From Dugong dugon (Eukaryota; Chordata; Mammalia; Sirenia; Dugongidae): 64,000 bases of DNA. Shown one piece after another: positions 1 to 64,000 of this stretch. The notes below the pieces were generated by a model. That model was not told where the DNA came from. It worked only from the letters and a program-made list of their open reading frames with translations, and searched no databases. The position numbers and the translations under genes are program-made. Numbering within the stretch: the first letter of the stretch is position 1; every line of letters starts with the position of its first letter. The DNA lies in the NCBI GenBank assembly GCA_030035585.1, contig CM057464.1:80894919-80958918 (forward strand), written 5' to 3'.

Positions 1-455
1 AGAAAGTCCCTGACGGAGCAGGAGAAAGGTGGGGTGCAGAACTCAAATTCTAGTAAAAAGACGAGACTTAATGGTCTGACTGAAACTAGAGGAACCCCAG
101 AGAGCATGGCCCTGGAACCTCTGTCAACTCAGAACTAAAACCATTCCTGAGGCCAACTCTTCAGACAAAGATTAGACTGGACTATGGGACATAAAATAAT
201 ACTCATGAAGAGTGTGCTTCTTTGCTCAAGTAGATGCATGAGACTAAATGGGCGGCTCCTGTCCGGAGGCGAGATGAGAAATCAGAGAGGGTCAGGAGGT
301 GGTTGAATGGACATGGAACATTAGGGGTGGAAAGGAGTGTGCTGTCACAGTATAGGGAGAGTAATTAGGGCTACATAACAATATATGTGTAAATTTTTGT
401 ATAAGAGTCTAACTTAAATTGTAAACTTTCACTTAAACTACAATAAAAAAAAGAA
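1..455 (+). mobile_element. L1 3' UTR fragment, left edge cut by the window
   Basis: Closely similar to the 3' UTR of the full-length L1 at 44700-45130: the same order of blocks, including GGGGTGCAGAACTCAAATTC near the start, ACTGGACTATGGGACATAAA at 177-196, and the end ATAAATTTTTGTATA. It finishes in an A-rich tail near 445-460. It is the 3' end of an L1 whose body lies outside the window or was truncated. Confidence 0.85.
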
Positions 456-489
456 AATTATACAAATTGTTTCTGTGCCACTGGTTACA

Positions 490-1130
490 CTTTTTACAAT
501 GTATTAGCATTCTCATTATTTCCATTCTGTTGTTGTTTCCATTGATTTAGCTTCCTTTCCTCTCCTTGCAATCTCATCTTTGCTTTTGGGTAACTGTTGA
601 CTATTTGGTCTCAAGTAGTTAATTGTTTAAGGGAGTACATTACTTATGGGTGCTACTGTTTATTTTATAAGCCAACCTATTATTTGGCAGAAAGGTAACC
701 AGCAGAAATTACTTCAACTGGGTGACAGTCTCAGAGGTTCCTCTAGTCTCTATCGGTCCAGTAGGTATGTCCTTTTTTTAGGAATTTGAGTTTTGTTCTA
801 CATTTTTCTCCCGTTCTATCCAGGCCCTTCTATTGTGTCTCTGGTGAGAACAGTTGGTTCTGACCCCTAGATGGGGTTTGGGCACCATCTAGTTCTTCTG
901 GTCTCAGGTTTGAAGGATTTGTGGTTTGTGTAGGCAATTAGTCCCATGGGCTATTTTCTTCTTTGAGCCTTTAATTTCCTTCATTCTCTTTTGCTCCATA
1001 TGAGTAGAGACCAATAACTGTATCTTAAACGGGTACTCACAAGCTTTTAGGACCACAAATGCTACTCACCAAACTCAGATGTAAAACATTATCCTTGTGA
1101 ACTATGTTATGCTGGTTATTAGTCATACAA
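490..1130 (-). mobile_element. Old L1 3' UTR fragment, antisense
   Basis: The reverse complement matches L1 3' UTR blocks seen on the plus strand near 44460-44800: the segment around 735-755 mirrors the GAGGAACCCC block, 890-910 mirrors the CAGAAGAACTAGATGGTGCC block, and 1035-1110 mirrors the 'ggggtcttaaaa ... gtagaacat' block. It is more diverged than the neighbouring copy at 1-455 and lies tail to tail with it. Boundaries are approximate. Confidence 0.65.
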
Positions 1131-1179
1131 TTTTATTCAAATAGTATGAGTCTGGAATGACAATATTAACTTTTGGTAA

Positions 1180-1680
1180 TGCCTGGTTCTATGGCCTATG
1201 AGGCCTTACATGATATGGTTCCTGCCTGCTTCAGGATCACAATGCTCAGGTATCTTTTCTCTGGAAGATTCTTCCCCCATATCATCAAATAGTTATCTCC
1301 CTCATTGATTCTAGCCCTCCACTTACCTGGCACTTTCTCAGAGTTCTTCCTTATTAATCCATATAAAATAGTTTCTCAACCACCATTTCACTCTCTTCCT
1401 TTTATTCTGCTTTATTTTCCTTCACATCATGTGATAAAACCATGCATTATACTAGACCGACCCTTGCTTATTTTTTTAGTAGTATCCTCCAGTAAAATTT
1501 TACCCTGAAGTAAAATGAAGGCAGAGACTCTTTATATTCTTTTCATTTTGGCTACCCCATCCCCTGCAAAAAAACAAACAAAACAAACACAACCTAGAAC
1601 CATACCCGGCACCTAGTAGCCACAATAATTAACATTTATCTGTTGCATGAACAAATGATTAAATGAATAAAATTCTATTT
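1180..1680 (+). mobile_element. L2 (LINE2) 3' end remnant
   Basis: Shows the typical order of an L2 3' region: a pyrimidine-rich part with TCTTCC and CTGCTTTATTTTCCTTC motifs, GAAGGCAGAGACTC (1516-1529), then ACCCGGCACCTAGTAG (1605-1620) and a tail resembling the TGTTGCATGAACAAATGA-type L2 end near 1640-1660. Strongly diverged, as expected for a repeat predating placental mammals. A 67-residue open frame at 1305-1508 has no coding character. Confidence 0.6.
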
Positions 1681-1684
1681 TAAA

Positions 1685-3840
1685 TATGTATCAATCATTC
1701 TTTAAATAATTCAAGCATAAATGTTAAAATCAATGAATATCCTTCTCATTTTTAAATGCAGGACTATATTTACTTTTCTCCAGTTATGTGGAATCCTGAT
1801 TATTTACAATGTCTCAAAGATTTTATAACAAGAGAATTATTTATCATTCTCTTACTAATATGAATTCAATTTTTATAATTTGAAGTTCAGTAACGTAAGG
1901 AAAAGAGTTCTTCAAATCATCTTATCTTTCCTAGCATGAAATCTCATAAATAATCATTACCTGAGGCAAGAAGTCTTTCCTAGAACATTTTCAGTATGAC
2001 TTAGAAATAGACCCAGGATAGCAAACAATCACTTTTTGCAGTATTCTAAAATATCACTTGACAAACTACTAAATAAAATAACTTGATTTGTGTCCATATC
2101 TCCTGTTCTTCGAGCATCTTAGTTTTAGGTAGACACCCTTGATATCCCACACCTATTAAACAGACAGCCTTTAAAAGAATGTTAGATGGTAATCACTCCT
2201 CCAATCCACAAATAACAATCCATTAATCAACAAAATGTCCCTTCAGTCAGCCTTTTCCTTCACTTCTGCTACCAACCCAACCACTCAACTACTGCTGTGG
2301 GTATTCTCATTAAGAAACGTGTTTGCTCTCAAAAACAATGTCAGTACATAGCAGAGGTATTGGTGCATTATAACTTTAATTGTTATGAAGGACCTATATT
2401 CTCCAGTTATGTTAGGGAAATAGAGGCTGCTGGAACCTGATGTTACTGAAGGTATCTGTTTTTGGGCAACTGGATTTCCAAATAGAATGCTAGTTTCAAG
2501 CTATACTCATAAATTATTCCTTTAAAATTTGTATTTAGATATCTACAACTGCATTTTTTTAATGTATTTATGTGTGTTCAATACTTGGGAATGATTTTTA
2601 CTTGATTTTATTAATATTCTTATTATTTATTCTCAAAATTAGGACTTTTAGAGAAGTGATATTTTGATTACTATGTTATAAAATTACAATCTCTAGTATT
2701 ATATTAGAATATTTTGAAGTATTGATTAATCTGGTATTTCAAGAGTGAGGTTTTATTATTTATATATGTTATTTTATAGGAAAAAATAATGAAGAGATGC
2801 TTGGAAAATCTGGAATGGTATCTATACTATTTTCAAATTAAAAAAATATATATATGTATAGTGGTTGTTTAATTTGGAATAAATTTATTTTATATTGAAC
2901 CACTCTTATTAGCAGTGATGTTCCTAAGTAAAGCTAGCAAAATTTAATGTAAATGTTAACATCCAATAGAATATTTCAGATGTATTATTACAATTAACAC
3001 AAAATGGCTTCCTTCTATAGATCACCACATATGTAGATCTGATTGCAGAATAAAGTGTCTGCCTTGTGACTGGAAGTTAGACTTTAAAATAAAGTTGGAA
3101 AAGTTGAAAATAGTGTCTTGAGCATGTGTTTTATGTTATTTTCTTGTGTTTCAGCAAGATCAATCTCAATATAACTCTGTGAATGCTTGCAGCTGCGTAT
3201 TTTTGAAAGATCACATAAATGTGCATTTGAATGCATAATCATTCTTGCATATGCCAGTATTTTATTTGAAATCCCAACTGAGACAGGACTAGAACTTGAT
3301 CTTACATAGCATCAGATAGCAAATGATATTGGGTAGCTTATTCCTTTTAATGCACATATCTGGTTAACCAGGCTCTATAGATTCTACAGCAGAGAACTCC
3401 ATCCTTAGATAAATATTACTCTTAATTTTTACTTATAATTTTGTATTTCTAATTTCATGCAGTATGCAAGTAATCAAATATTTTTACATTAATATGTTAA
3501 ATTTTCTAACAAACTATTTTCTGAATATCAAAATGAAATAAAATTATATAAAATTAACTAAAAAGGCATTAAACTGGTTAGTCCTCATAAAATTTCTAGA
3601 AGTGGAGGAAGAAGCAAACTAAAAAAACAAACAAAAAAAGTTGATTCTATATGAGTAAATTTTAAGTAAGTTCCTATGTTTAATTGTAATTTAACCAATT
3701 AACTAAAGAATGGGAAACTTTATCTTGGTATACAATCATTTTAATTTCATAAACATTGTAAATGTCCTACAAGTTCTAGAGCTGAATGAGATAATAAAAT
3801 TTTAGTGTTAAGCGATGCTACAGATAGAAACAAAACAGTT
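1685..3840. other. AT-rich intronic DNA, no feature recognised
   Basis: No exon, recognisable repeat family or long open frame seen on either strand. Base composition is AT-rich, with scattered short A and T runs such as the TATATATATGTATA stretch near 2845. Old, unrecognisable transposon sequence is possible. Confidence 0.4.
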
Positions 3841-3861
3841 CATTAAAAATGACTTCTCATG

Positions 3862-3968
3862 GAGTTGACATGTCGTAGGGTTGTTAACATAAAACAATAT
3901 GTGTACTACTTTTTAATAAAAAACTATTTGTTCTGTAAATCTTCACCTGAAGTACAATTAAAAGAAAA
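3862..3968 (+). mobile_element. Solo 107-bp L1 3'-terminal module with 17-bp TSD
   Basis: Contains only the terminal block of the local L1 3' UTR (GTTGACATGTCGTAGGGTTG through AACTATTTGTTCTGTAAATC and an A-rich tail). It is bounded by the exact 17-bp direct repeat AAAAATGACTTCTCATG at 3845-3861 and 3969-3985. This is a severely 5'-truncated retrotransposition event and shows that the module can mark the extreme 3' end of an L1 RNA. Confidence 0.85.
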
Positions 3969-3985
3969 AAAAATGACTTCTCATG

Positions 3986-4847
3986 AAGATATCTGCACAA
4001 TTCAATCTTACATTCTAGGTACAAGGTCTGGTTAATACTTTATAACCCTAAACCTGGGAGATTTTCACTAATGACTTTAATAATGCTTGTTTATTACTGC
4101 CTCTTGGACCTATTTGTATAGTTAAATGAGTTGGTTTGGCTAATTTCTTAAACTATTGCATTGTTCCGTAAGTGTTATGCAATTTAGTTTATTCCCCTAA
4201 GTGTCATTTACAGTACAAACGTGCTTAGATTTAACACTATATCATTTGACGTTGATATTGTTCATATTTTCTCCTCTTAATACCAATATTTTGGTTTCTT
4301 TTGACATTCAAAATTTGAACTACTCAAGAAAATGTAGTCTGCTATATATCCCTTTTATCCCTTATAGAGTATCCTAAGCTTGTATTATTATGTGTATATT
4401 ATGTTGTGTATACTAAGCTGTGTATACTATCCTGTAACCTACAAGTGACGGGATATAGAATACTCAGTACAATGATAATTTAAATTTTTTTCTCAGAAAT
4501 AATGCATATAAACTGAATTTGAAAATTAAAATTATTTTGCTCTGAAAAACTGGGAAAGCATCATATAAATGTATAATTTTGCTCTAGTAATGTTGCTTTA
4601 GTATAAAAAAGCATACTCAGTATTGCATGCATTATATTTTTTATCCTAAATATTTTCCAATGCAATATCTAAACAGTATTATTTGTAATTTGAATAAAAT
4701 CTAGTAGACATGCTATATTATTTTTGTCACTCATAACTGTAAATATAACAGTTTTATAATTATAATACTTTATCTGTACAGGAACTACATATGGAATAAA
4801 CATTTTACACAAATATATATATTACTTTTATATATTGAATAATTCAC
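3986..4847. other. AT-rich intronic DNA, no feature recognised
   Basis: No exon or clear repeat seen. It contains repeated TGTGTATAC-type strings near 4390-4430 and many short A or T runs. Confidence 0.35.
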
Positions 4848-5530
4848 TTAGTCTTCTTGAGGCTGCCCTTTGAAATCTTCCATTCAGCTCTTTTACCTCA
4901 TCATTTCTTCCATTCACTTTAGCTACTCTATATTCAAGAGCAAGTTTCAAGTCTCTTCTTACACCCATTTTGGTCTTTTGTTTCTTTCCTGTGTTGTTAA
5001 TTACCTTTTGTTTTCTTCATGTATGATGTCCTTGATGCCATTCCACAAATCATCTGGTCTTTGGTTATCAGTGTTCAGTGTGTCAAATCTATTCTTGCGG
5101 TGGTCTCTAAATTCCTGTGGAGTATACTCAAGCTTGTACTTTGGCTCTCATGGAATTTTTTTATTTTTCTTCAGTTTCATCTTGAACGTGCATATGATCA
5201 ATTGATGGTCTGTCCTGCAGTCGGCCCCTGGCCTTGTTCTGACTGATGATATTGAGCTACTCCATGGACTCTTTCCACAGAGGTAGTCCATTTGATTCCT
5301 GTGTTTTCCATTCAGTGGGATCCACATGTATAGTCCTTGTTTATGTTTCTGAAAAAAAGCATTTCTGACGAATATGTCCTTGGTCTTGCAAAATTATATC
5401 ATGTGATTTCAGGCATAGTTTCTATCACCAAGGCCGTATTTTCCAATCACTGATCCTTCTTCCTTTATTCCAACTTTCAAATTCCAATCACTAGTAATTA
5501 TACATTATCTTATGGCATACATTATCATTT
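4848..5530 (-). mobile_element. RTE LINE fragment, endonuclease region, antisense
   Basis: Strongly similar to the antisense RTE segment at 63385-64000, sharing blocks such as GTCGGCCCCTGGC, TGATATTGAGCT and the 'aatcactagtaatta' block in the same order. Read on the minus strand it corresponds to the N-terminal apurinic-endonuclease part of the RTE ORF, now broken by frameshifts and stops. Plus-strand open frames at 4870-5246 are antisense shadows. Confidence 0.8.
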
Positions 5531-5994
5531 CAGTAAAGGAATATTGCCTTTATCCATAAAAGACAATAAAAAGTACCCAAGAGAAATGAGATAATCCATA
5601 TTTCACACTCATGCTAAATTTCCAAAGTAATATTCCTCATTATTAGGGGCTAAATTTATTTAGGAAATCAATATCACATTGCATAAGTATAATAACTAAT
5701 TACCTTACCTTGTTATTCATCTGCTATGTATAGATAAAAGACCTATAGACACACAATTGCATATTTTTAAATAAAAGTTTCAAATTATACCATAAGTGTT
5801 TTCAATCAAAAGTATCTATTTTGTTTAATAGACCTTTATAATTAATTTTTTTGTATTTGCCTTATTAATTTATATGGTTATTGCTATCTAGTGAACTCAA
5901 CCAGTCTTGGAGGAAAAACTCTTCAAATATATAGCATAAGTCATTTGTGAGGTTATTGTGAAGGCATTAGTGATATCATTGTGAAGGTAGCCTT
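5531..5994. other. AT-rich intronic DNA, no feature recognised
   Basis: No exon and no recognisable repeat. It ends at the 15-bp target-site duplication of the next L1 fragment. Confidence 0.35.
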
Positions 5995-6009
5995 AAAAAT
6001 TTTACTTAT

Positions 6010-6532
6010 AAGTACCGCATGCTAACTGATTGTGCACTGGGGTTGTTAACCATTGTCATAGGGCAATATGTGTACTAACTGTTTAATGAGAAACTATTTG
6101 TTTTGTAAACTTCATATAAAGTACAAAAAAAAAAAAAGAATTATGTATGTGAGATCAAATTGACAACAGAAACTCAAAAGGTTTGACAGGAAGCCTAGGG
6201 GACAGTGAGTTGAAGATAATGGTGATGGAATAATTTGGAAAAGGAGAGTCAGAATAGCAGCAAAGCTGGAAGAATGTAATCAATGTCACTGAATTGTACA
6301 TGTAGAAACTTGCAAAATGGTGTAACTTTGGCTATGTATATTTTCACCAAAAAAAATTGTCCTCAAGGTCGAGAAGGGAGAGTGTTGACACGTTGTGGGG
6401 TTGTTAACCAATGTCATAAAACAATATGTGTACTGAATGTTTAATGAGAAACTATTTGTTCTGTAAACCTTCATCTAAAGTACAATAAAAAAATTGAAAA
6501 AAATAAAATAAAGAACTCTTTTGCAACAGAAA
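6010..6532 (+). mobile_element. L1 3' fragment with duplicated terminal module and possible 3' transduction
   Basis: Two copies of the terminal L1 module (about 6036-6135 and 6385-6495) flank a spacer of roughly 240 bp beginning TATGTATGTGAGATCAAATT. The exact 15-bp duplication AAAAATTTTACTTAT occurs at 5995-6009 and 6533-6547. After the L1 tail there is a short non-L1 stretch (GAACTCTTTTGCAACAG, 6513-6529) followed by a second A-run, the signature of readthrough transcription and 3' transduction. The first about 25 bp (6010-6035) do not match the L1 copies here. Confidence 0.8.
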
Positions 6533-6547
6533 AAAAATTTTACTTAT

Positions 6548-7330
6548 GAATGCAAATATTTCCCTTGTGGTATTATAGTCAGTAGATTATCAACCATACA
6601 AAATAGTTTGCTATTTACTGTGCAAAAAATGTAAAGCAAACACAAATTATTTCAAATTGTAATTTCATTTCTTGTACAGATTAGAAATTTATCATATTTT
6701 AACTTAGACTATTGTTCTTTAGTGTTTTATTTTACATTTAATAATACTATCCACATGTTGGCAGTTTATTGTCTTATTTCTTGATTACAATTCTTTTTTT
6801 TTTTTTTTTAATTTCCTATGTGTTCAGTAAAAATCTTACAAATGTATTCTTCACATACAGAGCTGGAATTTTGTGATACAGATTCCACCTTTTACTGCTT
6901 TTAATAGTGACTGCATTTCCTCTACTGTATTAATATTTAACTGAATGTATTTCTTATTTCATTCAGATACCCATTTGTTTTTACCTTTCTCATAAATTTT
7001 TAAATAATGTACATTCTTTTTTTAAGGGAAGAAAATAATTGTGGTGACATGCCAGCTACTTAATTTATTCTGGGTATTATACAAAAATATACTTTTCTGC
7101 TTTATTACTAGATTTTCTACCTTTGTTTTATGTTACAGAATATTTTATGTTCCTCACATTGACTTTTTATATTAAATAAACCAATTGGTATGGGTAGAAT
7201 CATGGTAAATCTTAATATTTGCCTATAAATATTGTAGATTAATTGTATGTTTGTCTTCTTGCCATTTCCTTGGCCACTATAAAAATCTGCTTTCCAGACG
7301 TTAGCTTGATAGGGTGAATCCCACACATTT
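6548..7330. other. AT-rich intronic DNA, no feature recognised
   Basis: Contains a 15-base T-run near 6795 and AT-rich sequence. No repeat family or exon is recognised with confidence. Confidence 0.35.
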
Positions 7331-7431
7331 TGTACAATTTAATATAGCAACGTTCTACGAAGAGTGGAGAGACACATAGAGCCATTAATATTCCCATCAA
7401 AAAAATAATAAACACTGCACTTCCTGTGTGA

Positions 7432-7707
7432 TTGTGGACTCTGTTGGCCTCTGTGTTCATTCCAGGTTCATACTGTGGGCTGTGCCTTGCTGCCACCACG
7501 TATTTTATGAAGGATAAAGCCTTTCAGGTAATGGAAAATCCATATTATCAAAGAGAAAGCTATTCATATTTTATGCTTTTCATTCTGCTCATAATAGTTT
7601 CTGTGGAAATCCTGGCTTCTGCTCTTTTGTTTACAATAATATATTTTAACTGTCTTCAGTTACAACATAACAAAACTACTTTAATCTTCTTGAAGTTGAT
7701 AAAATAA
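7432..7707 (+). pseudogene. Possible decayed fragment of a multi-span membrane protein
   Basis: An open frame of 91 codons without an ATG start (begins at a TTG) shows two hydrophobic stretches: the first around residues 5-22 (LASVFIPGSYCGLCLAAT), the second around 46-71 (YFMLFILLIIVSVEILASAL and onward). They are separated by a polar loop with FMKDKAFQVMENPYYQRES. The architecture resembles the last two spans of a four-span protein such as the MS4A type. A stop codon lies just upstream and an AATAAAG follows at 7702-7708, so a processed pseudogene is conceivable. I do not recognise the parent, and T-rich DNA easily encodes hydrophobic residues by chance. Confidence 0.25.
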
Positions 7708-7751
7708 AGTTAGCAGGTGTCACTTAGACTCAAGACTATATAACATTTTGA

Positions 7752-10700
7752 GGGACTTCTGGCAAATGGCTCTCTAGGCAGAAGCACCACACTTTCCCTC
7801 CACAGCAAAGATCTGTAAAACTAAGCCAAACAGAGAAAACAGCAATCCTGAAACCCTAAAACATCAAATGAAGAGATAAAGAACTCAGCCAAGCACCAAA
7901 TGGACTGAGAAAACTGACAGAGCAGAGAATGTAGAGCAAGGAGAGGTTCATGCAGAGATCCCCTATCAGCTAACGCAGTGCAGATCCACCATCTTGGACT
8001 CCTATCAGAGACCAGCAAATAGGGGGTACGAGAAAGCAGCCTCACAGAGCTTCCAGCAGGAGACAGAACAACCAGTAATTTGCAATATATCCTTTCCCAT
8101 CCCCCATCCTTCTTTGCCCCAACTCAGCCTCCTCTGCTTCCCGAGGCCACAGTCTCTTGGCCGGGAAGCACTGGCTGCTTGGATTCCACCCGCCGGCACT
8201 GATCGACTCCCTGAGTGCCATTTGTTGGCTGCTGGTGTTGCTTTTTTCCACTTCTTTTGATTTCTTCCTTACTTCTCACCACCTCCCCCTCCTTTCGCTC
8301 AAATACTTTGCTCTGTGTGCCATCTTGCTTCTTCCTGGGGGGCTGTGGAGCTCCATTAGAGTGTGGAACTGCTTCCCAGTCTGGGCTGCCACACTGGTGG
8401 GATCCCGGGGCTTTTGTTTGTTTGTTTTGAACTGTTTGTTTTCTTTTCCTTTTCTTGAGTTGGGAGTCTGTTCTGGCCAGGCAGTGCTACGCAGCTTGGG
8501 ATCTACCCCCTCAGGTTGTGCAGACCGCAGAGGGATCCCTGAGAGCATTTCTTTTCTCTTTTTTTTTTGTGTGTGTTTTTTTTTTTTTGTTTGTTTGTTT
8601 TGGGGGGGATTTTCTTGTTCTTTTTTTTTTTTGATTTGTTTTGTTTTCTTTTTCCTCTTTTTCCCTTTTTGTCTTTCTTCATTACTCAGTTTCTCATCTC
8701 TCTATACCTTCCTTCTCTTCCTGTCACCTAAATAACTGGCACTTAATTCCTCCACGCCTTCTAGCCAGCAACAACTGGGAACAACTTCCCCAGACCTTGC
8801 ACTGCACCAGTGGGATCCCTGGGAGCTTTGCTGTTTTTATAATTTTTCTTTATTCATTCTTTTCTTTTTTTTCCTTCTTCTTCCCCCTTTTGTTTTTCTC
8901 CATTTCATAGTCTCTCATCTCTCCACTCCAATGGCAAGCTCCCCTAGCACTCTGTTTTTGATTTTTTGTATGTTTTTGTTCCTGTTCCTCTCTCCTCTCT
9001 CCCATACCCATCTTAGCTCCACACATCACAATTTCCCCCCTCCATCCTGGCCACCTGCACTGTGCGCTTAACATCACACCACCAAGCAGCAAAGGCACAG
9101 CCTACCGGAACCTGCCCTGCATGGATTACCAACCCGTCCTGGTGGCTGTAGTAAGTGCTGCAAACAACCTATCCCAGCAACTCCTTTTCAGCTAGACCTG
9201 CCCTGCTGTACCATATCTGAGCAACTGACCTGTCAATTGGAGAAGGAGGTAAAAAGTATAGCTCCCACAGGCAAGCAAAAAACAAAGAACACAAAGCCTG
9301 CCTGCTCAGACATAGCCAAATTTTTAAAAAAAGGATGAAACAAACAAATCTATAACAAATAAACAAGAAAAATAACTACTGAATGCCCCGAAGACAGCAG
9401 ACAATATCAAAACATTTGCAAAAACAGGACAGAATGGTTCCAATAGGCAACCAAAATAAAACACCAGATGACTTTCCAGTAGAAGAAAAGGCACTAGAAC
9501 TACCTGATAGGGAATTCAAATCTCTAATACTCAGAATTATCCAAGAGTTGAAGCAAAAAGCAGACAAAAATGAGGAAGAAATAGACAAATTCATGGAAAA
9601 GGCAGACAAAAAAATGGAAGAATTCAGGAAAATAATGCAAGAACAAAATGCCAAAATAAATTCACAACTAGAAATTATATAAAAACAACAATTAGAAATC
9701 CAAAAGCTAAACAAGATTTCAGAAATGGACAGCATCACAGAAGGCCTGAGGAGCAGATTTGAAACGGTGGAAGACAGGATCAGTGGAATTGAAGACAAAC
9801 ACTTGGATACAACTCGGTTTGAGGAAAAATCAGAAAAAAGAATGAAGAAAAATGAAGAGACCCTGAGAAATATGTGGGATACAATCAAAAGCAAAAATCT
9901 TCGAGTGATCAGAGTACCAGAACAAGGGGAGAAAACAGAAAACACAGAGAGGATCATTGAAGAATTGCTGACAGAAAACTTCCCCAATATCATGGAAGAT
10001 GAAAAGTTGACCAACCAAGAAGCTCCACAAACCCCATATAGGATAGACCCCAAAAGAAAATCACCAAGGCATATATCATAATCACACTCACTAAAACCAA
10101 AGACAAACAAAGAATCCTGAGAGCAGCTCAAGAAAAACAAAAAGTCACATACAGAGGAGAAAAAATAAGACTAAGCTCAGATTATTCAGCAGAAACCATG
10201 CAGGCAAGAAGGCAATGGGATAACATATATAAAACCTTGAAAGAAAAAGACTGCCAGCCAAGAATAATATATCCTGCAAACTCTCATTCAAATATGATGG
10301 TGAAATTAGGTCATTTCCAGATAAGCAGAAATTAAGGGACTATGTAAAAACCAAACCAAACTTACGAGACTTATTAAAGGAAGTCCTTCAATCTGAGAAC
10401 AAACAATATCAGACCACAGGCTGAATATAGGACACAGGATTGTACTAGCCAGATACCAACCTAGAAAATGAACTCTTGAGGACTATGCAGAACCAAAAGA
10501 ATTACATAAGGGAACAAGAGAGTTTAATTTGTAAATGACAACAGTATCATAACAATAAAAGAGGGAATAAACGGTGTATATATAGAACCTTCTAATAGAG
10601 AGGAAGTCAAGTGATACCAAGTAATAATAGACTGGTTGAAATCTAGGAAGATAAGGGTAAATTTCATAGTAACCACAAAGAAAGTTAACAAACCTAGTCA

Positions 10701-12179
10701 TCAAAATAAAGAAGAAAAACATAAAGCCTCAGTAAAAACAAAACCTATAAAAACAAAAGAAATGAAAAAAAAATCCACAAACAAAAGGAATTCAGCACAG
10801 GAGAGTAAGAGGAACAAAACTGGAGGACATTATGCTGAGTGAAATAAGTCAATCACAAAAGGACAGATATTGTATGAGACCTCTACTGTGTAACTCATGT
10901 AAAAGTTTACACACAAAAAGCAACAATCTTTGTTGGTTACGAGGGATGGGAGGAGTGGGGAGGAAATAAACAGATAAGTGGTAACTTTGGTGAAAGGTAA
11001 GACAGTACACATTACTGGGGAAACCAGCACAACTTGTACAAGGAAAGGTCATGGAAACTCCATAGACACTTCCAAACTCCCTGAGGGACTGAATTGCTGG
11101 GCAGAGGGCTGTGGGGACCATGGTCTCATGGAATATCTAGCTCAATTGGCATAACACAGTTTATAAAGACAATGTTCTACATTCCACCTTGGTGAGTAGT
11201 GTCTGGGGTCTTAAAAGCCTGTGAGCAGCCATCTAAGATACTCCACTCGTCTCACCCCTTCGGGAGCAAGGGAGAATGAAGAGAACAAGATACAAGGAAA
11301 AGATTAGTCCAAAGGACTAATGGACCACAGCTACCACGGTCTCTACCAGACTGAGTCCAGTACAGCTAAATGGTGCCCGGCTACCACCACTGGCTGCTCT
11401 GACCAGGATCACAATAGAGGGTCCTGGACAGAGCTTGAAAAGGATGTAGAACAGAATATTAACTCACAAAAAACGATCAGATTTACTGGCCTGACAGACT
11501 GGAGAAACCCCGAGAGTATGGCCCCCAGACACCCTTTTAGCCCAGTGGTGAAGCCCCTTCCGAAATTCACCGTTCAGCCAGGGATTGAACAGCCTTATAA
11601 AACAAAACAGGACTAATGAGGCACAGCAGTCCAGGGACAAGGACTGGAAGGCAGGTGGGGAAAAGAAAGCTGGTGATAGGGAACCCAAGGTTAAGAAGGG
11701 ACAGTGTTGACATGTCATGGGGTTGTTAACCATTGTTGTGGGGAAATATCTGTACTAACTGTTTAATGAGAAACTATTTGTTCTGCAAACCTTCATTTAA
11801 GGTAAAAAAAAATAAAAAATTATCTATGTGAGATCAAATTGACAACAGCAACTCAAAAGTTTTGATGAGAAGCCTAGGGGACAGTGAGTTGAAGATAGTG
11901 GTGATGGAGTAATTTGGAAAAGGATAGTGAGAATAGTAACAAAACTGGAAGAATATAATTGATATCACTGAATTGTATGCGTAGAAACTTTCAAAATGGT
12001 CTAACTTTGGCTATGTATATTTTCACCAAAAAAAAAGTTCCTCAAGGTCGAGAAGGGAGAGTGTTGACTTGTCGTGGGGTTGTTGACCGATGTTATAAAA
12101 CAATATGTGTACTGACTGCTTAATGAGAAACTATTTGTTCTGCAAACCTTCACCTAAATAAAATAAAAAAATTAAAGAG
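7752..12179 (+). mobile_element. L1 copy with ORF1 but ORF2 almost entirely deleted, with TSD
   Basis: Bounded by near-identical 15-bp repeats (TATATAACATTTTGA at 7737-7751, TATGTAACATTTTGA at 12180-12194). From the 5' end it holds a long 5' UTR (7752-9380, T- and C-rich with long T runs at 8559-8635), ORF1 (9383 to about 10400), a short intergenic part, then near 10826 it jumps directly to the end of ORF2 (ATTATGCTGAGTGAAATAAG) and a 3' UTR with two terminal modules (about 11705-11815 and 12058-12170). About 4.4 kb in all, against 7.6 kb for the full-length copy at 37561-45130. Confidence 0.85.
9383..10400 (+). pseudogene. L1 ORF1 (RNA-binding chaperone), disrupted
   Basis: ORF1p is the trimeric RNA-binding protein that packages L1 RNA. 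The frame starts MPRRQQTISKHLQKQDRMVP and shows a long charged coiled-coil region (heptads rich in Lys, Glu and Leu) at about residues 35-150, then an RNA-recognition-like part (IRVPEQGEKTENTERIIEEL) and C-terminal remnants (SRNYAETMQARR-like sequence) to about 10400. A TAA at 9680-9682 interrupts the coiled coil in frame, and the frame closes again at 10079-10081 with further ORF1 sequence beyond, so at least one shift has occurred. Not functional. A 254-codon antisense frame at 9376-10140 is a shadow. Confidence 0.8.
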
Positions 12180-12507
12180 TATGTAACATTTTGAAAACTA
12201 AAATTTTACCACATGTGCTTATAACTATTAAAATAGCTAACTTTAATTAGCATCATAAAATTATGTGTCACGAGAACCCATCCATGCCTCTTTGAAAATA
12301 TCTGGGCTTAGATATATCCAGTTTGCATTTTTTGCTGATATAACTCAATTATTCATTCATTTTTTTGGTGCATACATATGAAAGCTAAAATATTAACAAA
12401 TGATTTTAAATGTATAATTAATTCCTGTGATCTTATTATGTTTGATACCTTGATTTAGGTTAACTCAGTGAATATGTATATAGATGCATGAATAGATAGG
12501 TTGGTAG

Positions 12508-12509
<2 letters not shown>

Positions 12510-12585
<76 letters not shown>
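12510..12585. repeat. (TA)n microsatellite, about 75 bp, followed by GATA/GATG repeats
   Basis: An uninterrupted alternating AT run extends from 12510 to about 12585. It is followed to about 12622 by AGATAGACAGATGG and GGATGGACGGATAG-type tetranucleotide repeats, and preceded by ATAGATAGG. A perfect run this long is likely polymorphic and prone to cruciform formation or assembly error. Confidence 0.9.
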
Positions 12586-12588
<3 letters not shown>

Positions 12589-12629
12589 ATAGACAGATGG
12601 ATAGATGGATGGACGGATAGATTTGTTAG

Positions 12630-14125
12630 GGTATATTTTACAAAATGTCTAACTGAGTGACAGGTTATTTATGTAGCAGTAAGCTTGGATACCTCTCATG
12701 TAGCTTATGGTAACATGTTTGATTAATTCATTTCTGTTTGTTTCGTGTTCATATGGTAAATGTTATTACATTCCTAATTAAATTTAAAAAAAAAGTGAAA
12801 TATTATCTTAGAAGCAGACTAAACTTCCCTATCTCTCTTCCTTTAAAGTATGTGTATCAACCCCATGGAGCAATTCTGCTCTGCACACATGTAGTTGCTG
12901 CGAGTTGGAATCAACTCAATGACAACTAACAACAGCATACTCATTGTAGATGATTTGCTATTTTATGGCTACATTTTAGGCCCAAATGAATAGGAGTAAC
13001 TGCCATGCTTTCTTGTCATTTCTTCAAATGTGATCTAGATTATTATTGTCAACTTTTTTTTTCTTTTTAGAGGTCTCACAAACATTAATGTATACCCTTG
13101 AAACAAAAATGTTCCAAAAACTCCCACATTCCTATATAAATACCAAAAATAATGGTAATTTTAAAAATTACTGTAGATGCTCATATATCTTTTCCAAAAA
13201 TACAAAATACATATTAAACACCAAATGGATATTTGGAAAACTGGATTGAACGGCTGTGTTATTTCCTGATACATTTTGTGAATGAACACTGAAATATATT
13301 TTGATGCTATTTTTTACTGTGAATATTTTGTCCATTTTCCTCTATTTTCCCTTGACTTTAAATTAAAACCATCAGTTACTTGTTAGTGAGACCACATCAG
13401 GGTTACATTTAAGTTGTACTGAAAACAAAAAAAGATATAGAAGTCACATTATTTTCTGAGGAATACAAAAATTGCATCTTTTCCTACGTGACATTTTTGG
13501 CTCTCTTTATAATACTTTTTAGATTTAGTCAGCATTTTTTAAGCTTGTGCAGATTAGAAAACTCTTAAGAAGTGCCCTGACAGTAAGAAAATCCATTTTA
13601 TCTTTTACTCATAAAAAAAAAAATATATATATATTTTGGAGACGTACTTTCCTTCAGTGGTTTTTGGAAGCTTCTTTATATAATGTTGCAGCAGAATAAA
13701 AATTTCAGAGACATTAGGAAACTACAAAAATATAAAGAAACTGTGTAGTGTATACACATGGAAAAATTATTAAATGATATAAAATTACTCAAATACAAAA
13801 ATCCAGGATATTACCAGCATATCACGGTGGTGAGAGAGAAATATTGACCTACCTCAAATATTCTCGTCCAACCACTGAATATCACATTAGATTTTGCTAG
13901 CCAGTAACTTAATTCTGATTGAAACAATGTCATTTCTACTCCTATATCTATTTTAGTATCTATTCTTGTTTAATCTCATTTATTTATTGCTCATATGCTT
14001 AATAATAAAAAAAAAACTACACTTTATATACTTACCATACTTTCATATTGAGAACTTGGACACATACATTACCTCATTAATCTCCTTAATATATAGATAT
14101 ATCTTTTTCTCACTTGCTGCTTTTT
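12630..14125. other. AT-rich intronic DNA with one AfroSINE 3' remnant
   Basis: 12861-12936 (plus) matches the 3' half of the AfroSINE (ACCCCATGGAGCAATTCTG then AGTTGGAATCAACTCAATGA). The rest, including short A-runs near 13610 with a TATATATA stretch, shows no recognisable exon or repeat. Confidence 0.55.
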
Positions 14126-14129
14126 ATTT

Positions 14130-14310
14130 ATGGGTACTTTGCATTTTACACAGCCTTTTAGGACTCATTTTTATCCCAATCACCCTTCAAGGTTCAGCTC
14201 AAATATTACATGCCCTAATCTTAGAGGCAAAATTATCAACTACCTACTAGTGTCTTACTCATCTTTGTTTTTGCAATCTGGGGTATAAACAATTCTTAAC
14301 TGAATTAAAA
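14130..14310 (+). mobile_element. L2 (LINE2) remnant
   Basis: The block CTTCAAGGTTCAGCTCAAAT (14186-14205) is the hallmark of the L2 3' region, followed by ATTACATGCCCTAATC and CATCTTTGTTTTTGCAATCT in the expected order. Diverged and truncated. Confidence 0.55.
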
Positions 14311-16380
14311 GGGGGGGAGTTATATATATTTTTAGTTTAAAATCAAGATACAATAACCCACAGAAATATACATACGTCTTTGAAACTTAGCATATTATAT
14401 ATTCAATATTGAGAAAAATGTGATCCATGTTTTTAAGATAAACAGAAATGAAAACAAGCAAACAAAATAGCCTATCTAATGAGTAGTAGTATTCTTTCTC
14501 TTAAAGCATTAAAAATATTTTGGATGAACAAGCAACAAGAATACAAAAAAAAAAAAAAGTCATCAATACAATGCTACTTACATTTACAGCCCCACATTTT
14601 TAAAGTCTTTGTGGTCTTGATGAAATTAAAAAGTAGATAATAGAGGTTTGCAGTTTTGTGTTGGTTTATTTGCTTGGCTAGCTGGCTGGTTTGCTGGTTG
14701 ATTTACTGTTGGTTTTTAACTTCAATCAGTAAGTGCAAGGAAATGAAATTAAATAAAGCCAGGAGCAGCAAAGGGAATCTTATGCTCTGGTAATATTACC
14801 ACCTTATATAAATATAGGATATCTCCTGAGAAGCTCAAGATCCTTTCAATATTTTTTCTAACTGTAACGTGGGGCAAGCAGACAAAGGGTAAACAGAATG
14901 TTAACCTATATAATGGTAAAATTGAAAAAGAAGTAAGGTGCTTTATAGAGATCATTGTTTCCAGCTAAAACAGGAGTAGGAACCAGGTCTCCTTTAGCTA
15001 CACTGACAAAGAGTAGGCACTGTTCACATTTATATTTTTACTGCCATTTACCTTGAAATATTCAATGTACAAATGAGCTCAGCATAAATATATCAATGCA
15101 AATATCTCATATAAGTTGAATATATTGGGTCATTTCCCTTGGGAAGTTAATTTGTACCACTTCGGATGAAAAGCTGCTCATGCTCCTTATTACAAGCTGG
15201 TTATTTTATAACACTTTATTATAAATGCTTGACCTTTAGAAATCTACTTCTTTTGGATAAAATCCCAGATGTGCATACAATTAGACCCAACCTTGAATAC
15301 TTTGTGTTGCCAGCTCACTAATTAAATTCCTTCATATAACCTTTTTCTTCCTGAAATGCAACATTTAGCAAATTATTTCATAATTATGCAAACAATGTTT
15401 TGTATAGCTTCTGCATTTTGATGAGTTTGGGGAAACCAAAATTTAGAATTAAATCAGAATCTGAAAGAAAAGCTTTGTACTATAGCTAAAGAGCCACCAT
15501 CCAGTCATAAAAACATGCTCTACTTTTAGTGAGGCTGCAGCACTACTCCCAAACATCTGAGGAAGCACACAGGAAACTCTCAGAAAATCTTCTGACATTA
15601 TTCCTAGCCTCAGGCTGATATGCAAGCTGTAGAAAAATGAGTTTTTTAAAGAATACACATATAATGTATATTATATATGTAGCGTTGCTGTAAGTCAGAA
15701 TCAACTCGATGTCAACAGGTTTGGTTTTTTTGTTTTATATATAGACCAAGTGCTAGTCTTAAAAATTTAATATATGCTACCCTAGATGAGTCATATGAAT
15801 CCACTACTACTCACTTTGTCCTCAATACACACACTGCTAAAAAATATTTTATGCCTCATTTTAAAGTGTTTTGGTTATTGTTTGTTGTGGTTTCCTAAGC
15901 ACCGTTCCCTTTGACCCTCTTCGTTAGCCACAAGTAATCCTCCACAGTTACAAAGATTATATAAAATTTATTCCACTTCTTTATACTCTTTCAGAATGAA
16001 AATGAAAAGTACACCTAAAGACAATGAATGGTGACTATATTTGTTATTAATGATGCAATAACAGTAGAAATTAATAAACAAAGAATGAACATTTATCAAG
16101 TAATTTAGAAACTGCATCTTGAAAATGCCATATTGACTCATGGATAAAACTGGAAATCAAGTCTGCAATAACAATCAATTTAGAAAATAATAGAAATAAG
16201 AACACAGCATTCTTTTTTTTAACCTATTTCTTTAATTAGTTTTATATTGTTGTTTAACAGCATTTGGCTGAATTTTCAGATCAAAGTACAGTACAAATGG
16301 TTATAGTGGACATCCTTTTCTTGTTCCTGAATTTTGAACCCACCCACACACACATTGGAAGACAGGCCTGGAGATTGGCT
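14311..16380. other. AT-rich intronic DNA with an AfroSINE tail remnant
   Basis: 15681-15735 (plus) is an AfroSINE 3' end (GTAAGTCAGAATCAACTCGA then CAACAGGTTTGG). Nothing else recognised: no exon-like frame with splice sites, only scattered homopolymer runs such as the A-run near 14545. Confidence 0.45.
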
Positions 16381-16383
16381 TCT

Positions 16384-16480
16384 GAAAGGTCATAACCTTG
16401 AAAACCTTATGGAGCAGTTCTACCCTACAAACATGAGGTCGCCATGAGTCAGAATCAATGCAATGGCAACTAATAATGAC
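16384..16480 (+). mobile_element. AfroSINE 3' half
   Basis: Matches the SINE body from AACCTTGAAAACCTTATGGA through the tail block GCCATGAGTCAGAATCAATG and GGCAACTAATAATG. The tRNA-like head is missing. Confidence 0.7.
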
Positions 16481-16509
16481 TATTAGAAATAAATAAGATA
16501 CACTCTTCA

Positions 16510-17060
16510 ACAGAAAAAAAAAAATGACCAAGAGTCCACACAAATTATTCCAAATACAAGAATTGCACTTCGTAAATGTACAACTTTTTTTGTAATCCAA
16601 AAAAATGAAAAGCAAAATGAGATACAACCATGCGTATCCAATTGGAAAGAAATTCAAAACCATAACAATTAATATTTGGTATCATGACTGTGTAAAATAT
16701 TAATAATTTCACACACTGTTGGCTGGTCTGTAAATGAGGACATTTCATTTGGTTGCACCAACCAAAGAAACATGAATGTCCTTTGACCTAGCATTTCTAT
16801 TTCAAGGAGTTTAACCTAAGAAAATAATTAAACAGAGGAGCAAAAATAAAAGTGCAAAAATAATCACCACTGGATTATATATAATGGCAAAAATATGGGA
16901 AATATGTAGGAATTCAGTGCTTTTATTTAAATAAGTTCTATGAAGTCATGGAAAGAATGGTGTATATCTTATTGTTATACAGAGATTTTCACAATTTATG
17001 AATAAGTAAAGAAGAAGAGGTTATAAACATATGTACATAAAATCTAGTATAATTATTTTA
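16510..17060 (+). mobile_element. Old L1 fragment (ORF2 3' part)
   Basis: Contains the block CCTTTGACCTAGCATTTCTA (16781-16800) followed by AAGGAGTTTAACCTAAGAAA, the well-known conserved end of L1 ORF2 in ancient mammalian L1 families. Heavily diverged with no coding capacity left. Confidence 0.65.
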
Positions 17061-19035
17061 TCAGGGAAGTAGCTCTCTCCATGACATGAAATGGGTAGTG
17101 AGTGGACAAAGAGAAAAGGAACACACTTCTGGGACTAAGCTCTGTGAATTCAGAGAAGGCTGTCCTGTGTTGCAGAGTTGCCCAATACTCTTAACAGTTA
17201 GATGAGCTCTCTGGTGACATGTCTTTGCAGTCTAGTAAAAGAGTTATGTTTCTGAGAGACTAGGACTGTTTTCATGAGAAACTAGATTCATGGAACATAC
17301 CACTGAAGCAGTGGGATACTGCTCCTCCCTTGATCAAGGACCTAAACTAGCTGAGTGGTTTAAGAGCCGATAAGGCTGAATGTGGTAAAACATGATCACA
17401 CTGAGCCGAACCTAATCCTTCAATACGTCTTATAAGCGTAGATAGATACAACAGGCTGATGGATTTTTTTTATGAAGAGAAAGGGTATACATGCAGTTCC
17501 ATGAGAACCTGAACATAAATGCGTAGGGGATGCAAGGAAAGGACAAATGGGTTTAAGGTATTATATCCGTGACTAAATTAAAAAAAAAAAATCAAATATC
17601 TTTTTGGAGAAGGACTACCATTGTCACAGTGATGTCTGGAGAAAACATTGCCACAGACACCAAGCTTATACAATAGCTCCTATGTCCTCCTCTCACTTAT
17701 ATACTAATATGACAATATTATATATGAAATGAAATCAATTCACATAAGATATAAGATCAAGTTTGATGTGTGTATCTGTTTTAAGTGGTCAGAACACAAA
17801 ATAGGCCACTCTGTAACCTTATTTTCTGTGAAAGCATTTGGGAGGTCCTAACAGAACTGGTGATTATGGAGGCTAGACTCATTCATCCTCTCTTCAAAGC
17901 AGAGAGAAGGAAATATGGAAGGAAGCATGTGAGTAAATTCCAGCTAATGATGTCAGTTTTGTACACTCAGTGTAAAGTTGCCTAGCTCTTAAGTGGATGG
18001 GACAGACTGGCACTATGATCACTCAAGGGATTGCTCTGAGATATGCAGGAACTTTGCTTTCCCGGACATAGGAGAAGTAGGAATGCACCCAGGTGTGTTT
18101 TATACCTCCCTTTTTCTATCCTTATGGACTTGTACACTGTTTTGGGGAGAATGAAAACAAAACATGATTGAAAGGAATTGGGGCAATTTAGTAATAAGAT
18201 TCTTTTCCTACCTCTGTCAGTTTTAGGTTTAATTAAAAAAAAAAATCGAGGATGAAGAGGGCTTTGCATGGACAGCAATATGCTTGTTTTTCCATAACTT
18301 TGTGAAACTATTGAGCAGATATGCAACGTCTTATATCGCCAAATCCTGTGGTATGAGTACAGCCATTCTGCCTCATACTGGGTAAGACATCTGAGAAATA
18401 AGTCAATTAGAACAGTGGGATTGAGGCAACAGTAACTGAAAGTATATAAAGGGGTCTGGGTTGCAGCTGAAATGCAATCTTGGTTGAAATATACTACTGA
18501 AATTCTACAGGAGTAGGAGTTTACACATAAAGGAAAGAAAAGGAGGTTTTTGAAAAGATTTAGATGCCTGGAATTTGAAATTGTTTGTATTGCCAAGGTA
18601 ACTTAGACCTTAAAAAGAGCAGAAGAGGGTTATCTAGCTGTCATCTGGGAGAGTAAAGAACCACAGTGCTGTGAAAGTCAAAGTTACAATTTATAAGAGA
18701 GTAGCAGAGAAGGTGTTCACTTTAGGACAGGAGTTCTCATTAGGAAATCAGTAGAAAAGGAGGCAATGTAGAGAAGGAGGACATATAGCTCGGAGTTTAA
18801 AATACCTAAGGAATATCAAATAATAGCACTAGAATTCGATTTAAACCATATAGGACCCACCCAACTGTATGACCCTACCATATGAAGGTAACGACTCCTT
18901 CATTGCAGGGGTTAGTCGTCCCCAGAAAAGATTAGACCAGATGTGTTCATTATGGTGTGCAGAATGGTAGGTCACAATGAATGGTGACTTTTCTTTTAGG
19001 AACAACCTGTATGAGCCCTCTCCATTAGTATAATT
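17061..19035. other. Intronic DNA, no feature recognised
   Basis: Less AT-rich than its surroundings. A 204-codon frame on the minus strand (17982-18596) has no recognisable domain, no splice-site support linking it to the EGF gene, and low-complexity hydrophobic and basic stretches. An unidentified old repeat is possible. Confidence 0.4.
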
Positions 19036-19040
19036 TAATG

Positions 19041-19200
19041 AGTTAGAACAGTGGTTCTCAAAGCATGGCTCATGAACCAGCTGCTGAGCATCACAGCACA
19101 CCTACAGGGCCTGAGAACTACTGAATGAGAAATTCCAGGAGTGAAGCCTATAATCTGTATTTTAACAATACCTCCAAGTGATTCTGATAAACACTCAAAT
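19041..19200 (+). mobile_element. MER5-type hAT DNA transposon remnant
   Basis: Begins with the terminal inverted repeat motif CAGTGGTTCTCAAAGCATGG (19050-19069) and continues with AGCATCACAGCACACCTACA, GAGAACTACTGAATGAGAAA and CAAGTGATTCTGATAAACAC, in the order of MER5A/B elements. The right terminal repeat is lost. Confidence 0.7.
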
Positions 19201-19289
19201 TTTTGACTCCACAGGATAGAGGTACAGATTGTCATTTAACCTGGTAATTTGACTGTAAGGCTAAAATTCCTTAAAAAGTTAATGGGAAA

Positions 19290-19697
19290 CCATACTTAAT
19301 GGTTTGACTGAGACTGGAGGGACCCTGGAAGACAGAGATCCCGGACTCTCTTTTGGCCCAGAGCTAAAACCATTCCCGAGGTCAACTCTTCAGTCAAAGA
19401 TTAGACTGTACTATAGGACATAAAGTGATACTCGTGAGGAGTGTGCTTCTTAGCTTAAGTAGATACATGAGACTAAATGGGCAGCTCCTGTCTGGAGGTG
19501 AGATGAGAAGGCAGAGAGGGTTAGGAGCTGGTTGAATGGACACAGGAAATCCAGGGTTGAAAGGAAGAGTGTGCTGTCACAGTACAGGGAGAGCAATTAG
19601 GGTCACATAGCAATGTGTGTATAAATTTTTGTATGAGAAACTGACTTGAATTGTAAACTTTCACTTAAAACACAATTTAAAAAAAAAAAAAAAAGTT
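19290..19697 (+). mobile_element. 5'-truncated L1 3' UTR copy
   Basis: Closely resembles 44770-45130 and 1-455 (TTAATGGTTTGACTGAGACT, TAAAGTGATACTCGTGAGGA, GGTTAGGAGCTGGTTGAATG) and ends in a 17-base A-run at 19680-19696. Weak flanking similarity (AAAAGTT) may be the remains of a target-site duplication. Confidence 0.8.
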
Positions 19698-20073
19698 GAC
19701 GGAACCAGAAAAGTGGAGGCTACATACAACTGATAGGACATGAAAGGTAACACTCTTTTAACAGTAGATACAAATTTCTGTTGCAAATACACTAGTTCAC
19801 AGATGGAGAGGAAGAAACCAGATACAAGGGGAGAAGCCTGATGGAATGCATGGGGCTACTGAAAAGGATAAACATCTACAAGGCCAATTTGAACTTTGAA
19901 CCTCCAGAACTGTGAGAAAATACATTTCTGTTCTATTAAGTTACATGCCTGTAGTATTTGTGTTACAGAAAAAGACAGTGTGTCGTATCAATGTTGTACT
20001 AAATACATACGGTAGTGTGAAAATATGTAGTATATACGAATAGTGTATGTATAATATATACTTAACGATCATA

Positions 20074-20233
20074 CGGAGCCCTGGTTGCACAGTGGTTAAG
20101 AGCTATGGCTGCTAATCAAAAGGTCAGCACTTTGAATCCACCAGCCACTCCTTGGAAACGCTATGGGACGGTTCTACTCTGTCCTACAGGACCCCTATGA
20201 GTCAGAATTGACTTGATGGCAATGGGTTTTTTT
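20074..20233 (+). mobile_element. AfroSINE, near full length, with TSD
   Basis: Starts CGGAGCCCTGGTTGCACAGT with a tRNA-derived head including A- and B-box-like sequence (GGTTAAGAGC and TTTGAATCCA), then CCTTGGAAACGCTATGGGAC, GAGTCAGAATTGACTTGATG and a T-rich tail. Flanked by TTAACGATCATA (20062-20073) and TTAATGATCATA (20234-20245), an 11/12 match. Confidence 0.9.
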
Positions 20234-20245
20234 TTAATGATCATA

Positions 20246-21595
20246 TAATGCATAACCAATATACAGTCTTGATAGAATGTTATTTGATTATTTGTGTGTA
20301 TGTGCATATGTATTTACCCACACAAAAAATTATGCACCAAAATATCAAGTGACAGTTTCTTTGGTAATGGTATTAATGAGAAGTTAAACTTCATTCTTTA
20401 TATATTCAATTTTATGCATAATTACTGCTCAAATTCATATTTCCCTGATTTTTAAAGGATATCCTATGTTATAAAAAAAAGTGGATGGGTATGTGTGTAT
20501 ATATATACACATATATATATTTTAGGTAAATACATTCCAAATGTAATTTTGAAATTATAAATAAAATTAATTATCAAGCTAGTACATTTTATCCTATTTG
20601 ATTTTTACTTAGGATAGATCTGAAATGTGAAATGTAAAGCAATGGGAACAACTTTTTAGCAACCTTACCAGAGTTTGTGCTATCCAGTATATTTTCACTT
20701 TTAAAGAGCTAATCTGGATGACCATAAATTTATTCCTCCGATATAACCATTTCTATATTTGGAACTTATCTTTTGAAATTGCCTCCAAAACATTCAGCAC
20801 ATTACTTTAAGTATCAAATAGGAGAAATATTTTTCATTTTAAGATGGAAATACAAACAACCTTTAGAATTGGGTCGGGTTAATAAAATGGGATATCAAAC
20901 TAGATACAACATTTTGTTTTACTCAATGTTAGGTTTGGTTTAAAAGTGACAATATCATTTTCTTCCCGTGTAGCTTCCAAACTGTTTTTATAAGGAAATT
21001 ATAATAAAGAAGTTTTGAAATTATTTTGAATAATCCCTTCAATGTAAAATCCACATAAAACCTCAAGTAATTTAAATTGGAATGTTTAAGTCCTGATAAA
21101 AAAACTTCCTTATTACTACATAGCAACTGTGAATCTTGTCTTCTATGGTTTTACAGAAGATATTGTATGTTTGCAATTGTATTTTATTTTTTAGTCTTAT
21201 TAATGGTAGAGCACGAAAATGACCTAGAAAATACTGAAACCAAGTTATATTCTTAAAGTAAGAAAAAAAAGGTTACTCACTGTGTTTATGCAGCCAAATA
21301 GAAGGTTGAAGTGCAGGACTGAAGCTGTTTAGGCAAAATTATTGCAAGGTTATGGCTGCCTGTTTTTCTTTTCAGCCCTTTGACATCTACTATCATATTC
21401 TCAATAGTTCAGCCTGGCCTTATTAGTCTCATTTGCATGAGCAAGGCTGTGTAGTCAGCAATGTAATTGCCTAAATAAGCAATCATATTATTCCAACTGA
21501 AGGTATTTTTACTTTCCCTAATGAGAAAGCAGGCTGCAATACCAATCATTAGACACATCTGACATATGTCAAATAAACATATTAACAACATTATC
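20246..21595. other. AT-rich intronic DNA, no feature recognised
   Basis: Contains a palindromic TATATATACACATATATATA tract near 20500-20520. I looked on the minus strand for a further EGF exon downstream of 21630 and saw no cysteine-rich frame with splice sites. Confidence 0.4.
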
Positions 21596-21629
21596 CTCTA
21601 GAGAATTTGATTCCTCAGGAAATACTTGC

Positions 21630-21889
21630 CTATAAATCCTGGGACACACTTGCTGAAGAAATATCCACTTAAATATATCCTGGTTGCTCCATTTTTGCAG
21701 GGCACGGCTTTACAATCTTCACTGTCTATTCCACAGATATTTCCTTCATATCTTTGGAGACAGCTATAGTTGCAATTGTGCAAATGCATCAGGCAGAGGC
21801 CATGCACCAATGTATTCTGGTTTCCTGACATTGTATTCCTTACATCGATAATACAGAAGCTGTCAATGTAACCAAGAAGACAACTGCAT
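21630..21889 (-). CDS. EGF-repeat gene, exon 3 of 3 in the window (candidate EYS)
   Basis: A 260-nt exon. The acceptor is a strong pyrimidine tract ending GTTTCAG at 21890. The best donor is ATAG|GCAAGT at 21630/21629, a GC-type donor matching the GC-AG consensus. The first base completes an Arg codon begun in exon 2, followed by CSCLLGYIDSFC, which closes a perfect six-cysteine EGF module. The next module (around NCNYSC and LQRYEGNIC) keeps only part of its cysteines, and the last (DCKAVPCKNGAT then FFSKCVPGFI) has Arg and Ser where the third and fourth cysteines belong. There are no stops across about 86 codons. The frame and splice signals look preserved while the disulfide pattern does not. 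Exit phase is 1. An AfroSINE in the opposite orientation lies about 115 bp upstream of the acceptor. Confidence 0.75.
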
Positions 21890-22002
21890 CTGAAACGTGC
21901 AAAAACAAACATAAATAATTAGCCATAGTGTTTAAGTCACATATTTACTTGAATATATATAAAAGAATGTTTAATAATGATGGTTGTGTGGTGTATTTAA
22001 AT

Positions 22003-22160
22003 AACGTGGCACAGTAGTTATGAACTATAGCTGCTAACCAAAAGGCTGGCAGTTTGAATCCACCAGCTGCTCCTTGGAAACCCTGTGGGGCAGTTCTACC
22101 CTGTCCTATAGGGTCGCTGTGACTCAGAATTGACTCGACAGCAACAGGTTTGGTTTTGGT
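22003..22160 (+). mobile_element. AfroSINE
   Basis: Head partly lost (starts ACGTGGCACAGTAGTTATGA), then CTGCTAACCAAAAGGCTGGC, CTCCTTGGAAACCCTGTGGG, CCTATAGGGTCGCTGTGACT and GACAGCAACAGGTTTGG. It sits in the intron just upstream of the exon 3 acceptor, in opposite orientation to the gene. Confidence 0.9.
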
Positions 22161-22239
22161 ATCCTCACAGAAAGTGTCTGTTCTTGGCCAAACTTAATTT
22201 CGCCCATGGAGAAGAAAGGTGGGTGAAATGAAGAACTTT

Positions 22240-22445
22240 GGTGACAAACAGACCTAGACACAAATGTCAAATGCAAGTTCTGACACTTAATTGCTGTTAT
22301 CTACAGTAGTATCCTTAACTCTGCTGAGGCGAAATGGCAGGATGTGGGTGTGTATAATTATATAACATCTCAAGATTTTTGTGAAAATATGCAGTAATGT
22401 TTGAAACCTAATTCCATGCCTAATAGGTCTTCAATAAATAATGTT
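22240..22445 (+). mobile_element. MIR SINE remnant
   Basis: Order of blocks fits MIR: CAGACCTAGACACAAATGTC, AAGTTCTGACACTTAATTGC (like the TCTGCCACTTACTAGC core), CTTAACTCTGCTGAGGCGAA, and the end CCTAATAGGTCTTCAATAAA. Old and diverged. Confidence 0.6.
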
Positions 22446-22659
22446 ATATTGATAGTATTCATTCACTTATGTGTTTACTTATTCTATATCTATCTATCTA
22501 TCTATATATAGAGACAAGAGACATGAATTTTCAATGTAACTAGCATTGTCCTAAATGAAGAGATACTAAGGTTTAACAAGTCTATGGTTTTACCTCAAAA
22601 GAGGCAACTTCTTCTAACAAAACCATTAATAGGTTTTATTACTACTAGTGTTTGAGTAT

Positions 22660-22820
22660 CTCTGTCCTTCAGAAGCTGAGAATGTAAGTGTTCTGAAGGC
22701 AGGAAAAAGGCTTTTTCAGTTTGAATCCATATCACCTAACATAGTGCCTAGCATATGGAGAGAACTAAAAAAAAATATTCAATGTAAAATTATTGAATAT
22801 ATAAATGAAGTACTGAAAAG
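22660..22820 (+). mobile_element. L2 (LINE2) 3' end remnant
   Basis: GAAGGCAGGAAAAAGGCTTT then ACATAGTGCCTAGCATATGG and a tail resembling ATTCAATGTAAAATTATTGA (the AATAAATATTTGTTGAATGA-type L2 end). Diverged. Confidence 0.5.
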
Positions 22821-23091
22821 ATGCTTAGACTCTATGGGAGGTGTAGATGATAAGTAATAGAGCGTAATCATCTCTGCGGTTGAGATAGTACAGATCTGAG
22901 AATTCTTAGGAGAGAAAATTAGTCTTTTAGGGTGGAGTGGGAGTGTCATGACATATTCTGTACATATTGGATTAATCAAACTCAACTTGTCAAACAATGC
23001 AATTATTATTCTAAAATATAGCTGAATGACGATGCCAGCTAATCTTTAGAATATTTAAAGAGAAATCTATAATCTATAGGGGAAATTTACC

Positions 23092-23541
23092 AAGTCCTGG
23101 TGGCACAATGGTTAAGGGCTTGGTTGCCACCAGTGGCTCTGTGGGAGAAAGACCTGGTAATCTACTCCTGTAAAGATTACAGCCTAGGAAACCCTATGGA
23201 GCAGTTCTACTCTGTTATATATAGTGTCACTATGGTTAAGTGCTGGGCTGCTAACCAAAAGAAAGTTTGGCTCTTCAAACCCATCAGACCCTCTGAGTGA
23301 GAAAGATGTGGCAGTCTGCTTTCATAAAGATTACAGCCTTGGAAACCCTATGGGCAGTTCTACTCTGTCACATAGGGTCAGTATGAGTCAGAATAGACTG
23401 CACAGCAGTGGGTTTTTTATTAGTCGGAATCTACTCAACAGCATACAACAACAACATAGAGAAAATTTAAAGCTATACTCTGCTCTATAGGGTGGCTATG
23501 AGTCGGAGTCGACTTGACGGCAACAGGTTTTTTTTTTTTTT
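23092..23541 (+). mobile_element. Cluster of partial and fused AfroSINE copies
   Basis: Copy one runs 23092-23235 (AAGTCCTGGTGGCACAATGG to TATATAGTGTCACTATGG) and is fused to a second copy (GGTTAAGTGCTGGGCTGCTA, to about 23415). A short tail ending in CAACAACAAC follows at 23421-23456, and another 3' tail at 23475-23541 ends in about 19 T. Copies one and two carry the longer variant of the SINE with an extra block (GAGAAAGATGTGGCAGTCTG type). The chain indicates SINE-into-SINE insertions or recombination. Confidence 0.8.
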
Positions 23542-23544
23542 TTT

Positions 23545-25045
23545 CCCCACTTTACCAAGCATGATGTCTTTCTTCAGGGACTGGTCTTTCTTGATAATAT
23601 GTCTAAAGTATGTAAGACAAAGTCTCTCCATTGTCTCTTCCAGGGAGCACTCTGGCTGTACTTCTTCCAAGGTATACGTGGTATATTCAATATTCTTCAC
23701 CAACACCATAATTCTAAGGCATCAGTTCTTCTTCAGTCTTCCTTATTCATTTTCCAGCTTTCACTTGAATATGAGGTAATTGAAAATACCATGGCTTGGC
23801 TCAGGCATACCTTAGTCCCCAGAGTGATACCTTTGCTTTCCAGCATTTTAAAGAGGGCTTTTGCAGCAGATTTGCCCAATTCAATACATTGATTTTTTGA
23901 CTGCTGCTTACTTGGGTGTTGATTATGGATCCAAGTAAAATGAAATCCTTGACAACTTCAATCTTTTCTCTGTTTATCATAAAGTTGCTTATTGGTCCAG
24001 TTGTGAGGATTTTTGTTTTGTTTGTGTTGAGGTTAATCCATATTAAAGACTGTAGTCTTCAAACTTCATCAGTAAGTGCTACAAGTCCTCTTTGCTTACA
24101 AGCAAGCAAAGTTGTGTCATTTGCATATCACAGGTTGTTAATGAGTCTTCCTCTAAACCTGATGCCCTGTTCTTCATACAGTCCAGCTTCTCGGATTATT
24201 TGCTCAGCATACATATTGAATAAGCATGGTGAAAAGATACAACCTTGACACACACCTTTTCTAATTTTAAACCATGCAATATTCCCTTGTTCTGCTCAAA
24301 TGAATGTCTCTTGGTCTATGTCGTTTCCTCATGAGCACAATTACGTGTTCTGGAATTGGCGTTCTTCTCAATATTATCCATAATTTGTTATGGTCCACAC
24401 ATTCGAATTTCTTTGCATAGTGTCAGTGAAACACAGGTAAACATCTTTCTGGTATTCTCTGCTTTCAGACAAGATCCATCTGGCATCAGCAATGATATCC
24501 CTCATTTTATATCCTCTTCAGAATCTAGCTTGAAATTTCTGGCAATGCTTTGCCGATGTACTGCTGCAACCACTTTTGAATTATTTTCTGCAAAATTTTA
24601 CTTGCTTGTGATATTAATAATATTGTCTGGTAATTTCCACATTCTGTTGGATCACCTTTCTTTGGAATGGGCACAATCAACTCTTCCAGTTGACTGGCCA
24701 GGTAACTGTCTTCCAAATTTCTTGGTATAGACAAGTGAGCTCTTCCATTGCTGTATCTGTTCGTTGAAAAATCTGAATCGGTATTCCGTCAATTCCTGGA
24801 GCCTTGTTTTTCGCCATTCCCTACAGTGCATCTTGGACTTCTTCCTCAATATCATTGGTTTTTTATCTTATGCTACCTCCTGAAATGGTTGAACACGAAC
24901 CAACTCTTTTTGGTACAGAGACTTCCATCTTCTTCTGATGCTTCTTGCATTGTTCAATATTTTTTAGAACCCTTCAATATTGCAACTCGAGGCTTGAATT
25001 TTTTTCTTCAGTTCTTTCAGTTACTCATTTGTATAAATAGTGGAA
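23545..25045 (-). mobile_element. RTE LINE, reverse-transcriptase half, antisense, decayed
   Basis: On the minus strand it encodes broken RTE ORF: LEELIVPIPKKGDPTECGNY followed by YQTILLISQASKILQKII (RT region near 24525-24734), and further downstream the AKTTIL-like segments and LEEVQPECSLEETMERL near 23485-23709. Plus-strand open frames between 23492 and 25050 are its shadows. The 3' tail typical of RTE is absent; the element abuts the T-rich end of the AfroSINE cluster instead. Pieces of the same segment recur at 33155-33428, 34690-35650 and 49695-51112. Confidence 0.8.
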
Positions 25046-25840
25046 ATTAATATAAGAAAGATATTGATACTTCTATTTTCTTTGCACCATCCGCTATCGT
25101 CTTATCCACTCCAAAACACCCTACAACAAAAGCTAACCAAACAAAAACAGTCATCCATTGACTTCTGAAGGCCATTGACTGGAAGTTTATTGGAATTATC
25201 TTAGGGAAGAGGTCTGGCTTCCGAGATAATGCTGGATGAGCAAATTTTTCTGGATGATAAGCTCTCTATCTGTAAACTCATTCCATGTTTCAATTTTTAT
25301 TTATTTTTAATTTATATATTCATCACATAACAGTAAATATTCTTATAACAACATAAGCATTCTCTTGACTTACTGTTTTCAACTCAAATCCTGCTAGTTA
25401 CATGCAAATACTTTAAAATATTGACCTATATTTTCCTACATTTATATCAATATATCACATAATATGCTTCACAATTTTTTTTGTTAGGCATTATCCATTG
25501 AGTTTTTCCTATGAAAAATAATTTTTAAATTCCTGACACTGCTTCCCACTCCAGCACACACATACTAAGCCCTCTTTCCATTGTCCCAATATAATTAGGT
25601 AAAATTTTTGTTAAATTTATATTCATTTTACATGATTACAACTATATCAGTATCATTTACAACTGAAACAAATAATATATATTTATATTTCTTGATCTAT
25701 ATTTTGTTTTCCCTGCAGTTAAAATCATCTTATTATTTTGTTTGCTTATTATGCCATGTACCTACCCATAGTTATCCCTCTATGTCCCTCAAAATGCAAA
25801 ATACATGAGACAAACTTTCAGCTTCATTTTTTTCCCCTTA
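25046..25840. other. AT-rich intronic DNA, no feature recognised
   Basis: No exon, and no repeat recognised with confidence. Confidence 0.35.
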
Positions 25841-25845
25841 GAGAC

Positions 25846-26202
25846 AGGTAGATTCACAGGCTTGCTGCACAGGGTATTCTGGACTGTCTCTTCATCCTTA
25901 ACCTGGTGATTTTCACTGGCTACCTTCTGGATTGGCTCATCAGTTTTCCAAAGCTCTTATCTTATTTCTTGGTTTACTTAGGTGAAGCATATTATCCTCA
26001 AATGTGCACCCTCTCCTCACTTATCTACCTGGTTAGGTTTCAAAGACCAGATCATTATGCAAAAATGAAGGATGACCACATCAGATCACCAAATGAAGGA
26101 AAACTGCATCATTACATAACTGACAAATTACATCAGTACTTAACTGCCAAACCACTGAGAATCATGGCCCAGCCAAGTTGACACATAACCTTAACCATCA
26201 CA
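25846..26202 (-). mobile_element. Old interspersed repeat, probably LTR-type, antisense
   Basis: The end GCCAAGTTGACACATAACCT then TAACCATCACA (26173-26202) is the reverse complement of TGATGGTTAAGGTTATGTGTCAAC, the same terminal block that begins the element at 60581. Family name not resolved. Confidence 0.5.
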
Positions 26203-26849
26203 ACCAGTGCTAATCTCACCTTTCACCTTGGCATTCATTATTGCCAGACATACTTTGTTAACGTGCAAAATAGTAGGATAGTAGATTTTTTACTATTGCT
26301 GTAAATGGAAAATGTCAGATAACCAGATAGTCGATAAGCGAGAAGTAGGTGTATTACTGAGAAAGGCTGCTTGAGAAGTAAAAATTTTCAGACATTACAG
26401 ATATGAAAATACACTTTTATACCTTTCTGTTATTCCTTTGGGGAATACTAATTTTAAATTTAAGCATTTTTCAGAAGTTTTACTAGGCTTTTTTCTCTTG
26501 TCTTTATTTCCTCTGAGATTCCTCCACTGCTCTTAATTTTGGTATCTGATTGTGAAGTTTGAGGATTCCCTTGAATATTTAGTTATCTTTTACTCTCTAC
26601 TCATATTGAAAAAATTGGTAACAAAAAAATTGGTTTGAAATTATGTGTATTCATTTGTGAGTGGAGTTTTCTAGTTGTAGACTTTCTTACAAAGGGATTG
26701 GACAGAGATCTGAATCATTTGTTTCGGGACCCTCCAACTCACAATATTTGTAACTGTTTTTGCTTCGGCCAGTCAGCCTGAGGGATGTGTGGGAGTGGTC
26801 TGGCACCAGCATTTTTGGAGTAGAGAATTTTTCTTTTATTTTTTTAGAA

Positions 26850-29150
26850 TTACTCTCTTCTAGAAATTATACAGCGTAGATTTAATAAATCAAATACAGT
26901 TAATTTTGAAATGGAGAAATTTCTTTTTCTACCATTGATTAGAAATGTTATTTTAAATTACAATAAATTACTACAGTGATATGAATCTAATTGCAGATTC
27001 TGTTTTATATTCAATTGACAAATGTATTTGCTCTTCAATGTGAAAATATTTGGATTATTAACACTTAAAATATTTTTTAATATCTTGTAATACAGTCGTT
27101 TTCTTTGTTCTTCTTTTTTGGTTTATTTTTGTTTTATATTTTATTTTCCACATGTTTAGATTTTAAAAAAAGTAAGTTTTACTTTGGTTTATATGAAATT
27201 TCATAGATTTTATACATTAATTTAGGAAAAATTTCCAAATTGATACTACTAAGCCTTTCTACCCAAGAAAACGCTATGTATTTACAATTATCTGATCATC
27301 TTGTTAAAGCCTTTTTTAATTTTTAATGTTATCTTCTCCTAAGTGTTTTATACTTTTAAAAATATTTATTCATAAGCATCTTATCTTTTTGACTGCTATT
27401 ATAAATTAGATCTTGTCTTCCATTTTATTGTCTAACTGACATTTGTTATTGGAAATCTATACATTTCTTATATTGATTTTGTAATACATTACCATATTGA
27501 ATTATTTTCTTATTTCTAATAGTAATTTTGTCAACTTTCTTAGTTTTCTAGATTTACGATCATATCATCTGCAAATCATAATAACCAGTCTCTTTCTATT
27601 CAATTTAAACCCTAATTTTTTACATGTATATAGTCTTAAATACTTCCAGGAACCTAGATTCATGGTAGGTATCAATGATCTTAATGCAGATGCTACCAGT
27701 CTGTGAAAATAAAGCCATGTATGGACTTTGACTTTTATATATACAGATAACCTAATAGCTATTATTAACATGCAGAATGAACCTTGAATTTTTGTCAAGT
27801 GTCCTTTAGTTATCTACTGAAATGTTACTGTGACTTTTCTCCTTTGACTTATTAATGCTGTGCTAATAAGCTTCTAATACTGAAACACTTTTACTCTGGA
27901 TGAAGCCACTCAGTCATGCTGTGTTATTCTATTAATATACAGCTAGACTTCATTTCTAATATTTTATTTAAGATTTTTACATCTATCTCCATAAGTGAGA
28001 TTGATCTATGGATTTCTATTTCTATGCTTTGTCAAATTTTAATACAGATGTCATGTTAGCTTTGTAAAAAGGTAATGAAAGTTTCCTTCTTTTTCTTTTC
28101 ACACTCTGGAATAGCTTTTTACAGAATGTTAAAAACTGGTCATTTTCAGCGTGAATCAGATTGTACCTGACCTAGAGTTTAAAACATTTGTCAACATTTA
28201 AAATGTTTTTACAAAGAAATGTTGATTTCCACTTTCACTTAAAGAATTGAGAAATCAGGTCACTCTGGGTCCACAGCTCCAGTATCAACAATTAGCTGTA
28301 TTTGAATAATGGGTTTTCCCTTTAGAGGGTCTACTCAGATTTGATATCTATCCATCACTTTCTTGGACTAGAGCAGTACTGTTTTGTGACATTCATCTAT
28401 CTTATACACAATTACAAATGATAGATTAAGGTCAATGCATACTTCAAGAAAAAAATCAATATTGTCATGCGTTTATTGGCCTAATCTGCATATGGATTTG
28501 TGTTTAAAAGTGATTATTTAAAATGGTATTGAAGTTAACTCTTCAATCTCCATTTTTATAGAGTCACCTTTTGACATGCTTTTCAATTTCTAACATATTT
28601 TCCATTGCTCATTTTTGACTTTCTATCTTATGTTTAGTCAATTTCACAAAAGTACATTTTTCCATAGAAAATCATATGTTTCATACACATTTATATATTA
28701 GTCTACACAGTATCTTGTAAACTATGCTCTTGTGGTTCTCTTTTTGTTTTCAAAATTAGATTACTTAAATATTTTTATATGCTCTAATTATGTGAGTTTA
28801 TCCTTCAACTCCTTTTGCTGATGATTCTAGCTAGTGATTAACTTGATTTTAACAATGACTTAGGCTTAGATAAACCCATTGTTTTAGGTCATCTAGATTG
28901 TATCATATTTCAACATTTTTTCAATATGTATTTCAATATTTTTTCTTACATTTCCTGCTTTTTTATGAATGTGGTTTAGTTTCATAAAAATCTATATCAA
29001 GTATATTGTCATTTTGTTCATAGTAGATTTTTACCCTTTCTCTACACACTACAGTTGTATTTACACCTTCTGTCATGAATTCAACATTGAGATGGCAATT
29101 ACGCAGTCCTAGTCTTGTTTTAATTAGTATCGCACTAATACTTTTTTTAT
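26850..29150 (-). mobile_element. Ancient L1 (ORF2 region), antisense, diverged
   Basis: T-rich sequence with the antisense L1 ORF2 signature CGATCATATCATCTGCAAAT (27558-27577) and, downstream, ATTTAAGATTTTTACATCTA then AGTGAGATTGATCTATGGAT and ATGTTAGCTTTGTAAAAAGG (27968-28072), in the order seen in old L1 copies. No open coding frame remains. Outer boundaries are approximate. Confidence 0.6.
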
Positions 29151-29290
29151 TCTATTGCTTTTAACCTTTCTAAGTCAAATTGTTTTGAGTTCTCTTGTAA
29201 ACAACATACAGTTTAGTTTTGTTTTTCAATTGATATTTGAAGTATTTTCAATAGGTGTTAATTGCAGATGTGATTGTGTATATATGCATG

Positions 29291-29294
<4 letters not shown>

Positions 29295-29345
<51 letters not shown>
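29295..29345. repeat. (TG)n microsatellite
   Basis: About 25 uninterrupted TG units directly upstream of an AfroSINE variant. It creates a run of Cys-Val codons in one frame, which is not a real protein. Confidence 0.95.
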
Positions 29346-29347
<2 letters not shown>

Positions 29348-29356
29348 AGATAGAGA

Positions 29357-29580
29357 GGGAATCCCTGGATAGTGCAAATAGTTAATGCACTCAGCTGCTA
29401 ACCAAAGGTTGGTGATTCAAATTCACCTAGAGATGCCTTAGAAGAAAGGCCTATCTACTTCCAAAATATCCACCACTGAAAACCCAATGAAGTTCTACTC
29501 CAACAGTTGTACTCTGACACACGTGGCACATGGGGTCACCATGAATTGGAAATAACTTAACAGCAACAACTCAACAGCAA
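29357..29580 (+). mobile_element. AfroSINE, long diverged variant
   Basis: Starts GGGAATCCCTGGATAGTGCA, then CAGCTGCTAACCAAAGGTTG, the longer middle block CTTAGAAGAAAGGCCTATCT and the tail GGGGTCACCATGAATTGGAA. It ends in AACAGCAACAACTCAACAGC, closer to the CAA-rich end of RTE than to the GGTTTGGTTTT tail of other copies. Confidence 0.75.
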
Positions 29581-29900
29581 ATACATATAAATATGTATAT
29601 TTGTATGTGTCTTCCTTTGTTTCTGTTTTGTTAAATGAATAGGATATGATTTCTTTGTTTTATATGTTGGTTTGCGACGTAATTGTTATTTTATAACTCT
29701 TGATATATTTTTCTTTTGATCTTCCATTAGTTGTCTTTTAACTTCATATAATCTAATTAACCTTCTACTCCTTGGCTTAACAACAACAAAGATTATCTAC
29801 TTATTTCATGGAATGAAGATGAAAAATTTAGAACACTTGTGTATCTTCCCTGAATTTTTTCCCTTTCCATTTTACAATTTTGGTTTATTATATCCATAGT

Positions 29901-30108
29901 AAGGGGCCTTGGTGGCATAGTGGTTAAGCACTCAGCTGCTAATAGAAAGGTCAGCAATTTGAACCCACCAGTCAATCCGTGGGAGAAAGATGTGGCAATC
30001 TGATTGCATAAAGATTACAGCCTTGGAAACTGTATGGGGTAGTTCTAGTCTGTCTTATAGGGTCACTATGAGTCGGAATCAACTTGGAATCAACTTGACA
30101 GCAATGGA
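29901..30108 (+). mobile_element. AfroSINE, long variant
   Basis: GGGGCCTTGGTGGCATAGTG, GAAAGGTCAGCAATTTGAAC, GGGAGAAAGATGTGGCAATC, AAGATTACAGCCTTGGAAAC and GAGTCGGAATCAACTTGGAA. A 12-bp stretch (GGAATCAACTTG) is tandemly duplicated in the tail near 30075-30098. Confidence 0.85.
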
Positions 30109-30260
30109 AATAGGTATACATATAGTATTTAGTCTTTCTGTTGCTTTGCTTTAAATATTAAATGAAATACTTAAACCTCTTAAGAAAAAATGAGGAAATT
30201 GATACACATAATGTTCATCCTAATGTCCCCTGTTCTTAAGATTGTTTGGTATAATATATG

Positions 30261-30710
30261 TATTATGAGTTGATTTGTGATCTCCAAAAAAGATATATTA
30301 AATTCCTAACCCGTAGTATCTCTGAATATGACCTTATTTGGAAATAGTGCATTTGTAGATGTAATTAGTTAACATGAAGTCGTACTAGAGTAAGTGGACC
30401 CTGTTCCAGTGCAACAGATTTGTTCTATAAGAAGAGGAAAAAGACACCCAGACAGAGAGGGAAGAGGACTATATGAAGACTGAGTCAGAGGCTGAAGTTA
30501 TGCAGTCACAAGCCAAATGTCTGAGGACACCAGAAGTTGGAAGAGACAAGGGAGAATCTTGCCGTAGAATATTCTGAGAGATCGTGGCACTGCCAACACC
30601 CTGAATTTGGACTTCTAGCCTCCACAAGTATGAAAGAATAAATTCTTTTTATTTTAAAAGTAACCTAGTTTGTGGTAATTTGTTATGGCAGCCCTAGAAA
30701 ACTAACGTAG
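30261..30710 (+). mobile_element. Solo LTR of the MLT1 (ERVL-MaLR) type
   Basis: Blocks in the order of MLT1 LTRs: TTAAATTCCTAACCCGTAGT, GACCTTATTTGGAAATAGTG, GTAATTAGTTAACATGAAGT, ATAAGAAGAGGAAAAAGACA, TGAATTTGGACTTCTAGCCT, an AATAAA at about 30640, and the end GTTATGGCAGCCCTAGAAAA. A non-coding ancient solo LTR. Confidence 0.75.
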
Positions 30711-31574
30711 CGTGTAACCATACTTTTAGAATTACTCATTTTAAATCTATATTTAAAAAAACTTTGTAATCTTCTCTAATTCATGTCCAGAGCTTGCCCC
30801 CTACATCTTTAGCAGAATTCTTTTGTTGAATAGTATATTTTAATTTATGTTGTTTGTTTTTACTTAAAGAGAAACTCGTAACTGCTATACACTCAAATAT
30901 TTCTAAAGTTTGCCAATGTCAGACTATTACATGTAAACATCAAATCATATCTATTATATGGATATGATTGGTTAATAATTTCCATGGTATAATTAATATA
31001 CTACTCCACTGTCTTCTGACATTGAATAGTATTGTGATGATATCAGTCTAGTCTTATGTACTGAAATCTCTATTTCCCTGCATCTTTCGGCTTTGAAAAC
31101 TAAATTCTTCATTTAGCTTGGAATTCAGTAACTTTTCCAGGATATATCTTGATATCGATCTTTGTGTTTATTTTCCCCTATAGCTCAGTGGGCTCTTTAA
31201 AACCTGGAAATTAAGTTCTTGATTTACTATGTATTTTATAATACATTTTATTTTTTAGTATTTAATTTTTTTCCTCCACATCACTACCGTCTCTTAATCA
31301 CTTTGTCTTTTTTCCTCTGCATTCACTATGGCAATACTAAGCCTTACCTCTCTGGGTCAGTAATGTGTTCTTTGCATAAAATTTTTGTTAGTCATTGTTA
31401 ATTTACTTAATAATTATGTAAGGATATTCCTTTAAGCCACAATAATTTTCATTGGATACTCAGTATTTCATTCATACCAAATTGTTTTAATTACCTAATC
31501 TTTCTCCTACTTTTTAGATCAAATTATATAAGCATTCATAAATAATTATTTTTTTCCTAATAAGAAATTCTCTG
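30711..31574. other. T-rich intronic DNA, no feature recognised
   Basis: Possibly very old antisense L1, judging by its T-rich texture, but no diagnostic block was found. Confidence 0.35.
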
Positions 31575-32845
31575 TCTTTATCAGTTGCCATCATGTCGAC
31601 TTCTACTCATAGTCACCCCATGTGTGTCAGAGCAGAAATGCACTCTGTAATTGCAGTGCACTTCATATAGACCTTCTAGCTATAGTCTTTGTGATTCCCA
31701 CAAAATGATTAGGTGCTTGTGACCCACCAAGGAGATTGGACAGCCTGCTAACTATGAAAATAAGGTGCATGGCACCCTTGAGGGAGTGGGACCATGCAAA
31801 TAAGGTGTATGGAACACTTTCAAGGGGATTGGTCAGTTTTTCCATCCCTCTTGGCTTAAAAGGAGTCAATCCCAGAAGCAGAGAGGGAACTTCACTACAA
31901 TCAAGAAAGAAGAGCCAGGAGTGGAGGGCATCCTTTGGACCTAGGGCCTTGCTCTGAGAACCTCCTACAACCAGGAGACAGAGAGTTGTAACACCAGAGA
32001 AGGTGTGAGATGGTGAAAAGTGGCAGCAATCACAGCAGAGTAGCAACACCAGTAGAACCAGGAGACCAGCATGCGACAGCACTGTGGGCTTCCTGACCCA
32101 CAGGGTGAGGTGGCCACAGTGAATACACCAACCCACAGAGCAAGGGAGCTAAGTGCCTTCAGGCAGGGGGCTTGCTGGCTGAGTGGGGTGCTTCTGGGCA
32201 CTTACTGGCAGAGCTAAAGAGCTTTGTAACACTTGACTGAGCAGGGCAGAGGCCAGGCCAAGGGCCGATGGCCTAGAGAGGGAGCCTGTCCTAAGGGATC
32301 CAAGAGAAGCTTATCCTGAGGGGGCTGAGAAGAACCCTGCCAGCCAAGAGGAGCTGAGAGAGCTGTCTTGCACTGAGGAAGGGAGATTTTGCCTACATGT
32401 TTCCTGATCCTGGTGCCGAGTTGTAGCCTGTTTATCCTGATCCTAAGTTGTAACCTGTTACTCTGCTAATAAGCCCCATAACTGTGAGTATGGTCTGTGA
32501 GTTCTGTGTGGCCATTGCAACAAATTATCAAACCCAGCAGAAAAGTAGAGTGCCGTGGGAGGGATGGCTGGTCTCAGGAGTAGTAACAAGAGTTGGAGAG
32601 AGGAAGTATCTCTGACCTTCATCTCACAAGGATCAGCTTTGTGGTGATGTTGCTAATTTTATTTCTCTTTCCTTCCCGTTGTAAAGTTAGACGAAGTCTG
32701 ATGCCACAATACCATTTTTAACAATAATGTTTTCAATGATTAAATTTTTGAAGTACATATTCATACCTTTCTTTTAGGTGCCTCTGGATGGACTTGACTC
32801 TCTAAACTTTCAGTTAGCAGCTGAGCTCATTAACTATTTATACTA
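31575..32845 (-). mobile_element. AfroSINE split by an LTR insertion
   Basis: The reverse-strand AfroSINE 3' half lies at 31575-31650 (GTTGCCATCATGTCGACTTC, ACTCATAGTCACCCCATGTG) and resumes at about 32726-32845 (GTTTTCAATGATTAAATTTT, GGTGCCTCTGGATGGACTTG, CAGTTAGCAGCTGAGCTCAT). The resumed order matches the intact minus-strand copy at 37262-37468. The interrupting block of about 1.07 kb is annotated separately. Confidence 0.7.
31651..32725 (+). mobile_element. Probable solo ERV LTR inserted in an AfroSINE
   Basis: GC-richer than its surroundings. A TATA-like TTGGCTTAAAAGGAGTCAAT lies at about 31852-31871, and further on GCTAATAAGCCCCATAACTG, GTGAGTTCTGTGTGGCCATT and GCAACAAATTATCAAACCCA (about 32465-32537), which resembles the U5 side of ERVL-type LTRs. 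No gag or pol frame is present. Open frames at 31663-32201 are accidental. Exact ends are uncertain. Confidence 0.55.
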
Positions 32846-33154
32846 ACCTGACACGCCCTGTCTTTATCTATGAGGCTATAAGTAAGTCTCTACTTTTAAA
32901 TTCTCACTTGTTCTAATACCAGGAACACATGGAAAAATTATTCTAGGAATAGAAGAAATTAAGTGTAGTACTCTACTGATTACCCAAAGTCCTAAGGTTA
33001 TGATAAATATGCCTTATGTATAGTCGATGCTCCATTAGTAGCTTTACTGAATAGTCATCAAATATACTTTAAAACTAAGTGAACTATGCTCAATTTGCTT
33101 AGGTTTCCATGCTGGAGAAAAGTCATCTTCTTTAAGTAATTTTCTTAAAGGTTC

Positions 33155-33428
33155 TGAATAAGCAGCTTCATGAAATTCTATATGAGGTGATTGAAAATAC
33201 CATAGCTTGGGTCAGGCCGACCATAGTCCTCAAAGTGACATCTTTGCTTTTCAAAATTAAAGAGATCTTTTGCAGCAGATTTGCCCAATGCAACACTTCA
33301 TTTGATTTCCTGACCACTGCTCCCATGGCCGTTGATTGTGGATCCAAGTAAAATGAAATCCTTGGCAACTTTGATCTTTTCTCCATATCTCATAACGTTG
33401 CTTATTGGTCCAGTTGTGAGGATTTTGC
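33155..33428 (-). mobile_element. RTE LINE fragment, antisense
   Basis: Reads, on the minus strand, like the segment at 34990-35250: TGTGGATCCAAGTAAAATGA (33338-33357) and CTTATTGGTCCAGTTGTGAG (33400-33419) are direct reverse complements of blocks in that copy. Confidence 0.85.
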
Positions 33429-34677
33429 AATCTATACTATATTTAAACTTAATTATACAAAAATGTGCCCTTCAGTAAAGTTTACTATTAATTATTAGCA
33501 TGCATATATATATATATATATATATATATTACATTGATATCTACTTTAAAATTGCTTGCATGGATTAAGTAATGACTTCTGTAACATTTTACCATGAAGC
33601 TTAAAGAAGCAAGGTTATCTCCAATTTTCCAGGGTAGAATAAGGAGCGAAGATCATCAATGCATGTAAATGCAACAGAGAAAAGTATCCAGGCAGAAAGA
33701 AAATGTAGTTTAGCAGTGTCAAGACTGACCAAAACCAAAAATAAATAAATAAACAACGAGCCACTTACTCTATGTGGCCCAGTTTTCTGTTATTTTTTTT
33801 TTTAAGACTAAAGATAAACACATATAATATATGCATAGAATTCAGAAAACTTTGCAGGGTACAGCCAAAATTAAAAAGAAATATGAACCAATAAATTATG
33901 TTTATTTTTAAAAACTAACTGACATTATAGCAAAAATTGCAAAACTCTTAGAAAAAACAGTCATTAGATTTCATGGTTCAGAAATAACAAAACCCTGATC
34001 AAAATATTTATATTCCCATAGTAAATTCACATAATACTGTATTTATACAATCATCCTTAGTCCACAGAAAACAGTTTTGAAACTCTATCTGATTATCTCA
34101 TGAACTTTTACATTTTACACTTTTCCTTTGAAATAGAATACTTGCTTATAACTGAAAAATACTGTTTTGGTCATATTTAGCATTACATAGAAAATGTGAA
34201 TCTCCTAAAATAACCTATAACAGACACAGGTTTAATTTAAAGTTTCCAGAAAGAAAGTCAGAAAATAGTCACTGTAATACAAACTACCTATATGTTCAGA
34301 AAGTGAAAATAATAGTTACTTTAGTACTTTTAAAAGACATTTGTATTATAAATGAAATGGAATAAGCATGAGATGATTCTCTTCCGATGTGTTCTGAAGA
34401 GAAAATAAATTTGTGTGTGCATGGTACGTTACTTAGGGACAGGTATCAGATCTCATTTTCACAAAATTTTGTGTAAAGTCTTCCAATGAGGAAGTACTCA
34501 ATAAATGTTTGATAAATGAATGACTAGATTACATTTGGTTACTACATTTCTGGTAGCAAGTAGGGATTGGTGACTTGGGCATGAATTTAAATCTTCAAAA
34601 GAGAATTGTAGTCATGGACAGTACATAGTCTGACCCCAGTGTTAAAAAAATGTAATGACTCAATATTTAGAAAAAGT
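33429..34677. other. AT-rich intronic DNA with a TA microsatellite and a MIR-like tail
   Basis: A (TA)n run lies at about 33503-33530. GAAGTACTCAATAAATGTTT followed by GATAAATGAATGA (34491-34523) resembles a MIR or L2 3' end. Otherwise nothing recognised. Confidence 0.45.
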
Positions 34678-34689
34678 TATCCTGAAGTA

Positions 34690-35650
34690 TCCAGTACGTA
34701 GATCAAGAGGCAGTCATTCAAAAAGAACAAGGGGATACTCCGTGGTTTAAAATCAGGAAAGGTGCATGTCAGGGTTGTATCCTTTCACAGTACTTATTCA
34801 ACCTGTATACTGAGCAAATAATCAAAGAAAGCGGACTATATGAAGAAGAACAAGGTATCAGGATTGGAGGAAGATTCATTAACAACCAGCATTATGCAGA
34901 TGACCCAACCTTGCTTGCTGAAAATGAAGAGGTTTTGAAGCACTTACTGATGAAGATCAAAAACTATAGCCCTCAGTATGGATTGCACCTCAACATAAAG
35001 AAAACAAAAATCTTCACAACTGGACCAATGAACAACATCATGATAAACAGAGAAAAGATTGAAGTTGTCAAGGATTTCATTTTACTTGGATCCACAATCA
35101 ACGCCCATAGCAGCAGAAGTCAAGAAATCAGACAATGTATTGCACTGGGCAAATCTGCTGCAAAAGACCTCTTTAAAGTGTTGAAAAGCAAAGATATCAT
35201 TTTGAGGACTAAGGTATGCCTGACTCAAGGCATGGTATTTTTAATTGCCTCATATTCATGCAAAAGCTGGACAACGAATAAAGAAGGCCGAAGAAGAATT
35301 GATGCCTTAGAATAATGATGTTGGTGAAGAATATTGAATATACCATGGACTGTCTTGGAAGAAGTATAGCCAGACTGCTCCTCAGAAAAGAGGATGGAGA
35401 GATTCTGTCTTACATACTTTGGACATGTTAGCAGAAGGAACCAGTCCCTTGAGAAGGACATCATGCCTGTTAAAGTGGAAGATCAGCAAAAAAGAGGAAG
35501 ACCCTCAAAGTGATGGATTGATAGACTGGTTGCAACAATGGCTCAAGTATATCAATGATTGTGAAGATGGCCTAGGACCTGGCAGTGTTTTGGTCTGTCG
35601 TACATAGTGTGGCTATGTGTTGGAAGAGACTTAATGGCACTTAACAACAA
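34690..35650 (+). mobile_element. 5'-truncated RTE LINE with 12-bp TSD
   Basis: Flanked by the exact 12-bp repeat TATCCTGAAGTA at 34678-34689 and 35651-35662. It encodes the RT catalytic motif YADD (34893-34904) and downstream HLNIKKTKIFTTGPMNN, KDFILLGSTINAHSSRSQEI and KSAAKDLFKVLKSKD in one frame of 134 codons (34911-35315). The rest is frameshifted. It ends with the RTE tail GGCACTTAACAACAA. The short duplicated target and CAA-rich end are typical of RTE-clade LINEs. Confidence 0.9.
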
Positions 35651-35662
35651 TATCCTGAAGTA

Positions 35663-36920
35663 CTGAGGGATAATGTGGTTGACGGGATTTTTTTTTTTTT
35701 TTTTTTACATCTTGAGATTTTCAAAATTCCCAGAAAATGTCCTTTGAATATTTTAGAGTAAATGTATGGTAATACTCAGATGTGTGAAATTCTTCACATA
35801 CATCATGTCCTTAAGCTGTACTGATATGAAGTACACTTCAAGAGCAAAATGTTTACGCATTATTTATCAACCATCTGTCTGTTAATGTATTACACAATGT
35901 CTTCATTGGAAAGAAATAATTAGATTTGATATTATTATAATACTATGACACACTTGCTTAATAAATTTCACTTTGTGTTTTTAGTTTGAAAAGTTTTCCA
36001 TAACAAAATTACAAAGATATTTTTTCATATTTCTTTCAATTATGTTGCAATTTTAACTTTTCTTTGTAGGTCTCCAAACATATTTGAAGTCAGTTTTTAT
36101 ATAAAGTGTAAGGTTGTAATTCAGTTGCATTTATGGCCACATACTGATCCATTTCCCCAATACTATATCCTGAAAATCCCCGTTATTTCCCATAAAATTA
36201 TGGCCAAATTTCTCATATATTATGATCCCACATGTACATGAGAATCCTCAGAACCCTCTGTTGGCCCACTGTTTGTTCTCACAGAGGCTCCGTGTGGGCT
36301 TTGTAGCCTGTTTTACCAGACGGTACATTGTTCTTCCTTTTCAAACATGACTCAGCTATTTATTAAAAAAAAAAAAAAATTTTATACAGGCATTATAACA
36401 TATTGATAAGTTTCTAAATACCCTGCAATATATTTGGTATTTCACTGAATGCATAGATTAATTTGGTAAGAATCAGTATCTTGGTCAGTTTAAGACATAA
36501 TACCCAAGGTTATATTTCAATTTATTCAGAACATCTATTATTTTCTCATTTTATTGAACTTTAATACTATAATAGAATTTTTAAATAGAGAACAAACATC
36601 TTTTGTTAATTCTAATAATTTAGATATTTTTGTTATTATAGAAGGTTGTAGCTTACATTCCATAATAATTTCTAGTTGCTTTTGCTGATAGAAATAGAGT
36701 TCATTTTACATGAAGATCTTGTACCTTTATTATTAATAATGAGACAATGTCAAGAAGCCATAAATAGTACTGACAATTCAATTGCAAAAATGCCAAGATT
36801 TTCTGGATATTAAAGAAAAATTACCATAAACAAAGTTAAAAGAGAAACATTAGAAAAAAATCAATGCATATAGGAGACCAAAGGGTAACTTTCTTCATAA
36901 ATAAAAGTTTCTGCAAAACT
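35663..36920. other. AT-rich intronic DNA, no feature recognised
   Basis: An 18-base T-run at about 35689 and an A-run at 36365. No exon seen on either strand. Confidence 0.35.
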
Positions 36921-36927
36921 TTTTTTC

Positions 36928-37047
36928 ATTAACCTAATATTTATTGAGCCTTCCTATATTCTAGTTATTGCTATATTGCTATATTGCTATTGTTATATCA
37001 GTGAATAAAATATAAAGAAACTTTCCCTCATGAAGCTTACTTTTTAT
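36928..37047. mobile_element. Old LINE-type remnant (L2-like)
   Basis: TAATATTTATTGAGCCTTCC then a tandem TATTGCTATATTGCTATAT, GTGAATAAAATATAAAGAAA and CCTCATGAAGCTTAC, an order resembling the common mammalian 'tatttattgagc ... cctcatggagctta' repeat. Family and strand uncertain. Confidence 0.45.
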
Positions 37048-37049
37048 AT

Positions 37050-37550
37050 TTATAGCATCATTATTGAGATATAATTCACATAAAGTATAATTCATATATT
37101 TAGTGTACAGTCAATCGTGTTAATATACTCAGAGTTGTACAACCAACACCACAATGAATTTTAGAACACTTGTGTCATGCCAGAAAGAAACTCCTTACCC
37201 ATTAACAATCATTCTTCATTTCACTCATGTCCTCCACAGCCCTAAGCAACCACTCGTCTACTTTTTGTTGCTATAACACTTATCAAAGAGTGAACTTTAA
37301 CTCATGGCAACTCAATGATATTAGAGTAGAACTGTGCTCTATAGGGTTTTCAATAGATTATTTTTCATAAGTAGATCACCAGGCCTTTCTTCCAAGGCAC
37401 CTCTGGGGGACTCAAACTTACATCCTCTTGGTTAGCAGCTTAGCATTAACCATTTGCACCATCCAGGTAAAACTACTGCCTTCTAGTCTCCATTATTTCT
37501 GATGACAGATCTGCTGATTTTATTGGGTTCCCTTATAAGTTAAGAACTGC
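37050..37550 (-). mobile_element. Ancient L1 segment (left part), holding an AfroSINE
   Basis: CATTATTGAGATATAATTCA, TACTCAGAGTTGTACAACCA and CACCACAATGAATTTTAGAA (37060-37165) belong to a well-known ancient mammalian L1 segment. An AfroSINE in minus orientation occupies 37262-37468 (ACTCATGGCAACTCAATGAT to CCATTTGCACCATCCAGG). The old L1 probably resumes at 45144 on the far side of the younger L1. Confidence 0.55.
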
Positions 37551-38955
37551 TTCTTTCCTGGAGGTGGGGCCAAAATGGCAGAGTAGTTAGATGCTTCCAG
37601 TGGACCCTTTTACAACAAAGACCTGAAAAAACAAGTGATTCAATTATATATGGCAATCTGGGAGCCCTGAACATCAAAGGCAGACTTGAGGAACTGGACT
37701 GAGTGGCAGGGGGAGGGAGAGATGGTTCAGAAGCAATGAGGAGTTGCCAGACTTGAACTGGAGAGAGCCTGAGCCCTTCAGGCTTGATCACCGCAGGGGT
37801 GAGAGGTGAGGTAGGTAGGCATCGGTGCTTGGGAGGTGTATTCTGCATCAGGAAACACCCAGTCACTGAGAGTCTACTTGGCCCTGCAGAACCAGTGAGA
37901 AGCAGCCCTCGATGAAAGATAAGTACTTGCGTACAGCTTACCTCATGGATCAAAAACACCCCCCTTAGGGAAAAAACTTAATCCCATTTACCTCCCCGCT
38001 TCCTGCTTTGCACTGGGTCCTGGACCAGCTTCAGCAATTGTGGAGTCCCCCAGGCCAGAGCCATTCTCCCTAACTTGGAGAGTGAGCAAATTAACAAATG
38101 GGAGAAAATAAGCTGCCAGCTGCCCTAAGCCAGGAGCTCAGGGTAGGCACAGCTCCTTTGCCTAGGCACAGGCATAAGGGATCCATGGACTTTGAGTGCC
38201 TTTCCCCCTGCATAGACTTGTGTGGGCCCATCTCAACAATGTAGGCCCTCATTACCGCAGTATGACAAGGTATATCCCAGAACTCTAACTTCAACTGTTT
38301 CAGCTGTGAAGTGGCAGGTTCGTGAAATTTGACGCTGTTCTGCCCATTAAGCAGGGTCTTCACCTACCCACATCAGGGGCTTGAGGAGTGGTGGCTCCAC
38401 CCAGACCACCTAGCCACCTGTGATAGGGGCCCATGAAAAAAAGTGCCCCCCAGTTCTTACAGCCAACAGCATTAGGTGCTCATAGTCCAGCTACAAAATC
38501 CTTCTACCTACACGCTCTAGGGAACAGGGACACATCTTCCTCCTGGACACACGGAGGCGGCCAACAACCCCCTGCCTTGCTCAGAGTGTGTCCCCCTGCT
38601 GCAGCCAGATGCCTGTGCCTACACGAATCACCCATGTCTGTTTAGGACTGTAAGTGAGAGCCTATACCACACACTTGGTAGCTATCTATCTGGGCACCTG
38701 AGCTGAATCCATACAGAAGGAGCAGGCAGATTCCTGAGCTCACATACCTAGTAACAGATCTAACCACCTGGTGACAGGACATTAGAGATTCAAAGGTGCC
38801 AATAATCAAACTAGCTCATACGATCAGCCTATTTGGGCATATCAGAACAAAACAAAAACTAGGACACAGTAAGCAAACATAAAATACATAAATATGATAA
38901 CTTATTGATGTCTCGGAGACAATATTCAATATCAAATCACATAAAGAGGTAGTCC

Positions 38956-39870
38956 ATGATGGCTTCAGCAAGTTCCCAAAATAAAGAATCAAGAAATTTT
39001 CCAGAGGAGGACAATTTCTTGGAACTACTGGAGGCAGAATACAAAAGATTTATATACAGAACTCTTCAAGAAATTAAGAAGGAAATTAAGCAAAACGCAG
39101 AACACGCAATACAGGAAATTAAAGACATTAGAGAAGAGCATAATGACAAATTTAACAGGCTGCAAGAATCCACAGAGAGACAGCAATCAGGAATCCAGAA
39201 GATTAACAATAAAATTTCAGAGTTAGACAACTCACTAGAAAGTCCTAGGAGTAGAATTGATGCAACGGAAGTCAGAATTAGTGAGACTGAAGATAAAGCA
39301 CTTGACACCAGTTTATTTGAGGAAAAATCAGATAAAAGGATTTAAAAAAATGAAGAAACCCTAAGAATTATCTGGGACTCTATCAAGAAGAATAACCTAT
39401 GAGTGATTGGAGCACCAGAACAGGGAGGGATAAAAGAAAATACAGAGAGAATTGTTGAAGACTTGTTGGCAGAAAACTTCCCTGATATCGTGAAAGATGA
39501 TAAGATATCTATTCAAGGTGTTCACTGAAACCCACATAAGGTAGATCCCAAAAGAAAGTCACCAAGACATATTATAATCAAACTTGCCAAAACCAAAGAA
39601 AAAGAGAATTTTAACAGCAGCTAAGGATAAATGAAAAGTCATCTACAAAGGGGAGTCAACAAGAATAAGCTTGGTCTACTCAGCAGAAACCATGCAGGCA
39701 AGAAGGCGATGGGATGACATATATAAAGCCTTGAAGGAAAAAATAAATAAAACTGCCAGCCAAGAATTATATATCCAGCAAAACTGTCTCTCAAATATGA
39801 TGGTGAAATTGGGGCATTTCCAGATAAACGGAAGTTTTGGTAATTTGCAAAAACCAAACTAAAATTACAA
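38956..39870 (+). pseudogene. L1 ORF1 of the full-length copy, disrupted
   Basis: Starts MMASASSQNKESRNFPEEDN and continues through a long coiled coil (residues about 25-125, heptads with Leu, Ile, Glu and Lys). TAA at 39343-39345 ends the first frame at 129 codons, where the RNA-binding part should begin. The following sequence still encodes recognisable ORF1 blocks (a 'yesterday' stop in NL-stop-VIG near 39400, SAETMQARRRWDDIYKALKE near 39680) to about 39870. The full protein would be about 300 residues. ORF1p coats L1 RNA in the cytoplasm; this one could yield only a trimerisation segment. Confidence 0.85.
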
Positions 39871-40383
39871 GAAATACTGAAGAGAATCATCTGGTTAGAA
39901 AATCAGTAACATCAAATAATAATCCAAGACTAGAACACAGGACAAAGCAAACAGATATCAACCCAGAAAGGAAGTCACAAAAGTAAATCAAAACTAAAAC
40001 ACTGAAAATAGGGAAACAGATGTCAATATGTAAAAGATGACAACGACAAAACCAAAAAGAGGGACTTAAAAAATGTAGACATAGATTTTTCATATGGAGA
40101 GAAAGTCAAGGCAAAGTAAACAAATAAAAGACTTTTATAAACTTAGAAATATAGGAGTAAATGCTAATCAACCACAAAGGAAACTAACAATCCTCTAAGT
40201 CAAAATAAAAAAAAACTAGAAAAATATACTTAGCAAACACAAAACAACAATAAAAAAGACGAAAAGAAAATATAAACAAAAAAATGACTCAGCACAAAAA
40301 ATTAAGTGGAACAAAGAAACTGTGAACAACACACAAAAAAAGACATCAAAATAACAGCACTAAACTAGAACCTATCAGTAACT

Positions 40384-43300
40384 ATGCTTAATGTAAAAGG
40401 ACTAAATGCACCAATAAGGAGACAGAGAGTGACAGATTGGATTAAAAAAATGATCCTTTTATATGCTGCCTGCAAGAGACACACCTTAGACTTAAAAACC
40501 CAAACAAACTAAAACTCAAAGGATGGAAAAAAATATATCAAGCAAACAACACTCAGAAAAGAGCCGGAGTACCAATATTAATCTCTGAAAAAATAGTCGT
40601 TAAAGTAAAATCCACCACAAAGGATAAGGAAGGACACTATATAATGATTAAAGGGTCAATACACCAGGAGGACATAACTATAATAAATATTTACACAACC
40701 AATGACAGGGCTCCAAGATACAAAAAACAAAGTCTAACAGCACTGAAAAGAGAGATAGACAGTTCCACAATAGTAACAGGAGACTTCAACACACCCTTCC
40801 GGTGAAGGACAGAACATCCAGAAATAAGCTCAACAAAGACATGGAAGAGCTAAATGATACAATCAACCAACTTGCTCTCATAGACATAAATCGAACTCTG
40901 CACCCAACAGCAGCCAAGTATACTTTCTTTTCCAATGCACATGGAACATTCTCCAGAAAGAGCACATATTAGCCCATAAAGCAAGCCTTAACAAAATCCA
41001 AAACATTGAAATATTACAAAGCATCTTTTCTGACTATAAAGTCATAAAACTAGAAATTAACAACAGAAAAAGTAAAGAAAAAAATCAAACAAATCGAAAC
41101 TAAACAATACTTTGCTCAAAAACTACTGGGTTATAGAAGAAATTAAGGATGGAATAAAAAAATTCATAGACTCAAATGAGAATGAAAACACATCCTACCA
41201 GAACCTTTGGGACACAGCAAAAGCAGTGCTCAGAAGTCAGTTTACAGCAATAATTGCACACATACAAAAAAAAAGAAAGGGCCATAATCAAAACATTAAC
41301 CCTACAACTGGAACAAGTAGAAAGAGAGCAGCAAAAGAAGCCCCCAGGCGCCAGAAGAAAGCAAAATGGTAAGAATTAGAGCAGAATTAAATGAAATAGA
41401 GAATAGAAAATCAATTGAAAGAGTTAAGAAGACCATAAGCTGGTTCTTTGAAAAGAGCAACAAAATTGATAATCCATTGGCCAAACTGACAAAAGAAAAA
41501 CAGGAGAGGAAGCAGATAACCCATATAAGAAATGAGACGGGTTATATCACAACAGACCAAACTGAAATTAAAAGAATCATAACAGAATACTATGAAAAAC
41601 TGTACTCTTAACAAATTTGAAAACCTAGAGGAAATGGACAAATTTCGAGAAACTCACTACCTACCTAAACTAACACAAACAGACATAGGACAACTAAATA
41701 AACCCATAACAAAAGAAGAGACTGAAAAGGCAATTAAAAAACTCCGAAAAAAAAAGCCCTGGCCCAGATGGCTTCACTGGAGAATTCTCCCAAACTTTCA
41801 AAGAGTTAACACCACTACTACTAAAGGTATTTCAGAGCATAGAAAAGGATTGAATACTCCCAAACTCATTCTATGAAGCCAGCATAACCCTGATATCAAA
41901 ACCAGGTAAAGACATCACAAAAAAAAAAAAAAAAGAAAATTATAGACCTATATCCCTCATGAACATTGACACAAAAATCCTCAACAAAATTCTAGCCAAT
42001 AGAATTCAGCAACATATCAAAAAAATAATTCACCAGGATCAAGTGGGATTTATACCAGACACGCAGGATGGTTCAACTTTACAAAAACAATCAATGTAAT
42101 CCATCACATCAATAAAACAAAAGACAAGACCCACATGATCTTATCAATCAATTCAGAAAAGGCATTTGACAAAGTCCAACACCCATTCATGATAAAAACT
42201 CTCAACAAAATAGGAAAAGAAGGGAAATTCCTCAGTATAATTAAGGGCATTTATACAAAGCCAACAGCCAACATCATCCTAAATGGAGAAACTTTGAAAA
42301 CATTCCCTTTGAGAACGGGAACCAGACAAGGATGCTGTTTATCACTACTCTTATTCAGTATTGTGCTGGAGGTCTTAGCCAGAGCATTTAGGCTAGAAAA
42401 AGAAATAAAGGGCATCCATATTGGTAGGGAAGAGTATCAGAGTATCTCTATTTGCAGATTACATGATTTTATACACAGAAAACCCCAAAGAATCCACAAG
42501 AAAACTACTGGAACTAATAGAAGATTTCAGCAAAGTGTCAGGATACAAGGTAAACATACAAAAATCAGTTGGATTCCTTTACACCAACAAAAAGAACCTT
42601 GAAGAGGAAATCACCAAATCAATACCATTTACAATAGCCCCAAAGAAGATACAATACTCAGGAATAAACCTAACCAAAGATGTAACAGACATATAAAAGG
42701 AAAACTATAAGACACTACTGCAAGAAACCAAAAGAGACCTGCATAATTGGAAAAACATACCTTGCTCATGGATAGGAAGAGTCAACATTGTGAAAATGTC
42801 AATTCTACCCAAAGCAATCTACAGATACAATGCAATCCCAATTCAAATTCCACCAGCATTTTTTAATGAGATGGAGAAGCAAATCACCAACTTCATATGG
42901 AAAGGGAAGAGGCCTAGAATAAGCAAAGGATTACTCAAGAAGAACAAAGTGGGAGGCCACATACTACCTGATTTTCGAAACTATTACACCGCCATGGTAG
43001 TGAAAACAGCCTGGTAGTGTACAACAACAGATACATAGACAAATGGAACAGAATTGCAATCCAGACATAAATTCATCCACCTATGAGCAGCTGATATTTG
43101 ACAAAGGCCCGAAGTCCATTAATTGGGTAAAAGACAGTCTCTTTAACAAATGGTGCTGGCATAACCAGATATCTACAAGCAAAAAACTGAAACAAGTCCC
43201 ATACCTTACCACATGCACAAAAACTAACTCAAAATGGATCAAAGAGTTAAATATAAAATCGAAAATGATAAAAATAATGGAAGAAAAAATAGAGACAATG

Positions 43301-44120
43301 CTAGGAACCCTAATTCATGGCATAAACACAATACAAACCATAAGTATCAATGCACAAGCACTAGAAGGAAGAAGAAAAATGCGAGTTCCTAACAATCAAA
43401 CACTTACGCTCATCAAAAGACTTCACCAAAAGAGTAAAAAGATAACCTACGGACTGGGAAAAAAATTTTGGCTATGACAATTCTGATCCGCATCTAATCT
43501 CTAAAATCTGCAAAATACTGCAAAACCTCAACAACAAAAGACAAATAACCCAGTTAAAAAATGGGCAAAGGATATGAACAGGCACTTCACCAAAGAAGAT
43601 ATTCAGGCAGCTAACAGACACATCAAGAAATGCTCATGATCATTGGCCATTAGAGAAATGCAGATCAAAACTACAATGAGATATCATCTCACACCAACAA
43701 GGCTGGTATTATTCCAAGAAACACAAAATAATAAATGCTAGAGAGGTTGTGGAGAGACTAGAACACTTATACATTGTTGGTGGGAATGTAAAATGGTACA
43801 ACCACTTTGGAAATCGATTTGGTGCTTCCTTAAAAAGCTAGAAACAGAAGTACCATACGATCCAGCTATCCCACTCCTTGGAATATATCCTATAGAAATA
43901 AGAGACGTCACACAAATAGATATGTGCACACCCTTGTTCATTGCCGCACTGTTCACAATAGCAAAAAGATGGAAACAACCTAGGTGCCCATCAATGGACG
44001 AATGACTAAACAAATTATGGTATATCCACACGATGGAATACTACTCAATGATAAAGAACTACGATGAAGCCGTAAAATATCTTATAACATGCAGGAAGCT
44101 GGAGGTCATTATTTCTGAGT
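40384..44120 (+). pseudogene. L1 ORF2 (endonuclease and reverse transcriptase), disrupted
   Basis: Order of domains is preserved but spread over several frames. The endonuclease part lies at 40384-41090 (GDFNTP-type block near 40786). Then come SWFFEKSNKIDNPLAKL (41366-41611 frame), the RT fingers ([17 protein letters not shown] near 41960), [16 protein letters not shown] (42135 on), GTRQGCCLS, and the catalytic segment [14 protein letters not shown] at about 42445. The consensus FADD is FADY here: the second catalytic Asp is Tyr (TAC, 42460-42462). The C-terminal region includes PLLGIYPIEIRDVTQIDM and FIAALFTIAKRWKQPRCP (43793-44005). Frameshifts occur near 41360, 41590, 42420, 43020 and 43480. 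Confidence 0.9.
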
Positions 44121-45143
44121 GAATTTAGTCAGTCACAAAAGGACAAATATTGTACAAGGCCACTACTATAAGAACTCAAGAAAAGGTTAAAACACAGAAG
44201 AAAACATTCTTTGATGGTTACGAGGGTGGGGAGGGAGGGTGAGGGTTATTTACTAACTAGATAGTAGATAAGAATGATATTAAGTGAAGGGAAGGACAGT
44301 ACACACTACAGGGAAAGTCAGCACAACTGGACTAAACCAAAGCTAAGAAGTTTCTTGAATACAATGAAACACTTTGAGGGACAGAGTAGCAGGGGTAGGG
44401 GTCTGGGGACCATGCTTTCAGGGGACATCTCGGTCAATTGGCATAACAAAGCTTATTAAGAAAATGTTCTGCATCCTCCTTTGGTGTGCAGCATCTGGGG
44501 TCTTAAAAACTTGCAAGCAGCCATCTAAGATGCATCAATTGGTCCCAACTACCTGAAAAAAAGGAGAATGAAGAACACCAAAGATACAAGTTAAGTATTA
44601 TCCCAAGAGATAGAAAGTCCACATAAACCAGAGACTTCATCAGCCTGAGACCAGAAGAACTAGATGGTGCCCAGCTACCACCAATGACCGCCCTGACAGG
44701 GATCGCAACAGAGAGTCTCAGATGGAGGAGGAGATAGATGGGGTGCAGAACTCAAATTCTAGTGAGAAGACCAGACTTAATGCTCTGACTGAGACTGGAG
44801 GAACCCCAGAAAGCATGGTCCCTGGATTCTCTATCAGCCTAGAACTAAAACAGTTTCCAAGGCCAACTCTTCAGACAGGGATTGGACTGGACTGTGGGAC
44901 ATAAAGTGATACTCGTGAGGAGCATGCCTCTTAGGTCAAGTAGACACAAGAGACTAAATGGGCCGCTTCTGTCCAGAGGTGAGATGGGAAGGCAGAGAGG
45001 GTTAGGAGCTGGTTGAATGGACATGGGGAATCAAGGCTGGAAAGAAGTGTGCTGTCACAGTATGGGGAGAGCAATTAGAGTCACATAACAATGTATACAT
45101 AAATTTTTGTATAGAAAAAATAAAAAAAATTGCTTCTTTCCTG

Positions 45144-47100
45144 TTTTTTTTCAATAGGTATCTTTCTCTTTGAGTTTCAACATTTTAACAATTATGTGTC
45201 TGGTCATGCATCTCTATGTGTTTATCCTGCTTACAGTTCACTGAAGTTCTTTCATCCAATGTGAGACATTTTAAGCCATTATTTTTCAAATAATTGTTTG
45301 CTTTCTTCTCTCTTTCCTCTCCCTGGTACTTCCACTATAAATATGTTGCTGTGCATAATGGTGTCCCACATATGTCTGAGGCAATGTTCATTCTTCTTCT
45401 TTCTTTTTTTCACTCTGTTCTTCAGATTACTTAATTTCTATTGACCTATCTTCAAGTCTGCTGAAAATTTTTCTACCAGTTCAAAACTGCAGTTGAGTAC
45501 CTGTAGTAAATTTTAGAATTTTTTTCTTAACTCCAGCATTTTCATCTTTTTTTTTAAATCATTTCTATCTTTTTATTCATACTCTCTATTTGATAAGACA
45601 CTTTCTTCATTTTGTTTTAATAATTTAATCAGAGTTTCCTTTGGGTCTTTGCACATATTTACAATGGCTGATTGGAATTTTTTGTCTCTTAAATATAACA
45701 TGTGTGTCCTCTGAAAGGCAGTTTCTTTTGCCTGTTTGTTCCCTCTGTATATTGGTCACATTTTGCTGTTTCTTTGCCTGATTCTTAATTTTGTTGTTGT
45801 TGTTGAACACTGGACATCTTAGATAATATATTGTAGCAACTGTGTATACTGATGCCTCTCTAAAGATTTTTATACATATAGTTCACTTGTTTATCTTTGA
45901 GTGATTTGGCTGTACTATTTTAGTAAAGTTTATTTCTCCCTTATTCTGAACCCACTTGATCTTACTCCTCAGAGTGTGCAGTGTTGAACACGTGTGTAGT
46001 CACCCTTGGATGACTCTTCTCTTTGGCTCTCTTTAGCTGTCTCTTTCCTGATCTCTTTTTTAATCTGTCTTCCATCTGTTGTTATCACACCCAGTGTTTT
46101 GCTACTCTAATTACTCTGTTCTTTTTTTGTAATTCCCTGGGGCTTACATTGCTCCAAATCTGATCCAAAAAAATTCAAGTGCTATTTCAGAGGTAGTCTT
46201 TGGGGCCTTTGGGGCCAGTCTTTGAGATTTGTTCTGATCCCTGGAGGGCTCTTCTTGCTGTTTCCTTCCTTTGTTCTTTGTGGTAAACTCTGTGGCATAA
46301 AGTTTAGCTTGTGGCCTTCGTGGAACTACCAGCCTCATCGTAATTGTTTACTACCTACATCTCTCTCTCCCTGTCTTTTTTTTAAAGTATATTTATGCCT
46401 AAACTTCTCCACGTTCTGTTCTAAATAAAGTCAGTTACTTTGGGTAAAGCATCAGAGATTTTGATTCCTATGGCTTGTGTCTCCTCAGGGCAAAATCTCT
46501 GAACCACTGCTCTGTAGCTGGTGGAAGAGACAGTGACCCAATTCTCTTGGAGTGACATCACTGCTCACTGTGCAGGAGAAGTTGCCCATAGTCTTCTCAC
46601 AGTGCCTCTCTTGATTTGGAAGCTTCAACCTACAGATAAGCTAGCAGAGCCAGGAGCAGAGCCTCTGCACATGGATTGGGGACTGGGTGTAGGAAGGGAG
46701 TCCCTGTCACTACTGGCTATACTTGCTAGGATTTTAGCCTGTCAAACACAGAGCTGGGGAAGATAAAAAGAACAAGCGGCCTGATTCTTCTAGAGAGTTG
46801 CTGTAGCCCTTGACTGGGAGTTGGGAGAGACAGAGTACCATCTTCTTGTTCATACTTACCTTGAAGGGCTCTTCATCACAGTGAAAGGGGGGGTAGGCAG
46901 AGCAAGGGAACAGAAAATGGCTCAAGTGACACCTGCTCCTTCTCTTAGTGAGATTTAGTAGATTTTCTAGCATAAATATTTCTTCATTTACTGTAAGCTA
47001 GGAGCAGGTTCTCAGAGCTCCTCATGTTTTTAGTTCAGAAGTCATTAATTCTGAAGCTTAAATTCATAACATTGATACGTAAAGGTTTAATTTTCAATTA
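45144..47100 (-). mobile_element. Ancient L1 segment (right part), diverged
   Basis: Continues the old L1 interrupted at 37560. T-rich with GTTGTTGTTGAACACTGGAC (45797-45816) and TAGATAATATATTGTAGCAA, blocks known from antisense ancient L1 copies. Further on, TGACACCTGCTCCTTCTCTT and GATTTTCTAGCATAAATATT (about 46927-46980) fit the same family. Family name and extent uncertain; no coding frame. Confidence 0.5.
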
Positions 47101-47127
47101 CAATTTTCCAGAACCTATATAGCTATG

Positions 47128-47744
47128 TATCCTTCAGGGTTATCCAGTTAAACAGAATAAATAGGATATTTTATATTTATATGTATATTTATGTTTATGT
47201 AAGGGAAGTGACTTATGATTGTGGGGACTGACAAATCCATCAGCCATAGGGCAGGCTAGCAGGCTGAAAACTCAGACAATATTTCTGTGTTACAGTTTTC
47301 AGGTAGAATTCCTTCTTTTCTTGGAAACCTCAATATTTGCTCTCAAGACCTTCAACTGATTGGATGAAGTCCACTTACATTGTCAAGGGTAGTCCCTTTT
47401 ACTTAAAAACCAACCCATTGCTGTTGAGTCTATTTCAACTCATAAAGATCCTATAGGACAGAATAGAACTGTCCCACAGGGTTTCCAAGGCTGTAAATGT
47501 TTGTGGAAGCAGACTGCCACATTTTTCTCCCACGGAGGAGTGGCTGGGGAGTTCAAACCACCAACCTTTCAGTTAACAGCCGAGCACTCATACCCTGTGA
47601 CAGGGCTCCTTCTTTTACTTAGAGTCAACTATAAATTTTAATCACATCTACAAACTATCTTCATAGCTACATCTAGATTACTGTTTTCCCAAGCAACTGG
47701 ACACTGTAACCTAGCCAAGTTGGTAAAGAAAAGTAACCATCATA
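47128..47744 (-). mobile_element. Old LTR-like repeat, antisense, interrupted by a SINE
   Basis: Begins GTATCCTTCAGGGTTATCCA with AAACAGAATAAATAGGATAT and ends CCAAGTTGGTAAAGAAAAGT then AACCATCA, the mirror of the element at 60581-61099. Split at 47405 by the AfroSINE. Confidence 0.55.
47406..47611 (-). mobile_element. AfroSINE, near full length, with TSD
   Basis: Reads on the minus strand from AAGGAGCCCTGTCACAGGGT to TGAGTCTATTTCAACTCATA-type tail, including the long-variant block GGAAGCAGACTGCCACATTT on the plus strand. The exact 10-bp repeat CTTTTACTTA at 47396-47405 and 47612-47621 flanks it. Confidence 0.9.
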
Positions 47745-47754
47745 AGCTAAAACC

Positions 47755-48420
47755 AGACAATTTATATAAACACATGAAATGATGTTCAACAGTATTCACA
47801 AAAAAATATAAAAGCAAATGAATACTTAACTAATACCACTTTCACCTACATGGACAAAGATTCAAAAGCTTACACTTAGACTATGTCCCTGAGAATATTA
47901 AGGAAAGAAGACACTCTCACATATTAGTGAAAATTATAGAGCAATTTGGTGATATATTTCCAAATTTTAAAATTATTACATATTTTGTCCCAATTATTCT
48001 ATTTCTGTAAATTTACTTTTCAGATACATTTATTCAGATGTGAGATTATGTATGTACAAAATTAAAAAAATCTGCAGTATAAACAGTGGAAAAATCTTTT
48101 CTTATCAATTACTTATCAATGATACAATGATATGCCATACAGCTATTAATAAAATGAGGCAGCTCTATATGTACAGATATGGATTTTTCTCCAGAAATTC
48201 AAGAAACAGAGCAGTGTGTATAAAATTCTACCATTTTGCAAAATAAATTTTAAATAAACTCAGTATTACATTATCAGTAGAAATATACAAACACAAAAGT
48301 TATTCAACTTCTTTCTCACTGGAGAAATAAAGGAATTAGAAACAAGAGCAGATGGTAGATTTACTTTTCACTCTATATCCTTTTACATCTTTTAAATTTC
48401 TTACTAAGTAGCCTTTTTCA
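47755..48420 (+). mobile_element. Ancient L1 fragment
   Basis: Texture and block order of the ORF2 end and 3' UTR of old L1: ATGATGTTCAACAGTATTCA, AGCAAATGAATACTTAACTA with ATACCACTTTCACCTACATG, and ATGAGGCAGCTCTATATGTA. No open frame. It ends shortly before exon 2. Confidence 0.5.
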
Positions 48421-48612
48421 AAACACATATATATCAAATATATATATGTTATGTATATATCTACATAACATATAGCATACATATCTCAACAATTTTAAAC
48501 AAAGAAAGATTGTTATTATAACATATTATAAAGAAGTTAATTATGATTTATCAGTATAATTCAATTTTTTTGATAAATAGGTGATATTCTTAGCTCAAAC
48601 AGTGATAAATAC

Positions 48613-48779
48613 CTGGGTCCATTACTTTCCTCTTTACAAACGGTTTTATGTTGACATCCACTTTCTTTACAATCAGTTGTATTTTCCACATACATTTTTC
48701 CAGACCACCTGGGAATACATATACATTGATATCCTCGACTGTGTTCATTGGTCAAACATCTGTGTGCATTTGTACATGT
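48613..48779 (-). CDS. EGF-repeat gene, exon 2 of 3 in the window (candidate EYS)
   Basis: A 167-nt exon with acceptor TTTTTATAG at 48788-48780 and donor CCCAG|GTATTT at 48613/48612. It enters in phase 0 and leaves two bases for exon 3. It encodes 55 residues: TCTNAHRC, GYQCIC, then PRWSGKM, a linker ENTTD containing an N-glycosylation sequon (NTT), and the first half of the next EGF (DCKESGCQHKTVC). The eighth residue after the fifth cysteine of the first module should be cysteine, but is Tyr (TAT, minus-strand codon 48692-48690), a one-base change from TGT. The second module is regular and is completed by exon 3. The reading frame is open throughout. The gene product would be a secreted extracellular protein. 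Confidence 0.8.
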
Positions 48780-49380
48780 CTATAAAAATAAGAAATAAGA
48801 ATATTGTAAATCCCCATCACATGCAATGTTACAATTGTTTCTTTGTTTGCATTTCATGTTTTCCTTTATGGATTAAATTCATGCATTTCTTTACAAGGGT
48901 AAAAATGAATTCATTTTTAAATTATGTTAAAATAATTTAAAAATCATGTTCAGATTTTATAGTAGAAATATATAAATTGTCAAAAGATAAACAGGTAAAG
49001 TTCTACTATACAGTTGTTTTTAAAAATGTATAAAATTGATCAAAATTTAATAGTTTTCTACTAAGTTAACTAAAGTAGAGAGAGAGAGATTAGATACACA
49101 AAATGAAAGAGAGAGAGATGATAGACGATAGAAGATAGAGGATAGATAGCTAGATGGCAGAAAGGCTTTGTATGAATAAATGATAATGTGCCATCGTACT
49201 AGGACTAAATTAACTTAAATCTCAGTAACTGAAGTTCAGAAGTTCAAGAGGAGACACAGAGTAAGAGGGAGAGGAAAAGCAAGAGAGCTAGAATAAGAAA
49301 AAAAGACAACAGGCTAGCATTTAGATCTGAAATCCGTAGCTAGATAACCTTCACCTACTTACATGCCCCATACATTTCAG

Positions 49381-49415
<35 letters not shown>

Positions 49416-49690
49416 CTCTGGTGACACAATGGTTAAGAGCTACGGCTGCTAACCAAAAGGCTGGCAGTTCATTGGCAGTTTGAATCCACCAGTCACTCCT
49501 TGGAAACCCTATGGGGCATTTCTACTCTGTCGTATATGCTCACTCTGACCTATATGGTCGCTATGAGTTGGAATCAACTCGATGGCAATGGGTATATATA
49601 TATATATATATGTATATGTATATACATATATATATATATATCTCCATTCATCTATCTGTCTGTCTATACATACATATACATATATGTTTC
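49381..49690 (+). mobile_element. AfroSINE embedded in TA/GA microsatellites
   Basis: (TA)n at 49381-49400 and (GA)n to 49415 lead into the SINE (AGCTCTGGTGACACAATGGT, 49414-49592), followed by a TA-rich tract with TCTATCTGTCTGTC repeats to 49690. Within the SINE a GGCAGTT-containing stretch is duplicated (CTGGCAGTTCATTGGCAGTT). The microsatellites look grown from SINE and LINE tails. Confidence 0.8.
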
Positions 49691-49694
49691 AACA

Positions 49695-51112
49695 AAGGGA
49701 TGTAATGCTAGAGATGCTCACTCATCTATACCAAGAAATTTGGAAGACAGCTGACTGGCCAACCAACTGGAAGAGATTCACATTTGTGCCCATTCCAAAG
49801 AAAGATGATCTAACAAATGCAGAGATTATCAAACAATATCATTAATATCACATGCAAGCAAAATTTGTTGAAGATAATTCAAAAGCATATGCAGCAGTAC
49901 ATTACAGAGTACTGCCAGAAATTCAAGCCAGATTCAGAAGAGGATGTGGAAGGAGGGATAACATTGCTGATATCAGATGAATCTTAGCTGAAAGCAGAGA
50001 ATACCAGAAAGATGTTTATCTGTGTTTTATTGACTATGCAAAGGCATTCAACTGTGTGAATTATAACAAATTATGGATAATATTTCGAAGAATGGGAATT
50101 ACAGAACACTTAATTGTGTTTGTGTGGAACCTGTACATAGTCCAAAAGGCAGCCATTTGAACAGAGCAAGGGATAATCTTCATTTAAAATCAAGAAAGGT
50201 GTGCATCAGGATTGCATCCTTTTACCGAATTTATTCAATCTGTATGCTGAGCAAATAATCCGAGAAGCTGGACTATATGAGGAAGAACGAGGCATCAAGA
50301 TTGGAGGAAGACTCATTTACAAACTGTGATATGCAGATGAAACAACCTTGCTTGCTGAAAGTGAAGAGGACTTGAAGCACTTACTGAAGATCAAAGACCG
50401 CAGCCTTCAATATGGATTAGACCTTAACATAAAGAAAACAAAAATCTTCACAACTAGATTAATAAGCAGCATCATAATACATGGAGAAAGTATTGAAGTT
50501 GTCAAGGATTTCATTTTACTTGGATCCACAATTAATGCCCTTGGAAGCAGAAGTCAAGAAATCAAATGAGGTAGTGCACTGGGCAAATCTTCTGCAACAG
50601 ACCTCTTTAAAGTGTTAAAAAGCAAATATGTCACTTTGAGGACTAAGGTGCACCTAACCCAAGCCATGGTATTCAGTCACGTCATATGCACACAAAAGCT
50701 GAACAATGAATAAGGAAAACCAAAGAAAAACTAATGCCTTTGAATTATGGTGTTGGCCAAGAATATTGAATTTACCATGGACTGCCATAAGAACGAACAA
50801 ATCTGTCCTGAAAGAAGTACAGCCAGAATGCTCCTTTGAAGCAAGGATAGAGAGATTTTGTCTCACACACTTTGGACATGTTATTAGGAGCGACTAGTCC
50901 CTGGAGAAGGATATCATGCTTGGTAAAGTAGAGGGTCAGTGAAAGTGATGAAGACCCTCAATGAGATGGATTGACAGAGTGGCTGCAACAATGGGCTCAA
51001 GAATAACAAGGATTGTGAGGATGGTGCAGGACAGAGCAGTGTTTCGTTCTGTCATACATAGGGTCGCTATGAGTCTGAACTGACTTGACAGCACCTAAGA
51101 ACATAACAACAA
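49695..51112 (+). mobile_element. RTE LINE copy, 5'-truncated, decayed
   Basis: Runs from the RT region (IYQEIWKTADWPTNWKRF near 49725, PIPKKDDLTNAEIIKQYH) to the 3' tail GACTTGACAGCACCTAAGAA then CATAACAACAA. The catalytic YADD reads YADE (TATGCAGATGAA, 50330-50341), and a stop precedes it, so the enzyme is dead. It also encodes DLNIKKTKIFTTRLISS and KDFILLGSTINALGSRSQEI (50348-50569). A possible short target duplication is TTTCAACAAA/TTTCAATAAA (weak). Confidence 0.9.
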
Positions 51113-51519
51113 TCATTTCAATAAATACCTTGTTTCTCTACAAATTATTTTATAATTTTCATATTACACTAGTGTGTAGGGTCACTTAGCATAGTGTCTT
51201 TTTGGAAAGAAACTTTGTCAGACCTAATGCCAAATATTTCACCATTTTCTTTTCTCTTGTTAAAGAAATAGATACGGGAAGTGACTTCTGTAATAAGAGT
51301 GGGCAACTATTCTTTTTCATAATATGTGGAAGCCTGGATTATTAGAAACATAGTCTTGGCTAAATAAAAATGTATCAATTTATAAATTATATCTGTATGA
51401 ATTTCAGTCCCAATTTACACCATTTTTGATGTGGTCAAAAACTCTGAAGTAGGTAGAGCTTGGTAAAGGTCTTTCAGATCCCAATTTTTAGTGTTCCTTT
51501 GTCTCTTTTATTTTGTTTC
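51113..51519. other. Intronic DNA, no feature recognised
   Basis: AT-rich, no repeat or exon recognised. Confidence 0.35.
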
Positions 51520-51537
51520 AAAAGTTCTTCCCCCTAA

Positions 51538-51913
51538 TCTGGTGATAGGGAACCCAGGGTTGAGTAACGATATTGTTGATGTGTTGTGAGATTGTTAACC
51601 ATTGTCATAGGGCAACATTTGTTGTGACTGTTAAATGAGAAACTATTTTGTTCTGTAAGCCTTCATCTTAAGTGAGAATAACAGCACAATTGAAAGAGCG
51701 TAGTCAATGTCACTGAACTGTGCATGTAGACATTTTTGAAATGGTGTATCTTTAGCTATATGTATTTTCACCAAAAAAAAGAAAAAGATTGAGAAGTTAG
51801 AGGGTTGACACGTTGTGGGGTTGTTAACCAATGTCATAAAACAATACGTGTACTACTGTTTCATGAGAAACTATTTGTTCTGTAAGCCTTCACCTGAAGT
51901 ACAATAAAAAAAA
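51538..51913 (+). mobile_element. L1 3' fragment with duplicated terminal module and TSD
   Basis: Two terminal modules (about 51570-51675 and 51800-51910) flank a shortened spacer. The flanking repeat AAAAGTTCTTCCCCC-TA (51520-51536) recurs as AAAAGTTCCTCCCCCTTA (51914-51931). The same layout as at 6010-6532 and at the end of the L1 at 7752-12179, but the spacer lacks roughly 100 bp. Confidence 0.85.
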
Positions 51914-51931
51914 AAAAGTTCCTCCCCCTTA

Positions 51932-52440
51932 GTAACTTATGATAATATAATTGCATAACTTGTGTGTAGTAGTGTTATAGAAAACAAGATAAACACATTC
52001 ACATTTATGTGTTTCCCTTACAATAGTGTTTGGACTTAAGAGGATCTCAGAGATAGGGGCACTGTTTAAATCACGCATCAAAAATAAATAAGTAAACACT
52101 TTTGGAATTTCCATCTTTGATGATAAAATTGTAATAAAACGAATGTCTTGTCCCCATATTAAAAAAAAAAAATACTGAGAAAAAAAAATAATAACTTACT
52201 ATTTGCTCCATGAAATCCTTAGCCCTGAAGGTAAGACTGAATCAACTAAAATAAGTTATTTACCAAGATTAACAGCTTGCTGATCAAGACTCTCTTTAAG
52301 ATTCTCATTAGTTGTGCCCACCAGAGTTTATTTGTAAACTCTGACCAATCCATACCAGCTCTCCCATGCCTTAATAACCTCATAAATATCTTCTCATGAC
52401 TTCTGTCTTCTGAAACACTGAGACTCAAATGTTGTGGTTT
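51932..52440. other. Intronic DNA, no feature recognised
   Basis: No exon or clear repeat. Short A-runs near 52160-52190. Confidence 0.35.
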
Positions 52441-52637
52441 GCTGTTGAATTGATTTGCCACTCATAGTGACCCCATGTGATATAGTAGAACTGCCCCATA
52501 GAGTTTTTTTGGCTGTAATCTTTTTAGAAGCAGATTGCCAGGGTTTTCTCCTTCAGAGCCTCTGGGTGGGTTCGAACCACCAACCTTTCTTTTTGGCTGG
52601 ATCCCCAGTGCTTAACCATTGTATGACCAGGGCTCCT
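52441..52637 (-). mobile_element. AfroSINE
   Basis: Plus-strand order GCTGTTGAATTGATTTGCCA, CTCATAGTGACCCCATGTGA, GAACTGCCCCATAGAG, GAGCCTCTGGGTGGGTTCGA, ACCACCAACCTTTC and CCATTGTATGACCAGGGCTC is a complete reversed SINE. No clear target duplication. Confidence 0.85.
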
Positions 52638-54125
52638 TAAGATTCTATTAAGGTGTTGTTTTCCTTTATTTCAGAAGATCTAGAATAACCAGTTTTTTGT
52701 TTGTTTGTTCTTCTTGATAAACATAGTTGTCTGGTGGTATTTTGGGAGTCATCAGTGAACAAACCCAGTGTTTCATAGAGATCCAGTTAGGATGCCATCA
52801 CTACTAAGGCTCAGGACCCTGAAGTCCAAACAGTGTACTATCCTGAGACTGTTAGATACTCTTCTCTCCAATTATAACAGTGATGTAGGTGTCACATCAA
52901 GCTTGAATTCCAGTTTATTTTTATCAAATTCCCAAAGGCAAAGTTCATTTTCTCTCTTAGAAATAAGACTACATTTTAGGAATCCCTTGATTATGTGATA
53001 CAGTTTCAACACTCTGTCCATCATCATTGCTTCCTCTGCTTAATCTATAAGAAGACGTCTATTGGGAGAAGACAAGCGTAGGCCTCATAACTTCATTACC
53101 CAGCTTGCGTTAATGAGTGATGAGTTCAGATGATTATATCAGTCAGGTATTTATGGAACAAAATTTTCTTTGAGTCACCTTTTCAAAATGTTGTAGACAT
53201 TTTTTATTAGGCTCCCAATTGCGATTGACTAGTCTTCAGCAGATTCTGAGGACATGACAGTATACAAGAACTGACACAAGTGTTCATGGAGTCCTCTCAG
53301 TCTCTTAGGCCCTTTACAACACAAACTCTTCCTCCATAATTTAACTTATGTGCATATCTCTCTAATTGGTAGAATTTCTCCAAGGACAATTTGAAATGGC
53401 AGGGGCCACTATGGGGAAATTTTGACATAAACAAGACTGTTCATTTGACAGCTGCATAATAACGCAAAGGAGAAAACCCTCATGAGGAGATTCTCTGTTA
53501 TTGTGTGTCTAATAGAGACATTATGTAATGCACAAAAACACCCCCTTTCATCTTCATACTTCTGGGATTAATAAGCATTAGATTTTTAATTATATGGCTC
53601 TATAGAATTGCCAAGCATATGATTTACTGTTGAAACTATCCCATATAACTTATTCTCATTTGTGTGCATGTGTGTGTGAAATGTTTTTTTTTTTTTTTTT
53701 GCATTTAAGCATACAACATTCTTTACAGAGTGAAGATAGTCATTACTTCATATCTGCTAAAAGCTAGGTCCCCTTCTTCATTTTCACTTTTTCTTCCTCT
53801 TTTTTGTTTGGACAACCTTTGAAATTAACTGAACATAAATAATTATTTGAACATTCTGGAACTACTGATTATATAAATAGACAAAAATTTACAAGGGAAA
53901 AAAAATTGAATAAACCATGCTTCTTTTGTATGTTTTCTCTTGCCAAAACTTTAACAAAGCCAGAAAAACAGTGTACCTGTGGATTATATAGTAGAATTAG
54001 TCTCTTTGATGAAAAGAACATTAGACTTTCAGAGCTTTTGGCAAAAACTCAAAAGTCATAGTTTTATTTTATTTTTTTAATATATGAATACAGAAAAACA
54101 AAACAAATCCATTCGAAATCAGGAG
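52638..54125. other. Intronic DNA, no feature recognised
   Basis: Slightly less AT-rich around 52750-53400, where an old unrecognised repeat is possible. A 18-base T-run at about 53684. No exon-like frame found. Confidence 0.35.
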
Positions 54126-54129
54126 TTTA

Positions 54130-54212
54130 ACTCATTGCTGTTGAGTTAATTCCAATGCATGGTGACTCCATGTGTTACAGAGCAGAACTGCTCCACAGTC
54201 TGTAATAAAAGT
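54130..54212 (-). mobile_element. AfroSINE 3' fragment
   Basis: ACTCATTGCTGTTGAGTTAA, CATGGTGACTCCATGTGTTA and AGCAGAACTGCTCCACAG give the reversed 3' half of the SINE; the head is missing. Confidence 0.7.
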
Positions 54213-55472
54213 TTATTTATATTTAAAATGGCTTATGTAATTTCATAATGAATAATGACACTGTAAAGAAATTATAATGATTTAATTTAACTTAAAAAAT
54301 TCTCTATGTGTTCGCCTAATTTTATCACCACGTATAAAACTTCAGTATCATTTCTCATGATGCAAAAATTATAAATTTTGTACATAGATTTTAAGGATCT
54401 AGTAAGTTGTTTTTGTTTCCTCGAATTATTTAAGATTACAGAAACAAATTACTTTTAAGTAATTGAAATTTTAATATCAGATATATTTTAAAAGAATTTG
54501 ATCTTATGAATTCTTATAATACTACAAATCATAGGTACTTAACATGGTGGTTTAAATTAAATTTTAAATCTGTAGTCAACATTAAGACCTTAAACTGCTA
54601 TTAAATTGAATGAATTAATAATCTTTGGATACTAGAACACTTTTTAAGTAAGGAAAATATACAAAAATTAGACTAGAAATGTGGTTTCAAATTACCTTTT
54701 TCCTTATTGAATGACAATATAATATACAAATATACTTAAATGACATATATTTATGTTTATTTTGCCTAAAATAAAAGTTGTTCAAGTGATATAAAATGTG
54801 TGCTCACTAAAAAACAAAATAGCTGAAAAAGTGTTGGCTTACTGACTTTGTGGTTTCTCTTGACTCTGGAAAAATGTTGGTTACTTTATTTAAACGTGAT
54901 GATTAATATAAAAGGTATAGAGAAACAGTAATATGTACACAAGACAATAAATATATTTTGCTTGTTTGTTTACTATATTAAATTTACAGATTTAATATAA
55001 TATGCAATTTGGCTTAATATGCTGATAAATTTAAAAACACTTTAAAGACCGTGTTAAAAGCTTTAATACAATCATCTATGTATATGTTTACTTATTGTCA
55101 TTGTTTAAATACATACATTTAAAAGTATATTAAGTTTAAATCATGGGTTTATTAATAATAGCAATGTAATAAAGATATATTTGAGGATTTAATCAGTCAG
55201 CAAATTATAACACAAGTAGGACACAAAAAGACTAGAGATAAAATTATTGCTGAAAATCTTTAATGTCTCTGCATATGATAAATATAAAAGTGCATGCAGA
55301 TTTCCAAGTGGAAATACAGAGAGTATTGAAAAACTCTTTATAAAGTTATATTTAAGCTATTTATATCTAGAACATTGAAGAATCTGTAGCTTTAACATCT
55401 CTGGCTTTTTTGAAATCAGACATTTATGAGCTGAAGAGTCAAATGAAAAACCACTACATGAATTTATCTCAC
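54213..55472. other. AT-rich intron between EGF exons, no feature recognised
   Basis: Very AT-rich; no repeat recognised. Together with the sequence to 48780 it forms the 6.7 kb intron between exons 1 and 2. Confidence 0.4.
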
Positions 55473-55612
55473 CTCAATTATTCCTTCACATGGGAACCAA
55501 CATGCATAATTAAGGTCTTCAGCATTTTTCACGTAAACAGGGACTTCATTGCAGTTTGCAATTAGAAAGAAGCAGGCATCAATAACCACCTCACAGTTTT
55601 CACCTTCAAATC
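55473..55612 (-). CDS. EGF-repeat gene, exon 1 of 3 in the window (candidate EYS)
   Basis: A 140-nt exon. The acceptor is a T-rich tract ending in AG at 55614-55613; the donor is GAG|GTGAGA at 55473/55472. It enters in phase 1, with two bases finishing a probable Gly codon, and ends on a full codon. It begins with the end of one EGF domain (GFEGENCEV, last cysteine of the module), then IDAC followed by an irregular cysteine set (IANC, YAC, FPC) that continues into exon 2. There is no stop in frame. The second module lacks a clear third cysteine, so it is either a divergent EGF or degraded. Too short to appear as an ATG-initiated reading frame; found from splice sites and cysteine pattern. What is seen: an open exon and good splice sites. 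What is inferred: gene identity. Confidence 0.7.
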
Positions 55613-56100
55613 CTTCCAAGCAAAGAGATAAAAAATTAAATAATTTTTTATAAATTCATGTTCATGTTGAATTATTAAGGATAATTGTCAAATTAATTCA
55701 AAAAATCAATTTGACAACACCCACACAAAAGTAAGCTTCTATATCTTTAGATTGTAAAATTTGAAAGAGACCTAAAGATAATCAAGCCTAACTCTCTCAT
55801 TTAAAAAATGGACTGTGAAACAGCATCAGAACAAGAACATGATGCAGCTTCCAGGCTAACGAACTTTTTTTTAAATAACCAAATGTCAAATAAATTACCA
55901 ATTCTTAAAGAAACATAAAAAAAATCTTATACAAAGTAATAATAAAAGCTCTACAGTAATACGTTTTATATATGGCTTGTTGTATATGAAACTACTTGGA
56001 AATAAATTTGGGAAAAAAGTCCTTAAAATGTTTATAATAGAAAAAAAGATCAACCCCTCATCCTAGTCTCCTGACAGGGGAAGGACATTTATGTACGTGC

Positions 56101-56262
56101 ATGTATGTGTGTAGGTATATATATACACAAGTACATATATATATACATATATATACATGTACATATATATTCATATATATACATGTACATATATATTCAT
56201 ATATATGCATGTACATATATATATATATACATATATATAAACACACATACATATATATAGCT
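56101..56262. repeat. TA-rich minisatellite with 26-bp unit
   Basis: Three near-identical 26-bp units starting CATGTACATATATATTCATA at 56156, 56182 and 56208, set in (TA)n-rich flanks. The unit contains the palindrome ATGTACAT. Open frames on both strands here are products of the repeat. Confidence 0.85.
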
Positions 56263-56269
56263 ATTTCAC

Positions 56270-56540
56270 ACTCTAATGTTAGATAAAATATCTGGGATAC
56301 AATTAAAAAAATGAGATACGCAGAAAAAGGAAAGAATGTGATCTGTATGCAAGAGAAAATCCAGTCATTAAAACCAGTCACACAGATGGCCCAGACTTAG
56401 AAATATCTGACAAACACTTCAAAGTAGCTATGACAAATTTGTTGAACAATTTATATGAAACCATAAATACAATAGGTAAACATATAGGGAATTAGAAAAT
56501 GATAGATTTGAAAACTACAAAAAAAAAAAAAAAAAAAGAT
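56270..56540 (+). mobile_element. Ancient L1 fragment
   Basis: AAATCCAGTCATTAAAACCA, ATGGCCCAGACTTAGAAATA, TCTGACAAACACTTCAAAGT and AGCTATGACAAATTTGTTGA resemble a segment common in old L1 copies, ending in an 18-base A-run at about 56520. Confidence 0.5.
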
Positions 56541-56820
56541 TATCAAATGGAAATCCGGGAACTGTGGGGGTAAAGAAACTAATTAAGCTGGGCTAAAACA
56601 TTTTATTTCCCATTAAGGGAGGTAATGTTCCTAGGTAATGAAGGAATATAGGAGACGTGATCCATCTCTTTGTAAACATAATAAGTAGACCTCCTAGTCA
56701 ATAGACCAATTATGCTTGTTAGGTATATAGTATTTTTCATGGAATCCTTTAGCAAGATATTCCCGTTTAGTTTTGCTTGTGACTAACAAACATAAAATTT
56801 ATGAATTTATGAGGCAAGAC

Positions 56821-56979
56821 TTGTTAGTGGTTTAGAACCACGGCTGCTAACCAAAAAGTCAGCCATTCGAATCCGCCAGCCGCTCCTTGGAAACCCTATG
56901 GGGCAGTTCTACTCTGTCCTGTAGGGTCTCTATGAGTTGGAATCCACTTCACGACAATGGCTTTGGTTTGGTTTTCGTT
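56821..56979 (+). mobile_element. AfroSINE
   Basis: TTGTTAGTGGTTTAGAACCA, CGGCTGCTAACCAAAAAGTC, ATTCGAATCCGCCAGCCGCT, CCTTGGAAACCCTATGGGGC, GTAGGGTCTCTATGAGTTGG and a GGCTTTGGTTTGGTTTTC tail. Among the least diverged copies here. Confidence 0.9.
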
Positions 56980-57684
56980 ATACAACTATCTGAAGTATAA
57001 AATGGTGACTGTTCATAAACTAAAATCTCCCTGCTGTGTGGATACCCCAATTAGAAGTCTCACAAATTAATCTGGCAAAAAGGAAGGAGCTAGGAATCCA
57101 TGTAGAATGTCCCAAATCTCATCAAACTTTCATCTGTGCAAATTTCTTGCTTACAATATTAAAATTATAAAAAATTATTACTATATTAGTAATAAAATAT
57201 GTACTGATGGGATTGTCAGCAGATGAGGCAGAAGAGAAGATCAGTAGTGAATTTAATGATAGGTCAATAAATATCATATAATCAATATGATGAGGGAAAC
57301 AGTTTTGCCAGCCCCATATAATTAATTAATAAGTTCTATCTTCATTTCGTGGTAGAGGTTTGTAGTATTAGAATTACCTCTTTCTTGAATATTTGGAAGT
57401 ACTTGGATATAAGGCCAATAATTTTTTTAAAATAATTTTATTTAAGTACTTTGGAGGTTGTAGGATTTATTCAGATTTTATATTTGTTTTTGAATTATTT
57501 TTGCCAACTAGTATTTTTCCAAGAATTTATCAATGTCATCTAAAATTTCTAGCTTATTAGCCTAGAATTTTCCATAATAATGCCCTAAATCTTAATCCCC
57601 AAAGACAATGGGGGAAAAGACAAGAGTGAGGAAATATTTTTAATGAATTTTGAGAGGCTGAAAAGATGATGGAAAATTAGTGAC
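56980..57684. other. AT-rich intronic DNA, no feature recognised
   Basis: No exon or repeat recognised. Confidence 0.35.
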
Positions 57685-57699
57685 TAAATTAGCGAACTA

Positions 57700-57901
57700 C
57701 TATAACCCATTGCCCTTGAGTCTGTTCCAACTCCTAGCAACCCTACAGGACAGAATACAACTGCCTCATAGGCTTACCAAGGCTATAATCTTTACAGAAG
57801 CAGACTGCCACATCTTTCTCCCAAAAAACTGCTGGTGGATTCAAACCACTGACCTTTGGGTTAGCAGCTGAGTGTTTAACCACTGTGCCACCAGATTTCC
57901 T
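57700..57901 (-). mobile_element. AfroSINE, long variant, with short TSD
   Basis: Plus-strand order CATTGCCCTTGAGTCTGTTC, CCTACAGGACAGAATACAAC, GAAGCAGACTGCCACATCTT, GACCTTTGGGTTAGCAGCTG and CCACTGTGCCACCAG is a complete reversed SINE. TAAATTAGC occurs at 57685-57693 and 57902-57910. Confidence 0.85.
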
Positions 57902-57910
57902 TAAATTAGC

Positions 57911-59029
57911 AGAATAGTAGTAGTCAAAACACACATGTGACGAGAGGGCATAATTATAAAGAGAAAATTCATTCACCTAGCAGAGATTTTGAGATGCTTG
58001 AGACTTAAAGTTATGAGAATGTGGTACTGAAGTGGTTTCTGGAAACATGGAGATTAGTTGACACTCATTGGTTCTCTCCCAACACACAAATCCAGTTAAT
58101 TATTCTGATCCCTTACTCACCTCCCCTAGGCACACAACAAATCATTATTAGGTTTATTCTCAAGAGAAAGAGAATCTCAGAGACACCTGCCTCAAGAATC
58201 TCAAGCTCATTGGGTTTCCCGCAATGAAATGCCGGCTGCCAACTGGCTACTCTGTAATACAGATCCCTGTCATTAAGGCCAATCTTCGCTTGGTACACTT
58301 CCAGTCAGTCTTGTTAGTTCCTCACCATTAAATATGATTAAACACCATTTGGCAGAAATACTCCAAATGAGAAAAGAACAATGTAAAAAGTACTTACAGA
58401 AAACAGACTGAGTGGAACAGAAGAAAATTAAACAAAATGAAACTATAATATTATTAAATATATAAGAAAAAGTGTATTTTATCCGCATTAAAGAAGAGAA
58501 TGCCATGAAAATGTAAGATTTGGAGAATAGGAAAATGCTCTGGAAAATTACAAATATAATAAAATAAATAAAAATGTCAACACTAATTTTGAGATATTCA
58601 ATTGGGGAAATACACTAGAATAGATAACATAAAAAAGAAATGGAAAATAAACCAGAAATATGAGAAAATGAGACAATCAGTTAAGGAGAGCCACTATCCA
58701 ATTATTTGATTAAGGTCTACAGAAAAGAGGAATTATCAGTAAAATAACACAAAGACTACCTAAAAATTAAAAGACACATGCTTACATATAAAAGAGATTA
58801 CCAAGTGACTCATAATGAATGAAGAACCATACACCCAAAAATAGTTCCAACATTGTAAAGTTTCAGAACACTGGGGCAAAGAACATAAAAAAAAAAAAAA
58901 AAGACTTTCAAAGAAATAAATGTAAGTTGAATACAAAGAATCAAAAGGTAGCATGTTATATACATGATTCAACACCCTTCCATGCTTTGCTTTCTTTTCA
59001 ATTTTTATCTCATAGTTTTACTATGTGAG
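57911..59029. other. Intronic DNA, no feature recognised
   Basis: No repeat family or exon recognised. Checked for a minus-strand EGF exon upstream of 55612; none seen here or to the window end. Confidence 0.35.
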
Positions 59030-59580
59030 TATTGGCAGCCTTCCACATTTATTTCTAAAGCTAAAATCATTCTTTTGCTGTAATAAACAATGGTTCCATT
59101 TATAAACTTGCATATATATTACTAAGTATGTGGATGCATTCTCAGTGATGGAAAGGTTAGGTCAAACACTATAAGCATACATAATAATGATGGATATTAC
59201 AAAATTGTCCTTCAGATATTTTAGCAATTATACATTATCACCAGTAAGGAATGAAAGCGCCAGTTGTCAAACTCAAATTTTTGCAAGGCTGCTAAGAGAA
59301 AAAATATATATACTTTTTTTTATTATTATTATTTTTTTTTCTTTCATTATGAATAAAGTTGAGCATTTCCCCATATATTTAGCGATGTTTTCTGTTTCTT
59401 CTTATATAAATATTTATGATATTAACTGCTGTAAATCTATTAGATTTTTGGTCTTTTGATTGCTCCTCTTAATTTCTAGGAGTTTTTTTTGTGTTAGTGA
59501 GACTAATCCTACTGTAAAGTGAAACATGTACAATTTATCTTTTGACTTCTTGTGTTTTTTGACAAGCAGATATATATATA

Positions 59581-60080
59581 TGTCATGGATTGAATTATGT
59601 TCCCCCCAAAATGTGTGTATCAATTTGGTTGGGCCATGATTCCCAGTATTGTATAGTTGCCCTCCATTTTGTGATTGCAATTTTATGTTAAAGAGAATTA
59701 GGGTGGGATTGTAACACCCTTACTGATCCAATGTAAAGGGAATTTCCCTGAGGTGTGGCCTGCACCACCCTTTATCTTGTAAGAGATAGAAGGAAAGGGA
59801 AGCAAGCAGAGAGTTGGGGACCTCATACCACCAGAAAATCAGTGCCAGGAGCAGAGAGTGTCCTTTGAACCTGAGGTTCCTATGTTGAGATGCTCCCAGA
59901 CCAAGGAAAGACTGATGCACCACAAGGACCTTCCTCCAGAGCCAACAGAAAGAGAAAGCCTTCTCCTGGAGCTGAGGCCTTGAATTTGGACTTGTAGCCT
60001 ACTAGACTGTGAGAGAATACATTTCTCTTTGTTAAAAGCCATCCACTTGTGGTATTTCAGTTATAGCAGCACTAGATGAT
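59581..60080 (+). mobile_element. Solo LTR, MaLR-like
   Basis: Starts TGTCATGGATTGAATTATGT, then CCCCCCAAAATGTGTGTATC, GAATTTGGACTTGTAGCCTA, ACTGTGAGAGAATACATTTC, and ends GTGGTATTTCAGTTATAGCA. Start and end resemble MLT1/MST LTRs, though the middle is unfamiliar and may be lineage-specific. TA repeats on both sides hide the target duplication. Confidence 0.65.
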
Positions 60081-60580
60081 ATATATATATATGTGTATAC
60101 ATACATGTAGGTTTTTTTTTTCCCCATGTAATCTCAATTCACCTGTCTTTTCTTTCTGGCTTCTAAATGTTGAACGGTAGCTATGACTCCTTCCCTTGCA
60201 AATTTTATAAAGCAATTCTCCAACACATTTTTCTTTTTCTTTTCATCATTTCATTTTTTATATTAATTTTTTTCTATTTGAATTTAGACTATAGTATACA
60301 AATCAGATTTTTCTTTCTTTCACATGACTATGCAGTTGTTCAACATTAATAATTAAATAGTCCCTATTTGCCCTAATAATTTGAGGTAGCTATTTTATTA
60401 CATACTAAGTTTCTACATAGCTTGGATTTATTTTTAGAGCTTTATCATGTCCTATTTTGTGACTATCAATGCAACAATACCATGCTTTTTATTCTTGAAG
60501 CTGAATAACATGCTTTAATATCTGGCAGAGCTAGTTCACCAACCAAATACATAATTGTCTTTTTCAATGTATATAAATTA

Positions 60581-61099
60581 TGATGGTTAAGATTATGTGT
60601 CAACTTGAATAGGCCATGGTTATCAGTGATTTGGCATATATTATGTACTTATTCTCCATATTGTGATCAGATGTGAGTAGCCAATCAGTTGAAAGGGGAC
60701 TTTTGGGGGTGTGGCCTGCATCCAATATGTATGGATGTTCTGGCAAAGCTCACTTTCTCTTCATCCTGCATCCAATCCCATGCTCACTGCCTCATTCTCT
60801 GACCTCCGGTTCTTGGAGTGTGAGCCAGCAGCGTGCAATCTGACCTACAGATTTTAGATGCAGCAGTTCCCACAACCCCGTGAGCCAGCGGCCTGCCGCC
60901 TGACTTCAGATTTTGGATTCATCAGCCCCTGCTACCATGTAAGTCAGGAGAAGCCTTCAGCCTATCACTGAGCCACAGATTTGGGACTTGCCATCCTCCA
61001 AAATTGTGTAAGCCATTTCCTTGAAATAAATCTCTCTATATATATTTATATACATGTTTCATTGGTTTAACTCCTCTAGAGAACCCAGCCTAAGACACA
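60581..61099 (+). mobile_element. LTR-like repeat (family unresolved)
   Basis: Starts TGATGGTTAAGATTATGTGT with CAACTTGAATAGGCCATGGT, contains ATTGTGTAAGCCATTTCCTT, GAAATAAATCTCTCTATATA, and ends CCTCTAGAGAACCCAGCCTA. The same family occurs reversed at 47128-47744 and, truncated, at 25846-26202. A local near-duplication exists: GTGAGCCAGCAGCGTGCAAT (60819) and GTGAGCCAGCGGCCTGCCGC (60880). Confidence 0.7.
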
Positions 61100-61560
61100 T
61101 GCTTTTGTTTATTTTTCCATGTGAACTTTAATAAATTGTTAATTTAATAAAACAAGCAAAAAGGCATTGCTATTATTTTAAGAGTTCTTAATAAACTTAT
61201 GAAATAACATGTAGAATTGACACCATTAATATGTTGAGTCTCCTTTCCAACAGCACTGTATATCATTAAAATTATTATTTTTTAGATCATGTGTGTGTGT
61301 ACCTGTACTACAGCAGTATTTGAAATCTTCTTAGAATCTGCATGATTTTTGTTAATCTCACTTCTAGGTGTTTTAATAATTTAATAACTGTTTATGTGAA
61401 TTTCTTTCTTCCATTATATCATCTAATTAGCTCTCATCTGTACATGAAAGTCATTATTCCTATTTAGTATATTAATTAATTTATAGAATTCTCTTACTTT
61501 AAAAATGTTTTGGAAACTTTTTATTAAATGTAATTTAAATGAAGAGCACTAAACTATGTA

Positions 61561-62815
61561 TGGTATTTAAAAGTCAGTTTTGTTTTTTTTTTAATCTTGA
61601 ACTGAGACCCTAAAATCTTAAATGAATGTGTAAATAACAACAGTAATTTAACAAAAGGAGTTTGAAGGTGGAGTACACAGGTAAGAAAAAATGGAGTTTG
61701 ATAAAGATTGCTTTGGAGATACAAGATTTCCTATTTTCTCATTAATCATTATAAAATTTCAAATGTAACTTACAATAAAAAAATTATAACTAACATCTTC
61801 TAAAGTCTTCTACTACAAACAAGATCCACTGCCTTTTAAAGGAAAAATAGAGAATTAGAAGTAAATATTTGTTTGCAATATCAATTCAAAAATGCAGCAA
61901 TCACCATTAATTTAGAAAAAACAATTGGTGCATAATAACTGTATTAAATGTATATGCTTAATTTAGATAATTAAACTGTAATAATCATACACCTTAAAAA
62001 GAGAAAAATATTCAAGGAAAAGTTATCTTTCTCTTTTTTTGCTATGATTTCTTGTTTTCTTAACCATAATTCATATTATTTCACTTCAAAACTAATTTTC
62101 CACTCTGTCAGTAGCTCTTTTTCTCAACCCTAATAATACATATAATGAACATAGATGACGACATTCAAAAGAAACAGTGCATGTCAGCTCTTAAGTTGCA
62201 CACTGTAGACCAATTGTCCTTGACAGGACTTCTTCTAATTAATTATCATCCCTTCTTTTGTAGAAAAATCATATTGGCAAGAATTGATTAGGCATGTAAG
62301 ACACTTCATTTAGTTGGTAGAAAAATCCCTTAATAAAAATAATTTTACTGCTGGTTAAATGAATATATCTGATGCAAATTCACCAGCTTGATTTGAGAGT
62401 TTCTCTTCAATTATATTTTATGAGGAAAAAAAAGTAAGATTTTAATGGCACAAACTGAAAAGAAATAAAACATAAAAAGAAATCTTGCAATATATAAAAT
62501 ATGTAGTTCTATTTACATATTTTTATATTTGTTATAAATTGTGTTTTGTTTTGAAAACTTTACTGAAAGAAATTGAACTGATGATTCTTTATACTGACAC
62601 CAAGAGGAGTTTGGGCTGTTCTACTTAAATATTTATTGATTATTGAGCATTATTACTCTGGCGTCTTTCCTTTGGACAGCCCAAGTTATTTAAAATCTCA
62701 TTATGTGTAGGGTCAGATAATTCTTATTTTCAACACATGCGTTGATCAGCTATGTTTAGTAAGCTCTGACAATAGATTCACGAAGGAGTAATGACTAAAT
62801 ATACTTATTTTATTT
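61561..62815. other. AT-rich intronic DNA, no feature recognised
   Basis: No exon and no clear repeat. Confidence 0.35.
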
Positions 62816-62849
62816 AGATGGCTTTGAGGTGAGGAATCACCTCAAAGAA

Positions 62850-63370
62850 AGCCATTTCCCCTTTTGTCTTGGTTCCTGAGAGCTGGATAAATACCTGAGG
62901 CTAATGAGTCAGAGGATGACCGGCCCAAAAGGGACCACCTGGGGGCACAATGCTGACTAATCTCACAAGACCTGATGTGATTTATCATGGCCACCTGGTA
63001 AGGCCAATAAAGCCTTTGGAAGATGGAGGTTCAGATAGCTTCCTGGTTGATGACTATGCACGGGAGAGGGTAGAGCATTATTCTATGTGACATGAATGCT
63101 TCATGCTGTGACTCCACCCAGAACTCACACTATGTGTCTCTTCATCTGTATCCTTTTTTGTTATATTAAAGCTATTATTGCAGGTATGGTGTCTTCTGTG
63201 AACTCTGTGAGTCATTCCAGCAAATTATCAGACAAAAAGAAGCAGGGGAACTGGCTACATAACATGGAAGGAGTGATGTTGTACTCCCAGGCTTGTGGCC
63301 CGTACCCTGAGGGGATAGAGGAAAACCCAAGGTTTGAGGCTGCCTACTCTGTAGTGGCCTTTTATTTATT
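62850..63370 (+). mobile_element. Solo LTR, ERVL/MLT2-like
   Basis: GGCCAATAAAGCCTTTGGAA (63002), GTGTCTCTTCATCTGTATCC (63134-63153), ATTAAAGCTATTATTGCAGG, then AACTCTGTGAGTCATTCCAG and AAATTATCAGAC (63199-63231), matching the R/U5 order of MLT2-type LTRs. The 104-codon frame at 63096-63410 is not coding. Confidence 0.6.
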
Positions 63371-63384
63371 TCCTATCTTTTTAA

Positions 63385-64000
63385 TGACCTTTCGCTTTCT
63401 TCAAGTATAATGTCCTTGATGTCGTCTTACAACTCCGGTTGTTAGCACTCAATGCATCAAATCTATTCCTGAGATGGTCTCTTAATTCAGATGGGATATA
63501 CTCAAGGTCTTACTTTGGCTCTTGTGGATTTGATTTAATTTTTTTCAGCTTCAACTTGAACTTGCATATGAGTAATTGATGATTTGTTCCACAGTCGGCC
63601 CCTGGCATTGTTCTGCGTCATGATATTGAGCTTCTCCATTTTCTTTTCCACAGATATAGTCAATTTCATCCATGTGTATTAAATCCAGCTAAACCCATGT
63701 GTATATTTGTTGTTTATGTTGTTGGAAAAAAAAGGTATTTGCAATGTGTAAGTCATTTGCCTTGAAAAATTCTATCATGCAATCTCCGGAGTCACTTCTA
63801 CTACCAAGGCTATATTTTACCACTACCGATCCTTTTCATTGTTTGCTGCTTTCACATTCCAATCACCAGTAATTATCAGTGCATCTTGATTGCATGTTTG
63901 ATGAATTTCAGAGTGCATAAGTTAGTAAAAATCTTTAATATCTTCATCTCTGGCCTTAGTGGTTGGTGCACAAATTTGAATAATAGTCATTAACTGATCT
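63385..64000 (-). mobile_element. RTE LINE, endonuclease region, antisense, runs off the window
   Basis: Parallels the copy at 4848-5530 block by block (ATAATGTCCTTGATGTCGTC, CACAGTCGGCCCCTGGCATT, TTCCAATCACCAGTAATTAT) and extends further into the endonuclease region. It reaches the right edge, so more of the element lies outside. Confidence 0.85.

Follow-up and report, generated by a model that had tools for sequence, protein, structure and literature searches.

EYS exons in the window

The window, which is the whole stretch of 64,000 nucleotides of the dugong genome that was analysed (C6:80894919-80958918), carries on its minus strand the equivalents of exons 10, 11, and 12 of human EYS, the eyes shut homolog or RP25, an orthologue of Drosophila eyes shut/spacemaker. 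The exons were identified by translated search against a working version of the human EYS sequence. Exon 10 (55473..55612, minus strand) has 140 nt between an ag acceptor and a gtgaga donor, and matches residues 483-534 of the working human sequence in tblastn with 56% identity (E 3e-10). The corresponding values for exon 11 (48613..48779, minus strand, 167 nt, acceptor ag, donor gtattt) are 53% identity to residues 535-589 (E 2e-12), and for exon 12 (21630..21889, minus strand, 260 nt, acceptor ag) 60% identity to residues 587-675 (E 6e-25). Exons 10 and 11 have the lengths of their human counterparts, while exon 12 is longer by one codon. All three acceptors are AG and the donors of exons 10 and 11 are GT, but the donor of exon 12 is GC (TATAG followed by gcaagt, the latter at 21624..21629 on the minus strand), which is a rare but known type of splice site. 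The three exons join in phase into 189 codons free of stops. Thus, the open run of about 189 codons with intact splice phases that had been described in the original prediction was found again, with the GC donor to be added, and its guess that the gene might be EYS is borne out by the match, order, and phases of the exons compared with the human gene. For this comparison, the start of human exon 10 was presumed. The human boundaries at c.1599/1600, c.1766/1767, and c.2023/2024 were derived from published variants (PMC3045506, PMC3281914, PMC3229495). The exons examined follow the order of the working human sequence and keep its boundaries and phases, and all of them are located within about 1.8 Mb of one strand of a single contig. 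In addition, the order of the domains is that of EYS, since the EGF exons are followed by a last exon with a pair of laminin-G matches, all on the same contig and the minus strand.

The human reference was a working sequence, which was tested against 59 residues picked from published variants. As numbered, 53 of the 59 agree, and the number rises to 58 if five residues that fit after a shift by 21 residues are counted, the human isoforms having 3144 and 3165 aa. The single disagreeing residue borders on an exon junction, and a displacement by one position would make it fit. In the segment of interest here, residues 487-675, all of the 12 published residues agree.

Cysteine positions of the EGF modules

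The original prediction had named four replacements of canonical cysteines, and at each of these sites the reading of the codon and of its spacing was confirmed. In exon 11, a TAT codon (48690..48692, minus strand) encodes tyrosine at the sixth-cysteine position in the C5-x8-C6 spacing. The human residue is presumably a tyrosine as well (Tyr563 in the working sequence), although a literature search for EYS variants at residues 563 or 667 did not reveal Tyr563 in print. One paper from this search was rejected because it deals with RP1, and the text on 1673G in PMC10379620 belongs to WFS1. In the third module, tyrosine is encoded in the NYSC motif at the expected fourth cysteine (TAT, 21766..21768, minus strand), two residues ahead of a cysteine at position 631 (TGT, 21760..21762, minus strand) that takes the fifth position and itself lies eight before C6. 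This module retains C3, C5, and C6, which is the half of the cysteines that had been claimed, plus an additional cysteine 627 that is common to the window and human. At the NYSC position, human is assumed from the working sequence to keep a cysteine, Cys629. In the last module, arginine (AGG, 21679..21681, minus strand) and serine (AGC, 21652..21654, minus strand) sit at C3 and C4 spacing, respectively. The human residues at these two sites are in print, Ser658 in PMC3229495 and Arg667 through the variant Arg667His in PMC7099090. Of the four named losses, three are therefore absent as cysteines in human too (presumably Tyr563, and Ser658 and Arg667), and the one at the NYSC motif is not, if the presumed Cys629 is correct.

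Single residues can also be compared with further mammals. An alignment in PMC3281914 has at residue 631 Gly in human, Ser in orangutan, Glu in marmoset, and Cys in both horse and dog, and at residue 662 Arg in the three primates and Ser in horse and dog, while residue 641 is Glu in all five species. The window encodes Cys at 631, Ser at 662, and Gly at 641, and hence at these single residues it resembles horse and dog at the first two positions but differs from them at the third. Errors of sequencing or assembly might be invoked for the substitutions, but nothing speaks in favour of this, and we regard it as practically negligible: the reading frame is undamaged, residues 631 and 662 are those of horse and dog, and the contig spans 196 Mb.

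The only canonical six-cysteine EGF module in exons 10-12 is split by the junction of exons 11 and 12. It has a spacing of 4-5-8-1-8, its first cysteine being encoded by TGT at 48669..48671 (minus strand), and human is presumed to lack this first cysteine, the residue there being Asp570 in the working sequence. The other modules each lack at least one cysteine. Within the 189 residues of the window, no EGF domain was detected by Pfam above the cut-off (best 15.3 bits compared with a cut-off of 21.5), and the best EGF stretch of the human piece belongs to the portion that exon 13 encodes. When the open exon 12 frame was used as query against a protein set, no candidate homologue was obtained. 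Over the 188 aligned positions of exons 10-12, dugong and human EYS (the working sequence) share 108 identical residues, the exon phases, and the absence of cysteine at 563, 658, and 667. They differ in the length of exon 12 and in the cysteines found in only one of them, which are residues 500, 528, 552, 570, and 631 in the window and residues 539, 608, and 629 in human. The window has 22 cysteines compared to 20 in human, with 17 positions in common.

The remaining gene and the constraint on exons 6-12

The genome searched comprises 3.158 Gb in 196 contigs. Exons 9, 8, 7, and 6 are present upstream of the window. Their frames are open, their acceptors are AG, and their donors GT. Exons 6 and 7 are found at 5921-5722 and 4869-4745 of locus L028 and exon 8 at 6464-6350 of locus L025, all on the minus strand. 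Exons 9, 8, 7, and 6 have 160, 115, 125, and 200 nt, the donor of exon 6 being our choice and located 12 nt past the place matching human. Compared to the human lengths, which we take to be 160, 115, 128, and 194 nt, the frame is thus kept, and exons 6-12 when joined are open throughout. Exons 6, 7, and 8 are open yet lack many of the cysteines present in human. In exon 8, both C5 and C6, which are expected to form one disulfide, have been replaced.

Downstream on the same strand, there are 11 EGF-exon matches between 80.64 and 80.17 Mb with 57-87% identity, none of which contains a stop, eight being judged from the match table alone and three by reading the sequence. The apparent stops in three EGF exons were dismissed on reading, as they fall within introns. 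None of the EGF-exon matches covers a short exon at about human residues 1061-1078, and in the 200 kb below the window there is no EYS match at E 0.1. Exon 25 (65% identical) is open, exon 26 (69% identical) is contained in an open frame of 617 codons, and the gaps in both alignments are in frame. The last exon, at 79.216-79.217 Mb, has a frame of 404 codons with two laminin-G matches, and 320 of the 373 compared residues are identical to human. This frame (locus L030) stops three codons ahead of the human end. A further match of 59 residues to part of exon 26 with 56% identity and one stop is located on another contig (G000:C13:12039844-12040020, minus strand, L033), and is perhaps a copied fragment.

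The check for frameshifts and stops elsewhere in the gene, which the original prediction had proposed, thus came back empty for exons 6-9, the 11 EGF-exon matches, exons 25 and 26, and the last exon. The stops, frameshifts, and broken splice sites that mark a unitary pseudogene were not seen in these exons, the splice sites being read for exons 6-12 and for three EGF exons.

The cysteines, however, are not conserved to the same degree along the gene. In exons 6-12, 30 of 55 cysteine positions are common to dugong and human, 16 being found in human and nine in dugong only, so that human has 46 cysteines in total and dugong 39. Exons 6-9, with 13 of 30 positions shared, have lost more than exons 10-12, with 17 of 25. 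In contrast, 48 of 53 positions are shared in six exons outside this tract (Fisher p 3e-5), these being three EGF exons and exons 25, 26, and the last, which were chosen for the availability of their sequence and not at random, and of which two are poor in cysteines; the sharing is 42 of 44 if exons 25 and 26 are left out. The lower total of dugong in exons 6-12, together with the sharing in exons 6-9, implies that the dugong lineage has lost cysteines that human has kept.

These counts bear on the proposal of relaxed selection or early pseudogenisation in the original prediction. The first part can be retained in the form of a relaxed constraint on the EGF cysteines of this tract, given the contrast of 30/55 and 48/53. 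The second part is not supported, given that three of four losses are found in human too, that exons 10-12 have 22 cysteines compared with 20 in human, and that all examined exons are open. If EYS were in early pseudogenisation in the dugong lineage, the cysteine losses would be its first signs, and the 39 cysteines compared to 46, the 13 of 30 shared positions in exons 6-9, and a last frame ending three codons early could be read in this way, as could the fact that exons 4-5, the short exon, and exons 27-42 lie outside the examined set. We nevertheless consider this very improbable, because no examined exon has an internal stop or frameshift, not even the frame of 617 codons, and because cysteines are shared at 48/53 positions outside the tract.

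Concerning the strength of the constraint, identity to human in exons 10-12 is 0.57, which falls within the 0.47-0.61 of a neutral simulation at 0.3 substitutions per site and exceeds the 0.38-0.52 at 0.4, these distances being assumed values and the human side being the working sequence. In the simulation, 189 codons would stay free of stops with a chance of 0.11 if 0.1 substitutions per site are assumed, and of 0.017 if 0.2 are assumed. Taken together, the tract appears to be loosely constrained in its residues, but the frame has been kept. As far as can be judged from the sequences, the comparison supports relaxed constraint as a regional feature that is partly common to human. We estimate at about 85% the probability that the stretch represents exons 10-12 of an apparently intact EYS orthologue, and that its tract is loosely constrained and has long been so in placental mammals. 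The GC donor of exon 12 and the lower cysteine total of dugong in exons 6-12 count against this reading.

Under this reading, the EGF modules of exons 6-12 would have been under weak constraint for a long time in placental mammals, and different lineages may have lost different cysteines because of it. The tract could then serve as an in-frame extracellular linker that connects the first EGF modules to the well-kept EGF and laminin-G part. More specifically, but with somewhat less than even odds, it may be a cysteine-variable spacer that has been lost or rewired lineage by lineage while strong selection continued to act on the reading frame, on the remaining EGF modules, and on the laminin-G part, the afrotherian having gone beyond human in exons 6-9. 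Alternatively, selection itself might have rewired the tract, with moved cysteines such as Cys 631 with Tyr 629 forming new disulfides and changing its function. The nine cysteines found only in dugong, set against 16 only in human, are in line with such a process, and so is the pairing of some losses like that of C5 and C6 in the exon 8 module. However, the cysteines of exons 10-12 are not kept significantly better than the other residues (17/25 compared to 91/163, one-sided p 0.18), which fits drift, and we regard adaptive rewiring as very improbable.

Possible need for the tract, and other loci

Alleles reported in patients concern the same region of human EYS. The truncating alleles fall in exons 11 (c.1750G>T, PMC8226124) and 12 (c.1971delT, and a deletion of exon 12, PMC3229495), and a further allele is a deletion of exons 9-10 that leaves the reading frame intact (PMC3045506). 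Together these alleles indicate that translation has at the least to pass through the tract. They are in agreement with a tract that has to be present and translated although its EGF folds are incomplete, but do not reveal its role. Should further species show the same regional pattern, a missing EGF cysteine in exons 6-12 of EYS would be weak evidence of damage, and this would also bear on how missense variants in these exons are judged in retinitis pigmentosa.

PMC9355568 and PMC7671337 count EYS among the genes of the eye whose loss is mainly a feature of subterranean mammals. Compared with lineages in which the same gene is reported absent, every examined exon is present and open here. A false lead is thus removed, and on present evidence the dugong should not join the mammals that have lost EYS. 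No title on EYS in elephants or sirenians was among the matches listed, although such a paper may exist, and the partial texts of PMC10671557 and PMC11219930 contain nothing on EYS.

Besides the exons, the window contains in intron 11 of EYS a run of reading frames resembling a broken element (38953-43477, plus strand), presumably a LINE-1. Reverse-transcriptase-like frames are found at 34686-35315 and 50330-50569 on the plus strand and at 23801-24788 on the minus strand, and we assume that these belong to the RTE type known from afrotherians. The occurrence of RTE1_LA in afrotherians is described in PMC5061548. The same paper lists 19 TP53 retrogenes in the African elephant and one each in lesser hedgehog tenrec, rock hyrax, and manatee. 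Elsewhere in the dugong genome, 11 matches to the P53 family were obtained, among them three P53-family loci and one further locus with a stop (G000:C23:29147664-29148022, minus strand). Together with the RTE-like frames, these P53-family loci point to a probable non-elephant afrotherian, for example a hyrax or a sirenian. The locus with the stop resembles the single TP53 retrogene listed for hyrax and manatee.
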